Origin: Rudanella paleaurantiibacter
GTDB lineage: Bacteria; Bacteroidota; Bacteroidia; Cytophagales; Spirosomataceae
Length of the DNA: 64,000 bases
Assembly (NCBI RefSeq): GCF_009184635.1
Contig: NZ_WELI01000011.1
Location: forward strand, 62,001-126,000
Direction of reading: 5' to 3'
Below the pieces are notes generated by a model. That model did not search any database. It worked only from the letters and a program-made list of their open reading frames with translations, and was not told the origin of the DNA. This document shows, in pieces, positions 1 through 64,000 of the stretch. The translations under genes were made by a program, and so were the position numbers. How positions within the stretch are numbered: the stretch's first letter is position 1; each line of letters opens with the position of its first letter.

Positions 1-1
1 C

Positions 2-307
2 CTGAATAATCTCATCGATAATGCCATCAACTATTCACGGGAAGAGGTGACGGTTCAGCTAACATTTGAGCGGATGGGTACCGGCTGGCAACTGACCGTT
101 GCCGACAATGGAATCGGGATTGCCAAAGTGTACCAGTCGGCTATTTTTGACCGGTTTTTCCGCGTTCCCACGGGCGATTTACACCCGGTGAAAGGCTTCG
201 GGCTGGGGCTGGCGTACGTCCGGCAGGTGATCGAGCGACATGGGGCGACCATTGCGCTTCGGAGTGAACTGAGCAAAGGCACGCAGTTTACCATTACGTT
301 TCCGTAA
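2..307 (+). CDS. Sensor histidine kinase, C-terminal ATP-binding domain (5' truncated by window edge)
   Basis: The frame is open from base 2, so this is the 3' end of a larger gene. The roughly 100 visible residues form the HATPase_c domain. An N box (LNNLIDNAINYS) is at the very start, then a G1 box (VADNGIGI), an F-box-like stretch (IFDRFFRV) and a G2 box (GFGLGLAYV), ending in a typical kinase strand (GTQFTITFP). It should phosphorylate the OmpR-type regulator that starts 35 bp downstream on the same strand. The sensor part lies outside the window, so the stimulus cannot be guessed. The first in-frame GTG at 47 is not a plausible start because it would cut the N box. Confidence 0.93.
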   Translation: MNNLIDNAINYSREEVTVQLTFERMGTGWQLTVADNGIGIAKVYQSAIFDRFFRVPTGDLHPVKGFGLGLAYVRQVIERHGATIALRSELSKGTQFTITFP

Positions 308-342
308 CGTATTTTGAATCACCACAACTAAACCGTAACTCA

Positions 343-1026
343 ATGCCAACTGTACTGCTTGTTGAAGATGAACCGGCATTGGCCATGATTGTCAAAGACA
401 GCCTGGAGGTACGAGGCTTTACCGTGCGCTACGCAGCCGACGGGGAGGCCGGACTAACCCTTTTTTGGCAGGAGTGCCCGGATATTGTGGTGGCCGATGT
501 CATGATGCCTAACCTTGATGGCTTTTCGATGGCGGAGCAGATGCGCCAAACCGACCCCGACGTGCCACTTCTGTTTCTGACTGCTCGCTCACAAACCGCC
601 GACGTGGTGCGGGGGTTTGAGCTGGGCGGCAACGATTACCTCAAAAAACCCTTCAGCCTGGATGAACTGATTGTGCGGATTAACGCTCTGCTTCGGCGGA
701 GCGAACGTGACCGTAAGCCTGCCAACCCGCCCGATGCCGTCCCGATTGGGCGATACCGGTTCGATGCCGCCAAGCAGAAGCTAACGCTCGATGGCCGGGA
801 GGTGCAACTCTCGCACCGTGAAGCCGAACTGCTCCGCAAACTGTACGAACAGCGAAACCAGGTGCTCGAACGGAACGCCGTGCTGCTCGAACTTTGGGGC
901 GACGATAGCTTTTTCAATGGCCGAAGCCTCGATGTGTTCATCACGAAGCTCCGACGTCACCTCCGCGACGACCCGGCCCTGCAAATTGTCAATGTGCGGG
1001 GGGTGGGGTATAAACTCATTGTCTGA
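343..1026 (+). CDS. OmpR/PhoB-family response regulator
   Basis: A 227-aa two-domain regulator. The receiver domain covers residues 3-115, with acidic cluster E8-D9-E10, phospho-acceptor D52 (VVADVMMP), T80 and K101/K102 (DYLKKPF). A winged-helix Trans_reg_C domain covers about 130-227, with LSHREAELLRKL and a C-terminal VRGVGYKL hairpin. It follows the kinase fragment by 35 bp and is very probably its cognate partner. The gene converges on the S9 peptidase with only 14 bp between stop codons. Target genes are unknown. Confidence 0.95.
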   Translation: MPTVLLVEDEPALAMIVKDSLEVRGFTVRYAADGEAGLTLFWQECPDIVVADVMMPNLDGFSMAEQMRQTDPDVPLLFLTARSQTADVVRGFELGGNDYLKKPFSLDELIVRINALLRRSERDRKPANPPDAVPIGRYRFDAAKQKLTLDGREVQLSHREAELLRKLYEQRNQVLERNAVLLELWGDDSFFNGRSLDVFITKLRRHLRDDPALQIVNVRGVGYKLIV

Positions 1027-1040
1027 ATACCCCCAAAACG

Positions 1041-3476
1041 CTACTTGTGGGCCACCTCGCGGGGCAGGTACCGGTTGAGCCATTGGTCGATTTCGTAGCA
1101 TAGATGCAGCAGCGATTCGGTGGCCACGTAAGCATGGCTTTCGTGCGGCAACGTCACAAACCGGGCCGTTTTGCCCAGGCCCTGCAAAGCCGCGAAATAC
1201 CGCTCACTTTGCATGTAGTGAGTGCCGGGGTTGTTGTCGGCCTGCCCGTGTACGAGTAAGAGCGGAGCCTCCACCCGGTCAGCGTACAAAAACGGAGACA
1301 GCCGGTTGTACAGTTCGGGGGCATCCCAAAGAGTACGCTCTTCCGACTGAAACCCGAACGGTGTCAGCGACCGGTTGTACGCTCCACTGAGGGCAATGCC
1401 GGCTTTGAACAGGTTACTGTTTGTGAGTAGGTTAGCCACCATAAACGCGCCGTACGACTGCCCCATCACAGCTACTCGCGCCGTATCGACCTGCCCCGAT
1501 ACATGGGCTGCTTGCAGAGCCGCGCGCGCATTAAGCAGCAACTGTTCCAGATAGGTATCGTTGGCGTTGCGGCCGGAATCGGCCACGATGGGAAACGAGA
1601 CATTGGTCAGCACGGCATATCCGCGCAATGCCCAAAGCGTGGGTAATTCGGAGTAAGCCTTGAATCGGTTCGAGGATTTGGCCGTTTGTCCGGCAAACTG
1701 TTTTTGCAGATACTCCGTCGGGTAAGCCCACAGCAGGGCGGGTAATCGCTTGCCTTTGTGCTCGCTCGATACCCAAAGGTCGGCAGTGAGGGTAAGTCCG
1801 TCGGCCCGTTGGTACCGGAGCGGAATCCGTTCGAGGTTGGTAAAGTGGGGGTACGGGTTTGGGAAGTGGGTCAGTTGATACTCGGTTTGGGTGGGCAGGT
1901 GCCGACACCAGTAGTTGGTAGGGGTGTCGGGCGTTTCGCGGCTCACGAGCATCCACAAATTATCCGAGTCGATCATACCCTCCGATGCCTCGGCAAAGTC
2001 GGTTTGTGAAGCCCAGAGCGGCTTTCGGGCGCGTGTGTTTACATTCACCAGTTCGGCAAAACTGACTTCTTCGCCCCGTTCTACGCGGGTGCCCGAAAAC
2101 ACCAGCTGATTGGTACGGGTAAGGTCGAGGCACAATTTACCCTGGGCGTTTCGGGTCAGTTCGGGGTCACCGGGATTGGCCTGCCGGTCTTCCGTTGAGA
2201 AAGCAAACAGGGTGTCGGTCCGGTCGGGGGCATTCGGCCGAATCCGTCGCCAGATCCGTTGGCGGCTGGCCCACCATCGGTCGGCAATTAGGGCGGTGGA
2301 GTCGTTGCCCCAATACACGCCTGAAATGCGGTAAGCCGAGCGGGTCAGTTCGCGAGCCGGGCCGGTAAACGGGGCGGAGTGGGTCATCAGCCGGTCGCGG
2401 ACAGCGGCTTTTTGTTTGGGGTCGCCCCCGTCCTGCGCTTCCACCCAGTAGAGTGTGGCAGGTTGGTCGCTCCGCCAGTCGATTTGGCGCGGGCCGGTCG
2501 CCACGGCATCGCGGGCGGGCGGAATCTGATCGGCAATGGGCAGGTTAGCCACCTCGTAGGCTACCTGGCCGGTTGCCCGGTTCAGCACGACCGTTTTATT
2601 CGCAAACCGGCTATAAGGCAGGGTGTACGAAAAAGGTTGGCGCAGACTTTTTACCAGCACGTACTGGCTGTTCGGTGAGGCCGAGAACTGGGTAATCAAA
2701 TCGGGTTGGCCGCACGGTTGGGCGCGCCCGCTCAGGTCGACAACCGTCAATTGGCTGTGTAGATAATGGGCCAGTGTCTGCTCGTCGGCGGGGGTACGGA
2801 GCAAGTCCTGGTACGTCCGTCCGGCCTTTCGGCTTCCCTCGTTATGCTGCACAAGGGGGCCACTTACCTGGGCGTCGGGTTGGGGTAGGGGTAAGCGGTT
2901 AGCGGGCACCGTTTTCACCAGCAATCGCTCGCTGGCCGATAACCAGTCGAAACTATTCCCGGTAACGGCATTGACGGTTAGCTGACCCAATTGCCGGGCC
3001 TGAGCCGTGCGTAAATCGGCGGTCCAGAGTTCGATTTTGGTGGCTGTATGGCGCAAAAATGCGATGCGGTGCCCATCCGGCGACCAACGGAGCTCGCTCA
3101 AACGGGCGCCGTCGGGTAGCCCCAAAATGGGCCGGGTGGCCGTCTCCTTTGCTTTGGCCGGGGTGGTTGGTAACTGCCCGGTAGCCAGCCCTATCATATA
3201 CAATTGACGGCTGGGACTGTTGTTGCGGGGATTGATCCGCAAACCCGCCAGCCGGAGTTCAGGCTGGGCCATTTCATGAATCGACGGGCTGGCTTCGTTC
3301 GTGATCAGTAGCGTCCGGCGCGAAATTGGGTGGAACCGGAGCGTAGGGGCGGCCGTCGCGTTAATGACCCGCCCAATTTCATTCGGGGGCAACCGGTAGC
3401 CGGTTTCCTGGGCCAAAGCTGTCACCGTACTGATGCTCAGCAGCACCAGCATATGCAATAAACGGGTCGCGTTCAT
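1041..3476 (-). CDS. Secreted S9 (prolyl oligopeptidase) family serine peptidase
   Basis: An 811-aa protein with an N-terminal signal peptide (hydrophobic run then ALAQ near residue 23), so it is exported to the periplasm or beyond. The N-terminal half carries WD/propeller-like segments (LRWSPDGHRIAFLR; ASPNSQYVLVKS). The C-terminal alpha/beta-hydrolase domain has the nucleophile in GQSYGAF (S674), a probable Asp at 747 (HGQAD) and His at 781 (ESHAY). It starts 3 bp after the HlyD adaptor stop and is probably co-transcribed with the lanthipeptide genes. A role in trimming the exported peptide or degrading leader remnants is inferred only from position; it could equally be a general dipeptidyl peptidase. 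Confidence 0.9.
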   Translation of the reverse strand: MNATRLLHMLVLLSISTVTALAQETGYRLPPNEIGRVINATAAPTLRFHPISRRTLLITNEASPSIHEMAQPELRLAGLRINPRNNSPSRQLYMIGLATGQLPTTPAKAKETATRPILGLPDGARLSELRWSPDGHRIAFLRHTATKIELWTADLRTAQARQLGQLTVNAVTGNSFDWLSASERLLVKTVPANRLPLPQPDAQVSGPLVQHNEGSRKAGRTYQDLLRTPADEQTLAHYLHSQLTVVDLSGRAQPCGQPDLITQFSASPNSQYVLVKSLRQPFSYTLPYSRFANKTVVLNRATGQVAYEVANLPIADQIPPARDAVATGPRQIDWRSDQPATLYWVEAQDGGDPKQKAAVRDRLMTHSAPFTGPARELTRSAYRISGVYWGNDSTALIADRWWASRQRIWRRIRPNAPDRTDTLFAFSTEDRQANPGDPELTRNAQGKLCLDLTRTNQLVFSGTRVERGEEVSFAELVNVNTRARKPLWASQTDFAEASEGMIDSDNLWMLVSRETPDTPTNYWCRHLPTQTEYQLTHFPNPYPHFTNLERIPLRYQRADGLTLTADLWVSSEHKGKRLPALLWAYPTEYLQKQFAGQTAKSSNRFKAYSELPTLWALRGYAVLTNVSFPIVADSGRNANDTYLEQLLLNARAALQAAHVSGQVDTARVAVMGQSYGAFMVANLLTNSNLFKAGIALSGAYNRSLTPFGFQSEERTLWDAPELYNRLSPFLYADRVEAPLLLVHGQADNNPGTHYMQSERYFAALQGLGKTARFVTLPHESHAYVATESLLHLCYEIDQWLNRYLPREVAHK

Positions 3477-3479
3477 GAC

Positions 3480-4190
3480 TTACGATTTGCTGAAAAGTTG
3501 GGTTAACAAACGACGTTGTTGGGTGATGATCTGAGCCGTTCCCGACAGGACCGCTTCACGCAGGGCTGTCCCCCCGTGCTGGAAGCGCAGATCGGTGGGT
3601 AGTTTGATCGATACCTGGTAGTTGCCTTCTACCGGTAGGGGCGATACGGCATATACCTCACCCTGGAGCGAGCCGTATTTCTGGGCGGGATAGGCGCTCA
3701 GTTGCAGCGTAACGGGCATTCCGGGCCGGATACTACCCATGTCGTCGCCGTTTACTTCGGCGGTAGCCACGTATTGTCGGGTGGTGTCGTGCAGGGCAAT
3801 CAGGGCTTCCTGGGCTGGAGCCACATCACCTACGGCGAGGGGGCGGAGCCATTGCACCCGACCCTTACGCGGGGCATTCACCGACCGGGTTGAGCCATCG
3901 GGGAGTTGGTACGTGAATAACGGTTGACCGGCGCGCACCAATTCGCCCGCCCGGACGGCAAGGTGGGTCAATGTACCACTCTGCCCGGTTTTGAGCAGCT
4001 CCGGTGGGCGTTTGAGTTCGAGCCGAACGCGGGCGTTGACTACGTCGGGGTAGGGGAAGAAAAACGCACCAATCAGCAACAGCATGAGCGTGGCAAACAC
4101 AATAGTGCTGCCCCAACGGGTGAGCCATTTAGGCACCGACCCCATAATTTCCTGAATCTCTTCACTGCGGATTTCGAGTTGAGCAGGCAT
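3480..4190 (-). CDS. Short HlyD-type membrane fusion protein of the RiPP locus
   Basis: A 236-aa inner-membrane adaptor. It has a cytoplasmic N-terminus with EEIQEIMGSVPKWLTRWG, one membrane helix at about 28-46, a biotinyl-lipoyl-like segment (LAVRAGELVRAGQPLF) and a C-terminal beta domain (IRPGMPVTLQLSAYP). HlyD adaptors of bacteriocin exporters are usually around 400 residues with a long helical hairpin; that hairpin is missing here. The N-terminus resembles that of the second adaptor at 23126 (QEIIGHVPPWIVRWG). The two adaptors probably pair with the two C39 ABC transporters in the right arm. The upstream 445 bp contain a tandem palindromic repeat array. Confidence 0.85.
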   Translation of the reverse strand: MPAQLEIRSEEIQEIMGSVPKWLTRWGSTIVFATLMLLLIGAFFFPYPDVVNARVRLELKRPPELLKTGQSGTLTHLAVRAGELVRAGQPLFTYQLPDGSTRSVNAPRKGRVQWLRPLAVGDVAPAQEALIALHDTTRQYVATAEVNGDDMGSIRPGMPVTLQLSAYPAQKYGSLQGEVYAVSPLPVEGNYQVSIKLPTDLRFQHGGTALREAVLSGTAQIITQQRRLLTQLFSKS

Positions 4191-4200
4191 GGGAAAAGGG

Positions 4201-4211
4201 GTTTATGGTTT
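4201..4211. repeat. GTTTATGGTTT motif, left member of an inverted pair
   Basis: The 11-mer GTTTATGGTTT is here and its reverse complement is at 4619-4629. Together they bracket the whole gap between the HlyD and LanB genes. The same inverted pair occurs between the two lanthipeptide precursor genes (8567-8577 and 8633-8643). Function unknown. Confidence 0.5.
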
Positions 4212-4256
4212 TGGTTTTACGTTTCTTAGTACTGGACAAGAAGTACAAGGTTAATT

Positions 4257-4548
4257 GGACGCGGATGACGCCGATATAGCGAATTCGCGCTGATGAGTGA
4301 TCCGTGAAAATTAGCCAATCAGCGTCATCCGCGTGCTAATTCTTTAAACTCCTAATGGGACGCTGATAACGCCGATGCAACGAATTCGCGCTGATGAGTA
4401 ATCTGTGAAAATCCACCAATCCGTGTCATCTGCGTGCCAATTCTTTAAACTCCTAATCGAACGTGGATGGCGCCGATATAGCGAATTCGCGCTGATGAAT
4501 AATCCGTGAAAATCTGTCTAATCCGTGTCATCTGCGTGCCAATTCTTT
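4257..4548. repeat. Three tandem ~100-bp palindromic repeats between HlyD and LanB genes
   Basis: Units start near 4257, 4358 and 4458. Each begins with a GACGCGGATGACGCCGAT-like stretch, then a conserved GCGAATTCGCGCTGATGA palindrome, and ends with CCGTGTCATCTGCGTGC and AATTCTTT. The two ends of a unit are roughly complementary, so each could fold into a hairpin. No ORF is credible inside. A related single copy lies at 14199-14317 in the other arm of the locus. They look like interspersed palindromic repeats rather than genes. Confidence 0.8.
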
Positions 4549-4635
4549 CGTACTGAGCTTGCGTTTTGGGTTTATGATTATTGCTTTCATTATGAAGTTG
4601 TTGTTTCGCGAGAACAAGAAACCATAAACCATCTC

Positions 4636-7600
4636 TCAAGCCGGTTGCAGGACACCCTTTTTCTGGCGGGCCATCTGCGACTCGTAATACTTGCTCAGGT
4701 AGTGGTAAATGACTAGCTCGTGCTGACGCTGCTTCGATAGGAAAAACCGGTTGAGCGTCATGTGAATATAGCTGGGCATCAGCCGGTCGCGGTCGGCCTG
4801 CACGAGCGGATGGGTGGCCATCGGCTTGAGAGCCAGCGACCGTTTTTCGAAACAGGCCACGGCTTCCTCAATTTCGTCGGTATCGGCTTCGGGTGTCAAA
4901 ATCTGGTTCACGAGGGCTCGGTGGGCCCGATACCGGTCGTTGAGCCGGTGCAGCAGCGTGGGCGAACCGCCAAACTCGGCCCGAAAACCGGCGCCAATCT
5001 GATCAATAAGGGCACGGCGTTCGTCGAGTGAGTATCCAAAATCATCAAACAGCCGGTCGACGTTGCGGAGGGCAAACTGCCAGCGATACTGCTCGCCCGC
5101 GTCGCCTTCAATGAGTGACAGGAAGTCGGTAATAGCCACACTGTCGTGGTAAAAAAACGTTTCGCTCAGGAGCATGGTTGGCTCGCCGTACCGTTCAATT
5201 TCGCGTTGGTAGGTGTCTACCTGAAGTTTCATGAGCAGACCCTCGTCCAGATACGGTTGAGTTGCTGCCTGCAACCGTGTCAGCAACGTGGCCCAGAAAC
5301 CCGAGTTGGGGTCACCGTGGAAACGCACACGCAGGTGCGGCAGCGGGTCGGCATAGCGGATAAAGAACCAGCTATCGATTTGCCTTTGCGCCAGCATCTC
5401 CTCGGCCAGCGGTTTAATCACCTCTACCAGCAGCCGTTCGGCGGTTTTGTTGCCGCCGTACAGTTTCACATAAAGCCACTCGCTACCCACCATAAACTGC
5501 CGGGGCAGCGCCGTGCCGACGGGTGCCTGCAACCGGGGCTGGACGGGGGTTGAGGTAGTTACGTGCAGCGGAAAAAGCAACTCATGGCAGTAGGTTCCGT
5601 TTTTATCACCGACAAAACACTGGTCAACCGTTTGCAGGTGTTCAAACAGAATAATGTCTTTCTTCTTCAGCTTGTCGACCAGAATCTGTCCGGCGGCAAA
5701 GCAATCGAGGTCGAGGGGTAGGTCGTTGTCGCCTTCGTGCAGGACCACCCAGCGGGGTAACCCGAGCGATTGCCGCAACTCGGCCACAAACGTTGCCGGA
5801 TTTGGGCTTTTCTCAAGTGATTTGGCGTACGTTTTCGATTCCAGATACCAGCGTTCGTAGCTCAGGACAAACTTCTGGTAGCTGATACGGGGCAGGTGCG
5901 GCTCCTTGCGGTACACGCCCCAGTCCCACGAAAACGGCTGGCTGTAGCCCTGATGCTGCAAATCGCAGAGGAACCGGTACACGGCAATGCCCTGTGTAAA
6001 ATTATGGGCCGTTGAAAGCCGGGGGATAATCCGGCGGTTCAGGCGTTTAGACCGGAGAACAACCTCATCGTTTTGAATAGACACGAGCAGGTCGTCGGCG
6101 CCAATGCAGTGACTGTCGGGGGCTGCCGACCGCCCCATGTACGCTATTTCGTAATCCCGCAACTGCGGGCGCAACAGCACATTACCCGTGCGGGCTTCGG
6201 GCAGGTGCACAATCTCAGCAAAAATGGCCTCAGGTTGGCTTGCTTCCTCCTGCCGGAGCAGGTCGTTGACCGATTGGGCCAGGGCTGGGTCGCCGTGGCA
6301 GAACCGACCGAGCAGATTAGCCGCCGTTGGCCCAAAGAGGTTGCCGTACACAAAGGTATAGTCGCCCCGGTCGAGAGCCTCGGTGCTACCGGCCAGGAGC
6401 TGCCCGAACATATACATACTGGCCGGAAACCGGTTAGGCCGGTCGGGGTCGACAATGGAGTCGATATCGGCCTCGGTCAGCTCCACCGATTGTCTGTTCT
6501 GGCCCAGAAACCGGGTGTAAACCGCTTGCCGAAGCCGGGCCTCGTTCGTCCAGTTCATGGGCGTCGACGACCGTTTCTGGCGCGGAATCACCAAATCTTT
6601 CAGCAGGACAAGGTTGTCGGCCTTACCCTGCCCCGTGGCTCCGTAGCCAATACCCGACTCGTTGTCGAGCGCCAGCAGCAAGGGCACTTCCTGCTCCTCC
6701 CAGCGTTCGGAAAACCGACGTTTAAACTCGTCGAGGTCGTTGTTTTTCATCCGGTTGCCCGCTTCCAGCAGTCGGTTGGCCGTCTGTGTCAGTTCATTCA
6801 GCAGGTTCTGGTTTAGGTTAGCCCGCTCGGTTGCAAAGTAGGTATCGACCTGCACAAGGTCTTTGCTTTGGGTAGCCGTGAGCCGGTCAACTACGTCTTT
6901 GATAAACAGATACCGGCTGATTGGGCTGTCGGACCCATTCAGCAGCGCTTTTACGTTGCTCAGTTGCTCCACCAGCTCATCCGTACCGTCCAGTTGCCGG
7001 AGCCGGTCGAGCAGTACCCCAAAAAACTCGGGGCCTGTAACGGTAGGTTCCAGTTCGCTGGTCAAAATCTGGCTGTCAATGAGTTGGTTGACAAACGCCG
7101 TTGCCTGATCGAGTCGGATGGTGTCGCTTACAAGCATCTGCGCCAGTTGGTCAATTGTTTTTCCGCCCTGAGCCGCTTCCACCACGCGGCTCACATAGGC
7201 CGAGGCCCGCACGCCCGCAAGCAGGTATGACCGGTTTTTGTTACGGAGTTTGTACTCTACGTACCGGTACTGATCGCCAATCTGGTACAGGCTATTGTTG
7301 GGCAAAAATCGGAGTTGGCTCCTGATCGCGGGCTGCCGCACGAGTGTGCTAGCCAGCTCGGCTACGTAGTTCATATCGAGCCGAACGTGTTTGCGCAGCT
7401 TGGTATCAGCAAAGCGAATGGCGCTCGGTTGGTGGGTGATGGTTCCGGTGGCGCAACCCGCAAACAAACCGTAGGGGGTGCTGCGGGAGGTCATTCGGAG
7501 GTAGTATTTGTAGAGGGAATACAGCAGGCGCTCTACCTTGTCGGGGCTGCTTTTCTCCCCGTTGAGCCACCGCTCCGTTTCGGCGTATAACTCCGGCGAC

Positions 7601-7773
7601 GCCAGGTAGATGGCCTCGCGCATGAGTTCCTGCCCGTAAACCTGACGCATCCGGTCGGCTAAACCGGTCAGGCCCGCATTGGCAATGTGCGCGTTAGCTT
7701 CCAGCAGTTCGTCCAGGGGCAGGGTAGGCGTTCGTACCAGAAAAAAAGAACCGGCGTGTAAGGTGTGTTTCAT
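4636..7773 (-). CDS. lanB: Class I lanthipeptide dehydratase (LanB), full length
   Basis: A 1045-aa protein, the usual size for a full-length LanB. The glutamylation domain is N-terminal, with the conserved R-x-TPYGLFAG motif at about residues 97-106. The last ~300 residues are the elimination domain (SpaB-C / thiopeptide-type), seen from WLYVKLYGG, FFIRYADPLPHLRVRFHG and TYQREIERYG. Class I LanB enzymes glutamylate Ser/Thr with Glu-tRNA and eliminate glutamate to give dehydroalanine or dehydrobutyrine. Likely substrates are the two Cys-rich precursors 0.5-1 kb upstream on the same strand. It follows the single-domain receiver by 120 bp, and that gap contains the AGTGTTTCA-type element also found before both precursors. 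Confidence 0.93.
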   Translation of the reverse strand: MKHTLHAGSFFLVRTPTLPLDELLEANAHIANAGLTGLADRMRQVYGQELMREAIYLASPELYAETERWLNGEKSSPDKVERLLYSLYKYYLRMTSRSTPYGLFAGCATGTITHQPSAIRFADTKLRKHVRLDMNYVAELASTLVRQPAIRSQLRFLPNNSLYQIGDQYRYVEYKLRNKNRSYLLAGVRASAYVSRVVEAAQGGKTIDQLAQMLVSDTIRLDQATAFVNQLIDSQILTSELEPTVTGPEFFGVLLDRLRQLDGTDELVEQLSNVKALLNGSDSPISRYLFIKDVVDRLTATQSKDLVQVDTYFATERANLNQNLLNELTQTANRLLEAGNRMKNNDLDEFKRRFSERWEEQEVPLLLALDNESGIGYGATGQGKADNLVLLKDLVIPRQKRSSTPMNWTNEARLRQAVYTRFLGQNRQSVELTEADIDSIVDPDRPNRFPASMYMFGQLLAGSTEALDRGDYTFVYGNLFGPTAANLLGRFCHGDPALAQSVNDLLRQEEASQPEAIFAEIVHLPEARTGNVLLRPQLRDYEIAYMGRSAAPDSHCIGADDLLVSIQNDEVVLRSKRLNRRIIPRLSTAHNFTQGIAVYRFLCDLQHQGYSQPFSWDWGVYRKEPHLPRISYQKFVLSYERWYLESKTYAKSLEKSPNPATFVAELRQSLGLPRWVVLHEGDNDLPLDLDCFAAGQILVDKLKKKDIILFEHLQTVDQCFVGDKNGTYCHELLFPLHVTTSTPVQPRLQAPVGTALPRQFMVGSEWLYVKLYGGNKTAERLLVEVIKPLAEEMLAQRQIDSWFFIRYADPLPHLRVRFHGDPNSGFWATLLTRLQAATQPYLDEGLLMKLQVDTYQREIERYGEPTMLLSETFFYHDSVAITDFLSLIEGDAGEQYRWQFALRNVDRLFDDFGYSLDERRALIDQIGAGFRAEFGGSPTLLHRLNDRYRAHRALVNQILTPEADTDEIEEAVACFEKRSLALKPMATHPLVQADRDRLMPSYIHMTLNRFFLSKQRQHELVIYHYLSKYYESQMARQKKGVLQPA

Positions 7774-7837
7774 GGCGACAGAGGCTGTAATCGGTGAAGA
7801 GGATAGAACAGGTCGACTTTTTTGTATATTTACCCTC

Positions 7838-7856
7838 GGATTTTAATTGAAACACT
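7838..7856 (-). promoter_or_regulatory. Shared AGTGTTTCA...AATCC element upstream of lanB
   Basis: On the minus strand this reads AGTGTTTCAATTAAAATCC and ends 64 bp before the lanB start. Near-identical elements sit 12 bp before each Cys-rich precursor (8541-8561 and 8876-8896). Recurrence before three co-functional genes suggests a promoter, operator or RNA element; which of these is unknown. Confidence 0.45.
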
Positions 7857-7893
7857 TTAGAGTTGGATAGCCAGCGAGCCCTTTCCCCGTTGG

Positions 7894-8274
7894 CTATTTT
7901 TTTGCTGCGAGGTCGTGGATTTGGTCGACTACGTGGCAGAATCGTTCGAAAGAAACCGGCTTGTTCAGCACGGCAAAGGCCATATCGGTGGTTTGGGCGG
8001 GCAGGTAAGCCGGGGGGTAGGCCGTCACGAGCACAACCCAGAGCATCCGGTCGTTGAAGTCGGCAAGGGCCGTCCAGTCGTGGGCGGTGTAAACCGGTAA
8101 TTCTACATCCATAAAGACCACGTTAATGGCCGGGTTGGCCATCAGGTGGTCGTACACATCGAGCAGGTTGGTGCAGACCCCCGCAAGCTCAATGCCGCTC
8201 AGCCGTTCTACATACGACTGAATCAGTTCACGAGCCAGGGGCTCATCGTCGGCAATGAGGCAATACAAAGGCAT
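7894..8274 (-). CDS. Stand-alone receiver-domain response regulator
   Basis: A 126-aa protein made only of a LytTR-type receiver. Residues D9-D10-E11, phospho-acceptor D56 (VVFMDVELP), T84 and K105 (VLNKPVSFERF) are all present. No LytTR DNA-binding domain follows; the stop comes right after the last receiver helix. The ATG at 8274 was chosen because upstream in-frame codons run through the terminator of the precursor gene. It lies between the precursors and lanB. It may compete with or relay phosphate from the LytS kinase at 9472-10686, or act by protein contact; both are inference. Confidence 0.85.
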   Translation of the reverse strand: MPLYCLIADDEPLARELIQSYVERLSGIELAGVCTNLLDVYDHLMANPAINVVFMDVELPVYTAHDWTALADFNDRMLWVVLVTAYPPAYLPAQTTDMAFAVLNKPVSFERFCHVVDQIHDLAAKK

Positions 8275-8285
8275 AGTGTGAACAG

Positions 8286-8324
8286 AAAAGCCCGCCGACA
8301 AGGGCCAATGACCTTGCCGGCGGG
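8286..8324 (-). terminator. Rho-independent terminator after the distal lanthipeptide precursor
   Basis: Arms 8291-8303 and 8312-8324 form a 13-bp GC-rich stem with one mismatch and an 8-base loop. On the minus strand it is followed by CTTTTCTGTT. It starts 9 bp after the stop of the 64-aa precursor, so it may let precursor transcripts exceed those of the downstream enzymes. Confidence 0.75.
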
Positions 8325-8333
8325 TAAGTTTAT

Positions 8334-8528
8334 TTACTCGGCCTGCAGAGCGGCTTTGGTTTTCGTTGCGTTGCAGCTGTTGCTGCCGCAGCTGGCTACG
8401 TAGCACTCCTCGTCGGCACCGTCAGTCGACTCATCGACCCCACCGGCAATTTGCGAGAGCTCCTGCTCATCGAGGTTACCAATCGTTTCTTTGTCCAATG
8501 CGAGCGGAGATACAGTTGACTTTTTCAT
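8334..8528 (-). CDS. Lanthipeptide precursor (twin 1), GG leader with Cys-rich core
   Basis: A 64-aa peptide. Leader residues 1-30 end in DEQELSQIAGG, the double-glycine site cut by C39 peptidase exporters. The core has three cysteines at exact five-residue spacing (C42, C47, C52) with Ser residues between them (ECYVASCGSNSCNATKTK), suitable for LanB dehydration and lanthionine closure. It is about 85% identical in the leader and clearly homologous in the core to the second precursor at 8675-8863. The family is Bacteroidota GG-leader class I lanthipeptide precursors; ring pattern and activity are unknown. Confidence 0.9.
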   Translation of the reverse strand: MKKSTVSPLALDKETIGNLDEQELSQIAGGVDESTDGADEECYVASCGSNSCNATKTKAALQAE

Positions 8529-8540
8529 GTTGATTGATTT

Positions 8541-8561
8541 GGATTTTGAAGGTGAAACACT
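8541..8561 (-). promoter_or_regulatory. Shared AGTGTTTCA...AATCC element before precursor twin 1
   Basis: On the minus strand the element starts AGTGTTTCACC and ends AATCC, 12 bp before the ATG at 8528. It differs from the copy before twin 2 at 2 of 21 positions. Close distance to the start suggests it lies in the 5' UTR or covers a promoter. Confidence 0.5.
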
Positions 8562-8566
8562 GAGGG

Positions 8567-8643
8567 GTTTATGGTTTTTTGCTTGTGGCTTACGGTTCTG
8601 TACAACTCCAGTTTTTTAACATGAGCCCTACCAAACCATAAAC
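8567..8643. repeat. Inverted GTTTATGGTTT pair between the twin precursors
   Basis: GTTTATGGTTT at 8567-8577 and its reverse complement at 8633-8643 lie 55 bp apart in the spacer between the twins, allowing a long-loop hairpin. The same inverted pair brackets the 4.2-4.63 kb gap. Confidence 0.45.
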
Positions 8644-8674
8644 TTCAAACCCTAAACCAAAAACTTTAAGCGGC

Positions 8675-8863
8675 TTATTCAGCCTCGATGGCCACTTTGG
8701 TTTTGGTGCCGTTACAGCTACCGCTGTTGCAGCTTGCGACCCAGCACTCTTCCTGGCTGCCCGACTCGTCGGAGCCACCGGCAATTTGTGAGAGCTCCTG
8801 CTCGTCGAGGTTGCCAATTGTTTCTTTGTCAAGGGCAAGCGGAGATACAGCTGACTTTTTCAT
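8675..8863 (-). CDS. Lanthipeptide precursor (twin 2), GG leader with Cys-rich core
   Basis: A 62-aa peptide. The leader (residues 1-30) is nearly the same as in twin 1 and ends in AGG. The core has cysteines at C40, C45 and C50, again every fifth residue, in EECWVASCNSGSCNGTKTK. Differences from twin 1 are concentrated in the acidic spacer after GG and at a few core positions (W for Y, N for G, G for A), which suggests duplication followed by diversification of the product. It is transcribed toward twin 1 with a 146-bp spacer. No other gene separates the pair. Confidence 0.9.
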   Translation of the reverse strand: MKKSAVSPLALDKETIGNLDEQELSQIAGGSDESGSQEECWVASCNSGSCNGTKTKVAIEAE

Positions 8864-8875
8864 GAGGTTTGTTTT

Positions 8876-8896
8876 GGATTGTTAAGGTGAAACACT
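8876..8896 (-). promoter_or_regulatory. Shared AGTGTTTCA...AATCC element before precursor twin 2
   Basis: Third copy of the element, placed exactly as before twin 1, with its 3' end 12 bp upstream of the ATG at 8863. Confidence 0.5.
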
Positions 8897-8983
8897 GGCA
8901 TATAATAACCCCGGTCAGCCTACAGATACAGGCCTGAATACTGTTGCGTCGCGGGTGATATTATCGGGGAAAGAAGGGCTCCG

Positions 8984-9196
8984 TCAGTCGTCGGTTTCGG
9001 CCAGAAACTCATCAATCGATGAGGTAAATACCGGATTGCCGGTATCATTGGCTTCGGCTTCCTGGAGCTTACTCAAAAACTGGTTGCCACCCACTACATC
9101 GGCCAGTTGGTTCGCATCCAGCGACTCGATGTGGTTTATTTCGAGGAGGGAGCCTCGGGTGCGGGTGAAGCTGCGAAAAAGCCCACTCAGGTTCAT
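8984..9196 (-). CDS. Cys-free GG-leader peptide, RiPP precursor-like
   Basis: A 70-aa peptide. A leader-like segment ends in SLDANQLADVVGG (GG at 36-37) and matches the general LxxxxLxxIxGG pattern of Bacteroidota peptide leaders. The 33-residue core is acidic, contains Ser/Thr (S42, T52, T58-S60, T68) but no Cys, so it cannot form lanthionines by itself. It lies 6 bp after the 49-aa ORF and 120 bp before twin 2. It may be a substrate of another enzyme, a partner peptide, or a degenerate precursor. The 64-aa peptide at 18859 has the same architecture. Confidence 0.75.
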   Translation of the reverse strand: MNLSGLFRSFTRTRGSLLEINHIESLDANQLADVVGGNQFLSKLQEAEANDTGNPVFTSSIDEFLAETDD

Positions 9197-9202
9197 GGCT
9201 GA

Positions 9203-9352
9203 TTAGGGTTGAGCGTTGAACTTGACGTGCGTGATAATGATGGTTGTGAATGCCGAGCGGTTACGGTCGTCGGTGGTAGCCTGGGGGTGATCCAGCAGGG
9301 TAAGGGTTGATTTTTGGAGTTCGAGGGGCGAAAGAGAGAGTTTGTTTTTCAT
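9203..9352 (-). CDS. 49-aa leader-like peptide, probable atypical precursor
   Basis: The ATG at 9352 gives 49 residues starting MKNKLSLSPLELQKSTLTLLD, which parallels the start of the twin precursors (MKKSAVSPLALDKETIGNLD). There is no GG site and no Cys; the C-terminal part is rich in Thr, Ser and Ile. It is the first gene of the precursor series and ends 6 bp before the 70-aa peptide. It could be a precursor handled by a different protease, or a decayed copy. Support is leader resemblance and position only. Confidence 0.6.
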   Translation of the reverse strand: MKNKLSLSPLELQKSTLTLLDHPQATTDDRNRSAFTTIIITHVKFNAQP

Positions 9353-9471
9353 GACTGTTTGGGGTTTGCGTTTGGTTGACGATTCAAAATTGGGATGGCA
9401 TTCAGGGTAGACCAATTTTTTTCGATGAACAAGGGTACCTTTTCGACAAAATTCAAATATGACCAGACTAA

Positions 9472-10686
9472 TTAGTTTTCGTCGATTGTCGAAGGGCGTG
9501 GAATCGGCTCGGGCTGGGTGGTGGGGGCGGGGTGCAAAACCAGCTGAACGACAAACTGTTCGGGATGCGACTCGATCCGTAGGGAGTGCCGACCGGGGTA
9601 TAGAATTGACAGCCGACGCCGGGCATTTTCGATGCCGATACCGCCATCACGCCGGGCTGCGGTCGGTTTCATCAGGTCGCTATGGGCCGGAATACTATTG
9701 GCAATCCAGAAAGTAATGGCGTTGGGGGTCAGGTTCAGGCGAATGTGTACGCTACCTTGTTTTAGTTCGTTCTTGACCCCATGCTTGAACGCATTTTCGA
9801 CGAACACAATAAGTAGCAAGGGCGGAATGACATGCGGGCTTGGGTCGCCTTCGACCTCAAACGTCAGGTCGATACGGGAGCCCAGCCGGGTTTGTTCGAT
9901 GTAGAAATAATTTTGCAGAAAATCGATTTCGTCCTGTAGTGGCATCTGCGGCAAATCGGTGTTGTACAAGGCGTACCGCATCAGGTCTGATAGCCGCAGG
10001 ATCAGGTCGGGGGCCCGGTCCGATTTTTTGATACTGAGTGAATACAGGCTGTTGAGCGTGTTGAAAAAGAAGTGTGGGTTTACCTGCGCCTTCAGGAAGT
10101 TGAGCTCCAGGTTCAGGTTTTCCTGGGCAATACGCATATTGTCCTGTTCCAGAATCAAATTTCGGTTGGCGTACCGGACGGCCTCTTTCGACAGTTTGAT
10201 TACGTAACACAGCGACTGGGGGTTGATAACCTGATAAAAAATAAACCCATTTAACCAGTTTTGGGCATAAAATGACTCGAAGCCAGCCCCGCTTCGTTTA
10301 AAAATAAGTTGCCAGAATGCCCGCGATTCGGGCAGGAGTTTGTACTGGAGAATCAGGTAATCGTGCAGGTAGGTAAAGACAATGTTGCCGTTTACAAGCA
10401 CGGCCAGCAGCAGGGGGAGCGTACCTACTTTGTACGTACTGGGTACGCGGTTCCACCAGAACAAGAGGCTGTAATACACCAGTATGTTATACCCGACGTG
10501 TTTGCTTGCCTCTACCCAGGCGTAGGCCGGTTTGGCACCCGGATGCAAATCGCGGAATAGCCAAAGCTGAATGACCAGCTCGGTGATCCAGAACACCAAA
10601 TGATACAAAGGCCGCCACCGTCGATAGCGCGGGCTATCGAACAAAAAATCATTGACCCATTGCTGCACGTTCTGGCGTAGGGGCAT
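9472..10686 (-). CDS. LytS-type membrane histidine kinase
   Basis: A 404-aa kinase. Three to four membrane helices occupy about residues 28-160, followed by a short coiled coil (NLILEQDNMRIAQENLNLE) and the His_kinase domain with phospho-His H205 in QVNPHFFFNTLNSLYSL. The ATP-binding domain shows VIPPLLLIVFVENAFKHG and GGIGIENARRRL. There is no periplasmic sensor domain, as in peptide-sensing or envelope-sensing LytS kinases. It follows the LytTR regulator gene by 12 bp, forming a two-gene operon upstream of the precursor genes, and so probably regulates the RiPP locus. Confidence 0.92.
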   Translation of the reverse strand: MPLRQNVQQWVNDFLFDSPRYRRWRPLYHLVFWITELVIQLWLFRDLHPGAKPAYAWVEASKHVGYNILVYYSLLFWWNRVPSTYKVGTLPLLLAVLVNGNIVFTYLHDYLILQYKLLPESRAFWQLIFKRSGAGFESFYAQNWLNGFIFYQVINPQSLCYVIKLSKEAVRYANRNLILEQDNMRIAQENLNLELNFLKAQVNPHFFFNTLNSLYSLSIKKSDRAPDLILRLSDLMRYALYNTDLPQMPLQDEIDFLQNYFYIEQTRLGSRIDLTFEVEGDPSPHVIPPLLLIVFVENAFKHGVKNELKQGSVHIRLNLTPNAITFWIANSIPAHSDLMKPTAARRDGGIGIENARRRLSILYPGRHSLRIESHPEQFVVQLVLHPAPTTQPEPIPRPSTIDEN

Positions 10687-10698
10687 GGCGCGGGCGGG

Positions 10699-11439
10699 TT
10701 AGTTAATCGGCTTGATCACTTCCATCAGGGCGTCGCGGTATTGCTGACCAATTTGGAGCTGCACCCCATTGACCATTTCGAGCAGGTTGCCGTTGATAGC
10801 CTTGATGGCGGCAATCCGGGCAATGTACGAACGCTGTACGCGCACAAACTCATCGGCCGGCAGGAGTTCTTCCATTTTTTTCATGGTCGCGTGGGTAATG
10901 ATAGTCCGGCTGGTAGTAATAATTTTTACGTAATCGCGGAGGCCCTCCACCCAGATAATGTCGGCAAAAAACACCTGCACCACCTTCGCGTTTTCGCGCA
11001 CAAAAATAAAGTTGGGCCGGGCCGCTACCGGGGTCGGCTCGGGGCGGTCGGTGGGTTCGGCGAGGGCTGGGGCCGGCCGCATATGGTCGCGCACCTTGTT
11101 AACGGCCTTCAGAAACCGGTCGAACGCAATGGGTTTGAGCAGGTAATCGGTGGCGCTGAGGTTAAATCCGTCGATGGCGTACGTAGGGTAAGCCGTTGTA
11201 AAAATGATGTATGGGATTTTCTGCAACGACCGCACCATCTCGATACCCGTGAGCTGGGGCATCTCAATGTCGGTAAATACGATGTCGACGGGATGCCCAT
11301 TCAGAAAGTCGATGGCATCGAAGGCATTAGAGGCTTTATGCACCAATTGAAGAAAGGGGACCCGAGCAATGTGGGCTTCCAGAATGTCCTGAGCAAGTTC
11401 TTCATCATCAACAATCAGGCATCGTATTGGTTGGGGCAT
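10699..11439 (-). CDS. LytTR-family response regulator
   Basis: A 246-aa regulator with receiver (D11-D12, phospho-acceptor D57 in VFTDIEMPQL, K102-type LLKPIAFDRF) and a C-terminal LytTR DNA-binding domain (about 140-246, with VEGLRDYVKI and FVRVQRSYIARIAAI). It is the first gene of the minus-strand arm and is divergent from the outer-membrane barrel gene at 11798. With the LytS kinase 12 bp downstream it forms a standard two-component pair. The AGTGTTTCA-type elements before lanB and the precursors are candidate targets, by inference. Confidence 0.93.
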   Translation of the reverse strand: MPQPIRCLIVDDEELAQDILEAHIARVPFLQLVHKASNAFDAIDFLNGHPVDIVFTDIEMPQLTGIEMVRSLQKIPYIIFTTAYPTYAIDGFNLSATDYLLKPIAFDRFLKAVNKVRDHMRPAPALAEPTDRPEPTPVAARPNFIFVRENAKVVQVFFADIIWVEGLRDYVKIITTSRTIITHATMKKMEELLPADEFVRVQRSYIARIAAIKAINGNLLEMVNGVQLQIGQQYRDALMEVIKPIN

Positions 11440-11797
11440 ATCAGACTCAGATGGCGGTTTTACCGGTGTTAAAATTAGGTTGGTATTACCTCACCCACGT
11501 TTGCAAGCCTTCTATCCGGGGTCAATTGCATCGGTTGATCAACAGGGAATTAACCGGCGATCAGAACACGGAAAGAAAGTTTCAGACCCTTTCCGTTGCG
11601 AACCGAAGGGGCAGAGGTGAGATAAATAGCGTCGATAAAAGTAAAAAATAATCGGTAAAGAGGCATCAACAAACACATGAGAAAATGTTCGATGTGTCGG
11701 CCGGCCTATTTTGTCGAAATGAGAATGGGGTTTGTCGAAAAATATTGACCGCGTACGGTCGTCGGGGCAGCTTTGGGTCAAAAAAGGACGAATAAGC
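11440..11797. other. Divergent intergenic region between LytTR regulator and outer-membrane barrel
   Basis: This 358-bp region holds no credible gene. It must contain the promoters for both divergent arms of the RiPP locus. An AT-rich part (about 11630-11760) has GTTTGTCGAAAAATATT-type sequence, but no perfect TAnnTTTG element was found. Confidence 0.5.
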
Positions 11798-14191
11798 ATG
11801 AAAGCAATCTTGACGACCGTAGTTTGCCTGTTGGCCGCCCTGCCGGCCTGGGCACAGGGCAAAGTGAGCGGCCTGATTCTGGAAAAGCCGCAAAGCCCGG
11901 CATCGTTTGCGACGGTGGTACTGGTCGCTGTTGCCGACTCGGCGCAGGTGAAGGCCAGATTGACCGACGAAAATGGCGTATTTACCCTCGACGGCATCCC
12001 CGACGGAACCTACTGCCTGCGAATTAGTTACATGGGTTTTCTGCCCAAAACGACCGAGGCTTTCACGCTGAACGGAGCCACACCCGTACGGGACCTGGGA
12101 AGCATTCAGCTCACCGAAAACGTGAAGGTTTTGTCGGAAGTGGTGGTAAAAAGCCAGAAACCCCTGCTGGAGCGTAAATCGGACCGGCTCGTGATGAACC
12201 TGGCCAACAGCCCTATCTCGCTCGGCCGCAATGCGAGTGAGTTGCTGGGGGTGATGCCGCTCGTTGCCGTGGGGCCCGACGGCGGCATCTCGCTCCGGGG
12301 CAAATCGGGGGTGCTGGTGCTGATCGATGGTCGGCCGCAACAGGGTGGTTTGCAGGCGATTCTGGAGGCTATGCCCGCCGACGATATTGCCCGGATCGAG
12401 GTGATTACAAACCCCTCGGCCCGGTACGACGCATCGGCAACGGGCGGTGTCATCAATATCATCACCCGACAAAGCGAAAAGCGCGGACTGACCGGCTCAA
12501 CCCGCCTAACGGCTTCGCAGGGTTTCCGGCCGCAGCTACACACGCTCGGCGGCACCATGACCTACCGAGCCCAAAAGCTGAGCCTGCTGGGCCAGTACTT
12601 CTACGCCAACCGGCAGCTGTATAATGACGAAACCGGCTACCGGGCGTTCCGTAACGACCCGCTCGCCCTGATCGACGATAACACGCAGACGCGCGGCCGG
12701 GTGGTGTCGCACAATCTCCGGCTCAACGCCGACTGGCAGGTGGCCAAAAATCACCTCCTGAGCTTCACGGGAAGCCGAAATCTCTCCGACACCCGGCGCG
12801 ACATGAACACGACAACCGGCTTCGTGAACACAAATAATATCACCGACTCTACGTACCGCACCGATGCGATCTGGGACATCAACCGGCGCACCGACAACTA
12901 CAGCATCATGTACCGGGGTACCCTCGATTCGGTAGGCCGCGAGCTGACCGTGATTGGTACCTACACACCCTTTGCGTCGAGTACCGATCAGTCGTTTGGT
13001 ATCAATGTGCTCGACCGGCGCAACGAACTCCGTGGGCCACGTCAGTTTCTGCGGTCGTTCAACCCGGTGTCCATCAACATTACGGTGGCTCAGGCCGATT
13101 ACAGCCATCCCACGCGCGGTAACTGGTCGTTTGTGTCGGGGCTGAAACGGGTGCGGGTGGCTACTAACAACACACTCCGGCAGGAAACGCTCATTGACGG
13201 TACCTGGCGTTTCAATCCGGCCATCAGCAACCAGATGGCCTACGAAGAAAACGTCACGGCCGGCTACCTGATGTCGTCGCTCAAGGCCAAGGCCGTTACT
13301 ATGCAGCTCGGGATGCGCGCCGAACACACCCTGGCCGATGTGCGGGGCCTGCGGTCGTTCAATTACCTGAGCTGGTTCCCGAGTGTGTTTCTGCAAAAAG
13401 AGGTGGCCACCGGTCGGCAGCTTTCGCTTTCGTACAGCCGCCGGATTACGCGCCCGGCCTACGACGATATGGTGCCGTTTTACCGGCTTTACGACCGGTT
13501 TACGGCTTCGGAAGGCAACCCGCTGCTACGCCCGCAATTCGACGATGTGGTGGAGCTGAACTACTCGCTCGGCGGGGTGAATATGCTGCTTGGCTATACC
13601 TACATTCAGGATTTTATGTCATGGACTCCCCGGCAAGACGTGGCCACCCGCACCACGGTCTATGCTCAGCGCAACCTCGACCGCGTAAACCGGCTGAACT
13701 TCGCCCTATCGAACTCGCACTCACCCCTGAAATGGTGGCAACTCTCGTACTCGGGCTGGGTCAACTACGACCGTGTGGAGGCCAACGCGCTGCCGGGTGT
13801 GCCCAGTTACAACGCCCGACAGCTGTACGGCGGGCTGAACCTGTCGAGCCTGTTTACGTTGCCGAACGACTGGAAAGCTGAGCTGACTGCCAATTACTAC
13901 ACGCCCGGCCGGACCGGTGTGTATAGTGAGCAGAGCATCCACATGATAAACTTCGGTGTAACCCGGCCGGTCATGGCGGGACGCGGGACGCTCAAACTCT
14001 GGGCCAACGACATTACCCGGGGCAACGTGTTCCGTACGACGATCAACTACCCGACGGTTGAGATTTTCAGCCGCACGTACAGCGACAGTCGGCGGGTGGG
14101 GCTTACGCTTCTGTACAACTTCGGCAAGAAAACCGTGGATCAGCTGAACGAGAAGAAGCTGGGGAATGAGTCGGAGACAGGCCGATTGTAA
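11798..14191 (+). CDS. TonB-receptor-like outer-membrane beta-barrel protein
   Basis: A 797-aa outer-membrane protein of the OMP_b-brl_3 type common in Bacteroidota. The ATG at 11798 gives a clean signal peptide (MKAILTTVVCLLAALPAWAQ). A carboxypeptidase-regulatory-like domain follows (about 20-105), then a plug domain (about 110-220: GVLVLIDGRPQQGG, DDIARIEVITNPSARYDA, GGVINIITR), then a C-terminal barrel ending in VGLTLLYNFGKK. It is the first plus-strand gene, divergent from the LytTR regulator. In the RiPP context it could be the outer-membrane exit or uptake partner, but such receptors are numerous in this phylum and the link is positional only. Confidence 0.88.
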   Translation: MKAILTTVVCLLAALPAWAQGKVSGLILEKPQSPASFATVVLVAVADSAQVKARLTDENGVFTLDGIPDGTYCLRISYMGFLPKTTEAFTLNGATPVRDLGSIQLTENVKVLSEVVVKSQKPLLERKSDRLVMNLANSPISLGRNASELLGVMPLVAVGPDGGISLRGKSGVLVLIDGRPQQGGLQAILEAMPADDIARIEVITNPSARYDASATGGVINIITRQSEKRGLTGSTRLTASQGFRPQLHTLGGTMTYRAQKLSLLGQYFYANRQLYNDETGYRAFRNDPLALIDDNTQTRGRVVSHNLRLNADWQVAKNHLLSFTGSRNLSDTRRDMNTTTGFVNTNNITDSTYRTDAIWDINRRTDNYSIMYRGTLDSVGRELTVIGTYTPFASSTDQSFGINVLDRRNELRGPRQFLRSFNPVSINITVAQADYSHPTRGNWSFVSGLKRVRVATNNTLRQETLIDGTWRFNPAISNQMAYEENVTAGYLMSSLKAKAVTMQLGMRAEHTLADVRGLRSFNYLSWFPSVFLQKEVATGRQLSLSYSRRITRPAYDDMVPFYRLYDRFTASEGNPLLRPQFDDVVELNYSLGGVNMLLGYTYIQDFMSWTPRQDVATRTTVYAQRNLDRVNRLNFALSNSHSPLKWWQLSYSGWVNYDRVEANALPGVPSYNARQLYGGLNLSSLFTLPNDWKAELTANYYTPGRTGVYSEQSIHMINFGVTRPVMAGRGTLKLWANDITRGNVFRTTINYPTVEIFSRTYSDSRRVGLTLLYNFGKKTVDQLNEKKLGNESETGRL

Positions 14192-14198
14192 ACGGATA

Positions 14199-14317
14199 AA
14201 AAGTTGGCACGCGGATAAAAAAGTTGGTACGCGGATGACACGGATTTAGCCGATCAACACGGATCAGATAAATCCTTTTCAATCCGCGCCCTCAGCGTCG
14301 TTCGCGTGCCAACTTTT
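14199..14317. repeat. Palindromic repeat with 15-bp perfect arms before the LanC-like gene
   Basis: Arms AAAAGTTGGCACGCG (14199-14213) and its reverse complement (14303-14317) enclose about 90 bp containing ACGCGGATGACACGGAT and CACGGATCAGATAAATCC. The internal text is related to the three tandem units at 4257-4548. It may act as a terminator or processing site after the barrel gene. Confidence 0.75.
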
Positions 14318-14355
14318 CAATTCGTGTCCCATCCAAAAGAAACCCTTCAATACGC

Positions 14356-15549
14356 ATGAAGCCGATAAACAAAACTCCCATTACCGAGCAAATTGAGCGC
14401 ATTGCCAATGAGTTGCCCCAATACGAGTCGTGGTTGCAAACGTCCAGTTACGATCAGGGGTTGTTTGGCCTGAGCCTGTTCTACTGCTTTTACGCCCGCT
14501 ACACTGGCGACGATAGCCACTACGCAACGGCCGAGGTACACTTCGACAAGGCGCTTGAAATGGTTGGGCCGGGGAGCTATGTCAAGCGGTTCCGGCAAGA
14601 CTTTATCGGGAATGACATCATGATGCTCGGCCGGTATATCGAGTACTCGAAACGCCACGGGTTTCTGGACATCGACACGAACGAATTCCTCAAACAGGCC
14701 GACGAGGTAGTAGCCGATACCGTTCGGCGGAGAACCCGTTTCGGCGACCTCGATCTCTTTGGCGGGGCCATGATGGGGGGGCATTACTTCCACGCCCGGC
14801 TGGCCTCGACTCCCTCAGCCCGGGAAATCTTAGCCGAACTGGTTGAAGAGGTGGACCGGCTGGCGCAGTACGACCACGCGGGCGGAGCGTTCTGGAAAGC
14901 ACCGACGCTGCAAAACCGGGTGTATTTCGGGCTGTCGCACGGCTCGGCCATGATTCTGAGTTTTCTGGCCCGGATGCACGAGTTGGGTATCCGGGCCGAA
15001 ACCTGTCGGCGGTTGCTGCGGGCGGGTGTGCAGTTTGTGCTGGCGCACCGGCGCACACAACCCCTGGGGCTGTTTCCGATCATGGTAGACGATGAGGTGG
15101 AGCCGAAGCAGTTTTCGCAATGTTACGGCGACCTCGGTACGGGCTACGGGTTGTTTCGGGCGTCGCAGATTCTGACCGATCAGGCCGACTTACAGCAACA
15201 GACCCGCGCCGTGCTGGCCGATTGCTGCAACCGGACCGTAGCCGACGGTTGCACCTTCGATGCGTCGATTACCTACGGGGCCGCCGGCCTGGCGGGGGTG
15301 TTTGATAAGTTGTACCGCCTGAGCAACGACCCCATGTTTGCGGCTGCCGCCAACAACTGGTACGCCAGTATCATGAAGTACGCTAAACCGACGGGCCCCT
15401 TTGGCGGGTTCGATAGCTTCTTCGACGAAGACAAAACCTCCTACATGCGGGTGTCGTGGGGGTGGGGCATGATCGGGATTGGCATTGCGCTGATGCAGTA
15501 TCAGGACAATACCCTGCCGCCTTTCGACGGCCTCAACATGACTATTTAA
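14356..15549 (+). CDS. LanC-like lanthionine cyclase with altered zinc site
   Basis: A 397-aa LanC-family protein. Conserved features: GLSHGSA (H195, matching the catalytic His of NisC), QCYGDLGTGYG (C256, one zinc ligand) and DASITYGAAGLAG. The last motif normally reads CHG and supplies two more zinc ligands; here it is TYG (residues 306-308), so both are missing. The rest of the alpha-toroid spacing is normal and the gene is intact. Class I LanC enzymes add Cys thiols to dehydrated Ser/Thr. The change may mean an alternative metal geometry, Cys supplied from elsewhere (C290, C291 and C299 lie just before), or a non-catalytic role. It lies 52 bp before the first C39 exporter gene. Confidence 0.85.
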   Translation: MKPINKTPITEQIERIANELPQYESWLQTSSYDQGLFGLSLFYCFYARYTGDDSHYATAEVHFDKALEMVGPGSYVKRFRQDFIGNDIMMLGRYIEYSKRHGFLDIDTNEFLKQADEVVADTVRRRTRFGDLDLFGGAMMGGHYFHARLASTPSAREILAELVEEVDRLAQYDHAGGAFWKAPTLQNRVYFGLSHGSAMILSFLARMHELGIRAETCRRLLRAGVQFVLAHRRTQPLGLFPIMVDDEVEPKQFSQCYGDLGTGYGLFRASQILTDQADLQQQTRAVLADCCNRTVADGCTFDASITYGAAGLAGVFDKLYRLSNDPMFAAAANNWYASIMKYAKPTGPFGGFDSFFDEDKTSYMRVSWGWGMIGIGIALMQYQDNTLPPFDGLNMTI

Positions 15550-15601
15550 CCGACCCTACACCGGCCGACCGGGGCCGGACATCCACTATTCCTCTTTCGT
15601 T

Positions 15602-17791
15602 ATGGCTTTCCCACATTTCCGACAACTCGACATGATGGACTGCGGGCCTACCTGCCTGCGGATGATTGCGAAGTATTACGGCCGCAATTTCAGTCTCGAC
15701 TCGCTCCGTGAAAAATCCCGCATCAGCCGGGCCGGGGTATCGTTGCTGGGCATCAGCAAAGCCGCCGAATCGCTGGGCTTTCGAACGCTGGGCGGGCGGG
15801 TGAGCTTCGAAAAGCTCGAAGAAGGCGTCATGCTCCCCTGCGTGGCCCACTGGGACAAGAACCATTTTGTGGTGGTCCACAAGATCACGAAGAAAAAAGT
15901 CCACGTGGCCGACCCCGCCAAGTCGCTCATGACGTACTCGCGCGATGAGTTTCTGAACCATTGGGCGAGTACGCAGCAAAACGGGGTGAAAGAGGGTGTA
16001 GTGCTCCTGCTTGAGCCAACAACCAATTTTTACGAGCAGTCCGACGAGGTAGGCTCTACGCTGGGCATCGGTCAATTGCTCAAATACCTCATGCAGTACC
16101 GGTCGCTGCTGGTGCAGTTGCTGGTGGGCATGGTGGCCGGCAGTGTGTTGCAACTCCTGTTCCCGTTTCTGACGAAGGCCATTGTGGATGTGGGCGTGAG
16201 CAACAACGACATCCATTTTATCTACCTTGTCTTGTTCGGGCAGCTGTTTTTGTCGGTGGGCGAAACAGCCATTGAGTTCGTGCGGGGGTGGATTCTGCTC
16301 CACATCAGCGCACGGGTAAACATCTCGATTTTGTCCGATTTTCTGGTCAAGCTGCTCAAGTTGCCCCTGTCGTTTTTTGATACCAAAATGACGGGCGACA
16401 TTCTGCAACGCATCAACGATCACAAGCGCATTGAAGGGTTTTTGACCAATACCACCCTTAGCACCTTGTTTTCGTTTATTCATTTGCTGGTGTTTGGGGC
16501 TATTCTGGCGTACTATAACCTGACCATAGCGGGGGTGTTTGCCTTGGGGAGTGCTTTGTACGCGGCCTGGATTGTCTTGTTTTTGAATAAGCGTAAGCAG
16601 TTGGATTACAAACGGTTCGAAGTGTCGGCGCGGAATCAGAGCAACATTATCCAGTTTATCACGGGCGTGCACGAAATCAAACTGAGCGACTGCGGCACCC
16701 AGAAACTGTGGGAGTGGGAAAAGATTCAGGCCCGGCTATTCAAGCTGAACGTGAAGAGCCTGTCGTTGAGTCAGAATCAGCAGGTGGGGGCGTTTTTTAT
16801 CAATCAGGGAAAAAACATCTTCATCATCTTTTTGGCGGCCAAAGGCGTGGTGGAGGGCCACATTACCCTCGGCGAAATGCTGGCGATTCAGTATATCACC
16901 GGCCAGATGAACGGCCCCGTAGAGCAGCTCATTAGCTTTTTGCGGGTAGCGCAGGATGCCAAAATCAGCATCGAACGGCTCAACGACATTCACGGGATTG
17001 AGGAGGAGGAGGCCCCCTCGAAACACCTCACCAATCACCTGCCCGATCATCAGGATATTTGTTTCGACAAGGTCTCCTTCACCTATCCCGGTGCGGGTAA
17101 TGAGCCCGTTCTGCGGGAGTTGAGTCTGCGTATTCCGCAGGGCAAAACAACCGCCATTGTGGGCAGTAGCGGCAGCGGTAAAACCACGCTGATTAAGCTC
17201 TTGCTCCGCATTTACGACCCCGACTCAGGGCAGATTCGGATCGGGAGCAACCACAATCTGAAAAGTATCAGCCATCAGTTCTGGCGCTCTAAATGCGGGG
17301 TGGTGATGCAGGAGGGCTTTATTTTCTCCGACACCATCGCCAAAAACATCGCCATTGCCGACGAGCAACCCGATATAAAACGCCTGAACGAAGCCGCCCG
17401 CGTGGCCAACCTGTACGAGTTTATCGAGAACTCGCCCCTGGGCTACAACACCAAAATTGGGGCCGAGGGGAACGGCATCAGCCAGGGCCAACGACAGCGG
17501 ATTCTGATTGCACGGGCGGTCTACAAAAACCCGGATATCATCTTTTTCGACGAAGCCACGAGCGCCCTCGACGCCAACAACGAGCGGGTCATCATGGAGA
17601 ATCTGAACAAGTTTTGCCAGGGCCGCACCGTGGTGGTTGTAGCCCACAGGCTGAGTACGGTTAAACACGCCGATCAGATTATTGTGCTCGAACGTGGCCG
17701 GATTGTGGAGCAGGCCAGTCATGCCGAACTGGTGTCGCAGCGCGGCCGCTACTATGAGCTTATCAAAAACCAACTCGAACTCGGGAATTAA
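15602..17791 (+). CDS. C39 peptidase-containing ABC exporter (PCAT), copy 1
   Basis: A 729-aa exporter. The N-terminal C39 peptidase has C14 (DCGPTCL), H88 (KNHFVVVHK) and D104 (ADPAK), the full catalytic set for cutting after double glycine. Membrane helices cover about 160-440, and the ATPase domain follows with Walker A GSSGSGKTT and Walker B IIFFDEATSALD. The ABC signature reads GISQGQRQR instead of LSGGQ, a departure that the second copy does not share. It should cleave leaders such as those at 8334, 8675, 8984 and 18859 and export the cores. The next gene begins 3 bp after its stop. Confidence 0.94.
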   Translation: MAFPHFRQLDMMDCGPTCLRMIAKYYGRNFSLDSLREKSRISRAGVSLLGISKAAESLGFRTLGGRVSFEKLEEGVMLPCVAHWDKNHFVVVHKITKKKVHVADPAKSLMTYSRDEFLNHWASTQQNGVKEGVVLLLEPTTNFYEQSDEVGSTLGIGQLLKYLMQYRSLLVQLLVGMVAGSVLQLLFPFLTKAIVDVGVSNNDIHFIYLVLFGQLFLSVGETAIEFVRGWILLHISARVNISILSDFLVKLLKLPLSFFDTKMTGDILQRINDHKRIEGFLTNTTLSTLFSFIHLLVFGAILAYYNLTIAGVFALGSALYAAWIVLFLNKRKQLDYKRFEVSARNQSNIIQFITGVHEIKLSDCGTQKLWEWEKIQARLFKLNVKSLSLSQNQQVGAFFINQGKNIFIIFLAAKGVVEGHITLGEMLAIQYITGQMNGPVEQLISFLRVAQDAKISIERLNDIHGIEEEEAPSKHLTNHLPDHQDICFDKVSFTYPGAGNEPVLRELSLRIPQGKTTAIVGSSGSGKTTLIKLLLRIYDPDSGQIRIGSNHNLKSISHQFWRSKCGVVMQEGFIFSDTIAKNIAIADEQPDIKRLNEAARVANLYEFIENSPLGYNTKIGAEGNGISQGQRQRILIARAVYKNPDIIFFDEATSALDANNERVIMENLNKFCQGRTVVVVAHRLSTVKHADQIIVLERGRIVEQASHAELVSQRGRYYELIKNQLELGN

Positions 17792-17794
17792 GTC

Positions 17795-18856
17795 ATGACC
17801 ACGACACACTGCGCTACCGAAACCCTCGCCGACCTGACCGAGCGATTCCCCGAGTTTCCGTCGGCTGAGCAGGCCCCCAAACCCGTACACGACGACCGCA
17901 AACTCTGGACGCTGTTTGTGGACAAAGAGATGACAGCTCTGATGCCCGCCGACGAATACAGCCGGGCTAAGGCCGTGACTACCTACTTTTTTCGGGCTGT
18001 TGATCAGCTGAAAACCAGACAGATGGAGTCGGTCGGGGCGTTGCTGCGGCAAGGGGTCGAGGCATTGCAAACGCTCACACACCCGTACGCGCACCTCTAC
18101 GCCCGGCAGTTCCAGTTGTCGGCCGATGCGTTGTATGCCTACAAGGAAGGGCGGTACGATTTGGCCTTTGCCCAGACCGTGGAGTGCGTCGGCCTCAACG
18201 ACTATCTGGTGCGGCTGGGTTGCCCGTCTATGCTGTTCAGGAGTCTGGAACAAAACATAAACCTGTGTCTGGTCTACAGCCGACAGGGTAATGTGGCCGC
18301 TGAACGACGGATGCTCAATGGCCTGATTCGGTACCTCTTGTTGGGTGAGACAGATTCGGCCCTGTTCGGAACGGCGTTTGCCGATAGCGTGCCCCAGCTC
18401 CGGTCGGGGTACCTGGCGTTTGTGGCCGAGGGGTGTCTCAAAACCTACGTGGCAACAGCCGCCGGTATGCTGATTCGGACGGCCGGCGCCAACCCCGAAG
18501 CCGAAGCGGGTCATTTTGAGGAACTGCTGGGCAATATCGGGGAGTTTGCCGCACCGAGCCTGGAGCGGGTAGTGCTGTATAACTGGCTGTACCTGAAGCG
18601 GGTGTATTTCAGAGGTGCGTTTGATCAGTTTGCGCAGGAGGTGGCCGAATTTCTGGCCGAGCCCTACGAGCGCCGGTTCGACGTGCTAAAATTCTCACTC
18701 TGCCAGAACCTGCTGTTCGGTCTGCAATCCCGTAGTATCCGGGCCCCTCTGCTCGAAGCGCGTATTCAGACGTATATCCACACCAAACTTTCGTACAAAC
18801 CGGGTCAATCTAATTTCCTATTGCCGGGTCAAACCGGTCAGAACCAGCTCGCTTAG
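17795..18856 (+). CDS. Unknown 353-aa protein of the RiPP locus
   Basis: Not recognised. It has no signal peptide or membrane segment and looks largely alpha-helical, with Ala/Leu-rich stretches (LLRQGVEALQTLTHPYAHLYARQ) that could be TPR-like. The gene starts 3 bp after the first C39 exporter and ends 2 bp before a GG-leader peptide, so it is translationally coupled to both. Possible roles are a leader-recognition or scaffold protein, an immunity factor or a novel modifying enzyme; none is shown by the sequence. No catalytic motif was identified. Confidence 0.8.
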   Translation: MTTTHCATETLADLTERFPEFPSAEQAPKPVHDDRKLWTLFVDKEMTALMPADEYSRAKAVTTYFFRAVDQLKTRQMESVGALLRQGVEALQTLTHPYAHLYARQFQLSADALYAYKEGRYDLAFAQTVECVGLNDYLVRLGCPSMLFRSLEQNINLCLVYSRQGNVAAERRMLNGLIRYLLLGETDSALFGTAFADSVPQLRSGYLAFVAEGCLKTYVATAAGMLIRTAGANPEAEAGHFEELLGNIGEFAAPSLERVVLYNWLYLKRVYFRGAFDQFAQEVAEFLAEPYERRFDVLKFSLCQNLLFGLQSRSIRAPLLEARIQTYIHTKLSYKPGQSNFLLPGQTGQNQLA

Positions 18857-18858
18857 CC

Positions 18859-19053
18859 ATGTACCTTGATGCACTTCGCCAACAGTTGACCGCGCCCCGT
18901 GGGGCCGACCAACCCGACGCCATCGACCTGCTCGATGAAGCGGCCCTGCAACAGATTCGCGGGGGCGACAAAGAGTTTACACCCATGGGACCCGAAGCCG
19001 AATCGCTCCACGAGCTCTGGCAAATGCCCCGGTTTTTGGTGCAACTGGGGTAA
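18859..19053 (+). CDS. GG-leader peptide coupled to the 353-aa protein, RiPP precursor-like
   Basis: A 64-aa peptide with a leader-like segment LLDEAALQQIRGG (GG at 35-36) and a 28-residue Cys-free C-terminus (DKEFTPMGPEAESLHELWQ...). The architecture matches the 70-aa peptide at 8984, including the LLDxxxLxxIxGG pattern. It starts 2 bp after the 353-aa gene. It is probably cut by the C39 exporters; whether it is modified is unknown. The core contains W and F, which could suit the downstream radical SAM enzyme, but the 59-aa ORF next to that enzyme is the closer candidate. Confidence 0.75.
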   Translation: MYLDALRQQLTAPRGADQPDAIDLLDEAALQQIRGGDKEFTPMGPEAESLHELWQMPRFLVQLG

Positions 19054-19128
19054 TGAGTGAATGAGCGATTGAGTGAATGGCCGAGGGCAAGTGTCCGGGC
19101 TTCGCCCGCTCAATCGTACTCTCATTAA

Positions 19129-19334
19129 ACCCCACCCCCAGCCCCTCCCCGTTAGGGAGGGGGGAGTCACCTGAGTGAAGAACCTTTTTCCAATCAGGGA
19201 GGGGGAGTTAATCCCAGCCACTCCTCGTCAGAGACGGGAAAGTTCCCGGCGTCAAGAGCCATTCACTGAAGGGTGAGGGGGAGTGTCGGCGTTAAAAGTC
19301 CCCTCCCTAACGGGGAGGGGGTTGGGGGTGGGGT
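19129..19334. repeat. Inverted repeat of an intergenic GC-rich family, 34-35 bp arms
   Basis: Arm 19129-19162 (ACCCCACCCCCAGCCCC... ending GTTAGGGAGGGG) is almost the reverse complement of 19300-19334. The 137 bp between them hold further GGGGAGT-type fragments and no gene. This whole 339-bp gap separates the 64-aa peptide from the 59-aa peptide. Repeats of this text are common between genes in Bacteroidota genomes, as far as I recall. Confidence 0.8.
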
Positions 19335-19392
19335 CGACGACCCTAAACCACTTCAAATACAAGGTGCCATGTAATTCAATCACTCATTAGCT

Positions 19393-19572
19393 ATGCCCAA
19401 AAAGAAGCCGTTTTTTCTGAAACCTAAAGACGACGAGACGCGTAAAAAGACGCTCGACAGTCTTAAAGAGGCCGGTATCGACATGACCACCGACAAAATT
19501 TTTGGCGGCTGGAAAGAGTCCGGTAAGCTCCGTATCGACGATACCGACCCGCTGAGCACAGCCTCCCGTTAA
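19393..19572 (+). CDS. 59-aa peptide directly upstream of the radical SAM maturase, candidate precursor
   Basis: ATG 19393 to TAA 19572 encodes a basic N-terminus (MPKKKPFFLKPKDDETRKKT), a helical LDSLKEAGIDM stretch and the C-terminal IFGGWKESGKLRIDD segment, then TDPLSTASR. The stop lies 13 bp before the radical SAM gene, so the pair is almost certainly co-transcribed. No GG site and no Cys. FxsB/GrrM-type radical SAM/SPASM enzymes usually have a small precursor next door and cross-link aromatic side chains; F and W in the FGGW segment are the obvious candidates. It could instead be a leader-binding helper. Confidence 0.7.
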   Translation: MPKKKPFFLKPKDDETRKKTLDSLKEAGIDMTTDKIFGGWKESGKLRIDDTDPLSTASR

Positions 19573-19585
19573 CCCATTGTTTGCC

Positions 19586-20818
19586 ATGAAACCAACCGAC
19601 GCCCCCGTGCCCGCGCCTACCTTTTGCCAGACGGCCATTCTGAAAGTGGCCAGTTTGTGTAATCTGAACTGTAGCTATTGCTACATGTACAATCTGGGCG
19701 ATACCACCTACCGGCGTCAACCTAAATTCATGGCTGACGATACCGTTGCCTGGCTCTTGCAACGGGTGCAGACCCACTGCCAACAGCACGGCTTGCGGCA
19801 GTTTCGGTTTATCTTTCACGGGGGGGAACCCCTGCTGGCCCCGCCCCAGTTTTATGAACGCTTTGTGGCGCAGGCCCGGCTTCAACTGACTGGGGTGAGG
19901 GTGTATTTCTCCGTACAATCCAACGGAACGTTGCTGACCGATGCCTGGTGTGAATTGCTCGGTCGGTTGCGTATCGACCTGAGCATCAGTGTCGACGGGA
20001 CCCCCGATGCTCACGATCAGTTTCGGCGCGACCATCAGGGCCGGGGCTCGTACGAAGCCGTTCGGCGGGGAATTGAGCTGGCCCGGCGGTCGGCTCACCT
20101 GCTGGCCCCGCCCGCCCTGATGAGCGTGATCAACGTGCAGGCCGATCCGGTGGCGGTGTACGAGCACCTCGCCGATCTGGGAATGCCATATCTCGACTTT
20201 GCCCTGCCCGACGCCCACCACGGCCTGTTACCCACTGGTTTACACCATTGGCGCGATATGGACCGGGCCCCGTTTGCCGATTGGCTTATCCGACTGTTTG
20301 ACCGGTGGATGGATGACCGGCCTGTGCGCGTCTCGATCCGGCTCTTTGACCAGATTATGGGATTGGTACTGGGCATCGACAACGGGTTTGAGTACTTCGG
20401 GGGGCGGCACAACGAGTTTCTGATTATCGAAACCGATGGCTCCATTGAACCTGTGGGTACGCTCAAAGCCTGTGGGGATGGCTTTACCAAAGTGGGGGCC
20501 AATGTGCGCACCCACGACTTCGACGAGGCTTTGGCCGTGCCTCTGATTCAGCTGTACCACCTGAGTCACCATCAGCTTGCGGCCGCGTGCCGGGCCTGCC
20601 GGGTGGTGGAGGTATGCGGAGGTGGATTTTTGCCGCATCGGTACAGCCCGGAACGGGGTTTCGACAACCCCTCGGTGTACTGCCACGACCTTCAGCGGCT
20701 TATTGTCCACATTCAGAACCGGCTGCTCGACGCCCTGCCTGCACCCGCCCGTCGGGCTACGGGCTTGCGTCGGTTGCGGTTCGAAAGCCTCTATCCGCAG
20801 CGCCCGGTTTTACACTAA
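19586..20818 (+). CDS. Radical SAM/SPASM peptide maturase (FxsB/GrrM-like)
   Basis: A 410-aa enzyme. The radical SAM cluster is C25-x3-C29-x2-C32 (LCNLNCSYCYMY), followed by FHGGEPLL and a SPASM-type C-terminus with C335, C338, C344 and C366 (ACRACRVVEVCGGG). The text after the cluster (GDTTYRRQPKFM) recalls FxsB-type cyclophane-forming maturases. ATG 19586 was chosen over the TTG at 19577. It lies 13 bp after the 59-aa peptide and 12 bp before the second C39 exporter. These enzymes abstract hydrogen from a side chain to form C-C or C-O cross-links; the exact chemistry cannot be read from the sequence. Confidence 0.88.
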   Translation: MKPTDAPVPAPTFCQTAILKVASLCNLNCSYCYMYNLGDTTYRRQPKFMADDTVAWLLQRVQTHCQQHGLRQFRFIFHGGEPLLAPPQFYERFVAQARLQLTGVRVYFSVQSNGTLLTDAWCELLGRLRIDLSISVDGTPDAHDQFRRDHQGRGSYEAVRRGIELARRSAHLLAPPALMSVINVQADPVAVYEHLADLGMPYLDFALPDAHHGLLPTGLHHWRDMDRAPFADWLIRLFDRWMDDRPVRVSIRLFDQIMGLVLGIDNGFEYFGGRHNEFLIIETDGSIEPVGTLKACGDGFTKVGANVRTHDFDEALAVPLIQLYHLSHHQLAAACRACRVVEVCGGGFLPHRYSPERGFDNPSVYCHDLQRLIVHIQNRLLDALPAPARRATGLRRLRFESLYPQRPVLH

Positions 20819-20830
20819 CTCACTCGACGT

Positions 20831-23122
20831 ATGGCCTTTACCTTCCACCGACAACTCGACTTTATGGACTGTGGCCCCACCTGCCTCAAAATGGTGGCGG
20901 GGTACTACGGCCGCGACTACTCGCTCGACTACCTGCGGGCCAACGCGCACATCACCAAACAGGGGGTGAGCCTGATGGACCTGAACGAGGCCGCCGAAAA
21001 AATCGGGTTCAAAACGCTGCCCGTGCGGCTGTCAGTCGATCAGTTGCTCGACAACGCGCCCTTGCCCTGCATTTTGCACTGGAACAGCGAGCATTTTGTG
21101 GTGTTGCACAAGGTGTCGCCCGCCCGATGGGGCCGCAAAGAGGCCCGGTTTGTGGTGGCCGACCCGGCCCACGACATGGTTTCGATTGATCGTGAAACGT
21201 TTATGCACGGCTGGTGCGGGGCCGAGGGGAAAGGGATTGCGCTCCTGCTCGAACCCACGCCTGCTTTTTACGAGCAGAGCGCCCCGGCCGACGCCCAACC
21301 CCGCGACCTGCGGTTTCTGTATCAGTACCTCCGGCCTTACAAGCGGTACATCATTCAGATTCTGTTCGGGATGCTGTTTTCGAGTGTGCTGGCGCTCATT
21401 ATGCCGTTTCTGACGCAGGGGCTGGTCGATTATGGCATTCAGCGGCAGGATTTTCGGTTTATTCACCTTGTGCTGTTTTCCCAGTTGATTCTGTTTTTGG
21501 GCAGTATCAGCGTCGACCTGATTCGTAACTGGATTCTGCTCCACGTGAATACGCGGGTGAGCGTGTCGATTATCTCTAACTTTCTGGTAAAGCTGATGAA
21601 GTTGCCCATTCAGTTTTACGACTCCAAAAACATCGGCGACATCTCGCAGCGCATCAGCGATCACCACCGCATTGAAAGCTTTCTGACTGGGTCCACACTC
21701 CAAATGCTTTTTTCGCTCGTTAATCTGGTGGTGTTTTCGGTCGTGCTGGGGATGCACAGCTTGCCTATTTTGGGGTTGTTTTCGCTCGGTAGCGGGCTTA
21801 CTCTCGGCTGGACGTTACTGTTTTTGCGCCGACGTAAAAATCTGGATTACAAGCGGTTTCAGCGTTTGCGGGAACACCAGAACAGCATCTACGAGATTAT
21901 TACGGGCATGTACGAGATAAAGCTCAATCACTGCGAACGCCGACGGCGGTGGGATTGGGAGCGGATTCAGGCTAAGCTGTTCAAAATCAATATTGAGAGC
22001 CTGGCGCTGGAGCAGTATCAGGAGGTGGGGGCTACGTTTCTGACCCAGCTTAAGAATATTCTGGTGTCGTACATGGCGGCTATTGCCGTGATGGAGCATG
22101 AGTTTTCGTTGGGGGTGATGCTCAGTATCTCGTACATTGTGGGGCAGATGAACGAGCCCATTGCGCAACTGTCGCGGTTTTTGCGCAACCTGCAGGACGC
22201 CCGCGTGAGCATCGAACGGCTCGGCGAAATTCATAACCGCCCCGACGAAGATGAGGACGAAGACGAGCGGGCAACGGCCCCGGCGAACGAGCCCGATGGC
22301 GTTTCGCTCGAATCATTTTACGAGTCGCAGCGGCTGAACACCTTGCTACAGGCCAACGCCCGCCGGACAAACACCACGGAGGGGATTCGGTTGCGCGGGG
22401 TCACGTTTCGGTACGGGGGGCAGCGCAATACCCCCGTGCTTCGGGACGTAGACCTGACCATTCCGAAGGGTAAAGTAACGGCCATTGTGGGCGCGAGTGG
22501 CAGCGGCAAAACCACCCTGCTCAAACTGCTACTGAAGTTTTACGCGCTGAACGAAGGCGACATCACGGTGGAAGGGCGCGACCTGAAACAGTACCCCGCC
22601 CGCGAATGGCGCCGACGCTGCGGCACTGTGATGCAGGAGGGCTATATTTTTTCGGACACCATTGCCCGCAACATTGCCGTAGACGGCGAACCGATCGACG
22701 AAGCCCGGTTCCGGTACGCCATTCGGGTGGCTAATCTGGACGATTTTGTGCAGCGGCTACCGCTCGGTTTTGCTACGCGCATTGGCAACACGGGCGCGGG
22801 TCTGAGCGGGGGGCAGAAACAGCGTATTTTCATTGCGCGCGCGGTGTACAAAAACCCCGACTACCTGTTTTTCGACGAAGCCACGAGCGCCCTCGACGCC
22901 AACAATGAGCGCACTGTGATGGATAATCTGCAAACGTTTTTCAAAGACCGCACCGTGTTGGTGATTGCCCACCGACTCAGCACCGTGATGAATGCCGATC
23001 AGATTGTGGTGCTCGACAAGGGCGAGGTGGTGGAAGTTGGCACACACCACGAACTGACCGTGATGGGACGCGGGCATTATTACGAACTGGTCAAAAATCA
23101 GCTGCAACTCGAAACCCTGTAA
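20831..23122 (+). CDS. C39 peptidase-containing ABC exporter (PCAT), copy 2
   Basis: A 763-aa paralogue of the exporter at 15602. C39 residues are C14 (DCGPTCL), H88 (SEHFVVLHK) and D111 (ADPAH). Walker A is GASGSGKTT, the signature is canonical LSGGQKQR and Walker B is YLFFDEATSALD. A ~45-residue insertion rich in Asp/Glu (about 475-520) separates the membrane domain from the ATPase. It starts 12 bp after the radical SAM gene and ends 3 bp before its HlyD adaptor, suggesting dedication to the radical SAM product, while copy 1 would serve the lanthipeptides. Substrate assignment is inference. Confidence 0.94.
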   Translation: MAFTFHRQLDFMDCGPTCLKMVAGYYGRDYSLDYLRANAHITKQGVSLMDLNEAAEKIGFKTLPVRLSVDQLLDNAPLPCILHWNSEHFVVLHKVSPARWGRKEARFVVADPAHDMVSIDRETFMHGWCGAEGKGIALLLEPTPAFYEQSAPADAQPRDLRFLYQYLRPYKRYIIQILFGMLFSSVLALIMPFLTQGLVDYGIQRQDFRFIHLVLFSQLILFLGSISVDLIRNWILLHVNTRVSVSIISNFLVKLMKLPIQFYDSKNIGDISQRISDHHRIESFLTGSTLQMLFSLVNLVVFSVVLGMHSLPILGLFSLGSGLTLGWTLLFLRRRKNLDYKRFQRLREHQNSIYEIITGMYEIKLNHCERRRRWDWERIQAKLFKINIESLALEQYQEVGATFLTQLKNILVSYMAAIAVMEHEFSLGVMLSISYIVGQMNEPIAQLSRFLRNLQDARVSIERLGEIHNRPDEDEDEDERATAPANEPDGVSLESFYESQRLNTLLQANARRTNTTEGIRLRGVTFRYGGQRNTPVLRDVDLTIPKGKVTAIVGASGSGKTTLLKLLLKFYALNEGDITVEGRDLKQYPAREWRRRCGTVMQEGYIFSDTIARNIAVDGEPIDEARFRYAIRVANLDDFVQRLPLGFATRIGNTGAGLSGGQKQRIFIARAVYKNPDYLFFDEATSALDANNERTVMDNLQTFFKDRTVLVIAHRLSTVMNADQIVVLDKGEVVEVGTHHELTVMGRGHYYELVKNQLQLETL

Positions 23123-23125
23123 CCT

Positions 23126-23830
23126 ATGGCGACTATTCCGAACGACAGCAGCCTCGACATGCAGGAGATTATTGGCCACGTGCCGCCCTGGATTGTGCGG
23201 TGGGGTATCTCACTACTCATTATTTTGTTTGGGGTGAGTGTGGGGTGTGCCCACCTGATTTCGTTTCCTGAGATTCTGACGGTGCGGGTCATGATTACGG
23301 CCTCCGAACAGCCCTCGTACACCAGCTGGTACAGCGCGGGCAACCTCATTTACCGCACCCCCGTGCGTGAGGGCCAAACCGTGCAGAAAGGCGATACCGT
23401 GCTGATTGAAGAAGATATTGAAACCGGCAAGGTGAGCTATACCCTCGCGCCCATTGGCGGCCGGGTGCTCATTACCAAGGGGTTTGAAAACAACCCGAAG
23501 AAAAACACGGTGATTATCCACCCGACTATATCGGAGTACAAAACCTACGTGAACATTCCCCCTCGGGGCGACGGTCAGGTGGCTGTGGGGCAGCGGGTGC
23601 TCGTGCACCTTGACAGCTACCCCAGTTATAAATTTGGGGCGCTCGAAGGGGTTATCACCTCGATCTCGCCCACCATTCTGAACAACCACCGGCAGGCTAC
23701 GGTGCGCCTGCTCAACGGCCTCCACACCGACCGCAACGACACCATCCCGGTGCAGTATCACCTGGTGGGCAATGCCAACATCTACCTCGACGACCGCAGC
23801 CTGTTGCAACGGCTGTTTCAGAGTCACTAA
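23126..23830 (+). CDS. Short HlyD-type membrane fusion protein, copy 2
   Basis: A 234-aa adaptor beginning 3 bp after the C39 exporter. It has N-terminal LDMQEIIGHVPPWIVRWG, one membrane helix at about 27-46, a lipoyl-like segment (TPVREGQTVQKGDTVLI) and a C-terminal beta domain (VAVGQRVLVHLDSYPSYKFG). As in the first adaptor at 3480, the helical hairpin that normally reaches toward an outer-membrane channel is missing. It is the last gene of the plus-strand arm. No TolC-type channel is encoded in the window. Confidence 0.87.
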   Translation: MATIPNDSSLDMQEIIGHVPPWIVRWGISLLIILFGVSVGCAHLISFPEILTVRVMITASEQPSYTSWYSAGNLIYRTPVREGQTVQKGDTVLIEEDIETGKVSYTLAPIGGRVLITKGFENNPKKNTVIIHPTISEYKTYVNIPPRGDGQVAVGQRVLVHLDSYPSYKFGALEGVITSISPTILNNHRQATVRLLNGLHTDRNDTIPVQYHLVGNANIYLDDRSLLQRLFQSH

Positions 23831-23849
23831 CCGGCCTCTTTCTCTGCGA

Positions 23850-23904
23850 TTGCCGAACCGGGCCAAGCCGCGGAAACACGGGTTCGATTCCCGTATCGGT
23901 CACA
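23850..23904 (+). pseudogene. tRNA 3'-end-like fragment at the end of the RiPP locus
   Basis: A perfect T arm is present: stem ACGGG (23878-23882), loop TTCGATT, stem CCCGT (23890-23894), followed by ATCGGTC and A as a 3' acceptor half. No matching 5' acceptor (GACCGAT) and no D arm were found upstream, where the HlyD gene ends at 23830. It therefore looks like a tRNA remnant or an integration-site duplicate rather than a functional gene. Confidence 0.5.
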
Positions 23905-24032
23905 ACCCCGTTGCGGGCCTTCGAGCCCCCGACATCCCCACTTCTATATATCCCAACTAAGCCCCGAAACGTAAAACGTATATAGGTATACGTTAGTATT
24001 TTTTGGGTGGAGTTACCCCGGTTAGAAACGAT

Positions 24033-24095
24033 AATGTCTCTCGGTTAAAGATGTCATCTCGTTTGGAGAGATGACATCTTTAACCGAGAGACATT
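24033..24095. repeat. Perfect 28-bp palindrome (hairpin)
   Basis: Arms 24033-24060 and 24068-24095 are perfectly complementary over 28 bases with a 7-base loop (GTTTGGA). The inner part GATGTCATCTC/GAGATGACATC with the same loop recurs at 37065-37099, and a loop-less shortened form occurs near 37203-37218. It behaves like an interspersed palindromic element. Confidence 0.85.
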
Positions 24096-24154
24096 GCTTA
24101 CCGGAAGTCGTTCTCTAATCAAACCCGGCACGATGCGAATATCATCTGGTTTGG

Positions 24155-24390
24155 TCAATCCTCGTCGTTTCGGAAGTTCGACCCGGTAAAACCTTACAGG
24201 TCTTTGAGACCTGCAAGGTTTGGCTAATCCTTGTTGTCATGGAAGTGCGACTCTGAGCAGGACGTACAGGACGTACAGGAGTCTTAATCCTTGTTGTCAT
24301 GGAAGTGCGACTCTGAGCGCGAAAGACGCCTTTGTTAGTTCTCCGATCTTTGTGTCTTAATCCTTGTTGTAATGGAAGTGCGACTCTGAG
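24155..24390. CRISPR. Short CRISPR-like direct-repeat series without cas genes
   Basis: A 37-bp repeat ending in ATGGAAGTGCGACTCTGAG occurs at 24281-24317 and 24354-24390 with one difference. A third copy at 24221-24257 matches over its last 33 bp, and a degenerate copy lies near 24155-24186. Intervals are about 34, 23 and 36 bp and differ in sequence, as spacers would. The AATCCTTGTTGT...ATGGAAGT text recalls Bacteroidota CRISPR repeats from memory. Against a real array: few repeats, a decayed end, one 'spacer' that is the AACCTTACAGG palindrome, another that is internally repeated, and no cas gene in the window. It is probably a remnant or mimic. Confidence 0.4.
24190..24220. repeat. Interspersed palindrome, AACCTTACAGGTCT family
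   Basis: AACCTTACAGGTCT (24190-24203) and AGACCTGCAAGGTT (24207-24220) form a 14-bp stem with one mismatch. Three more copies lie at 36985-37017, 37123-37155 and 37241-37273. This copy sits exactly between two copies of the direct repeat listed as CRISPR-like. Confidence 0.8.
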
Positions 24391-24957
24391 AGTTCAAGTG
24401 GTGACAAGCCTGATTGACAAGATGTTAAAGAGCGAAAAATTGGAAATTTATAATTGAATCTTTCCAAAAGTCTATCTAAATAGGAACATTGCCCCGTCCG
24501 ATTGAGCAAGTTTACAAAACTTTCGCGAGTTATCACGGTGCGGCCGCTTATTTCCAGGTATCTCGTTTCAGGGCAAATACCGAGCATAAATCTGTAAGAA
24601 AAATGACTGGATACCCTGTGTCTGATGGTGTTTTTTGGACAGGCTACCCACGGAGATTTGCTTACCCATCCAGACCGATTTTGAGGGAATACCAGGGCCT
24701 TTTAAACAATTGGCACAGTAAATGGCGCGGTTAGGGCCAAGTTTAGCACGCAAGTTGATATAGAAAGTGTCTGACGAAAAAGTAAGTAATTATGCTTAGT
24801 TATTTATGGTAGTGGTATAATTCGGGCCAGCATCGCATGTAGGCTATCTACCAAAAAATGCGGTTTATCACCCGAATTGTAGTGCATACAGAAAAGTAGG
24901 CAGGCCTTTTGCAAGTAACCGTTCGAGCCATTGTATTGGCCCAAATGAGCCCGGTCT
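24391..24957. other. Gene-free AT-richer stretch before the lysyl-oxidase-like gene
   Basis: No credible coding sequence is seen. The short ORFs here (for example 24489-24734) lack family features. The base composition is visibly more AT-rich than in neighbouring genes, and an ATTCGGG/CCCGAAT pair lies near 24820-24880. The promoter for the lysyl-oxidase operon should be in this stretch, but I could not identify it. Confidence 0.5.
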
Positions 24958-26526
24958 ATGAACAATAACGTGTACAAAATTCATCCGTTTCGCATGGTCG
25001 TTTCGTGGCTGTCGGCCATCCCGGCAGAACACCGGTCGGCTCATTGCGTTTGGGATGGGCAGAACGCGTCCAACCGGGCTGCCATGTTTTGTACATCGCC
25101 GGTAGCAGGAGGGGCAACGTTTATAAACGAACCGTTCGCCCGGTACCGCGCTGCTAATCATCGCCCGCATCGGCTGACTCGATTCTCCGCTTATCGACTT
25201 CTGTATAGTTTTGGCCTCTTCCTTTTGCTCTGGACGACGCCAACCGTTGGTCAAGGGCAAACGTTTACGGCTCAGGGTGGCCCCATCCGCGACTTCCGCG
25301 GGACGGCCAAAGCCGATACGTTCCCGATTCGGGTACAGGGATTGCCGAACCGGATAAACCGGACCTTTGGCCTCGCCAAAGTGTGTCTGAGCGTATTTCA
25401 CGCCCGGTCGTCCGATATTAAAGTCGAGCTGGTGAACCCGGCCGGGGCAAGTATTTGGCTCACTAACCGCAACGGGGGCGACAATGGGCAACATTACGCC
25501 AATACCTGTTTCCGGTCCAACGGCTTTTCGGGGTACATTCATCAGGGCAAGGCCCCGTTTGAGGGCGAGTACATGCCCGATGGGCGCTTTACGTTTCTGA
25601 ACAACGATACCGACCCAAACGGTCTTTGGTATCTGCTCGTAACCGACCTGCGGGCGGGCGTACGGGGCAACCTCAACATCGTTTCGCTCACGTTCGAGAC
25701 CGACCCCACGCCCAATGCCGGTCAACCGCCCTGTTCGTTTGAGAACCCCGCTTACTGCCAATGCCCGCCCGGCACCAACTGCGAGCTACTGCCCGATCTG
25801 GTTATTCTGCCCCGGTTTACCCAGACCCAGATAAAAGAATATGCCTGGAACGACCCCAACTACCCCGGTCAGCTTCGCTTTGCCGCCAGTATTGGCAACA
25901 TCGGGGACGGGCCGCTCGAAACCTGGGGCAAACAGGAGTGGTACTGTGGCGACAAACGTGTGGATTCGACAGTGCGCTGCCCCGACGGTTCGTATGCCCG
26001 GCAGCGCATTTATCAGCGGGTTTACCAAAAACAGGGCGACAAACTCATCACCACCGACCGACCGGCCGGCACGAACTATTACGATAATCAGCCCGGACAC
26101 AATCACTACCACGTCGACGACTGGGTGGAGTTCCGGTTAGTCAAGATCAAGCCTGGTACGCGGGCAGGGCCCCGTCGGCAGGTGATAGCTAAAGGGCGCA
26201 AAGTCAGCTACTGCCTGTTCGACTCGGGGATTTGCAACAACAGCGATAGCCTCTGCACCTGCAACGGCACGGTGTACGGAGAGCGCAACCTGCCCAATTA
26301 TGGGCTTGGCAACTACGGCGAATGCAAATCCATGAAACAGGGCATTAGCGTGGGCGGGTACGATACCTACGGCGTGATGTACGAAGGGCAGTTTATCAAA
26401 CTGCCCCGAGGACTGCCCAAGGGTACGTACCAACTCGAAATCGAGATTGACCCCACGGGCTCTATTCGGGAGCGCGACCGAGCCAATAACCTGTTTACCA
26501 TGCCTATTCATCTTTCCAAACAGTAA
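24958..26526 (+). CDS. Secreted lysyl-oxidase-like copper amine oxidase with P-domain
   Basis: Up to 522 aa. The start is uncertain (24958, or 25084 for 480 aa), since the hydrophobic export segment YSFGLFLLLWTTPTVGQG lies at about 83-100. A proprotein-convertase P-like domain covers about 103-247. The C-terminal lysyl oxidase domain has copper ligands H381, H383 and H385 (GHNHYHVDDW), a Lys matching the quinone-forming lysine (K415, RKVSYCLFDSG) and the matching Tyr (Y468, QGISVGGYDTY). All known catalytic positions of animal lysyl oxidase seem conserved. Lysyl oxidases convert peptidyl lysine to aldehydes that cross-link matrix proteins. The giant protein gene begins 27 bp downstream. Confidence 0.87.
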   Translation: MNNNVYKIHPFRMVVSWLSAIPAEHRSAHCVWDGQNASNRAAMFCTSPVAGGATFINEPFARYRAANHRPHRLTRFSAYRLLYSFGLFLLLWTTPTVGQGQTFTAQGGPIRDFRGTAKADTFPIRVQGLPNRINRTFGLAKVCLSVFHARSSDIKVELVNPAGASIWLTNRNGGDNGQHYANTCFRSNGFSGYIHQGKAPFEGEYMPDGRFTFLNNDTDPNGLWYLLVTDLRAGVRGNLNIVSLTFETDPTPNAGQPPCSFENPAYCQCPPGTNCELLPDLVILPRFTQTQIKEYAWNDPNYPGQLRFAASIGNIGDGPLETWGKQEWYCGDKRVDSTVRCPDGSYARQRIYQRVYQKQGDKLITTDRPAGTNYYDNQPGHNHYHVDDWVEFRLVKIKPGTRAGPRRQVIAKGRKVSYCLFDSGICNNSDSLCTCNGTVYGERNLPNYGLGNYGECKSMKQGISVGGYDTYGVMYEGQFIKLPRGLPKGTYQLEIEIDPTGSIRERDRANNLFTMPIHLSKQ

Positions 26527-26553
26527 AACACTACCCATCTGATATATCTTTCC

Positions 26554-29500
26554 ATGAAAAAAAGTCTATTTCTATTGTTCATTCTGACGCTCGCGCTCTG
26601 TACAGCAGGCAGTGGGCTAAGTTGGGCGCAATGCACCAGCTGCGTGAATACCGCTGTCACGGGGGGGAGTTACAACCTCACGGGTAATCAGACCCTCTGT
26701 ATCACGGGCAACGTGGGTGATTTTAACCTGAACGTAAGCGGTACGGGTAACAAAATATGTGTGGCTTCGGGCGCTACCTGGACCATCGGGTTTGGTCTGA
26801 ATTTCAACACCAGCCTGACCATTGATGTGTACGGCACCATCAACGCCAACGGCAGCTACAACGTCAACGGAACGGGTAATCAGGCGGTGTTCAACATCAA
26901 GCCGGGGGCTACCATGAATACCAACACGCCCGGCTTTGGCAATTCCATTCGGATCAATAACGAGGGTACCCTCAATTTCACCAATACCGGTGCTATCACC
27001 AACGAAGGGTCGTTTACGCTTATCAATGCCACCACCGGTATTGTATCGGCCACGGCGACTACGCTCTTTAAGTTAGGTACGAACAGCTACGTAGAGAACG
27101 ATAACCTGATGACATTCTCCAACCTGGAGAACGCGGAAAGCGATATTCGGAACGCGCAGGGAGCCACCATCACCATTGGTCGGTATTTCTTCAACCACGG
27201 CAACATCATCAACGACGGACAGATCAATACCATCTGCGGGCCGTTTGGTAGCGTGGGTTGCGAGTTTATTGTGGGCGATAAAGGGCCGGGCAAGATATTC
27301 AGTATCAGCAATACGGGGTGTATGAGTGTAACCGGTACCGTAACCTTTAACGGACCGGGTTTTGTAAACGGTACGCTGGAAGTAACGGGCAATCTGACCA
27401 TCAACAAACCCGTTTCGGGTGCCAACGGCCGCATTATTGTCAACAATGGGGTGAGTACCATCTCGCTATCAGGTGCCTACAACGGTACCAATATGGCGTT
27501 CTGCGATAAGAATACAGCGGGCAATGTTTTCGACGTCGTGCAGGCCAACAACCCATCGACCAACGTCGTCTACACGGTTGATTGTAGCCCCAATCTCTGC
27601 GCGTCGGCGGACCTGTGCGTAGCGCCCTCAAACCTTACCCTGACGGCCGTCCCCGGCACACCTGCACCCGGTGCCACCGTGACCCTGGGCGTATCGGCCA
27701 GCAACACCACCCCGGGCAGCACCAGCTATACCTGGAGCGGATCGGGTATCAGCAGCCCCACGGCTACTACCGTTGCCAGCCGCACGCTGGTAGCCCCGGC
27801 CACGGCGGGTGTGTACACCTACACGGTGCTCGTCAGTAATGGAACCGGCTGTACGGCTACGGCTACGCGTAGTGTGACCGTGGTAGCCCTAGTTGATGGA
27901 TGTCCGGGTAACCTTTTGAGCAATGGGAGTCTGGAAAATGGGAATTTCAACAACTTCACCACAAGTAATCCGAGCATTTCCGGCACCTTGATGACCTATG
28001 GTGGTAGTCAGTCCGTCTTTTTGAGTGCCGACCCAGGGGGAAATACCTTACCCGATACACCCATAACCGGCTTCCGGGCAAATACAGGGTATTGGGTCGA
28101 CGCGACAACCAATGGGGGTCTGGGTGCCAAGGATGCCAACCGGCTTTTTGCCATTCCGGCCAATGTGGGTGCCAATAAGTGTCTGTTCCCTAATTCATCG
28201 TTAGGGTTTGCGTACACCAGCGGCAATTGCTACCGAATTTGTTTCTGGGCCGCCCAGTTTAATCCTGCATCGCCGAATAACGCTGCGCTAACTTCCATTT
28301 TCAATTTTGAATACGAAGACAGCTTTGGTGTACTAAGCCCTGGGGTAGCGTCTAACTTTTCAATTGCCCCCACGGCGACCAGTACATCCGGCTCGTTTCA
28401 GTCCATATCATGGACACTGCCCGCGTCTACAAACGTCAAAACCACAACCGGTGCTACCTACACAGGTGCCGCTGGGCAAGTGGTCGATTGGAAAACGCTG
28501 AATTGGCAGTACATCTGTCTGGACTTTACGCCAGCCGTCACGTCTGACCGGATGCGGATATACCTGTCCACTACCAACACGAACAACGGTGTGGCTATTG
28601 ACGGGATCTGCGCAACGGCCTGCTCAAGCAGTGCAACGTGTGCAATCAAAGCAACAGCTACCCCCGGCGCCTGTAATTCGGCTACTAATGGGTACACGGT
28701 TAGTGGTACCATTAGCCTGACGGCCCATACGACAGCTGGCACGGCCACCATCACCGACGGAACAAAGAGCACCACGATCAGTGTACCAGCGGGTGCTACC
28801 GCCGTGGCGTACTCACTCACGGGCCTCACCTCAGGCACGGGCTCGCATACGGTAACGGTTAGCCTGCCCGGTTGCGGTACGGCAACGGCGACCTATTCGG
28901 CTCCGGCTAGTTGTACTGTTGCCTGCACTCTGGCCATCACGGCCAATGCAAGTAGCTGCGACCCGGCTACCAACAAATACAGCGTAACCGGGCAACTTAC
29001 CTTTACCAATGCCCCATCGGCGGGGGTGCTGCGCGTTCGGATACCCGGCAAAGGCTATCAGGACTTTACCGCGCCTTTTACCAGCCCACTTAGTTACTCC
29101 ATTGGCGGGCTCAACTCTGACGGGCAAACGGGGACTGTCATCGCTACATTCAGTAACGGTACCTGCTCAGCAACGGCTGGCTATACAGCCCCGGTACTGT
29201 GTTTGCCATCGGTATGTGTTAGCCCCCAAACTGGCGGTGTGGAGTCGTACAGCTATGCTATTCCGCTCACGACCACGAACTGGACCCAAGCCATGCCGTT
29301 GCCTAAATTTGATACGCAGGGCGGAACACGGGTGCTTAAATCGGTTCTCTTTACGGTTAACCAGTCAATCCGAAACTGGGGCGTAGCCGAAAGCCAGGAT
29401 ACGGAAGCCACCGAGGTGAATATCGAAACCACGGGGACTACGTCGTTCTCTTTGAACGGGGTAGCGTTTGTCAGCAACGTGTTTGCGGCAACCAATTATC

Positions 29501-32500
29501 CCAAAACGGTCAGTGCCGCCGTTCTTGTTCCGGCAACGGGCTCGTGGCCGGGCGATAACACGGCACCTACATTCCCCTCAACATTGCTGGCAATGCCGTT
29601 TGTCACGACGGCTTTGAATAGCCTGACCGACCCGACCCTGTCGCCGAGCTGGGTGACAAACGTGACCGGCGACCCGACGGACGACGATGACATGACGTAC
29701 TTCGCGCCGGTCTTTTCGGATGGCTCAAAGAGCTTCTCGTACAGTGCAACGGCCGATCTGGCGAATTTTATCGGCACGGGTAATCTCGATTTAAGAGCCA
29801 ATGCCCGTGGTGCTTCTCTTGTTAGTGGAGCTGGAAATCTGGTTACGCAGATTCGAACGGCGGCCGATGCCGTAGCCACTGTCACGTATGTGTACTGCGA
29901 TGTTCCACTCGTTTGCTCGCTTACGGCGACAGCTACCCCCGGTACGTGTAATTCGGCTACCAATCAATATTCGGTATCGGGCACCATCAGCCTGACGAAC
30001 AATGTCACGGGCGGTACGGCAACGGTCACCGATGGCACCAAAACCGCCACGGTTACGGTGCCAGCCGGTGCAACAACGGTGGCCTATTCGTTGACCGGTC
30101 TTACGTCGGGCACGGGTTCACATACGGTAACGGTAAGCCTGCCCGGTTGCGGTACAGCGACTGCCATGTACGTGGCTCCGGCCAGCTGCACGGTGGCACC
30201 GTGTTCAACCTCGGCCACGGCTCAAGCCACTTGTAACAACAATGGCACGCTCGATGTCACTTCAGACGATTTTATCAACATTCTGCTGACGCCGTACAGC
30301 AATGTGCAGGGAAGTCGATTCACGCTGACGGCCACCCAAAATGGTAATCCGGTCAGCCTGAGCCTGTCGGATGGCAGTTCGTTTACGGCTTTAAGTTATG
30401 CCTACCCGAAACCCCTCCGTGCTCCGGTTGGTTCGGCGGGAAATGGCAACATCATCCTGACGCTCACCGACGTTACCAACACCACGTGCATTACGCAGGT
30501 GACCGTGGTTGATCCGGGTGAGTGTGCAGCCGCTGCCTGTGTGGGTGCAACCCCACAAACGGTGACGAACACGTATCGTACCCCATTCCAGCCGACCGAG
30601 TTGAACAGTGTTCCGCTGTTATTGCCCAAGTTCGATGATGGTGGAGGTACCCGGACGCTGACGGGCGTAAAGCTCACCTACGGCATGTTCGAAGCGACGA
30701 ATCTCCTTTTCGAGAATACGGCCGCTACTCCCTCGGTGTTCCGGCCTACGGTAACCGCTGACATTTTCATTGATCTGGGTGCCACAAACCTGTCTACAGA
30801 AACCACCACTGCAACCCCCGGCTCGCAAACCGCCCCGGCCAGTATCACCGTGGCCGCTCAGGGAACCTATGGCGGAGATGTACTATACGGGCCCCTGCCC
30901 ACCCAACGACTGTCGACTTTATTTGGGATGGGAAGCTGGCTGGATGATGTTATGATCGACATCTACAGCGATCCCCGCCTGGATTCCCGCTGGGTAACCA
31001 ATGCAACGGGTAATCCCACCACGGACGATGATATGTATGTGATGCCGCCCCTGAGCCTGACGTTTAGCGGCACCAACAGCTACACGGCAACGGGGGATCT
31101 GACTCAGTTTATTGGTACCGGTCAGATTCCGCTAACGGCTTCAACCCTCAATGGTCTGACGCTTTCGGGGGGCGGTGGCAATCTGATCTACAAGCAGTGG
31201 ACCAAAGCCTATGCCTACGCGACGGTGGAGTACACCTATATCTGTAACAGCTGCACACTGGTTGCTACGGCTACGCCCGGCAATTGTGACCCTGTTACGA
31301 ATAGGTATGCTGTAACCGGTACAGTGAGCCTGACAAACAATTTAGCGGGTGGCACGGCCACCATCACCGACGGCGTGAAGAGCACCACGGTCACGGTACC
31401 CGCCGGTGCCACCTCGGTCGCTTACTCGCTGACGGGCCTGACCTCGGGTACGGGCTCGCACACGGTAACGGTTAGCCTGCCCGGTTGCGGCACGGCCACA
31501 GCGACCTACAACGCTCCGGCCAGCTGCTCGGTTGATTGTGCTACCCTCAATGCGGGCCCTGATCAGGATTTGTCGTGTAACAGTAGTGCGGGCATTCGGG
31601 CCACATCTGTTTTGCGGCCGAGCATTCCGGGAGGTACCTGGACCGCGTCGAGCGCCAATATTAGGTTCTACGATAGCAATGATACAACGTTCGCCTTTGT
31701 AGACAGCCCCGGTACCTATACCTTGACCTATAGCTTGCCCGGTGGTTGCTCTGATCAGGTTGTGATAACCTTCCAACAGCTCGCCCCCACCTGTAATAAC
31801 CTGTGGGATTCCATGACCGGCGTTCTCTCGTTGTATGGTAGCTCTACAGCAACTACCCTCTACAAATCGGCGTCGTACCCCGGTTCACTGGGTGGCGAAA
31901 CCGATCTGAGTTTCCAGTTTTTATCAGGCCTTGCTCTTTCGGGTAATGGGGCCGCGCTCGAAGCGGGTAATTTTGAATGGTCTAACGGGCCAGGGCGTTA
32001 TTCTAAAGTCGTGATTTCGTGGGATGGCGTGGACAATTCAGCCGCTGCACTAAATCCAACCGGGCTGGGCGGCCTTAACTTCTCGGGAGCCGGAAACTTC
32101 GGTTTCGTCATAAATGCTGTCGATATAGCTCGTTTTAAAGTTACACTCCGCCTGTACACCGACGCGAACCGGGTATCGGAGTCTTACTTCTCGATGGATC
32201 AGCCCGGAAACCTCAATAGCAATATCCCGGTTGAGTTTACGACGTTTACCGCCACAGTAGGTAGCGGGGCAGACCTGTCGAACATTGGCGCTATTGAGCT
32301 TATATTCGAACCAATCAACCTGCTAAGCACGGCCAACGGGATTGATCTCAATGCAACTTGCTTCCACACGCCCTGCCTGATTCCCTGCGCAGTTGCGACC
32401 ACGGCTACAGCCAGCACCTGTAATCCGGCGACCAATCAGTACACGGTTTCGGGTACCATTAGCCTGACGAGTGCCACAGCCGGCACGGCCACCATCACCG

Positions 32501-35500
32501 ACGGTGCGAAGAGCACCACGGTCACGGTACCCGCCGGTGCCACCTCGGTCGCTTACTCGCTGACGGGCCTAACCTCGGGTACGGGCTCGCACACGGTAAC
32601 GGTCAGCCTGCCCGGCTGCGCCACGGCCACAGCGATCTACAACGCTCCGGCTAGCTGCTCAGTAGCTGCCACCATCAATGTCACTTCGGCCACGGTATGC
32701 TACGGCAACTCGGCCACGCTGACGGCTTCGGGCTGTGTGGGCACGGTAGCGTGGAGTAACGGGACTACGGGTACTACGCTCGTGACTCCAGCCCTCACGC
32801 AGACCACCAGCTACACGGCTACTTGTACCACCGCCAGTGCAACCACCTTCGCGTTGGGTACGGTGACGGTGCTGCCGCAACCGGTGCTTAATCTGAGTGC
32901 CAGTGCTACGCTGGTGACCGTTGGGGCAAACGTGACTTTGACTGCCGCAGGTTGTGCGGGTACAGTAGCGTGGAGCAATGGAAGCACGGGAGCCAGCATC
33001 GTCGTTACCCCGACGCAACCGACCCAAACCTACTCAGCAACGTGTACGACAGGTCCGGCTTGCTTTACCACCGCATCCATCGTCGTGAACACCGAAGCGC
33101 CTGCTTCTCTTGTAGTCTCATCGGCTACAGTATGCCACGGTTCATCAGCCACGTTGACGGCCGCTGGTTGCACCGGCTCTGTTACGTGGAGCAACGGAAC
33201 TACGGGCAATACGCTCGTGACTTCGGCCCTCACGCAGACCACCAACTACACAGCGACTTGTACGACGGCTACCTCAACGACCTTTGCGGTGGGTACCGTG
33301 ACGGTGAATCCGGCCGTAACCGCGACCATCAGTGCGGCCAATCTAAGCATTTGCGCCGGCCAGTCAACCACCCTGACAGCCTCGGGTGGGGCCTCCTACC
33401 TGTGGAGCAACGGCGCGACCACCGCAACTATTTCGGTAAGCACGGCTGGTACCTACTCGGTAACAGCCACTTCAGCCGCTGGTTGCTCGGGCACGGCTAC
33501 TACGACCGTGGTACAGAACCCGGCCCCTGTTGTGACGGTTACGTCGGCCACGGTTTGTGCGGGTAGCTCAGCCACCCTCACCGCTTCAGGAGCGGCTACG
33601 TACCTCTGGAGCACGGGGGCGACAACTCCAGGCATTGTCGTATCTGCCACGGCAACGACCACGTATTCGGTGACTGGCACCAGCTCGGCTGGGTGCTCGG
33701 CCACGGCCACGGGCACCGTGACGGTACTGCCTCTGCCGGTAATTAATCTGTCAGCCAGCTCGACGCTGGTAACGGCAGGAAGCAACGTCACCCTGACGGC
33801 CACTGGTTGCACTGGATCAGTAGCCTGGAGCAACGGCTCGACTGGAGCAAGCATCGTGGTGATGCCGATGCAGGCTACCCAAACCTACTCAGCAACATGT
33901 ACGACGGGGCCAAGCTGCTTTACAACGGCTTCGATTGTGGTGAACACCGAAGCGCCTGCTTCTCTTGTAGTATCATCGGCCACGATCTGCTCCGGTTCAT
34001 CAGCCACGCTGACGGCTGCTGGTTGCACCGGTACGGTAACTTGGAGCAACGGAACTACGGGCAATACGCTCGTGACTCCGGCCCTCACGCAGACCACCAA
34101 CTACACAGCGACTTGTACGACGGCTACCTCAACGACCTTTGCGGTGGGTACCGTGACGGTGAATCCGGCCGTAACCGCCACCATCAGTTCGGCTGGTGTT
34201 TCGGGTAGTCTAAGCATTTGCGCAGGCCAGTCAACCACCCTGACAGCCTCGGGTGGGGCCTCCTACCAGTGGAACAACGGCGCGACCACGGCCACCATCT
34301 CGGTGAGTGCAGCGGGCACCTACTCGGTAACGGCCATTTCAGCCGCTGGTTGCTCGGGCACGGCTACTACGACCGTAGTACAGAATCCAACACCTGTCGT
34401 GACAGTTACTTCGGCCACGGTTTGCGCCGGGGAGTCAACCACGCTGACCGCTTCAGGAGCGGCTACATACCGCTGGAGCACGGGGGCAACAACCCAAAGC
34501 ATCGTTGTTTCCGCTACCGCAACGACCACGTATTCTGTGACTGGCACCAGCTCGGCTGGATGCTCGGCCACGGCTACGGGCACCGTGACAGTCAACGGAC
34601 AGCCCCAGATTATCAGCGTCAACCAGAGCACGATCTGCGTGGGTAACGTGGCCAGCCTGACTGTCAACGCGACCAGCACCGGCTCGGGTGTACTTGAGTA
34701 CAGCCTCAACGGCGGGGCTTTCCAGACCGCCAACAGCTTTACCCTGAACGCCCCCGTCAGCACTACTGCCGTGATCGTGGTTCGCACGCAGGGCAGTAGC
34801 TGTACGGCTACCGAATCGATCGTAGTCAACTGCGCCTGCCAGACGCCCGTTAGTCTGACTTTCGTGCCCACTGCACTGCAAACCTGCCCAGAGGTCCCCG
34901 TTAGCTTCACGGTCGGGGTAGCCGGAGCTACCTCGGCTTCGCTCACCAGCTCGGGCACGGGTACGTTCAGCCAATCGGTCGTTAGCGGCATGGCCACGGT
35001 AACTTACCTGCCCTCTCTGGCCGACGCCACTGCGGGCAGTGTAACCCTGACGCTGACCTCGGCCGATCCCGATGGAACCGGTACCTGTGTCGCTGATCAG
35101 GTGAGCCGCGTGCTGACCATCAACCCCGCACCGGTGGTGACGGTCACATCGGCCAGCATCTGTGCCGGTGAAATGGCGACCCTGACTGCTACCGGCGCCG
35201 ACACCTATTTGTGGAGTAACGGAGCAACCACACAGACCATCAGCGTGAGTGTGGCCGGTACCTACTCGGTAACAGGGACCACGGCTGCGGGCTGCTCGGC
35301 TACGGCCACCGGTACGCTGACCGTCTTTGGCCAACCGACCATCAGCCCGGCTATTCTGCCGGCGGCTACCGTGGGCGTAGCCTACAGCCAGACGCTAACC
35401 GGCAACGGGGGGCGGGCACCTTACACCTTCGCGGTGGTAGCGGGTAGCCTACCCCAGGGCCTGAGCCTATCGACTGGCGGTGTGCTGGCGGGAACCCCCA

Positions 35501-36519
35501 CCGACAATACCCCGGCGAGCTTCACGGTGAGCCTCACCGACGCCAACGGTTGCACAGCCGTGCAACCTTACAGCACCACGGCCATAGGTTTACCTAAGCT
35601 GGAGTTGAACAAACTGGTGAGCAAGCGACAGGCGCAGGTGGGTGAAGTTGTAAGCTTTACGGTACTGTTGGCCAACACGGGTCTGGCTTCGGCCACGGGC
35701 GTTGTGGTGAGCGATACGCATACGGCGGGTCTGAGCCTATTGCCCGGTTCAGTGACCGTCTCGGCGGGTAGCTTTACGCCGGGCCTCAATGGTGGCCAAT
35801 GGGCGATTGCCAGTCTGCCAGCCGGAGCTACAGCTACACTGACCTACTCGGCCAGCATCACCGGCGAAGGCCTTGTATACAACACGGCCAGCATACCCGG
35901 TGTACCGACCACAGATGTAAAAACGTGCCTGACGGTTCCGATGCAGGTATGTCAGGGCGAACCCTTCGCGATTAAGGTGAATGCGCCTGAGGGGTACAGT
36001 CGCTACCAATGGTACCTGACCGCGCCCGGTGCTACAACCTCAACGCTGGTGGCCGATGGCACCCTCAACAGCTTCACGGCGACCCTGCCGGGCAGCTACA
36101 GTGTGCTCATTGATAGCGGGTTGGCCAATACCTGCCCCAGCCAGGGTTGCTGCCCGATCGTGATAGAAGAGGTAGCGGTGCCTTCGTACACGGCGTTGGT
36201 GAAAAACAGCAGTTGTGTGGGCAGTACTCCGCAGGCCGACGGTCAGATTACCCTGGTGAACCTGGGCACAGCGGGCCGCTATTACTATCAGGTGTCGCCG
36301 GGTACGAGCTTTAACCCGGCTCAGGCAGGTGCAGTGGCTGCGATTCCGGCCAACGGGGTAGTATCCACGGGTCTGTTACCGGGTAATTACACGGTACGGG
36401 TGTGGCTGATGATCAACGGACAGCCCGCCTGTCCTCGCGACCTGACGGTGGCCGTAGTGGAGTCCTGTGCCTGCCCGACCAACGTTTGCGTACCGGTAGT
36501 TGTGCGTAAGATCAAGTAG
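26554..36519 (+). CDS. Giant modular secreted protein, 3321 aa
   Basis: The signal peptide is MKKSLFLLFILTLALCTAGS.... Residues about 27-345 are a Thr/Asn-rich beta-helix-like region. Then follow a jelly-roll-like segment (LLSNGSLENGNFNNFT), two choice-of-anchor-E-like domains (about 890-1115 and 1330-1565), four copies of a module with AYSLTGLTSGTGSHTVTVSL, and many Cys-containing Ig/PKD-like modules (VCAGSSATLTASG). Near the C-terminus are an SPxxPxATVGxAYSQ Ig domain and a DUF11-like repeat (about 3005-3110). An ~855-bp block near 32.7-33.5 kb is repeated at 33.6-34.4 kb. The end (CVPVVVRKIK) does not resemble a type IX sorting domain. It is probably a surface or matrix protein, co-transcribed with the lysyl oxidase. 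Confidence 0.88.
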   Translation: MKKSLFLLFILTLALCTAGSGLSWAQCTSCVNTAVTGGSYNLTGNQTLCITGNVGDFNLNVSGTGNKICVASGATWTIGFGLNFNTSLTIDVYGTINANGSYNVNGTGNQAVFNIKPGATMNTNTPGFGNSIRINNEGTLNFTNTGAITNEGSFTLINATTGIVSATATTLFKLGTNSYVENDNLMTFSNLENAESDIRNAQGATITIGRYFFNHGNIINDGQINTICGPFGSVGCEFIVGDKGPGKIFSISNTGCMSVTGTVTFNGPGFVNGTLEVTGNLTINKPVSGANGRIIVNNGVSTISLSGAYNGTNMAFCDKNTAGNVFDVVQANNPSTNVVYTVDCSPNLCASADLCVAPSNLTLTAVPGTPAPGATVTLGVSASNTTPGSTSYTWSGSGISSPTATTVASRTLVAPATAGVYTYTVLVSNGTGCTATATRSVTVVALVDGCPGNLLSNGSLENGNFNNFTTSNPSISGTLMTYGGSQSVFLSADPGGNTLPDTPITGFRANTGYWVDATTNGGLGAKDANRLFAIPANVGANKCLFPNSSLGFAYTSGNCYRICFWAAQFNPASPNNAALTSIFNFEYEDSFGVLSPGVASNFSIAPTATSTSGSFQSISWTLPASTNVKTTTGATYTGAAGQVVDWKTLNWQYICLDFTPAVTSDRMRIYLSTTNTNNGVAIDGICATACSSSATCAIKATATPGACNSATNGYTVSGTISLTAHTTAGTATITDGTKSTTISVPAGATAVAYSLTGLTSGTGSHTVTVSLPGCGTATATYSAPASCTVACTLAITANASSCDPATNKYSVTGQLTFTNAPSAGVLRVRIPGKGYQDFTAPFTSPLSYSIGGLNSDGQTGTVIATFSNGTCSATAGYTAPVLCLPSVCVSPQTGGVESYSYAIPLTTTNWTQAMPLPKFDTQGGTRVLKSVLFTVNQSIRNWGVAESQDTEATEVNIETTGTTSFSLNGVAFVSNVFAATNYPKTVSAAVLVPATGSWPGDNTAPTFPSTLLAMPFVTTALNSLTDPTLSPSWVTNVTGDPTDDDDMTYFAPVFSDGSKSFSYSATADLANFIGTGNLDLRANARGASLVSGAGNLVTQIRTAADAVATVTYVYCDVPLVCSLTATATPGTCNSATNQYSVSGTISLTNNVTGGTATVTDGTKTATVTVPAGATTVAYSLTGLTSGTGSHTVTVSLPGCGTATAMYVAPASCTVAPCSTSATAQATCNNNGTLDVTSDDFINILLTPYSNVQGSRFTLTATQNGNPVSLSLSDGSSFTALSYAYPKPLRAPVGSAGNGNIILTLTDVTNTTCITQVTVVDPGECAAAACVGATPQTVTNTYRTPFQPTELNSVPLLLPKFDDGGGTRTLTGVKLTYGMFEATNLLFENTAATPSVFRPTVTADIFIDLGATNLSTETTTATPGSQTAPASITVAAQGTYGGDVLYGPLPTQRLSTLFGMGSWLDDVMIDIYSDPRLDSRWVTNATGNPTTDDDMYVMPPLSLTFSGTNSYTATGDLTQFIGTGQIPLTASTLNGLTLSGGGGNLIYKQWTKAYAYATVEYTYICNSCTLVATATPGNCDPVTNRYAVTGTVSLTNNLAGGTATITDGVKSTTVTVPAGATSVAYSLTGLTSGTGSHTVTVSLPGCGTATATYNAPASCSVDCATLNAGPDQDLSCNSSAGIRATSVLRPSIPGGTWTASSANIRFYDSNDTTFAFVDSPGTYTLTYSLPGGCSDQVVITFQQLAPTCNNLWDSMTGVLSLYGSSTATTLYKSASYPGSLGGETDLSFQFLSGLALSGNGAALEAGNFEWSNGPGRYSKVVISWDGVDNSAAALNPTGLGGLNFSGAGNFGFVINAVDIARFKVTLRLYTDANRVSESYFSMDQPGNLNSNIPVEFTTFTATVGSGADLSNIGAIELIFEPINLLSTANGIDLNATCFHTPCLIPCAVATTATASTCNPATNQYTVSGTISLTSATAGTATITDGAKSTTVTVPAGATSVAYSLTGLTSGTGSHTVTVSLPGCATATAIYNAPASCSVAATINVTSATVCYGNSATLTASGCVGTVAWSNGTTGTTLVTPALTQTTSYTATCTTASATTFALGTVTVLPQPVLNLSASATLVTVGANVTLTAAGCAGTVAWSNGSTGASIVVTPTQPTQTYSATCTTGPACFTTASIVVNTEAPASLVVSSATVCHGSSATLTAAGCTGSVTWSNGTTGNTLVTSALTQTTNYTATCTTATSTTFAVGTVTVNPAVTATISAANLSICAGQSTTLTASGGASYLWSNGATTATISVSTAGTYSVTATSAAGCSGTATTTVVQNPAPVVTVTSATVCAGSSATLTASGAATYLWSTGATTPGIVVSATATTTYSVTGTSSAGCSATATGTVTVLPLPVINLSASSTLVTAGSNVTLTATGCTGSVAWSNGSTGASIVVMPMQATQTYSATCTTGPSCFTTASIVVNTEAPASLVVSSATICSGSSATLTAAGCTGTVTWSNGTTGNTLVTPALTQTTNYTATCTTATSTTFAVGTVTVNPAVTATISSAGVSGSLSICAGQSTTLTASGGASYQWNNGATTATISVSAAGTYSVTAISAAGCSGTATTTVVQNPTPVVTVTSATVCAGESTTLTASGAATYRWSTGATTQSIVVSATATTTYSVTGTSSAGCSATATGTVTVNGQPQIISVNQSTICVGNVASLTVNATSTGSGVLEYSLNGGAFQTANSFTLNAPVSTTAVIVVRTQGSSCTATESIVVNCACQTPVSLTFVPTALQTCPEVPVSFTVGVAGATSASLTSSGTGTFSQSVVSGMATVTYLPSLADATAGSVTLTLTSADPDGTGTCVADQVSRVLTINPAPVVTVTSASICAGEMATLTATGADTYLWSNGATTQTISVSVAGTYSVTGTTAAGCSATATGTLTVFGQPTISPAILPAATVGVAYSQTLTGNGGRAPYTFAVVAGSLPQGLSLSTGGVLAGTPTDNTPASFTVSLTDANGCTAVQPYSTTAIGLPKLELNKLVSKRQAQVGEVVSFTVLLANTGLASATGVVVSDTHTAGLSLLPGSVTVSAGSFTPGLNGGQWAIASLPAGATATLTYSASITGEGLVYNTASIPGVPTTDVKTCLTVPMQVCQGEPFAIKVNAPEGYSRYQWYLTAPGATTSTLVADGTLNSFTATLPGSYSVLIDSGLANTCPSQGCCPIVIEEVAVPSYTALVKNSSCVGSTPQADGQITLVNLGTAGRYYYQVSPGTSFNPAQAGAVAAIPANGVVSTGLLPGNYTVRVWLMINGQPACPRDLTVAVVESCACPTNVCVPVVVRKIK

Positions 36520-36528
36520 TTTGTTCGA

Positions 36529-36581
36529 CTGGGTAAAACTGGCTGGCAACCATCCTCGCGCCGGTTTTACCCAGTCTTTCC
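36529..36581 (+). terminator. Terminator after the giant protein gene
   Basis: Arms 36529-36543 (CTGGGTAAAACTGGC) and 36560-36574 form a 15-bp stem with one G-T pair, followed by TCTTTCC. It starts 10 bp after the stop. Confidence 0.7.
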
Positions 36582-36597
36582 TACAACTGTTTTTCAG

Positions 36598-36978
36598 ATG
36601 TCTACGATAAAGCAACAAATCAGCTCGTTTCTCTATCTACGAGCCAGTATTCTTCGTGCCATCACGTATGGCGATTTATCCAGTTCGGAGGTTATGTCTA
36701 TCGCACAAATCAACCCAGGTAGCTTAACTCTCCGTCGGCAGAATCCCGAACTCTGGACAATTGATGAATTGAGTAAATTGTCGGTAGCGTTGGGGCATGA
36801 ATCCACGACCCTGAAAGTCATTCGTCAATTAGCTTCGCTGTTGATGCTACTACCCGACTCTAAACAGCGGCAGGTTTTACATCGGGCTCAGTTGACCCGG
36901 CGGAAACTATTGGTTCGTCAAACGAACTACAACTACTGGAAAGTTTGGGAGTTGCAACGAATTGCTGAGGCTCTTTGA
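36598..36978 (+). CDS. Small helix-turn-helix-like protein
   Basis: A 126-aa basic protein with no signal peptide. Residues about 15-70 (ITYGDLSSSEVMSIAQINPGSLTLRRQNPELWTIDELSKLSVALG) have the layout of an XRE-type DNA-binding domain: a helix-turn-helix followed by a WTIDELSKLSVAL third-helix region. The C-terminal half is helical and Arg/Lys-rich. The match is by pattern, not by a named family. It sits between the giant-protein terminator and the palindromic repeat cluster, and no target is apparent. Confidence 0.6.
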   Translation: MSTIKQQISSFLYLRASILRAITYGDLSSSEVMSIAQINPGSLTLRRQNPELWTIDELSKLSVALGHESTTLKVIRQLASLLMLLPDSKQRQVLHRAQLTRRKLLVRQTNYNYWKVWELQRIAEAL

Positions 36979-36984
36979 GGGTTC

Positions 36985-37273
36985 AAACCTTACAGGTCTT
37001 TGAGTTCTGCAAGGTTTGATAATTTGACAATCAAGCCGGTCTGTTTTGCGATAAGGGTTCCCTAAGAGATGTCATCTCGTTTGGAGAGATGACATCTCTA
37101 TTTGTTTTTATGTGCTGCTATCAAACCTTACAGGTCTCAAAGACCTGCAAGGTTTAATGATTTGACAATCAAGCCGGTCTCCTTTTGGGGCAAGGGCTCC
37201 CTAAGAGATGACATCTCTGTTTGTTTTTTGTACTGCTGCCAAACCTTACAGGTCTCAAAGACCTGCAAGGTTT
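36985..37273. repeat. Composite palindromic repeat cluster
   Basis: AACCTTACAGGTCT-family palindromes at 36985-37017, 37123-37155 and 37241-37273 alternate with GATGTCATCTC-family palindromes (37065-37099 and a shorter one near 37203-37218). The spacers between them (TTGACAATCAAGCCGGTCT then AAGGGNTCCCTAAGAGATG) are also repeated, so the unit of about 118-138 bp is tandem. No gene. Both families also occur together at 24033-24220. Confidence 0.85.
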
Positions 37274-37307
37274 AATGGAGATTCGACGGGTGGATAAAAA
37301 ACAGCAC

Positions 37308-38084
37308 TCAAGGCATCACTCGCAGCGTCTTTTTGAAGTTGTACGCCAGCATCACATTCCACATAAAGTTCTTGTTGCCGGGTATATCTGAACGGAACGT
37401 TTGGTTGATTGTGGATTGCACGGTAAATGGCGACCCCTTTTTTGATACGATGGCCGTGCCCGAAAAATAGCTGCCCCTATGGTCGTCTACTTTAAGAAAA
37501 AACACCGTTGGGACGAGGGTCAGCCGGAAATCGCCCCCAACGTGGATGTTTGAAAAACTGTTATTCAAAAACAGGACGTTGGTCTGTTGTGGGCCGTGGT
37601 TTTGCAGACCGTTGCCGTGCAAATACACCGCACTGATGGTCCAGTTTGGGGTAACCTGGTAGGCCGGTACAATTTCGCCCGCTGCAAACCGGAGCATCTC
37701 GGTAATCTCGCGGTCGGTGCCGCTCTCACTGACCACTTTCCGCACGAGCGAAAACGCCGGGTGTACGCCCACGCGCAGGCTGAACCGCTTCTGCTCAATC
37801 AGGCGGTAGCGGAACCAGAAAATAAAGCCCCCTTTGCTGGCATCCGAAACCAGCCGAATGTCCGGGTCGAAACTGAACCGGTTTTTACGCCAGTAGAAGT
37901 TCATAATCGCGGCCGGCCGGTTGAGTGAGAATGTCGGAACAATAGAAAAACCATTGTTGGTAATACCTACCGAACCGGAAAAGGTTGAAATGGATTTTGT
38001 GCTGTCGGCAGACGATTGGCCGGCGCTGAGGCCCGGCATGAATCCAAGAATAGTAACGAGTACGAGTGTAAAGAAACGCAACAT
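37308..38084 (-). CDS. Outer-membrane beta-barrel protein, function unknown
   Basis: 258 aa from ATG 38084, which gives a clean signal peptide (MLRFFTLVLVTILGFMPGLSAGQ); a start at 38105 is also possible. Alternating aromatic strands (FSIVPTFSL, FIFWFRYRL, FSLRVGVHPAF, FMWNVMLAYNF) point to a small outer-membrane barrel. The promoter on this strand has a perfect TAnnTTTG element at 38122-38129. It is divergent from the AraC regulator, so it may be that regulator's target. Confidence 0.75.
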   Translation of the reverse strand: MLRFFTLVLVTILGFMPGLSAGQSSADSTKSISTFSGSVGITNNGFSIVPTFSLNRPAAIMNFYWRKNRFSFDPDIRLVSDASKGGFIFWFRYRLIEQKRFSLRVGVHPAFSLVRKVVSESGTDREITEMLRFAAGEIVPAYQVTPNWTISAVYLHGNGLQNHGPQQTNVLFLNNSFSNIHVGGDFRLTLVPTVFFLKVDDHRGSYFSGTAIVSKKGSPFTVQSTINQTFRSDIPGNKNFMWNVMLAYNFKKTLRVMP

Positions 38085-38121
38085 TAAAAGACTGTTATAG
38101 AACAAGTTAGTAGATTGGGTG

Positions 38122-38129
38122 CAAAGGTA
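38122..38129 (-). promoter_or_regulatory. TAnnTTTG promoter element for the barrel gene
   Basis: TACCTTTG on the minus strand, a perfect match to the Bacteroidota -7 element, 37 bp before the ATG at 38084. A matching -33 TTTG is not obvious. Confidence 0.6.
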
Positions 38130-38216
38130 GACCTCGCATATGCGCCCGCCTGTATCTATTTTACGGTTTTACATACCAGTTTTACCGATCACCGGGTTGC
38201 CTATATTGGAGATGTG

Positions 38217-38224
38217 TAGATTTG
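38217..38224 (+). promoter_or_regulatory. TAnnTTTG promoter element for the AraC regulator
   Basis: TAGATTTG, 45 bp before the ATG at 38270, with a weak TTG about 17 bp upstream. It forms a back-to-back pair with the element at 38122-38129. Confidence 0.6.
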
Positions 38225-38269
38225 ACCAAAAATCGGATGGCAGGGGGTGGCCCATGCCGAACTGTTACC

Positions 38270-39166
38270 ATGATTATTTACGATACCATCCGGAAATACA
38301 GCGAGAGGTTCAACAACAAGACGCCCCATCCGCTCATCAATTTCGTCGATTTAAACAAGGGGGCTCCGCTGGCACGCACCAGATTCCGGCTTGATTTTTA
38401 TGCCATTGTTATCAAGGAAACGAACTGTGGTGATTTGCGCTACGGGAATCGGTATTACGATTATTCAGAAGGAACGGTGTTATTTTTTGCGCCGAACCAG
38501 GTTGTTATCAACGAACCCGAGGGCGAGATCCATCAGCCTTACGGCAAGGCACTTATTTTCCACCCCGACCTGATTAAGGGGACGAGTCTGGGCAAGCAGA
38601 TTCACGAATACTCGTTTTTTAGCTACCAGTCCAACGAGGCCCTGCACCTGTCTGATTCGGAGCGGGGGATTGTCGATAATTGCTTCGGGAACATTGCTAC
38701 GGAGATTACGCAGAATATCGACCGGCACAGCAAAAAGCTGATTGTCGCTAATTTGGAGTTACTCCTGAACTACTGCTCTCGTTTTTATGAGCGGCAGTTT
38801 ATCACGCGTGAGCATGTAAATCAGGGTATTCTGGAGCAGTTTGACCAGAAGCTAAACGGGTACTTGCGCAGTGAAATGCTACAAACGAATGGTATTCCGG
38901 GCGTGGCTCACTTTGCGGGCGAGTTGAATTTGTCGGCCAATTATTTCGGTGATTTGATCAAGAAAGAAACCGGTAAAACCGCGCTCGAATACATTCAGCT
39001 ACAACTGCTCGATCTGGCCAAAGAGCGCATTTTCGATACCACCAAATCCGTCAGTGAAGTCTCCTACGAACTGGGTTTCAAATACCCGCAGCACTTCACC
39101 CGCTTCTTCAAGCAGAAGGTAGGCGTAAGCCCGAATGAATACCGGGGCCTAAAAGTAAAAGAGTGA
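38270..39166 (+). CDS. AraC-family transcriptional regulator
   Basis: 298 aa from ATG 38270, placed downstream of a good TAnnTTTG element; the TTG-initiated extension to 38222 would begin inside that element. The N-terminal cupin-like sensing part shows GTVLFFAPNQVVINEPEG and GKALIFHPDLIKG. Two AraC helix-turn-helix motifs are at about 205-295 (GVAHFAGELNLSANYFGDLIKKETG; VSEVSYELGFKYPQHFTRFFKQKVGVSPNEYR). The nearest candidate target is the divergent barrel gene. The ligand is unknown. Confidence 0.93.
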   Translation: MIIYDTIRKYSERFNNKTPHPLINFVDLNKGAPLARTRFRLDFYAIVIKETNCGDLRYGNRYYDYSEGTVLFFAPNQVVINEPEGEIHQPYGKALIFHPDLIKGTSLGKQIHEYSFFSYQSNEALHLSDSERGIVDNCFGNIATEITQNIDRHSKKLIVANLELLLNYCSRFYERQFITREHVNQGILEQFDQKLNGYLRSEMLQTNGIPGVAHFAGELNLSANYFGDLIKKETGKTALEYIQLQLLDLAKERIFDTTKSVSEVSYELGFKYPQHFTRFFKQKVGVSPNEYRGLKVKE

Positions 39167-39184
39167 AATGGTGAAGCCGCCCAC

Positions 39185-40642
39185 TCACTCATTAGTGATC
39201 CTTAACACTCCATCCGGGGCGTTGGTGAGTACATACAGGGCACCGTCGGGGCCGATTTTTAGGTCGCGTACCCGGCCGTAGCCTTTTAGCAGCACTTCCT
39301 GTTCGCGTACCTTGTCGCCGTCTACGACCAGCCGCCGGATTTCTTCAAACTTGAGCGCGGTCACGAGCAGGTTGTTCTGCCAGCGCGGAAACTGCCCACC
39401 CTTTACAAATTCAATGGCACTTACGGCAATAGAGGGCGTCCAGTAGGTGAGGGGCTGCTCCATGCCCGCCCGTTGGGTTTCGGTGGAGACAATGCTGCCG
39501 TTGTAGTCGATGCCGTAGGTGATTACCGGCCAGCCGTAGTTCGCTCCTTTTTTCAGGATGTTGAGTTCGTCGCCCCCCTGCGGCCCGTGTTCGGTGGCGT
39601 AAATAGTTCCAGTAACAGGGTGCTGCGCCAGCCCCTGTACGTTGCGGTTGCCCCAGCTGTAAATGGCCTGCAACACGTTTGGCTGGCCATAAAGCGGGTT
39701 GTCTTTCGGGATAGAGCCGTCGGGGTTGATCCGGTATACCTTACCCGAGGGCCGGGTCAGAATCTGTGAATCGTTCGCCCGGTTCATATCGCCAATAGTG
39801 AAATAGAGGTAGCCTTGCTTATCGAACAGAAACCGGCACCCCCAGCGCGTACCGCCCGTCACAAGCAGCGAGTCGGGCACCTGAAACAAGGTTTGTTCGT
39901 CTACCCATTGGTGATCGCGGAGTTTGCCCCGCACAATTTTGGTCATGCCGGGCGTCTTTTTGTCCGGGCTGTTTTGGGGATTGTGACTGAACCCAAGGTA
40001 AATCCAGCCATTCGTTTTGTAATTCGGGTCGAGGGCTAAATCCATCATCCCGCCAACCAAATCCGTACCGTAAACCTTGGGTAATCCCGTAATTTTCTGC
40101 GCGTCCAGCTTACCATTTTCGAGCGTATACAGATCCCCGTTCTTTCCGGTAATCAGGGCGCGGTTGCCGTCGATAAACTCCAGACCCCAGGGACTGTTCA
40201 GGCCCTCGGTTACGAGTTTTTCAATCTTTAGTTTGTAGTGCTTGGTCTGTACGCTCAGGGGCAGCTCGTCTTTTTTGAGCAGTTGGGGGGCGGTTTGGGC
40301 GTTGACGATAAAATCCGTAACGGCTTCTATTTCCCTGGCCGACAGAATGCCTTCAAACTTCATCATCTCGGTGGTGGGTACACCCTGCCGAATGGTTTTC
40401 AAAATGGAAGCCCGGTCGCCCCCGTGTTTCCATTCTTTTTTTTTCAGGGCAGGACCGGCGCTACCCTGCATTTGAGCCCCGTGGCAGCCAGCACAATGGT
40501 TTTTGTAGATGATCTGCGCGTTTTGTGCCACCGAAGGGACTGACGTTATCAGACAGGCAGCCAGCAGGCTTAGTCGTGTACATCCCCAAAATCGGGTCAA
40601 AAACTCGTGTATCTGCGCTGTAAATGGTATCCGGTTTCTCAT
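39185..40642 (-). CDS. Cytochrome c-fused PQQ-dependent sugar dehydrogenase
   Basis: A 485-aa periplasmic protein with an N-terminal export signal (LSLLAACLITSVPSVAQ). A cytochrome c domain covers about 40-118 with heme motif C50-AGC-H54 and a later Met (TEMMKFEG). The rest is a soluble aldose sugar dehydrogenase beta-propeller (SPWGLEFIDG, RWGCRFLFDKQGYLYFTIGD, EHGPQGGDELNILKKGANYGWP). The protein would oxidise a sugar or alcohol with PQQ and pass electrons to its own heme. The usual order in this family places the cytochrome at the C-terminus or on a separate gene. It is convergent with the AraC gene (18 bp). Confidence 0.88.
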   Translation of the reverse strand: MRNRIPFTAQIHEFLTRFWGCTRLSLLAACLITSVPSVAQNAQIIYKNHCAGCHGAQMQGSAGPALKKKEWKHGGDRASILKTIRQGVPTTEMMKFEGILSAREIEAVTDFIVNAQTAPQLLKKDELPLSVQTKHYKLKIEKLVTEGLNSPWGLEFIDGNRALITGKNGDLYTLENGKLDAQKITGLPKVYGTDLVGGMMDLALDPNYKTNGWIYLGFSHNPQNSPDKKTPGMTKIVRGKLRDHQWVDEQTLFQVPDSLLVTGGTRWGCRFLFDKQGYLYFTIGDMNRANDSQILTRPSGKVYRINPDGSIPKDNPLYGQPNVLQAIYSWGNRNVQGLAQHPVTGTIYATEHGPQGGDELNILKKGANYGWPVITYGIDYNGSIVSTETQRAGMEQPLTYWTPSIAVSAIEFVKGGQFPRWQNNLLVTALKFEEIRRLVVDGDKVREQEVLLKGYGRVRDLKIGPDGALYVLTNAPDGVLRITNE

Positions 40643-40723
40643 CTGATTTATTGGCAGCCGAGGCTACTTTCTACAATGTAAAGCCGTTTGGGTGAATAGT
40701 ATAACCGGCTGGGGGAAGCGCAT

Positions 40724-40752
40724 AAAAAAGCCCGACCCTCATCAGGGCCGGG
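40724..40752 (-). terminator. Rho-independent terminator after the alcohol dehydrogenase
   Basis: Arms 40731-40739 and 40744-40752 form a 9-bp GC stem with one mismatch. On the minus strand it is followed by CTTTTTTATG. It starts 20 bp after the dehydrogenase stop. Confidence 0.8.
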
Positions 40753-40771
40753 TAATTACAGATCGTACCCG

Positions 40772-41815
40772 CTAGAGCGTAGCCATGTCAATAACAAACC
40801 GGTAACGCACATCGCCTTTCAACATACGGTCGTAAGCCTGATTGATGTCTTTGATGTTAATCAACTCAATGTCCGACACAATGCCTTTCTCGGCGCAGAA
40901 GTCCAGCATTTCCTGGGTTTCGGCAATGCCACCAATACCCGACCCAGCAATACTTTTACGACCCATAATCAGGCTAAACGCTTTAATGGCCGAAGCCGTT
41001 GGGGGCGCACCCACGCAGATATGTACCCCGTCGACTTTCAGCAGGGAGAGGTACGGTTGGTAGTCGTGCTCGGCCGACACCGTGTCCAGAATAAAATCGA
41101 ACGAACCTCTGACTTTCTTAAACTGCTCCCTGTCGCTCGTAACCACAAAGTTGTGTGCGCCCAGCCGCCGGGCGTCGGCTTCTTTGGCGGGCGACGTACT
41201 GAGCACGGTCACCTCGGCCCCCATGGCCACGCCAAATTTAACGCCCATGTGGCCCAGACCACCCAGACCGAGTACGGCCAATTTCTGCCCCGGTTTAAGT
41301 TTCCAGTGGCGCAGGGGCGAGTACGTAGTGATACCCGCGCAAAGCAGCGGAGCCACGGCCGCCAGATCCAGGTTTTCGGGGATGCGCAACACAAAGTCTT
41401 CGTTCACCACAATGGTGTTCGAATAGCCCCCGTAGGTTGGGGTTTTCCTGTCCTGCTCCCGGCCGTTGTACGTTTGGCTGTTGCCGTTGTAGCAGTACTG
41501 TTCCAGTCCATGCTGGCACGATTCGCAGGTGCGGCACGAGTCCACCATACAGCCGGTTCCGGCCAGATCGCCCACCTTAAACTTTGTTACGGCGCTGCCC
41601 ACGGCCACAACCCGCCCCACAATCTCGTGGCCGGGAACCATCGGGAAAATACTGCCGCCCCATTCGTCGCGAATCTGATGCAGGTCGGAGTGGCAAACGC
41701 CACAGAACATGATATCAAACTGCACATCGTGTGGACCTACCTCCCGGCGTTCAAAACTCCAGGGGGCTAGGTCTGTATCTTTGTTTTGCGCGGCATAACC
41801 TTTCGCTGCAACCAT
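40772..41815 (-). CDS. Zinc-dependent NAD(P) alcohol dehydrogenase
   Basis: 347 aa from ATG 41815, giving MVAAKGYAAQ, the usual start of this family; the in-frame extension to 41950 adds non-homologous residues. Catalytic zinc ligands are in FCGVCHSDLH (C41) and GHEIVG. The structural zinc site is the four-Cys run CRTCESCQHGLEQYC. The Rossmann motif is GLGGLGHMGVKF. It belongs to the cinnamyl-alcohol/aldehyde reductase group (YahK/AdhA-like), acting on aldehydes or alcohols in the cytoplasm. It is an independent transcription unit. Confidence 0.93.
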   Translation of the reverse strand: MVAAKGYAAQNKDTDLAPWSFERREVGPHDVQFDIMFCGVCHSDLHQIRDEWGGSIFPMVPGHEIVGRVVAVGSAVTKFKVGDLAGTGCMVDSCRTCESCQHGLEQYCYNGNSQTYNGREQDRKTPTYGGYSNTIVVNEDFVLRIPENLDLAAVAPLLCAGITTYSPLRHWKLKPGQKLAVLGLGGLGHMGVKFGVAMGAEVTVLSTSPAKEADARRLGAHNFVVTSDREQFKKVRGSFDFILDTVSAEHDYQPYLSLLKVDGVHICVGAPPTASAIKAFSLIMGRKSIAGSGIGGIAETQEMLDFCAEKGIVSDIELINIKDINQAYDRMLKGDVRYRFVIDMATL

Positions 41816-42021
41816 AAACTGTAGAGGGTTAAATAGATTAAATTGCTGGTGATGTTTTGAGAGCCCGTAATCGACAGAGCTATTAAAATTCAAATGTCGA
41901 CGGCATAGGCAAGCTACTCTTACTGGCCCCAAATAAACGGGGCCGTGCAACGCTCGCCTGTTTTATCAACTCTATGTTTAGTAAATGGTTATGCGTACAC
42001 AGTTCTAAACCCCTGAAACGG

Positions 42022-42870
42022 ATGAAACCCCACCTTTACCTGCTGTGCTCCATGCTGATTGGCGTTTGGGGCAGCGCAACTGCGCAAACGTATGTAGGTA
42101 GTACACCTGCCCACGCTACAGTGCGCGAATTTCTCCAGATTTCGGCCACCGATTCCATTGATTTTATCCGGTGGAAGCTCGAATTGAATCCTGAAAAATT
42201 TACCCTTCAGTGTCAGTACGGCCTGTCGAAGCCGAGCACGAATGGATTTTCTAATGAGCAACGTGTCGCGTTTGACGGTAAACTTACCCGGTCCGAAACC
42301 GGGTATCAACTGACGCACAATACCAAGCAGCTTGCCATTTCGGAGTTGAATGCCAATGTCCTGCATTTGCTGGATAGCAACAACGGCATGCTGATCGGAA
42401 ACGGGGGATACAGTTACGCCCTGAACAACGCCAGCCCGGTTTCAACAAACGAGGTGCATGTTCGGGCCAGGCCAACCAATGCCTCGAGCCCCCTTGTGTT
42501 TGAAGGCCGAACCCCGTGCAATCAAATACCCGGACTGATTGGCATTACCAAAAGCGACGCCTGCATCAAAATAAAATGGTACTTTCAGCTTCACAGCGAT
42601 TCGCTAACGGGTAAACCCACGTACTTTCAGATGGCCGGAAACGGCTACCTAAAAGAGAACATGGCAAGAGGTACGTGGCAAATCAGTACCGAACCAGATG
42701 GCCGCATAGTCTATCTGCTCAGCTTCGATCAATGGGCCCAGCCCCTCCGGTTGCTCAAGGGCGATGACAACATCCTGTTCTTTGCGGGTGTCGATGGGTT
42801 GCCGCTCGTTGGGAATGAAGATTTTAGCTACACCTTGAACCGGAGAAAAACGCCCTACGCGCGCCGGTAA
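42022..42870 (+). CDS. Secreted hypothetical protein with an internal repeat
   Basis: 282 aa from ATG 42022, where a signal peptide begins (MKPHLYLLCSMLIGVWGSATAQ). The function is not recognised. Two halves share a pattern: LHLLDSNNGMLIGNGGYSYALN near residue 115 and LRLLKGDDNILFF...LVGNEDFSYTLN near the end, with FTLQCQYG and IKWYFQL strands before each. This suggests a duplicated beta-sandwich. A strong hairpin follows its stop. Confidence 0.75.
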   Translation: MKPHLYLLCSMLIGVWGSATAQTYVGSTPAHATVREFLQISATDSIDFIRWKLELNPEKFTLQCQYGLSKPSTNGFSNEQRVAFDGKLTRSETGYQLTHNTKQLAISELNANVLHLLDSNNGMLIGNGGYSYALNNASPVSTNEVHVRARPTNASSPLVFEGRTPCNQIPGLIGITKSDACIKIKWYFQLHSDSLTGKPTYFQMAGNGYLKENMARGTWQISTEPDGRIVYLLSFDQWAQPLRLLKGDDNILFFAGVDGLPLVGNEDFSYTLNRRKTPYARR

Positions 42871-42871
42871 C

Positions 42872-42914
42872 AAGGAGAAGCCGGGGCTGGTTTTGCCAGC
42901 CCCGGCTTCTCCTT
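42872..42914. terminator. Perfect 19-bp hairpin, bidirectional terminator candidate
   Basis: Arms 42872-42890 and 42896-42914 are perfectly complementary around a TTTTG loop, between the convergent genes at 42022 and 42963. There is no clear T tract on either side. Confidence 0.65.
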
Positions 42915-42962
42915 GATGAACATACCCCGTCTGTCAAGCAAGAGGCTAAAAGACTGGTCTTC

Positions 42963-44111
42963 TCAGAAAAAATACCGTATCAGGAGACCGGCCAAAGCCG
43001 CTCCGCCAATAAGTACCAATTCGGGTAGCTTGGGAAACCGGTACAGTAAGCCAATACTTATGAGGGCCATTGCTGTAGCTGGTAAGTCGGTCAGTTGCCG
43101 ACGCGCCAGTACGACCACCGCACCCGCAATGGCCCCGACGGCTGCTATCGTGATGCCATCGACAAAGGCTTTTACACCGGAATGTTTGCCCCATCGCCGA
43201 AAGTAGGGAGCGGGTAGAATGGTGAACAGATAACAGGGTAAAAATGTAGCCAGCGCCGACACCCCAGCACCCGGAAACCCCGCGACCAGAAATCCGATAA
43301 ACGCTACCGTTATCACCACCGGACCGGGCGTTATCATGGCTACTGCTACGGCATCGAGGAATTGCTGCTCCGTCAACCAGCCGTATTCCTTTACTACCCC
43401 ACCGTACAGAAAAGGCACAATGGCCAGCCCACTTCCAAACACAAAAACGCCCGCTTTGGTGAAAAATAGGGCTAGTTTCCACAGAATAGAATCGGTGGGT
43501 AGGGTGAGCGCCTGCGCCAGCACAAGGGCCACACTGTTGCCGGTATTGAACCGGATAAGGCCGGGCCGACGGTTGAACAGCCAGTAAACACCGCCCGACA
43601 AAAGAACCAGCCAAAGCAGCTCGGTTTCGGTCAGAATAGTGGCCCCGGCCGAAATGCCCAGTAGAAGCCAGCCGAGTGGGTCGTCGGCCCGGACAGTTTT
43701 GCGGGTAAGTCGGTAGGTGCCAACGGCAATAATCCCGGTTACGGCGGCCCCGATCCCGTAAAAAAGGGCCTGCATGGGGGGGAGCCCCTCAAACTGTACG
43801 TAAGCCACGCCCAAGGCCAGCACCATAATGAAGGAGGGGATTACAAAGGCAACCCCGGTGAGGGTAGCGCCCCACACACCGTAATGTACGTAACCAAGGT
43901 AGATAGCTAGTTGGGCTGCCAGCGGACCAGGAGCCAGCTGAGCCAGGGCCAACCCTTCGCGGTAGTCCATTTCAGCAATCCAGCCTCGCTCGGCGACTAG
44001 GTCCCGGTGCATAGCGCTGACCAGCGCCGGTGGGCCACCAAAGCCAAGCGTGCCCAGACGCAGAAAATAACGAACCAGATCAGTAAGAGAATAAGGCGCT
44101 TTTGTAGTCAT
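42963..44111 (-). CDS. chrA: Chromate transporter (CHR family), two-domain form
   Basis: A 382-aa integral membrane protein with two homologous CHR halves. The first has LRLGTLGFGGPPALVSAMHRD, ALAQLAPGPLAAQLAIYLGY; the second has FFTKAGVFVFGSGLAIVPFLYGGVV and DAVAVAMITPGPVVITVAFIGF. The long-chain layout matches ChrA proteins that export chromate and confer resistance. The ChrB-AraC fusion gene lies 89 bp upstream on the same strand, which supports the assignment. Confidence 0.93.
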   Translation of the reverse strand: MTTKAPYSLTDLVRYFLRLGTLGFGGPPALVSAMHRDLVAERGWIAEMDYREGLALAQLAPGPLAAQLAIYLGYVHYGVWGATLTGVAFVIPSFIMVLALGVAYVQFEGLPPMQALFYGIGAAVTGIIAVGTYRLTRKTVRADDPLGWLLLGISAGATILTETELLWLVLLSGGVYWLFNRRPGLIRFNTGNSVALVLAQALTLPTDSILWKLALFFTKAGVFVFGSGLAIVPFLYGGVVKEYGWLTEQQFLDAVAVAMITPGPVVITVAFIGFLVAGFPGAGVSALATFLPCYLFTILPAPYFRRWGKHSGVKAFVDGITIAAVGAIAGAVVVLARRQLTDLPATAMALISIGLLYRFPKLPELVLIGGAALAGLLIRYFF

Positions 44112-44200
44112 AACGGTCGAAAGAGGGCCCGGTACACCCGCCCGGCCACCTCAATCGATGCAAGAATACAGGTGGCCGCAGGAGCCAAAATAGAACAGAT

Positions 44201-45058
44201 TTAACCTTTTGTACCTGTTTTACTTTTTCGGCTTTGTTTTCGGTATTCGGAAGGGTTTTGTCCCATCTGTTTTTTAAAAATCCGGGTAAAATGGCTCTGA
44301 TCGGAGAAGCCGGTTAGGTAAGCAATTTCAGTGAGGGTGTACGAGGTAGTATCGAGTAAGTGGAGGGCTTTGTCGAGACGCAACTTCCGAATGTACTCGC
44401 CAAACGACAGGTCGTCGAAGTAGCGGGCGAACGTGCGCGATACGTACGCTGGGTTAATGTCGAGGCTTTCGGCCAGGGTACTCAGGCTGAGCGACAAATT
44501 GGTATCAATCTGATCCTGAATGGCTTCTTTCAGCTCCCCAACCCAGGCTGGTACTTTTTGCCGCCCTTTCGCTCCAAGGTAATTGTGCAGTACGGCCAAC
44601 AACAGTTGTTCGGTGGGGCTTCGGGTGTGCCGTACCGATTGGAGATGTTTGGCCCAGCTGAAGAGGGCATCGTACAACACCAGACCCTGTGCCATTAGGG
44701 CCTGATCGTCGGTAAGGTTGTGGGCCAGCCCCGCCGAAATGGCCCACAAACCCGCCGACTGTGTGGTTAGGCTGTGGTCGTCGGTATCGGCTCCGCGTAT
44801 AATTGGGGCCATCCGGTGCAGGGCGGGGTCAGTAAGGGCGTGTTTGTGCAGAAAATAATCAAAGGTGCAGCGGTCTTCGTAATGGCTGTATTCTACGCCC
44901 GGCACATCGAACGGTATAGCTCCGAGGGCTTTGGCCTGTGTAATGACCTCGCCTTCAGGTACAAAATGAATCACTGCCGATGGATCAATGAACCGCACAA
45001 TAAGCCAGGGGCAGGCCAGCCGGTCAATTTTGGGTCGTTCACGGGTAATCCAGTGCAT
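44201..45058 (-). CDS. ChrB-domain / AraC fusion regulator
   Basis: A 285-aa fusion. Residues 1-135 are a ChrB-type chromate resistance domain (ITRERPKIDRLACPWLIVRF, LGAIPFDVPGVEYSHY, CTFDYFLHKHALTDPALHRM, IIRGADTDD). Residues 180-275 are an AraC helix-turn-helix pair (LSTLAESLDINPAYVSRTFARYFD; LTEIAYLTGFSDQSHFTRIFKKQMGQNPSEYR). ChrB senses chromate in classical systems and is not known to me as an AraC protein. The gene is just upstream of the chromate transporter, so the fusion is probably a one-component chromate-responsive activator. C64 and H60 could sense the ligand; that is inference. Confidence 0.88.
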   Translation of the reverse strand: MHWITRERPKIDRLACPWLIVRFIDPSAVIHFVPEGEVITQAKALGAIPFDVPGVEYSHYEDRCTFDYFLHKHALTDPALHRMAPIIRGADTDDHSLTTQSAGLWAISAGLAHNLTDDQALMAQGLVLYDALFSWAKHLQSVRHTRSPTEQLLLAVLHNYLGAKGRQKVPAWVGELKEAIQDQIDTNLSLSLSTLAESLDINPAYVSRTFARYFDDLSFGEYIRKLRLDKALHLLDTTSYTLTEIAYLTGFSDQSHFTRIFKKQMGQNPSEYRKQSRKSKTGTKG

Positions 45059-45151
45059 AGTTGGGTGCTTTGACGAAAGAAACGGTATCGATTACGAAAA
45101 AGCAACCACAGTGGCCGGTCGAGCCGTTGATACCCTTACGGAACAAACTTG

Positions 45152-48100
45152 TCAGACGCTCACCCACTGACGCAGCAGGCCGGTGATATGGGCCAGGCTC
45201 ACGGGTTTGACCAGGTGCGCATTGAAGCCTGCGTGTTGCGTTCGCTGAATGTCTTCGGGTTGCCCGTAGCCGGTCAGGGCAATAATGACGATGTTGTGCC
45301 CCCAGGGTTGTTGACGGATAAGCTGACAGGTTTCGAAGCCGTCGAGGCCGGGCATACCAATATCCAGCAGAATCACCGCCGGTTTGAGTTGCTCGGCGGC
45401 TTCGATGCCCTCTCGCCCACTGTTGCGCGTATGGGTTTCGTAGCCTTTCAGCTTGAGCAGCAAACCCAGTGTAAACGCCGAATCGGTATTGTCGTCGACT
45501 ACCAAAATCCGACGATTGACCACGGGTTCGGGTGCGGTTTGGGTGGGTAGAGGTGGGGCACTTGGTTGGGCGGGTAAGGTAGGCAGGTAGACAGAAAACG
45601 TACTGCCCTGCCCGAGCCCGGCGCTTTGGGCCTCTACCCGGCCGCCGTGTTGTTGGACTAACTGCCTCACGAGCGTAAGTCCCAGCCCAAGCCCACCATG
45701 CGAGCGGTCGAGTGAGTGATCGACCTGAACAAACAACTCAAATACCGCCGACAGTTGCTCGGCCGCCAGCCCAATGCCATTATCGGCTACCTGAATGACT
45801 GCTTCTGGTGGCCCAGTGGGCTGCTTCTGTTGCGAAACCGTAACAGAGACGATACCCTTTGGGCCGGTGTACCGAAGGCCGTTGGTGAGCAGGTTGGTAA
45901 TTACCTGATTCAGCCGGGTAGCGTCGCCCTCCAACTCGATTGGCGTAGCGGGCACGGATATCGTCAGCGATTTGCCCCCTTCCCGAAACTGCGGCTCCAT
46001 ACTTTTGGCGGCTTCCTGCACCAGTTTGACCAGATCGACCCGTTCGGTTTTGAGTTCAATTTTTCCCTGGCTGATACGGCTCACATCGAGCAGATCATCG
46101 ACCATACGCACCAGATGGTCGGTTTGGCGGTTCATCATCGCCACGGTTTCGTGCGCTATTTCGCCCGGTTTCGTAGTCAGGTCCTGAATCTGCAACCCGT
46201 TTCGAATGGTGGCCATCGGGTTACGCAGTTCGTGGGCGAGCATGGCCAGAAACTCGTCTTTGCGGGCGTCGGCTTTGCGGAGGGCCTCCTGAGCCAGTCG
46301 GCGCTGGGTCAGATCAACCGTTATGGCCAGAAACGTCGGTGGGCTGCCCTGGGCAGAGGGGAGTCTGGAAACAGAACTGTTGGCCCATACCTGCTGCCCG
46401 TCGGAGCGAACGTACCGTTTATCGAGTGTAACAGCCTCGCCGGTCCGAATCAGATGGTGTAGTGCCTTTCGACTGGCGGCCACGTCGTCGGGATACGTTA
46501 CGTCGGCTACGGTCAGGGCTAGTAATTCCTCGCGGCTATGCCCCAATAACTGACACAAGTTACTGTTGACGCGGGTGAAGCGCCCCGACGCATCGATTTC
46601 GGACATACCCACCTGCGCCCGTTCAAAAATGGCTTGCAACTGAGCCTCACTGCGGACCAGTTCGCGTTGAGCTTTGGCGCGTTCGACACCCAACCAGGTA
46701 CGCTCGGCCGTTTCAATGACCAGTTCAACCTCGGCTTCGGTCCATTTCCGGGGTGTTGATTGTACAAGCGAGAAGATGCCAACAGCCCGATTTTGTTTGA
46801 TTACGGGGATGTTGATAAACGAGACTACCTGCAACTGTCGGCAGATGTCGAGCAGGGGGTCGTCCAATACATCGGTCTTGGCGGTATCTTCTACCACAAT
46901 AGGTCCCCCATTATCCACCACTTTTTTGAAAATGGCGAATTGCTCGAGCGGATAGGTGCCCGCTACCGAGGGTAGGTCGGCCGAGGACGCATCGCACTGG
47001 ATAGTGGCATAGGCACCCTCGATGGAGGCATAATAGCACCGATCGGCCCCGAAATGGGCCATAGCTACTTCGGTCACCGTTTGCTCAATGGCCATCGGAT
47101 CGGCAACCGACCGGAAGGTGTCGTTCAAGGCCAGCAAATAGGCCTGCGCCTGCTCACGCCGTTTGAGTTCGGTTATGTCTCGAAACACAATGGCCACCTG
47201 CCGACTCCCCGCCCCGCCCACGCGCGACGCATTGGCTACGTACCAGCGGTTGGTAGCAGCATGGTAATCTTCGACATCAGCGGGTTCGCCGGTCTGGGCC
47301 ACGCGGTCGTAATACGCTACCCAATAGTGTTCAAGACCGGGAGTGAGTTGGCCGCCACGTTTACCCACAACCTCCCGCAGGCCGGTTTGCTTCTCAAAAA
47401 CCGGGTTCACCTCAATAAATTGATAATCAATGGCTGAACCCTCTGTGTTATACAAAAGCTCGATAATGCAGAAGCCTTCACTGATTGAATTGAAAATAGA
47501 ATAGTAGCGGTCCGACGCCCGCTGCGCTATTTCGTGGTTCAGCCGGTGAATTTCAGCTTCAGCCCGTTTACGTTCGGTAATGTCGGTGGTGGCGTTGGCA
47601 ATACCGTCGCCGAGCTTTACCACCCGCTGATGCAGCCAGGCATCTACGCCTTCGTGATCGTAGTACATTTCGTACGTTTGCGGTTGCCCTGATTCAACAA
47701 CGTCGCAGAATAGGCTGAAAATACCGGACGGAACCACCCCCGGATGCGTTTCCCGGAGCCGCTTACCTTCATAGTCACCGTATTTCTGACGCGCGGTTTC
47801 GTTCATCAGAATCCAGCGAAAATCAATAATCTCTTTTTTCTCATCCCGAATCGCTTCGAGCACATGAATCCGGTCGAGGGAGCTGTTGATGGTGGCATGG
47901 AGTAACTCACGGCTTTTGAAAACAGCCTGCTCGGCCAGCTTGGTCCGGGTTATGTCGCGGGTGGTCATAGCCACACCCCCGTCGGTTTTCACCAACGCCT
48001 GATAAAACCAGCCGTCAAACTGTTCGTGGGTGTAGTGCAGTTCCTGTTCAAACGGGTGGCCGGTTTGCACCACCTCTACCATCCGGTCAAAAATGCCCGA

Positions 48101-49123
48101 CTCCCGTACGCCGGGATTTACTGTCAGCAGACTTTTACCCAGTACATCGCCGTTTTGAACCTGAGCTTTGCTGTTGTTCATGACCCAGACAAAATCAGTG
48201 ATTGTGCCCTGCTCGTTGGTAACCGCGTTGAAAACCTGAATAATATCGAGCGAGCTGTCAATCACCGATTGTAAAAACATCTCGTTGCGTCGGAGTTGCT
48301 CTTCGGCTTCTTTTGGGTCGGTAATATTGGCGGTTGTGGTGGCGACACCGTCGTTCAGTTTTACGGTGGATTGCAAAAACCAGCCGTTAAACTGTTCGTG
48401 GGTGTAATGCCGTTCCGACTGGTCGGGTTCACCGGTTTGGACTACCCGGCAGAAGGTCTCAAATATGCCCTCTTTCACCACGCCGGGATTTTCTTCCAGT
48501 AACCTTTTCCCGATGACCGGCCCGTAGAAAGTCTCTGCAGCATGGTTGAGCAACACCCAGATAAAATCAACGATTACTCCCTGCTCGTTCCGAACGGCCT
48601 CAAAAACCTGAATCATATCGAGCGAACTATCCAGCGTTGCGTTCAGTAGGCGCTGCCCGGCCTCAACCTCGGCCGTTTGTTGGGTAAGTTTCCCTTCGAG
48701 CCGAAGCCGTTGCCGATCAGAGGCTTTTTCGCTTTTCTTCGTTTCGCTTATGTCAATGGCTAATCCCAGCCATTTTTGGATAACCCCTGCCGCATCTGCA
48801 ACGGGGGTTGCGTGCAGATGAATCCAATGCCAGTCGCCATCTCTACCCGTTACCCGAACTTGCATACTCAGGGGCGTGCCTTTCCTGATTGCCTGCTTCC
48901 AATCCCCTTCAACCACAGGGCGGTCGTTGGGGTGCACCGTACCGAGCCAGCCATCGCGAAGCCAGTTTGCCACCGATTGCCCCGTGTAGGCACGCCAACT
49001 GGGTGCGTCGGTACGTACCTTTCCGGCTGAATCGGCTTCCCAAACGGCGTTGGCTAAAGAGCTCATTACGAGTTGACACTCGTCGACCGAGAGGGAGGGG
49101 TAAGGAGTTGAGGTAGAGGGCAT
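45152..49123 (-). CDS. Multi-PAS/GAF hybrid histidine kinase
   Basis: A 1323-aa soluble kinase without membrane segments. An N-terminal PAS is followed by three successive homologous PAS units (SSLDMIQVFEA, SSLDIIQVFNA, SSLDRIHVLEA; each with HYTHEQF or YYDHEGV), another PAS, a GAF domain (about 705-860) and a last PAS (ERAQVGMSEIDASGRF). HisKA has DEFLAMLAHELRNP, then HATPase (NLLTNGLRYTGPKG), and a C-terminal receiver with phospho-Asp in VILLDIGMPGLDG and K in AHLVKPV. It is divergent from a second hybrid kinase. The signal is not evident. Confidence 0.93.
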   Translation of the reverse strand: MPSTSTPYPSLSVDECQLVMSSLANAVWEADSAGKVRTDAPSWRAYTGQSVANWLRDGWLGTVHPNDRPVVEGDWKQAIRKGTPLSMQVRVTGRDGDWHWIHLHATPVADAAGVIQKWLGLAIDISETKKSEKASDRQRLRLEGKLTQQTAEVEAGQRLLNATLDSSLDMIQVFEAVRNEQGVIVDFIWVLLNHAAETFYGPVIGKRLLEENPGVVKEGIFETFCRVVQTGEPDQSERHYTHEQFNGWFLQSTVKLNDGVATTTANITDPKEAEEQLRRNEMFLQSVIDSSLDIIQVFNAVTNEQGTITDFVWVMNNSKAQVQNGDVLGKSLLTVNPGVRESGIFDRMVEVVQTGHPFEQELHYTHEQFDGWFYQALVKTDGGVAMTTRDITRTKLAEQAVFKSRELLHATINSSLDRIHVLEAIRDEKKEIIDFRWILMNETARQKYGDYEGKRLRETHPGVVPSGIFSLFCDVVESGQPQTYEMYYDHEGVDAWLHQRVVKLGDGIANATTDITERKRAEAEIHRLNHEIAQRASDRYYSIFNSISEGFCIIELLYNTEGSAIDYQFIEVNPVFEKQTGLREVVGKRGGQLTPGLEHYWVAYYDRVAQTGEPADVEDYHAATNRWYVANASRVGGAGSRQVAIVFRDITELKRREQAQAYLLALNDTFRSVADPMAIEQTVTEVAMAHFGADRCYYASIEGAYATIQCDASSADLPSVAGTYPLEQFAIFKKVVDNGGPIVVEDTAKTDVLDDPLLDICRQLQVVSFINIPVIKQNRAVGIFSLVQSTPRKWTEAEVELVIETAERTWLGVERAKAQRELVRSEAQLQAIFERAQVGMSEIDASGRFTRVNSNLCQLLGHSREELLALTVADVTYPDDVAASRKALHHLIRTGEAVTLDKRYVRSDGQQVWANSSVSRLPSAQGSPPTFLAITVDLTQRRLAQEALRKADARKDEFLAMLAHELRNPMATIRNGLQIQDLTTKPGEIAHETVAMMNRQTDHLVRMVDDLLDVSRISQGKIELKTERVDLVKLVQEAAKSMEPQFREGGKSLTISVPATPIELEGDATRLNQVITNLLTNGLRYTGPKGIVSVTVSQQKQPTGPPEAVIQVADNGIGLAAEQLSAVFELFVQVDHSLDRSHGGLGLGLTLVRQLVQQHGGRVEAQSAGLGQGSTFSVYLPTLPAQPSAPPLPTQTAPEPVVNRRILVVDDNTDSAFTLGLLLKLKGYETHTRNSGREGIEAAEQLKPAVILLDIGMPGLDGFETCQLIRQQPWGHNIVIIALTGYGQPEDIQRTQHAGFNAHLVKPVSLAHITGLLRQWVSV

Positions 49124-49689
49124 GACCAGGAGGTTGGGTAGGTTAGTACGGCAGTACTAAAAGACGGGTTTGCAGCATAAAATAGTCCGAAAGATGGCAT
49201 GCCCGCACGGGTAAGTAAGTGATTTGTCTATTTTCTTATCTACCGCACCTAACCAGCTGCGAGTAGGCGGTACCCCCGCCCAGAGCTAAGCCGTTAGGGC
49301 ATACGCAAGCCGGAGGAGCTCCGGCAACGGCCCCGGTTCTGCCCCGCTGCCGGAGCTTTCTATTAACCTTTAAATCGGTTTATACATCGAAGTAGAAGAC
49401 TATTTGACATATTAGGTTAAATTTGATTTCGTCTGGTTGCCCAGTAGGGACATTTTTCTGGCCGAATCCGTATGGACCGGCCTGTGTTCATTCCTCGAAG
49501 TTCCTTTTCATCAACTGTTTCAGACGACAGTGGATCCAGTGATCTCCCGGCCCCCTACAGGCCAATCTGCTAAACCACAGGACTAGCTAACGGCTCAGCC
49601 ACCCGTGCCGATCGGTATCTCACCGACTCGTGCCCGGATGCCTGCGTTAGCAGCAACGCCGGACGCTCACCGCCCTTTCTTTCTGATTA
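49124..49689. other. Divergent gap between the two hybrid kinases
   Basis: 566 bp with no convincing gene. Near 49307-49360 a GCCGGAGGAGCTCCGGC palindrome and a GCTGCCGGAGCTT copy lie close together. The ORF that starts at 49605 overlaps the kinase in another frame and is judged spurious. The promoters of both kinases should be here; no perfect TAnnTTTG was identified. Confidence 0.5.
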
Positions 49690-52212
49690 ATGAACACACC
49701 TATGGGCACCAACTCAGTACATACCCTGTATCCATTTCTGGAGGGCGGGGGCGAGATGGGCGCGTTGATGCGCGCCTTTCCCTGGTCCGACACGTCGGTG
49801 GGGCCGCCATCCGCCTGGCCGCAACCCTTGCGAACCATGCTGGGTACCCTCTTCTCCTGCAAGTTGCCGATGCTGTTGTGGTGGGGCGATGACCTGGTGC
49901 AATTTTACAACGATGCGTTTCGGCAGGTGCTGGCCGACTCCGGCTTGCATCCGGGGGTGCTGGGTCAGCAGGCAATGCACTGCTGGAGCGATAAATGGCC
50001 CACTATTAAGCCACTCATCGATCAGGTTCGCAACACGGGCGAGGGTACCTGCTCTGAAAACGAGACTATTCCGGTAACGCGAAACGGTCAGCCTCAGAAC
50101 ATGTACTGGGCCTTCAATTATTGCGCCGTGCCCGATGAAACGGGGCGGGTGGCCGGTGTGCTGGCGGTTGGGCATGAGGCTACCCGGTCTGTGCCTACCG
50201 GTCGGGTGCTGGAGGCCCGCAGCCGTCAGTTCGAAGAGCTCATCAGCCAGGCACCCGTTGCTATGGCCCTTCTTCACAGATCACAGGTTGGTCGTGCCCG
50301 GGTTGAGCGAGCCCTTCGTCGGCAGAAAGACCGCACCCGGATTGCGGTAGAAGCGGCCAATATGGGCACCTGGGAGTGGAACCTGCTCACGGATGAGGTG
50401 TACTGGAACGAGCAGCATTTTGTACTTTTCGGCCTGACACCCCATAGCCAACCCATTTTGCCCAAGGTGTTTTTCGGGCATATTCATCCGCACGATACTG
50501 ACCTGATTCGGAACCAGTTAGAGGTGGCTATCCGGGAAAAAAGTGTCTACGATGCCGAGTTTCGTGCCTTGCGCACTGACGACGGGGCTGTCCGCTGGAT
50601 GAGCGGCTACGGGCGCGTAACGGCAGAAGAAAACGGGCAAGCGACCCGAATGAGTGGGGTGATGTTTGACATTACCGATCGGAAACACGCTCAGGAAGCC
50701 CTCCGGGCCGGGGAGGAACGATTACGGATTGTGCTCGAAAGCATTGCCGATCATGCCATTATCACCACGGATACCCACAACCTCATTACTGGCTGGAATT
50801 TGGGGGCCTGGCATATGTTTCAGTACACGGCCGAGGAAGCCCTTGGTCAATCGGGGGCTATTACGTTTACGCCCGAAGACCGGGCCGACGGGGTGCCCGA
50901 GGCCGAGATGACCACAGCCCGCCAACAGGGTCGGGCGGCCGATGAGCGCTACCACATCCGGCGCGATGGGTCGCGTTTGTATGTGTCGGGGGTGCTCTCC
51001 CCCCTGTTTGACGCCGATGGGCAGCTGGTCGGGTACGTGAAGATTGCCCGCGACCTTACCGACCGGCAGCGTATGGAGCAGACCCTGCGCGAAAACGACG
51101 AACGGAAAGATGAGTTTCTGGCTATGCTCGCCCATGAATTACGTAACCCACTCGCTCCTATCCGCAATATGTTGCTGGTGCTTTCTATGACGGAGGGTGA
51201 CCACGAAACGCTGCGTTCCGGGATAGCCATGATGAGCCGACAGGTAAGCCATCTGACTCGGTTAATTGACGATTTGCTGGATCTAAGCCGCATTAGTCAG
51301 GGTAAGATTGAGCTTCGTCATCAGCTCGTTGACTTGACTACCCTGGTGGGGCAGGCAGTAGACGCCACGCGGCCTCTCTACGACAGTGGCCGACGGCTGC
51401 TCCGGGCAACCCTGCCGCCCTCGTCTCTGTATGTAAATGGCGATGCAACCCGGCTCACGCAGATCGTTGTTAACCTGTTGACCAACGGTGCCCGGTACAC
51501 GCCCGAGGGTGGGCAGGTTTGGCTCACACTCACGCAAAACGGTCACGAGGCTCAGCTTCGGGTGGCTGATAACGGGATTGGCCTGGCCCCTGAGCACCTT
51601 ACGGCTATTTTCGACTTGTTTGTGCAGGTCGATACATCCTTAGCCCGGTCGCAGGGTGGGCTCGGGTTGGGCCTGACCCTGGTGAAGAAACTTGTTGAAC
51701 TCCACGGTGGTCGCGTTGAAGCGCATAGTCAGGGACTGGGTCAGGGGAGTGAGTTTATTATCAGCCTGCCACTACACCATGCTTCCCTAAAAAACATGAA
51801 TCCGTTCCATGAATTGAGTTTACCCGAAGGGGCGGGCCGCCAAATATTAGTCGTCGATGATAATCGCGATGCGGCCGATACCCTTTCCATGCTGTTGAAA
51901 ATCCTTAAAAACGAAGTTTACACCCGGTACAGCGGCATCGAAGCGGTCGAAGCCCTGCAAACTCTTCGTCCTCAGCTTGTTTTGCTTGATATTGGAATGC
52001 CGGATCTGGATGGTTACGAAACCTGCCGTTTGATTCGGCAACTGCCCATTGGCCCCGAGTTGACCCTGGTTGCACTGACAGGCTACGGGCAGGCCGAAGA
52101 CCGTCAGCGCAGCCGTGAAGCCGGGTTCGACGATCATCTGGTGAAACCGGTCGATATGGCTCAATTGGGACAGTTACTGGCGTCATTATCCGCTAGCCGG
52201 GACACTCAGTGA
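49690..52212 (+). CDS. PAS hybrid histidine kinase
   Basis: An 840-aa soluble kinase. An N-terminal PAS-like segment (GALMRAFPWSDTSVGPPSAWP, LLWWGDDLVQFYNDAF) is of the type common in such kinases. Two more PAS domains follow at about 215-345 (ANMGTWEWNLLTDEVYWNE) and 345-465 (DHAIITTDTHNLITGWN). HisKA has DEFLAMLAHELRNP, HATPase has NLLTNGARYTPEGG, and the receiver has VVDDNRDAA and LVLLDIGMPDLDG with K in DHLVKPVD. The kinase and receiver parts are close relatives of the divergent 1323-aa protein, suggesting duplication. Confidence 0.93.
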   Translation: MNTPMGTNSVHTLYPFLEGGGEMGALMRAFPWSDTSVGPPSAWPQPLRTMLGTLFSCKLPMLLWWGDDLVQFYNDAFRQVLADSGLHPGVLGQQAMHCWSDKWPTIKPLIDQVRNTGEGTCSENETIPVTRNGQPQNMYWAFNYCAVPDETGRVAGVLAVGHEATRSVPTGRVLEARSRQFEELISQAPVAMALLHRSQVGRARVERALRRQKDRTRIAVEAANMGTWEWNLLTDEVYWNEQHFVLFGLTPHSQPILPKVFFGHIHPHDTDLIRNQLEVAIREKSVYDAEFRALRTDDGAVRWMSGYGRVTAEENGQATRMSGVMFDITDRKHAQEALRAGEERLRIVLESIADHAIITTDTHNLITGWNLGAWHMFQYTAEEALGQSGAITFTPEDRADGVPEAEMTTARQQGRAADERYHIRRDGSRLYVSGVLSPLFDADGQLVGYVKIARDLTDRQRMEQTLRENDERKDEFLAMLAHELRNPLAPIRNMLLVLSMTEGDHETLRSGIAMMSRQVSHLTRLIDDLLDLSRISQGKIELRHQLVDLTTLVGQAVDATRPLYDSGRRLLRATLPPSSLYVNGDATRLTQIVVNLLTNGARYTPEGGQVWLTLTQNGHEAQLRVADNGIGLAPEHLTAIFDLFVQVDTSLARSQGGLGLGLTLVKKLVELHGGRVEAHSQGLGQGSEFIISLPLHHASLKNMNPFHELSLPEGAGRQILVVDDNRDAADTLSMLLKILKNEVYTRYSGIEAVEALQTLRPQLVLLDIGMPDLDGYETCRLIRQLPIGPELTLVALTGYGQAEDRQRSREAGFDDHLVKPVDMAQLGQLLASLSASRDTQ

Positions 52213-52256
52213 TGGGGTAGGGGGATACGTTCCGGTAATGAAAAGTCCGTATAAAT

Positions 52257-52294
52257 AGACGAAACGCCCAGCGCATGCGCTGGGCGTTTCGTCT
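52257..52294. terminator. Perfect 38-bp palindrome between convergent genes
   Basis: Bases 52257-52294 form an uninterrupted palindrome centred on GCGCATGCGC. It lies between the kinase stop (52212) and the stop of the Ig-repeat protein (52316), so it may terminate in both directions. No long T tract. Confidence 0.7.
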
Positions 52295-52315
52295 GAAATG
52301 GATAGCCCAATCGAA

Positions 52316-55300
52316 TTAGTACCGCACGACTTTTTGCGTTACGGTTCCTGTTGGGGTGCTCACGCGAATCAGGTACACGCCCGGCCCAACCCGCAGCGGT
52401 AGCTGCTGACGCAGACTCACAGGCGCTACCGCGTGCGTTTCCCCATGAAGCAGGTGCCCCGAGTTGTTCACTACCTGAATGGAGAGCGGTTGCCCCTGGG
52501 CTCCCTCAATTACCACATCGACAACGTCGAGGCTTGTTGGGTTGCCTAATACGGTCAGAGTAAGTGGTGTTTCGCTCATCTTAGCCACCCGCGCGGGTCG
52601 GCTACAGAATTGGCCGAAGTCGAACACAAACGGAGTGCCCTCCGCGCCGTTCTGCCGCACCCGAATCGTCACCGGCTTGGGGTCCGCCCGCAGACCGGCC
52701 TCAATCACCCCGTTGACGTTCGTTGTCCACCCCGTTATCCCGATCGCAAAGTACTCCACTGCGGCCCCATTGCCCCCCGTAAAGCCAAAGGTGATGGCCC
52801 CAGTCTGGCAGTTGTAGCTCACGACCGTAGCGGCCAGAGGCCCGCCTACGGGTGGAGTGGTGCCGCCTGCCCCACTCACGGTGATGACAAAGCTCGTGCT
52901 GTTGCTCAGACCCCCCGGATCGGTGGCCGTCAGCGTCACCGTGCTCACGCCCGAAGCGGAGGGCGTGCCCGTGATGGTGCTGCCACTCAGGCTCAGCCCG
53001 GCGGGTAAACCCGAGGCTGAAAGTACGATGCTACCCGGTGTCTGGGCATCGGTGAACACACTACCTACATTGAGGCTGTAGCCCACGCCGACCGTCGCTG
53101 ATTGTGGGCCTACGCCATTGACCACTGTGGGCGCCGTATTGGTGGGCGGCTGGGGGTTACCCGAGCAGAAACTACCAAAGTCGAACACAAACGACCCGCC
53201 GGGCACGCCGTTCTGGCGAATCTGCACGGTGACGGGTTTAGGGTCGGCCCGCAGACCGGCCTCAATCACTTGATTGGGGTTAGTCGTCCAGCCGGTGATC
53301 CCGATGGCCAGGTACTCTACGGGTGAACCGTTGCCGCCGGTGAAGCCAAAGGTGATGGCCCCGGTCTGGCAGTTGTAGCTCACCACGGTAGCGGCCAGAG
53401 GCCCGCCTACCGGTGGGGTGGTACCGCCTGCTCCACTCACCGTCAACACGAAGCTCGTGCTGTTGCTCAGTCCACCTGGATCGGTGGCCGTCAAGGTCAC
53501 CGTGCTTACGCCCGAAGCGGACGGCGTACCCGTGATGGTGCTCCCACTCAGGCTCAGCCCGGTGGGCAGGCCCGAGGCTGAAAGTACTACGCTACCCGGT
53601 GTTTCGGCATCGGTGAAGACACTACCCACATTGAGGCTGTAGCCTACGCCGACCGTCGCTGATTGTGGCCCTACGCCATTGGCCAACGTGGGTGCCGTAT
53701 TGGCGGGTGGAACAACCGTGCCGCTGGCCCCGCTTACGGTGATGACGAAGCTCGTGCTGGCACTCAGCCCGCCCCCATCGGTAGCCGTTAACATCACCGT
53801 GCTCACGCCTGAAGTGGAGGGCGTACCCGAAATAGTGACACCATTCAATGCCAGCCCAGCGGGTAAACCCGAGGCCGACAGAATCAGACTAGCGGGGGTT
53901 TGGGCATCGGTAAACACACTACCCACATTGAGGCTGTAGCCCACACCGACTGTCGCCGATTGTGGCCCCACAGCATTGGCCACTGTAGGCGGTGTGTTAG
54001 CAGGTGGGGGCGTACCGGCACAGAAGGCCAGTGCATCCCAGCGGAAGCTGACGGTGATGTTGCCCTGAGTCGCAAACAAGGTGAAGGGTTCCACGTTCGG
54101 TTTGCCATCCCGGATATCCACAGCTACCTGCGCATCGACCGTAGCCGAGCAGGAGGTGGTGGGCCCAGTGATGCCGATAGCTGCGTAGGTGATGGGCGAA
54201 CCATTGCCGCCACTGGTGCGGAACTGAATCTGCCCGGTGGCACAGTTGTAAATCGGTTCGAGCAGAGTCAGGGGGCCACCCAGGGTGCCGGGTTGTGAAC
54301 CACACACACTCACAGGTGGCGGAGTCACACTGGCCGAGACGACAAGGGTGATCTGAGCGGTGGCCGAACAGCCGTTGGGTCCCGTTCCGGTGACGGAGTA
54401 GACCGTTGATCCGGTAGCGGAGGTGGGCGGGTTGATGGCAGGGGTGGTCGCCCCGGTACTCCAGCGGTAGGCGGTTGCCCCGCTGGCGGTGAGGGTAACG
54501 GTTTGTCCCTGGGTGATAGCCGAGCCAGGGTTGGCGCTGATGCTCACGGTGGGCAGCTCCTGACTAGCCTGCACGGTCACCGTGGCGATTGCTGAACAAC
54601 CTCCAGCCGCAGTTACGACTACCGAGTACGTCCCGGCCGTTGAAACCGTGGCGGTGTTGGTAGCTCCTGACTGGCTCAGGCCCGGCCCTGAGAAGGCGTA
54701 ACTGGCCCCGGCGGGTGAGGCTGTCAGCGTCACGGTTGGGTTAGCACAGGTAAGCGTGCCCGATGCGACGAGCGACGCATTCACCGCATTGGTGGCGCTC
54801 TCCACGGTGGTGGTGGCCGAAGCCGTACAGCCGTTAGCGGCCGTGACGGTCACCATGTAGACTCCTCCGGCCGCGACGGTGGCCGTGTTGGCGGCACCCG
54901 ACTGGTTGAGGCCCGGCCCGGTGAAGCGGTAGGTGCCCTGCCCCGCTGGTGACGCGGTGAGCGTGACGGTGGGGTTGGCACAGGTCACTGTCCCCGACGC
55001 GGCCAGCGAAACAGCAGGCAGCGTTTTGTCTTCGGAAATCGTCACCGACGCGGTGGCCGTGCAGCCGTTGGCAGCCGTAACCGTCACCGAATACGTACCG
55101 GCCGTGCTAACACTTCGGAGGGCATTCGTGCTGCCATCTTCCCAGCGGTAGCTCCCTCCACCGCTTGCGGTGAGTGTCGCAGTGGGGTTGGTGCAGGTAA
55201 GCGTGGCTGAGGTGGGGGCGATGCTCGCCGTGGGCGGAGTGGTGTTCCCCTGCACGGTTACGGTGGCGATTGCTGAACAACCTCCAGCTGCGGTAACAGT

Positions 55301-58300
55301 GACCGAGTACGTCCCGGCCGTTGAAACCGTGGCCGTGTTGGTAGCTCCTGACTGGCTCAGGCCCGGCCCTGAGAAGGCGTAACTGGCCCCGGCAGGTGAA
55401 GCCGTCAGGGTGACCGTCGGGTTAGCACAGGTAAGCGTGCCCGATGCGACGAGCGACGCGTTTACCGCATTGGTGGCGCTCTCCACGGTGGTGGTGGCCG
55501 AAGCCGTACAGCCGTTAGCGGCCGTGACGGTGACCATGTAGACCCCTCCGGCCGAGACGGTGGCCGTGTTGGCAACACCCGACTGGTTGAGACCCGGCCC
55601 GGTGAAGCGGTAGGTGCCCTGCCCCGCTGGTGACGCGGTGAGCGTGACGGTGGGGTTGGCACAGGTCACTGTCCCCGACGCGGCCAGCGAAACAGCAGGC
55701 AGCGTTTTGTCTTCGGAAATCGTCACCGACGCGGTGGCCGTGCAGCCGTTGGCAGCCGTAACCGTCACCGAATACGTACCGGCCGTGCTAACACTTCGGA
55801 GGGCATTCGTGCTGCCATCTTCCCAGCGGTAGCTCCCTCCACCGCTTGCGGTGAGTGTCGCAGTGGGGTTGGTGCAGGTAAGCGTGGCTGAGGTGGGGGC
55901 GATGCTCGCCGTGGGCGGTGTCGTGTTGCCCTGCACGGTTACGGTGGCAACCGCTGAACAGCCTCCAGCCGCGGTAACGGTGACCGAGTACGTCCCGGCC
56001 GTTGAAACCGTAGCCGTGTTACCCGGTCCTGACTGGCTCAGGCCCGGTCCCCAGAAGGCGTAACTGGCCCCAGCGGGTGAGGCCGTCAGCGTCACCGTCG
56101 GATTGGCACAGGTAAGCGTCCCCGAGGCCACAAGCGACGCGTTTACGCTGCTCGTCGCACTTTCGACCGTGGTCGTCGCCGTGGCCGTACACCCAGCCGC
56201 ATTCGTGACCACTACGGTGTAGGTGCCCGGCAATGAAACCGGGGCCGTGTTCCCGCTGCCCGACTGGCTCACACCCGGCCCGCTGAAGGCATAGCTGCTG
56301 CCCCCCGTGGCCGTCAGTACAACCGAGGTCTGGGCGCAGGTCAGCGTGCCACTGCTGCTCAGGGTGGCCACCGGCAAGGCATTCACCGTGACCGTGGTGG
56401 TAGCCACACTGCGGCCATTGCCCGCTACCGTCAAGGTAAAGGTTTGTACACCCGAGCCTGCGGTCTGCCATACCTGGCTGAACGACAGGTTCGACGAGGT
56501 GCCCGTGCCCGTGCTGCTGCCGTTGGTGAGGGTGTAGGCGTAACTGCCCGTTACGTTGCCAATCGTGGCGGTAAACGTTACCGGGTTACCCGTACAAACC
56601 GCCGTTGGGGAAGCACTCAACCCGGCAATAGTGGGTAGTGGCGCATACGTGAGGGTGAACCGGTTGGATGCCCCGTTGAGGTTGCTTGCCGCATCCTGAG
56701 CGACCCCGGCAGCCACACTCACGGACACTAACCCAGGGGTTGCGGGCGTGAAGTTGGCCGTGTACGTGCTCCCCGAGCCGGCAAACCCGCTCAGACTCCC
56801 GTTGCCCACCGTGATGTCCTCCACCACAAACCCGGTGACCGACTCCGAGAAGGTGAAGGTGAGGGGAATGGGGCTGGTGGGGGTGGGGTCCGTCGCCGAA
56901 CTGGTAATGGTCACCGTGGGCGCACTGGTGTCGACGGTAAACGTGTTGGTGTTGCTGTCCACACTGGTGTTCCCCGCCCCATCCGTCGCGCGGGCCCGAA
57001 GGGTGTGAGATCCCTGGGCGAGCGGGGTGCTTTGGGCGAAGCTCCAGTTGCCGCTCGCATCGGCGGTGGCGGTGCCCACGGTTGATCCATCCACGATCAC
57101 CGTCAGGGTGCTCGCAGGCTCGGCTGTGCCGGTGTAGGTGGGCGAGTTGTTGCTCAGCAAAGCGCCGTTGGCGGGAGTGGTCACGACCGGAGCGGGTGGC
57201 GGGGTGGTGTCGACGGTAAACGAGTTGGTGTTGCTATTGGCACTCAGTACGCCATCGCGAAATACGCTGGCGTTTACGGAATGAGGCCCGTCGGGTAGGG
57301 GTGAAGAAGATGTAAACGACCAGTTGCCGCTTGCATCGGTGGTTGTTTGGCCCTGGCTAATGCTATTGACTTTGATGGTGACAACATCGCCCGGGGCGGC
57401 CGTACCGGAGTAGGTAGGCCGGTTCTGGCCAATTACGCTACCATTGGCGGGTGTGAGCACGACGGGGGCCAGAGGGGCCGATGAGGTGGTGAAGGTTTGG
57501 AGGTTGCCGTAGCTGGTGCCCGCCGGGTTGATGGCGTAAGCGCGTAGGCTGTAGGTGGTGGCGGGGCTGAGTCCGGTTACCAGCTGACTATACGGCCCCA
57601 TGCCGGCCCCCATCATCACTTTGGTGTTGCTGGTGGTTGGGGTGCCTACCCCAGCCAGATACACTATCCCAAATTCAGTGACGGTAGCCCCTCCGTCGGC
57701 AGAAACGGTGCCCCCGAGCGTGGCCGAAATGCCGGAGATGTTAGCGGGAGCCGCTGTTGAGACCGTGGCGGTGGTGCTTAGAACCAGGGTATAGACGGCG
57801 CTGACGCCTATACACCCGTTGGCATCCTGAGCGCGCACGGTGAAGGTAAATGAACCCGTCTGGGTGGGTGTGCCCGCCAGTATTCCGGTCCCGGCTACAT
57901 TGAGGCCAGTGGGTAGGGTGCCATTTTCGAGACTGAAGCTATAGCCTCCCTGCCCCCCGGTAGCGGTAAATGTGACGGAAAAGGGTGCATTAACGATGCC
58001 GGTGGTGGTGGTCGGTATGGTAACGGTAACGACCCCGGTATTGCTGAACACGCTGGTGGTGGCGGTGGCCGTACAGCCGTTGGCCGCTGTTACTGTTACG
58101 GAGTATGTGCCAGCGGCATTCACTGTACGGTTTGCCGCGGTGGTGTTATTATCCCAGCGGTAGGTGCCTCCACCGGTTGCGGTCAGGGCCAGCGATGTGG
58201 TCGTACAGGTCAGGGTTGTACTGGCGGGTGCGAGAATGTTGCTCGAGGGGGCGGTGTTATTCTGAGTAATGACCTGCGAATCCACGGCCGTACAGCCGTT

Positions 58301-60952
58301 GGCTGCTGTCACGGTGACCGAGTAAGTGCCAGCGGCATTAACCGTACGGGTGGCCGCGGTGGTGTTATTATCCCAACGATAAGTGCCCCCGCCGGTTGCG
58401 GTCAAGATGATACTTGGCACCGTACAGGTAATTTCGGTCGTAGGAGCCGAGATGTTAGCTGAGGGGGCGGTATTATTCTGAGTAATCACCTGCGAATCGA
58501 CGGCCGTACATCCATTGGCTGATGTTACTGTTACGGAGTACGTGCCAGCGGTATTGACTGTGCGCGTCGCGGTGGTCGTGTTATTATCCCAACGATAAGT
58601 GCCCCCGCCGGTTGCGGTTAGAAGGATGCTAGGCACCGTACAGGTAATTTCGGTAGCGGGTGCCGATATATTAGCTGAGGGGGCGGTGTTATTCTGAGTA
58701 ATCACCTGCGAATCGACGGCTGTGCAACCGTTGGCACTAGTGACCGTTACCGAGTAAGTGCCAGCGGCATTAACCGTACGGGTGGCCGCGGTGGTGTTAT
58801 TATCCCAACGATAAGTGCCCCCGCCGGTTGCGGTCAAGATGATACTTGGCACCGTACAGGTAATTTCGGTCGTAGGAGCCGAGATGTTAGCTGAGGGGGC
58901 GGTATTATTCTGAGTAATCACCTGCGAATCGACGGCCGTACATCCATTGGCTGATGTTACTGTTACGGAGTACGTGCCAGCGGTATTGACTGTGCGCGTC
59001 GCGGTGGTCGTGTTATTATCCCAACGATAAGTGCCCCCGCCGGTTGCGGTTAGAAGGATGCTAGGCACCGTACAGGTAATTTCGGTAGCGGGTGCCGATA
59101 TATTAGCTGAGGGGGCGGTGTTATTCTGAGTAATCACCTGCGAATCGACGGCTGTGCAACCGTTGGCACTAGTGACCGTTACCGAGTAAGTGCCAGCGGC
59201 ATTAACCGTACGGGTCGCTGCGGTGGTGTTATTATCCCAGCGGTAGGTGCTTCCGCCGGAAGCCGTTAAGATGATACTTGGCACCGTACAGGTGATTTCG
59301 GTACCAGGTGCCGAGATATTGGCCGAGGGGGGAGTGGTATTTTGGGTAATCACCTGCGAATCCACGGCCGTACAACCATCTGCACTTGTCACGGTGACGG
59401 AGTAGGTACCGGCCGCATTGACCGTACGGGTGGCCGTGGTCGTGTTGTTATCCCAGCGGTAGGTGCTTCCGCCGGAAGCCGTCAGGGTGATGTTAGGTAC
59501 CGTACAAGTGATCTCTGTGCTCGATGGTGAGATATTAGCGTTCGGTAAGGGATTTACTGTTAATGTGGCGGAGTTTGACGTATCTGTGCCACCAAGACCG
59601 CTTGCTATACAGCGGTACTGGTACCCGTTTAGTCCACTTACGTTGCTGATGGTGAGCGTTGTACCGGTTGCCCCTGAATATGTGGAGTTGTTCGCCACGT
59701 TGACAAAGCCTGACCCTGTGTTTACCTGCCATTGGTACGAGGTTGCATTGGTGGCGGCAATGGTAAACGTTGTACCCAGTCCGGTACAGATAAACCGGTT
59801 AACCGGGTCTTGTGTGATGACCGGCGGGGGATTGTAGGTATAGCTGAATGGAACTACGTAACTACAGGCGCCACCCGATGGGGTAATTTTGGCATACAGC
59901 GTTTGTGCTCCCGACGGTAGCCCCGACGGCACAAATGTATTGGGTGCCGTAAACGTACCGGCCGACGTAGTAGCCGCCGAATTGGTGAAAATTCCGTTGA
60001 CAGTGCCTGTAAACGTGCCCTGATACGTGAAAATGGTGCTGTTGGTCGGGTTCTCATTAACGATTACCGATCCATTATTATTCGTTATGGTGCCTGATAA
60101 CGACCCGTAATTCAACACGCCACCACTCGAATTAGTAAATATCCCTCCCGTGCGTTGTAGTTGTTCCGCAATTGTGATTTGCCCCGAGTTTGTCGTTGAG
60201 CCAGACAATTGTGCCCAATCTCCGGTGTTCAAAATAATTTTTCCACAAGCCTGATTCACAACGTTCAAGCTGGCTTCAATGTAAACACCGTTGCTTACAT
60301 CAACCGATATTACTCCACTGTTTGTGAAAGATGCCGTTCCGGCAAGTTCGCCTGGGTTCGCCCACAATAGGTGTCCAACAGTGCCAGTGATTGTTCCCTG
60401 ATTATTAAAGGTTGCAGAACCAGCATAACGGACTCCAATGGTATTTCCAAGCAATGTCATGTTGCCGGTTGCAGAGTTTGTAACGCTGTTGGTTCCTCTA
60501 AATACAATGTTTCCGCCACTTGGAGAGTCGCTGTAAAAGACACCGTTGTTTGTAAATGAAGCGGTTTCAAACATCGATACTGCCCCTGACTGAGAGCTGC
60601 CTTCGATTCGGAACGTTCCGTTATTAATTATCTGAGCGTTACCATATAAGCTGACGGCAACTCCACCTTCTCCAATGGCACGTAGAGTACCCCCACTATT
60701 AATGGTTACTGTAGTGCCATTGTTTACATACATTATGAATGCATTTGCCGTAGTCCCGCTGTTTATAACCGGATTATTTGATGATACACTAATGATGACA
60801 ACATCACTTGAAGTGGGAACTCCAGAGGGACTCCAGTTGCTGGCTGTGGCCCAGTTGCTTGTAGTGCCGAGCCAGGTTTTGTCCACAGCAAAGCCTTCGC
60901 GAGACAAGCCTATTGTCAGCAAAAAAAGCAGAAGGTAAAGGTTTGGTTTCAT
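52316..60952 (-). CDS. Giant Ig-repeat surface protein with type IX sorting domain, 2878 aa
   Basis: Start at ATG 60952 gives a signal peptide (MKPNLYLLLFLLTIGLSREGFA); 60994 is the alternative. A beta-helix-like region covers about 25-370. An Ig domain (VITQDPVNRFICTGLG) is followed by seven 72-aa Cys-containing modules (EITCTVPSI...GGTYRWDNNTT), an He_PIG-type Ig, Big_13/Big_12-like modules (GNWSFAQSTPL), more Cys-containing modules and three cadherin-like ANGVGPQSATVGVGYSLN repeats. The last ~75 residues (LTVLGNPTSLDVVDVV ... GVYLIRVSTPTGTVTQKVVRY) are a typical type IX C-terminal sorting domain. It should be exported and anchored at or released from the surface, probably in adhesion or matrix. 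Confidence 0.92.
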   Translation of the reverse strand: MKPNLYLLLFLLTIGLSREGFAVDKTWLGTTSNWATASNWSPSGVPTSSDVVIISVSSNNPVINSGTTANAFIMYVNNGTTVTINSGGTLRAIGEGGVAVSLYGNAQIINNGTFRIEGSSQSGAVSMFETASFTNNGVFYSDSPSGGNIVFRGTNSVTNSATGNMTLLGNTIGVRYAGSATFNNQGTITGTVGHLLWANPGELAGTASFTNSGVISVDVSNGVYIEASLNVVNQACGKIILNTGDWAQLSGSTTNSGQITIAEQLQRTGGIFTNSSGGVLNYGSLSGTITNNNGSVIVNENPTNSTIFTYQGTFTGTVNGIFTNSAATTSAGTFTAPNTFVPSGLPSGAQTLYAKITPSGGACSYVVPFSYTYNPPPVITQDPVNRFICTGLGTTFTIAATNATSYQWQVNTGSGFVNVANNSTYSGATGTTLTISNVSGLNGYQYRCIASGLGGTDTSNSATLTVNPLPNANISPSSTEITCTVPNITLTASGGSTYRWDNNTTTATRTVNAAGTYSVTVTSADGCTAVDSQVITQNTTPPSANISAPGTEITCTVPSIILTASGGSTYRWDNNTTAATRTVNAAGTYSVTVTSANGCTAVDSQVITQNNTAPSANISAPATEITCTVPSILLTATGGGTYRWDNNTTTATRTVNTAGTYSVTVTSANGCTAVDSQVITQNNTAPSANISAPTTEITCTVPSIILTATGGGTYRWDNNTTAATRTVNAAGTYSVTVTSANGCTAVDSQVITQNNTAPSANISAPATEITCTVPSILLTATGGGTYRWDNNTTTATRTVNTAGTYSVTVTSANGCTAVDSQVITQNNTAPSANISAPTTEITCTVPSIILTATGGGTYRWDNNTTAATRTVNAAGTYSVTVTAANGCTAVDSQVITQNNTAPSSNILAPASTTLTCTTTSLALTATGGGTYRWDNNTTAANRTVNAAGTYSVTVTAANGCTATATTSVFSNTGVVTVTIPTTTTGIVNAPFSVTFTATGGQGGYSFSLENGTLPTGLNVAGTGILAGTPTQTGSFTFTVRAQDANGCIGVSAVYTLVLSTTATVSTAAPANISGISATLGGTVSADGGATVTEFGIVYLAGVGTPTTSNTKVMMGAGMGPYSQLVTGLSPATTYSLRAYAINPAGTSYGNLQTFTTSSAPLAPVVLTPANGSVIGQNRPTYSGTAAPGDVVTIKVNSISQGQTTTDASGNWSFTSSSPLPDGPHSVNASVFRDGVLSANSNTNSFTVDTTPPPAPVVTTPANGALLSNNSPTYTGTAEPASTLTVIVDGSTVGTATADASGNWSFAQSTPLAQGSHTLRARATDGAGNTSVDSNTNTFTVDTSAPTVTITSSATDPTPTSPIPLTFTFSESVTGFVVEDITVGNGSLSGFAGSGSTYTANFTPATPGLVSVSVAAGVAQDAASNLNGASNRFTLTYAPLPTIAGLSASPTAVCTGNPVTFTATIGNVTGSYAYTLTNGSSTGTGTSSNLSFSQVWQTAGSGVQTFTLTVAGNGRSVATTTVTVNALPVATLSSSGTLTCAQTSVVLTATGGSSYAFSGPGVSQSGSGNTAPVSLPGTYTVVVTNAAGCTATATTTVESATSSVNASLVASGTLTCANPTVTLTASPAGASYAFWGPGLSQSGPGNTATVSTAGTYSVTVTAAGGCSAVATVTVQGNTTPPTASIAPTSATLTCTNPTATLTASGGGSYRWEDGSTNALRSVSTAGTYSVTVTAANGCTATASVTISEDKTLPAVSLAASGTVTCANPTVTLTASPAGQGTYRFTGPGLNQSGVANTATVSAGGVYMVTVTAANGCTASATTTVESATNAVNASLVASGTLTCANPTVTLTASPAGASYAFSGPGLSQSGATNTATVSTAGTYSVTVTAAGGCSAIATVTVQGNTTPPTASIAPTSATLTCTNPTATLTASGGGSYRWEDGSTNALRSVSTAGTYSVTVTAANGCTATASVTISEDKTLPAVSLAASGTVTCANPTVTLTASPAGQGTYRFTGPGLNQSGAANTATVAAGGVYMVTVTAANGCTASATTTVESATNAVNASLVASGTLTCANPTVTLTASPAGASYAFSGPGLSQSGATNTATVSTAGTYSVVVTAAGGCSAIATVTVQASQELPTVSISANPGSAITQGQTVTLTASGATAYRWSTGATTPAINPPTSATGSTVYSVTGTGPNGCSATAQITLVVSASVTPPPVSVCGSQPGTLGGPLTLLEPIYNCATGQIQFRTSGGNGSPITYAAIGITGPTTSCSATVDAQVAVDIRDGKPNVEPFTLFATQGNITVSFRWDALAFCAGTPPPANTPPTVANAVGPQSATVGVGYSLNVGSVFTDAQTPASLILSASGLPAGLALNGVTISGTPSTSGVSTVMLTATDGGGLSASTSFVITVSGASGTVVPPANTAPTLANGVGPQSATVGVGYSLNVGSVFTDAETPGSVVLSASGLPTGLSLSGSTITGTPSASGVSTVTLTATDPGGLSNSTSFVLTVSGAGGTTPPVGGPLAATVVSYNCQTGAITFGFTGGNGSPVEYLAIGITGWTTNPNQVIEAGLRADPKPVTVQIRQNGVPGGSFVFDFGSFCSGNPQPPTNTAPTVVNGVGPQSATVGVGYSLNVGSVFTDAQTPGSIVLSASGLPAGLSLSGSTITGTPSASGVSTVTLTATDPGGLSNSTSFVITVSGAGGTTPPVGGPLAATVVSYNCQTGAITFGFTGGNGAAVEYFAIGITGWTTNVNGVIEAGLRADPKPVTIRVRQNGAEGTPFVFDFGQFCSRPARVAKMSETPLTLTVLGNPTSLDVVDVVIEGAQGQPLSIQVVNNSGHLLHGETHAVAPVSLRQQLPLRVGPGVYLIRVSTPTGTVTQKVVRY
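54600..56063. repeat. 681-bp near-identical tandem duplication inside the Ig-repeat gene
   Basis: The stretch 54933-55382 recurs at 55614-56063, exactly 681 bp (227 codons) later, with only a few base changes; the flanking parts of each unit are also nearly identical. The unit encodes about three Cys-containing modules. The frame is kept. Confidence 0.85.
58316..59214. repeat. 432-bp tandem repeat inside the Ig-repeat gene
   Basis: A 432-bp unit (two 72-aa modules) is present twice in a row with what looks like base-for-base identity, plus the start of a third. For example TGCGAATCGA at 58491 recurs at 58923, and AGTAAGTGCC at 58321 recurs at 58753 and 59185. The frame is kept, so copy number can change without breaking the gene. 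Confidence 0.88.
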
Positions 60953-61196
60953 ACGTGTTGAATAAAAAGGTTTGTGGACATGGGGTTTAGACATAGAGGC
61001 AGACGGCGTTCAAAAGGCTGCTGGCTAGAGGGAAGGGCGTTGTAAGGATTTGACAACTGTTTAGAGTAGGTTGGTTTGTGCCCGCAAGTACGACCTTGAG
61101 CCTCCGGTGCGCTAACACTCACGTTACATTGATTAACACCCACGTTACATTTTCGTAAAAAACAGCCTGTATAGCCTCCAGTAAGCCCTTGTGCTA
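60953..61196. other. Region upstream of the Ig-repeat protein
   Basis: 244 bp of non-coding sequence holding the promoter of the minus-strand Ig-repeat gene. ACTCACGTTACATTGATTAACACCCACGTTACATT near 61120-61153 carries a direct repeat of CACGTTACATT. No gene. Confidence 0.5.
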
Positions 61197-61231
61197 TAAA
61201 AAAGGCGGCCAGGATCATATCCTGGCCGCCT
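61197..61231 (-). terminator. Rho-independent terminator after the secreted hypothetical gene
   Basis: A perfect 13-bp stem (61203-61215 and 61219-61231) with a 3-base loop. On the minus strand it is followed by a run of T (complement of the A run at 61198-61202). It begins 54 bp after the stop at 61286. Confidence 0.85.
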
Positions 61232-61285
61232 AAGGAATTGCTCTCGATGGAAGGGCTATGATCCGCTAACCATTGGGTGTACACG

Positions 61286-62551
61286 TTACCGGATTGGCGC
61301 GAAGAGGAGATTCTTTTTGCTCAACACCGTACCCTTCCAGGTGCCGATTCCCTCAATTCGATACGTGGGTGGTACGCCCATCATGGTAGCTACCAGGCTA
61401 CGGACTTTCTGACCGGGCTTGAGTGTGCCATTGAGTGCATCAACGGTCGGTTTGTGGGTCTTTTCGTAGTCGGGAATCATGCTCTGATACTTCATCAAAA
61501 CCGGGGCGACCCTGATTTTGCTTGTGCCACCGAGGCCGAGCTGGTCAAAGGCGTCGGCCTGGGTTTGGGCGTCGTTGGCCGTTCCGTTTTGCTTTTTGAA
61601 AACCCGCAGAAACTCGTCGGCACTTTTGCCATCAGCCGAAAAGAAGTTGAGCCGTAATAGATATTCACCCGCGTCGATGGGGTGCGACGAAATGTTTTCG
61701 AACGTCGCATCAACCACGTAATAGTCGAGTGTGTAATCCACCTTGATAATGTCGTATGCCCGCGTGGCCGGGTCGGGGTTAAACTTGATCAGGTTATGCA
61801 CCGTAATCGTAACCTCATCGTTTTGTAAAACGGCATTGACCGGGATGGTTTTGGTCTTGCCCGTCGCCGTTGGAGTACTGCCCGCATTGGCCGTAGCCGG
61901 AGCAGCGCCCAATGTACCCGCTGAGGTGACGGTTGCGTCGGAAAAGTCAATAGCGTTGTCGGCTACAATGGCCAGGCTAACCGGCGTGTTGGCCGGTAGT
62001 CCATCCATCAGCATCACAGGGTGTAGTTTCTGAGCAACTGTAATTTCCTTAATCCTGCCCTTGCCGCGCTGCCCCTTGACGTTCTGGTATTCCAGTAGGT
62101 CGCCAATTTTGAGTACACCCTTCAGGTTGCTGATCGTCGTGAAAAATTCATTGGCCGCATCGCCCAGAAAAGCCGTAGTTGTTTTAAACGAAAACGGTCG
62201 GTTAGCGGGCACGGTTGGGTTGGCCAGATCATGCGAGCTGAGCGTTTGCCCGGCCGATACGCCATCCCCCAGCACATACAAGACCTCATCGTATCGGGTC
62301 GCCTGCCCCGCCGATAGGGGTTCGGCGAGTTCGAGCTGCGCATAGCCTTTCAGGGCCCCGTTGCGGACAAGACTAAATTCGGACCGGTTTTGCACGGTGC
62401 CACTCATCACCTTGAATTGTACCTGATACACCACAAACGGGTCTTGTTTGGCTGCGAGCGTTGCTTTGGTAAGCTGGATTTTGAAACCCTGTGCGAACCC
62501 GGACGATGTACAATACAAGGCAAATGCCAGGAGAAGATGAATGCGCAACAT
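61286..62551 (-). CDS. Secreted hypothetical protein with EF-Tu-domain-2-like segment
   Basis: 421 aa from ATG 62551, giving a signal peptide (MLRIHLLLAFALYCTSSGFAQ). The N-terminal third is a beta-rich segment (FVVYQVQFKVMSG). Around 130-195, LKGVLKIGDLLEYQNVKGQRGKGRIKEI and LPANTPVSLAIVADN resemble the beta-barrel of EF-Tu domain 2, which would be unusual in an exported protein. A Ser/Thr/Ala-rich linker (about 205-230) precedes a second beta domain (YTLDYYVVDATFENISSHPIDAGEYLL). The function is unknown. Confidence 0.78.
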   Translation of the reverse strand: MLRIHLLLAFALYCTSSGFAQGFKIQLTKATLAAKQDPFVVYQVQFKVMSGTVQNRSEFSLVRNGALKGYAQLELAEPLSAGQATRYDEVLYVLGDGVSAGQTLSSHDLANPTVPANRPFSFKTTTAFLGDAANEFFTTISNLKGVLKIGDLLEYQNVKGQRGKGRIKEITVAQKLHPVMLMDGLPANTPVSLAIVADNAIDFSDATVTSAGTLGAAPATANAGSTPTATGKTKTIPVNAVLQNDEVTITVHNLIKFNPDPATRAYDIIKVDYTLDYYVVDATFENISSHPIDAGEYLLRLNFFSADGKSADEFLRVFKKQNGTANDAQTQADAFDQLGLGGTSKIRVAPVLMKYQSMIPDYEKTHKPTVDALNGTLKPGQKVRSLVATMMGVPPTYRIEGIGTWKGTVLSKKNLLFAPIR

Positions 62552-62801
62552 GGCTGGATGGGGCAAATGGTTGTCTGTGAGTCAATAATACGCATTTTTG
62601 GTATCAAAACATTCTTGTGGGTAAGTATGGGTGTGGGTAGACCCAGGTCAAACTCTTTGGGTTTTAATGGGGGAAGGATCACCAACCGGGTTGTTGGATT
62701 GGCTCAAACCGAGGAGAGATAGTAGAGCCCCGGTTTGTTTTTTGAGTAGCTTGCCCCGCAAAACAACCCGCTCCCAGCGGTATTCCGAAACGAGTTTATT
62801 T

Positions 62802-64000
62802 TGTCTGCTACTATCCTTATCATCGACGACGAACCCCGCCTGCGGACGCTGCTGGCCCGGATGCTTCAACTGGAAGGTTACCTTGTGCTCGAAGCCGACG
62901 ATGCCCGTACCGGCCTGAAAGCCCTCGAACGAGAGCCGGTGCAGGTGATAATTTGTGATGTAAAGCTGCCCGACAAAAGTGGCATTGACCTGACGGCGCA
63001 ACTGAAAGAGTTGTATCCAGCCACCGAGATCATTCTGCTTACCGCCTACGGTACCATTGCCGATGGGGTCACGGCCATTAAAAATGGGGCCTTCGATTAC
63101 ATCACCAAGGGCGACGATAACGACCGGATTTTACCCCTGCTGAGTCGGGCGGTTGATAAGGCCAACTTGCAATTTCGGATCCAGGCGCTCGAACAGCGAA
63201 TGAACCGTACGCACGGTTTTGGTACGATCATCGGTGAGTCGTCGGCCATCCGGCAGGCCGTCGACCTCGCCCGTAAAGTGGCTGTCACCGATGCCACCGT
63301 GCTGCTAACAGGTGAAACCGGCACTGGTAAAGAGGTGTTTGCGCAGGCGATACACTACGGCAGCGCCCGGAGCACGGGGCCGTTTGTGGCTGTCAATTGC
63401 GGAGCGTTGGGCAAGGATATTCTGGAGAGTGAGTTATTTGGCCACCGGGCGGGGGCGTTTACCGGTGCCATGCGTGATCAGAAAGGCCTTTTTGCTGAAG
63501 CCGACAAAGGAACCCTGTTTCTGGACGAGATTGGCGAGTTGCCGCTTGACTTACAAACGAAGCTCCTGCGCGTACTGGAAACCCGCGAGTATCTGCGCGT
63601 AGGCGATACCAAACCGACCAAAACGAATGTTCGGGTGATTGCCGCCACCAATCGGGGTTTGCAGGCCGAAGCGGAAGCGGGCACGTTTCGGCTCGATTTG
63701 TACTACCGCCTGTCGGTATTTACCATTCCGTTGCCTCCCCTCCGCGAACGGCCCGACGATGTTGTGCTGCTGGCGGAGCAGTTTGCCCGGCAGATCGGCG
63801 CTAAAATGGGTCGGCGCGATCTCCGTATTGACCCGGGTTTTGGCCGACAACTGCAAACCCACACCTGGCGAGGCAACATCCGCGAACTGAAAAATGTCAT
63901 CGAACGGGCCGTGATCCTGTCCGAGCCCCAACCCGATGGTTCCGTTGTACTGACTCCCGATTTACTGCCGTTTGAAACCGCTGTGGGCGCGCTCGGTTCA
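62802..64000 (+). CDS. NtrC-family sigma-54-dependent response regulator (3' truncated by window edge)
   Basis: Open from TTG 62802 to the window end (at least 399 residues). The start is uncertain as no ATG is near. The receiver has D9-D10-E11, phospho-acceptor D53 (VIICDVKLPDKSG) and K103. The AAA+ domain has Walker A GETGTGKE (171-178), the sigma-54 contact loop GAFTGA (218-223), Walker B TLFLDE and the arginine-finger region YYRLSVFTIPLPPLRER. The expected C-terminal Fis-type DNA-binding domain lies beyond the window. The cognate kinase is probably just downstream. Confidence 0.93.

What the first reader, a model, noticed from the sequence alone, without database searches (positions are those of the whole stretch)
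3480..23830. Composite RiPP locus joining a class I lanthipeptide branch and a radical SAM branch
One locus of about 20 kb has LanB, a LanC-like protein, a radical SAM/SPASM maturase, two C39 exporters, two short HlyD adaptors, a LytS/LytTR pair, and at least six small precursor-like ORFs. The Cys-rich twins fit LanB/LanC and the 59-aa peptide fits the radical SAM enzyme. The paired exporter-plus-adaptor sets suggest two product lines under one regulator. The gene content is read from sequence; joint function is inferred.
Basis: partly seen in the sequence, partly recalled or inferred. Interest (0 to 1): 0.85.

Follow-up and report, generated by a model that had tools for sequence, protein, structure and literature searches.

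The report
Lanthipeptide and cyclophane peptide gene cassette
A bacterial genome carries one inherited gene cassette that appears to make two chemically different kinds of modified peptide, a lanthipeptide and a tryptophan-crosslinked peptide, under one regulator; both kinds are known, but this pairing and two of its peptide families look undescribed.

Summary
In detail: LanB, LanC-like, radical SAM maturase, two C39 exporters, two short HlyD adaptors, a LytS/LytTR pair and six small ORFs, five of them under strong purifying selection. The arms are not chance neighbours: in 200 genomes of the family the GGW peptide beside this radical SAM type lies within 25 kb of a LanB in 21 of 25 genomes (about 0.4 expected), and LanB and radical SAM distances correlate at 0.96, or 0.95 after RpoB (14 loci). 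Corrections: the genome's only LanC-like protein lacks two of three zinc ligands, while 12 of 16 composite loci also carry a zinc-competent LanC; 10 of 16 composite loci have one C39 exporter, so two sets are not required. Addition: the 59-aa peptide belongs to an undescribed family whose 20 aligned cores all carry Trp/Phe-X-[E/Q/K/R/D], the three-residue cyclophane motif, nearly always beside a second undescribed peptide (RGGDKEYxPxYE). Best reading: one cassette, two product lines, one kinase, shared export. No product has been shown. New variant of known kinds.

The parts
1041..3476 (-). S9 prolyl-oligopeptidase-like peptidase (811 aa); candidate processing peptidase, outside the given coordinates
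   Evidence: PF00326 80.9 bits; a homologue near LanB in 6 of 16 composite loci (in G181 on a second contig with LanB)
3480..4190 (-). HlyD1, short periplasmic adaptor (236 aa)
   Evidence: PF13437 57.9 bits; in the same 6 of 16 composite loci that have C39a (G181 on a second contig)
4636..7773 (-). LanB, class I lanthipeptide dehydratase (1045 aa)
   Evidence: PF04738 and PF14028 nearly full length; solved relatives 9g04, 5ehk and NisB
7894..8274 (-). receiver-only response regulator (about 126 aa from an internal ATG)
   Evidence: PF00072 32.7 bits on the longer ORF; 96% identical in G002
8334..8528 (-). LanA1, Cys-rich lanthipeptide precursor (64 aa), leader LALDKETIGNL then GG
   Evidence: NF038153 37.6 bits, cut-off 22; 14 synonymous and 0 non-synonymous differences from G002
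8675..8863 (-). LanA2, twin Cys-rich precursor (62 aa)
   Evidence: NF038153 36.8 bits; 6 synonymous, 0 non-synonymous
8984..9196 (-). 70-aa GG-leader peptide without Cys, role unknown
   Evidence: pN/pS 0.06 against G002; no family above cut-off
9203..9352 (-). 49-aa Thr-rich peptide with lantibiotic-type leader and no GG; of a kind seen at LanB loci with and without radical SAM
   Evidence: NF038153 13.8 bits, below cut-off
9472..10686 (-). LytS-type histidine kinase
   Evidence: PF06580 89.8 bits
10699..11439 (-). LytTR response regulator
   Evidence: PF00072 and PF04397
11732..14191 (+). TonB-dependent-type outer-membrane beta-barrel protein
   Evidence: PF14905 274 bits; a homologue in 16 of 16 composite loci
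14356..15549 (+). LanC-like protein with two of three zinc ligands replaced (ITYG instead of CHG)
   Evidence: PF05147 57.9 bits; alignment of 31 LanC-like ORFs; only LANC_like match in the genome
15602..17791 (+). C39a, peptidase-ATPase exporter (DCGPTC and HFVVVH..ADP stretches present)
   Evidence: PF03412 123 bits and ABC domains
17795..18856 (+). 353-aa all-helical, TPR-like protein
   Evidence: AlphaFold model pLDDT 85.3; weak TPR-type Foldseek matches, none at E<=0.001; found in 8 of 16 composite loci, the window counted
18859..19053 (+). DKEY peptide (64 aa), core DKEFTPMG... after RGG
   Evidence: family seen in 25 of 28 loci; pN/pS 0.11; no Pfam or NCBIfam family above cut-off for the window member
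19054..19389 (.). 336-bp extra sequence with inverted-repeat ends between the two peptide genes; G002 has 56 bp there
19393..19572 (+). GGW peptide (59 aa), core WKESGKLRIDDTDPLSTASR
   Evidence: 20 of 20 aligned cores carry W/F-x-[EQKRD]; 17 synonymous, 1 non-synonymous; no NCBIfam family for the window member
19577..20818 (+). radical SAM maturase, predicted three-residue cyclophane synthase
   Evidence: closest solved relative ChlB 9gm3, 342 bits, profile positions 2-367 of 380; CxxxCxxC and five C-terminal Cys invariant in the 18 aligned
20831..23122 (+). C39b, peptidase-ATPase exporter
   Evidence: PF03412 105 bits and ABC domains; in 16 of 16 composite loci
23126..23830 (+). HlyD2, short periplasmic adaptor (234 aa)
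   Evidence: PF13437 28.5 bits; in 16 of 16 composite loci

Best explanation
The locus is one co-inherited RiPP cassette with two product lines. Line 1: LanB dehydrates Ser/Thr in the Cys-rich twins (and possibly in the Thr-rich 49-aa peptide); a zinc-ligand-poor LanC closes or helps close thioether rings. Line 2: the radical SAM enzyme joins the Trp ring to the beta-carbon of the residue two places on (W-K-E in this genome) in the GGW peptide, giving a triceptide-like cyclophane; the DKEY peptide is its near-constant partner (second component, signal or helper). GG leaders are cut by C39 domains during export; the LytS/LytTR pair controls both lines. Shown here: gene content, conservation, co-inheritance, peptide families, the Trp-x-polar motif and the missing zinc ligands. 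Inferred: all the chemistry, joint regulation, shared export, any antimicrobial or signalling role.
For: GGW gene within 25 kb of LanB in 21 of 25 genomes, about 0.4 expected. Window-type LanB: 16 of 19 in the tree lie beside the pair (G181 counted across a contig break), and the label needs at least 7 changes over 71 LanBs, so the link recurs. LanB and radical SAM distances r=0.96 over 14 loci, 0.95 after RpoB; with near copies out (13 loci) Pearson 0.89, Spearman 0.82. All 16 composite loci have one histidine kinase hit in the stretch fetched, and all have C39b, HlyD2 and the OMP. In the four LanB-DKEY-GGW-radical SAM loci read in full (G085, G024, G169, G125) these genes run on one strand. 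ChlB, called a multiple cyclophane synthase in a title in the reference list of PMC12636437 (passages seen), is the best solved relative. 20 of 20 GGW cores carry the i,i+2 motif; 0 of 5000 shuffles reach that. None of the 20 aligned GGW peptides holds Cys, so they cannot form a lanthionine within themselves.
Against: Each arm also exists alone: the radical SAM pair without LanB nearby in G005 (two loci), G076 and G117, and LanB+LanC without radical SAM in G174, G168 contig C3 and G065. LanB is in 103 of 200 genomes, mostly without this radical SAM type. Five of 30 genomes with a radical SAM match have no GGW peptide. The enzyme stays below NCBIfam cut-offs for FxsB and YhhB. The window genome lacks a zinc-competent LanC. 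The motif class was chosen after seeing the peptides, they are related, and 9 of 32 Trp/Phe in the cores do not fit it. Five of 16 composite loci have two LytTR-type hits and five have a second LanB, so single control is not proved. For the most distant pairs the LanB-radical SAM correlation falls to 0.68. No expression or mass data.
Confidence: 0.68

Rival explanations
1. Two independent RiPP operons that merely sit side by side in a genomic region that gathers secretion and RiPP genes, with no functional link.
For: Both arms occur alone in some genomes; the two halves of the window locus are on opposite strands; two exporter and adaptor sets; two LytTR-type hits in 5 of 16 composite loci.
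Against: 21 of 25 co-localisation against about 0.4 expected; partial distance correlation 0.95 after RpoB; one kinase hit per composite locus; single-strand versions in the four loci read in full; in the window LanC and the OMP sit in the radical SAM half while LanB sits in the other.
Confidence: 0.15
2. A multi-modified single product: LanB/LanC and the radical SAM enzyme act on the same peptide.
For: LanB directly beside DKEY, GGW and radical SAM in G085, G123, G024, G169 and G125; LanA2 core holds W-V-A and LanA1 Y-V-A.
Against: The 20 aligned GGW peptides hold no Cys; separate leader types; the three LanA relatives of G060 have no aromatic residue in the core; the GGW family occurs without LanB nearby in G005, G076 and G117.
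Confidence: 0.07
3. The radical SAM arm makes a pheromone (DKEY and/or cyclophane GGW) that switches on the lanthipeptide arm through the LytS/LytTR pair.
For: The start of the DKEY core is highly conserved, whereas cores of peptide toxins usually vary (recalled); kinase and LytTR also lie beside the peptides in radical SAM-only loci G005 and G076.
Confidence: 0.2

Closest known systems
Bacteroidetes class I lanthipeptides with the LxLxKx5L leader (PMC7268733, passages seen; pinensin group)
   Same: LanB, LxLxKx5L leader (here LALDKETIGNL), GG site, C39 exporter, NF038153 leader family
   Different: radical SAM arm with two further peptide families; LanC lacks two zinc ligands; pinensin itself was not compared by sequence here
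Triceptides / three-residue cyclophane-forming radical SAM enzymes (XncB, OscB, MscB, YhhB in PMC11002830; ChlB in PMC12636437; passages seen)
   Same: radical SAM maturase, aromatic residue with a polar residue at i+2, nearest models FxsB and YhhB, nearest solved structure ChlB
   Different: below the family cut-offs; the i+2 residue is mostly Glu, Gln or Lys, which the passages seen do not mention; near-constant second peptide (DKEY); lies with LanB
Radical SAM + LanC areas of Bacteroidales (PMC10352776, passages seen)
   Same: radical SAM gene with LanC-like proteins that lack the zinc motifs; the paper's nine drawn areas also include C39 exporters, OMP, TPR-like proteins and HK/RR, though two of the three LanC areas lack a C39 exporter
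   Different: no LanB in any genome screened there; here LanB and LanA peptides are present
Class III LanKC cyclase domains (PMC7296275, passages seen)
   Same: LanC-like domain without the zinc ligands
   Different: LanKC is a fused lyase-kinase-cyclase; here a free-standing protein with LanB in the same locus

Membership tests
Class I lanthipeptide system | LanB with glutamylation and elimination domains | tested here: met
   PF04738 and PF14028 nearly full length; NisB among solved relatives
Class I lanthipeptide system | precursor with class I leader and Cys plus Ser/Thr core | tested here: met
   NF038153 above cut-off for both twins
Class I lanthipeptide system | LanC with Cys, Cys-His zinc ligands | tested here: not met
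   first Cys kept (QCYGD), Cys-His replaced (ITYG); no other LANC_like match in the genome
Class I lanthipeptide system | lanthionine rings in the product | not testable with these tools
   needs mass spectrometry
Triceptide (3-residue cyclophane) | radical SAM CxxxCxxC plus auxiliary-cluster cysteines | tested here: met
   C25, C29, C32 and five C-terminal Cys invariant in the 18 sequences aligned (18 of 28 loci given); that the five are SPASM cysteines is inferred
Triceptide (3-residue cyclophane) | maturase inside a characterised cyclophane-forming family | tested here: inconclusive
   best hits FxsB 342 of 370 and YhhB 336 of 445 bits, below cut-off; profile matches ChlB at 342 bits
Triceptide (3-residue cyclophane) | precursor with an aromatic residue and its partner at i+2 | tested here: met
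   motif in 20 of 20 cores; the crosslink itself not tested
Triceptide (3-residue cyclophane) | C-C cyclophane in the product | not testable with these tools
   needs co-expression and MS/NMR
rSAM+LanC areas of Bacteroidales (PMC10352776) | no LanB in the area | tested here: not met
   LanB present at 4636-7773

The most novel reading that the evidence does not exclude
The cassette makes a multi-component peptide system in which a lanthipeptide and a cyclophane peptide (with the DKEY peptide) are meant to work together, as a two- or three-part weapon or as a signal plus a weapon, the first such pairing of the two chemistries under one regulator; its LanC has become a zinc-free cyclase or a non-catalytic scaffold.
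Probability: 0.3. Interest if true: 0.8.

Novelty: new variant of a known kind. Interest (0 to 1): 0.62.

Why it matters
Lanthipeptide and cyclophane pathways are usually mined separately. A cassette that keeps both together, with two precursor families that no NCBIfam model covers, gives new candidate substrates for cyclophane enzymes (Trp-x-Glu/Gln/Lys), a natural test of whether a LanC without its Cys-His zinc pair still makes rings, and a natural case of two RiPP chemistries under one control. It also warns that mining keyed to one enzyme class would see only half of the system.

Tried and rejected
Rejected: that the small ORFs are chance (purifying selection in five of six). Rejected as specific: the Thr-rich 49-aa peptide as a mark of the composite locus, because similar peptides sit at LanB loci without radical SAM. 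Rejected: GTGTTTCA as a shared promoter element (4 in the window, 2.3 expected, 21 of 100 shuffles as many). No Rfam match at gathering score in bases 1-30000. The weak phylum-wide hit to the DKEY family (G420, locus L201) is a row of other RGGD peptides. Foldseek of the 353-aa protein gave only weak TPR matches, so no function is claimed. LanC phmmer found nothing in the PDB. The ComC hit of the DKEY peptide is below cut-off, and the Pfam hits of a few DKEY members have E of 0.046 or worse. Literature searches that could have shown the LanB plus cyclophane pairing gave no description of it in the listings or in the passages read; the library holds open-access papers only, so this is not proof of absence.
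Full report
What was checked. The window is part of a 6.72-Mb genome (G000, contig C34). The two halves run apart from each other: on the minus strand S9 peptidase, HlyD1, LanB, a receiver-only response regulator, LanA1, LanA2, a 70-aa and a 49-aa peptide, kinase and LytTR; on the plus strand OMP, LanC-like, C39a, a 353-aa protein, a 64-aa peptide, a 59-aa peptide, radical SAM, C39b, HlyD2.

The small ORFs are genes. Against the same-genus genome G002, LanA1 shows 14 synonymous and 0 non-synonymous differences, LanA2 6 and 0, the 70-aa peptide 11 and 2, the 64-aa peptide 11 and 4, the 59-aa peptide 17 and 1; the 49-aa peptide shows 3 and 5, pN/pS 0.52, a weak case.

Conservation of the composite locus. 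In 200 genomes drawn from the same family, LanC-like matches with E of about 3e-40 or better occur in 16 genomes; in all 16 the radical SAM gene lies within about 22 kb on the same contig. A tblastn map of these 16 loci (recounted) shows an OMP, C39b, HlyD2 and one histidine kinase hit in each stretch fetched; a second LytTR-type hit in 5 of 16 and a second LanB in 5 of 16; the 353-aa protein in 8 of 16 at the threshold used (G000, G002, G060, G028, G039, G168, G198, G064). C39a and HlyD1 occur in the same 6 of 16 (G000, G002, G060, G145, G052, G181); 10 of 16 have C39b alone. An S9 peptidase occurs in 6 of 16. In G181 LanB, HlyD1 and S9 lie on a second contig. LanB as such is far more widespread, 103 of 200 genomes, and the window genome has two further LanB genes elsewhere, neither with the radical SAM arm within the 20 kb read.

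Two new peptide families. Upstream of the radical SAM gene, 25 of 28 loci inspected hold a DKEY peptide and 25 of 28 a GGW peptide (misses: G060, G195, G157 for DKEY; G195, G157 and the intact radical SAM copy of G162 for GGW). Profiles built from them (A2, A3) were run over the same 200 genomes: GGW matched 26 places in 25 genomes, 25 of the 26 beside an intact radical SAM gene of this type and one, in G162, beside a broken copy of which only C-terminal pieces are left; DKEY matched 27 places in 25 genomes, 25 of them in radical SAM loci, the others being G052 contig C16 (52 bits) and a weak one in G099. Since the profiles were built from these loci, the informative part is the near absence elsewhere. 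Neither family has an NCBIfam match above chance level, nor DKEY in Pfam; GGW as a set was not run against Pfam, its window member was, without a match. Over 395 genomes of the phylum the DKEY profile found only the window and one weak, other kind of peptide; a Mucilaginibacter record (by recall another family) does hold a DKEY and GGFIE pair (locus L125).

Chemistry inferred for the radical SAM arm. The 18 aligned maturases keep CxxxCxxC and five C-terminal cysteines. Best NCBIfam models are FxsB and YhhB, both named cyclophane-forming, both below cut-off. The best solved structure is ChlB (9gm3, 342 bits), called a multiple cyclophane synthase in a title in the reference list of PMC12636437. 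In triceptides the crosslink joins residues i and i+2 (PMC11002830, passages). All 20 aligned GGW cores hold Trp or Phe followed at i+2 by Glu, Gln, Lys, Arg or Asp; 0 of 5000 within-core shuffles did (mean 11, largest 18); by residue, 23 of 32 Trp/Phe fit, against 13.6 in shuffles. The motif class was set after seeing the peptides and they are related, so this is strong but not independent evidence. The predicted site here is W-K-E.

The LanC-like protein. Among 31 LanC-like ORFs from the loci there are two main kinds. One keeps WCYGD and CHG, as a zinc cyclase should. The other, to which the window protein belongs, has ITYG, ILYG, ILFG or similar instead of CHG, and keeps the first Cys in 12 of 16. 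All 16 composite loci have the degenerate kind; 12 of 16 also have the canonical kind next to it; the window genome, G002, G060 and G039 have only the degenerate kind in the locus, and the window genome has no other LANC_like match. Class III cyclase domains also lack the zinc residues (PMC7296275, passages), so loss of the ligands does not prove loss of function. LanC-like proteins without the motif were reported in radical SAM areas of Bacteroidales, there without any LanB (PMC10352776, passages).

One cassette or two neighbours. LanB lies within 25 kb of the GGW gene in 21 of 25 genomes, expected about 0.4 (the expectation uses a capped LanB list and so is slightly low). Exceptions are G181 (LanB at the end of another contig), G005, G076 and G117. 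In a tree of 71 LanBs (quick method; the 19 window-type ones are all matches of 827 bits or more, the others were chosen by me) 16 of the 19 lie beside the pair, G181 counted in; the three others are G174, G168 contig C3 and G135. The label needs at least seven changes on the whole tree. LanB and radical SAM distances correlate at r=0.93 over 15 loci and 0.96 over the 14 for which RpoB was found; with RpoB the two correlate at only 0.45 and 0.50, and the partial correlation is 0.95. Without near copies (13 loci) Pearson is 0.89, Spearman 0.82; for the 70 pairs with LanB distance over 0.45, Pearson is 0.68 and Spearman 0.75. So the arms move as a unit, not simply with the species. In the related loci G085, G024, G169 and G125 the order is kinase (in G125 as mapped), LytTR, small Thr-rich peptide, LanB, DKEY, GGW, radical SAM, then two to five Cys-rich peptides with another leader, all on one strand, followed in the two tested (G085, G125) by a second radical SAM gene nearest TIGR04463.

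How it most likely works. LanB dehydrates the LanA twins; the LanC-like protein closes rings or helps; the radical SAM enzyme makes a Trp-Glu cyclophane in GGW; C39 exporters cut after GG and export with HlyD adaptors; the kinase and LytTR control the set. DKEY is the near-constant partner, perhaps a signal or second component. The 353-aa protein folds as a helical repeat (pLDDT 85.3), with only weak TPR-type matches. Everything in this paragraph beyond gene content is inference from the families.

Known or new. Each arm is of a known kind. The pairing, the two peptide families and the zinc-ligand-poor LanC with a LanB make it a new variant. My searches of the open-access library listed no paper that describes the pairing; the 2020 survey PMC7268733 does note that radical SAM genes occur in lanthipeptide clusters in general (passages).

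Named relatives. Record titles include an uncultured Siphonobacter, Runella zeae DSM 19591 and a Spirosoma MAG; equal contig lengths and peptide sequences suggest that these are G060, G085 and G039, so the family is probably that of Spirosoma and Runella in the Bacteroidota. The organism of the window itself is not named.

Noticed in passing
window 19054-19389: 336 bp with 14-nt inverted ends and long G+C-rich inverted repeats between the DKEY and GGW genes, where G002 has 56 bp; its first 25-31 bases, a run of TGAGTGAA-like units, recur at 15 other places of the genome, so it may be a mobile insertion or a simple repeat.
   Followed up: partly
window 24152-24390: Four direct repeats of 37 nt spaced 60-73 nt, the left one degraded (62%), looking like a decayed CRISPR-type array; no cas genes were looked for.
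   Followed up: no
window 24033-24095: Perfect 28-nt inverted repeat with a 7-nt loop just right of the locus.
   Followed up: no
window 24958-26526: 522-aa protein with lysyl oxidase and proprotein-convertase P-domain matches (42.8 and 29.6 bits) next to the locus.
   Followed up: no
L101 8841-9972, L103 13168-14531: Related loci carry two to five Cys-rich peptides with leader PEEAEELAGG, followed by a second radical SAM gene nearest TIGR04463 (below cut-off); the one peptide tested matches no NCBIfam model.
   Followed up: partly
L239 3605-4606: G162 holds a second GGW peptide (GGWLEK) between a LanB and a broken radical SAM copy, about 18 kb from an intact radical SAM gene with a DKEY peptide.
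   Followed up: partly
L106 and L107 (G005): G005 carries four radical SAM matches of this type and two copies of the peptide pair with no LanB nearby; the radical SAM arm stands alone there.
   Followed up: partly
L121, L130, L134, L136: Other Bacteroidota radical SAM loci hold different small peptides, several ending in YTESTYVRR-like or Ser/His-rich tails.
   Followed up: no
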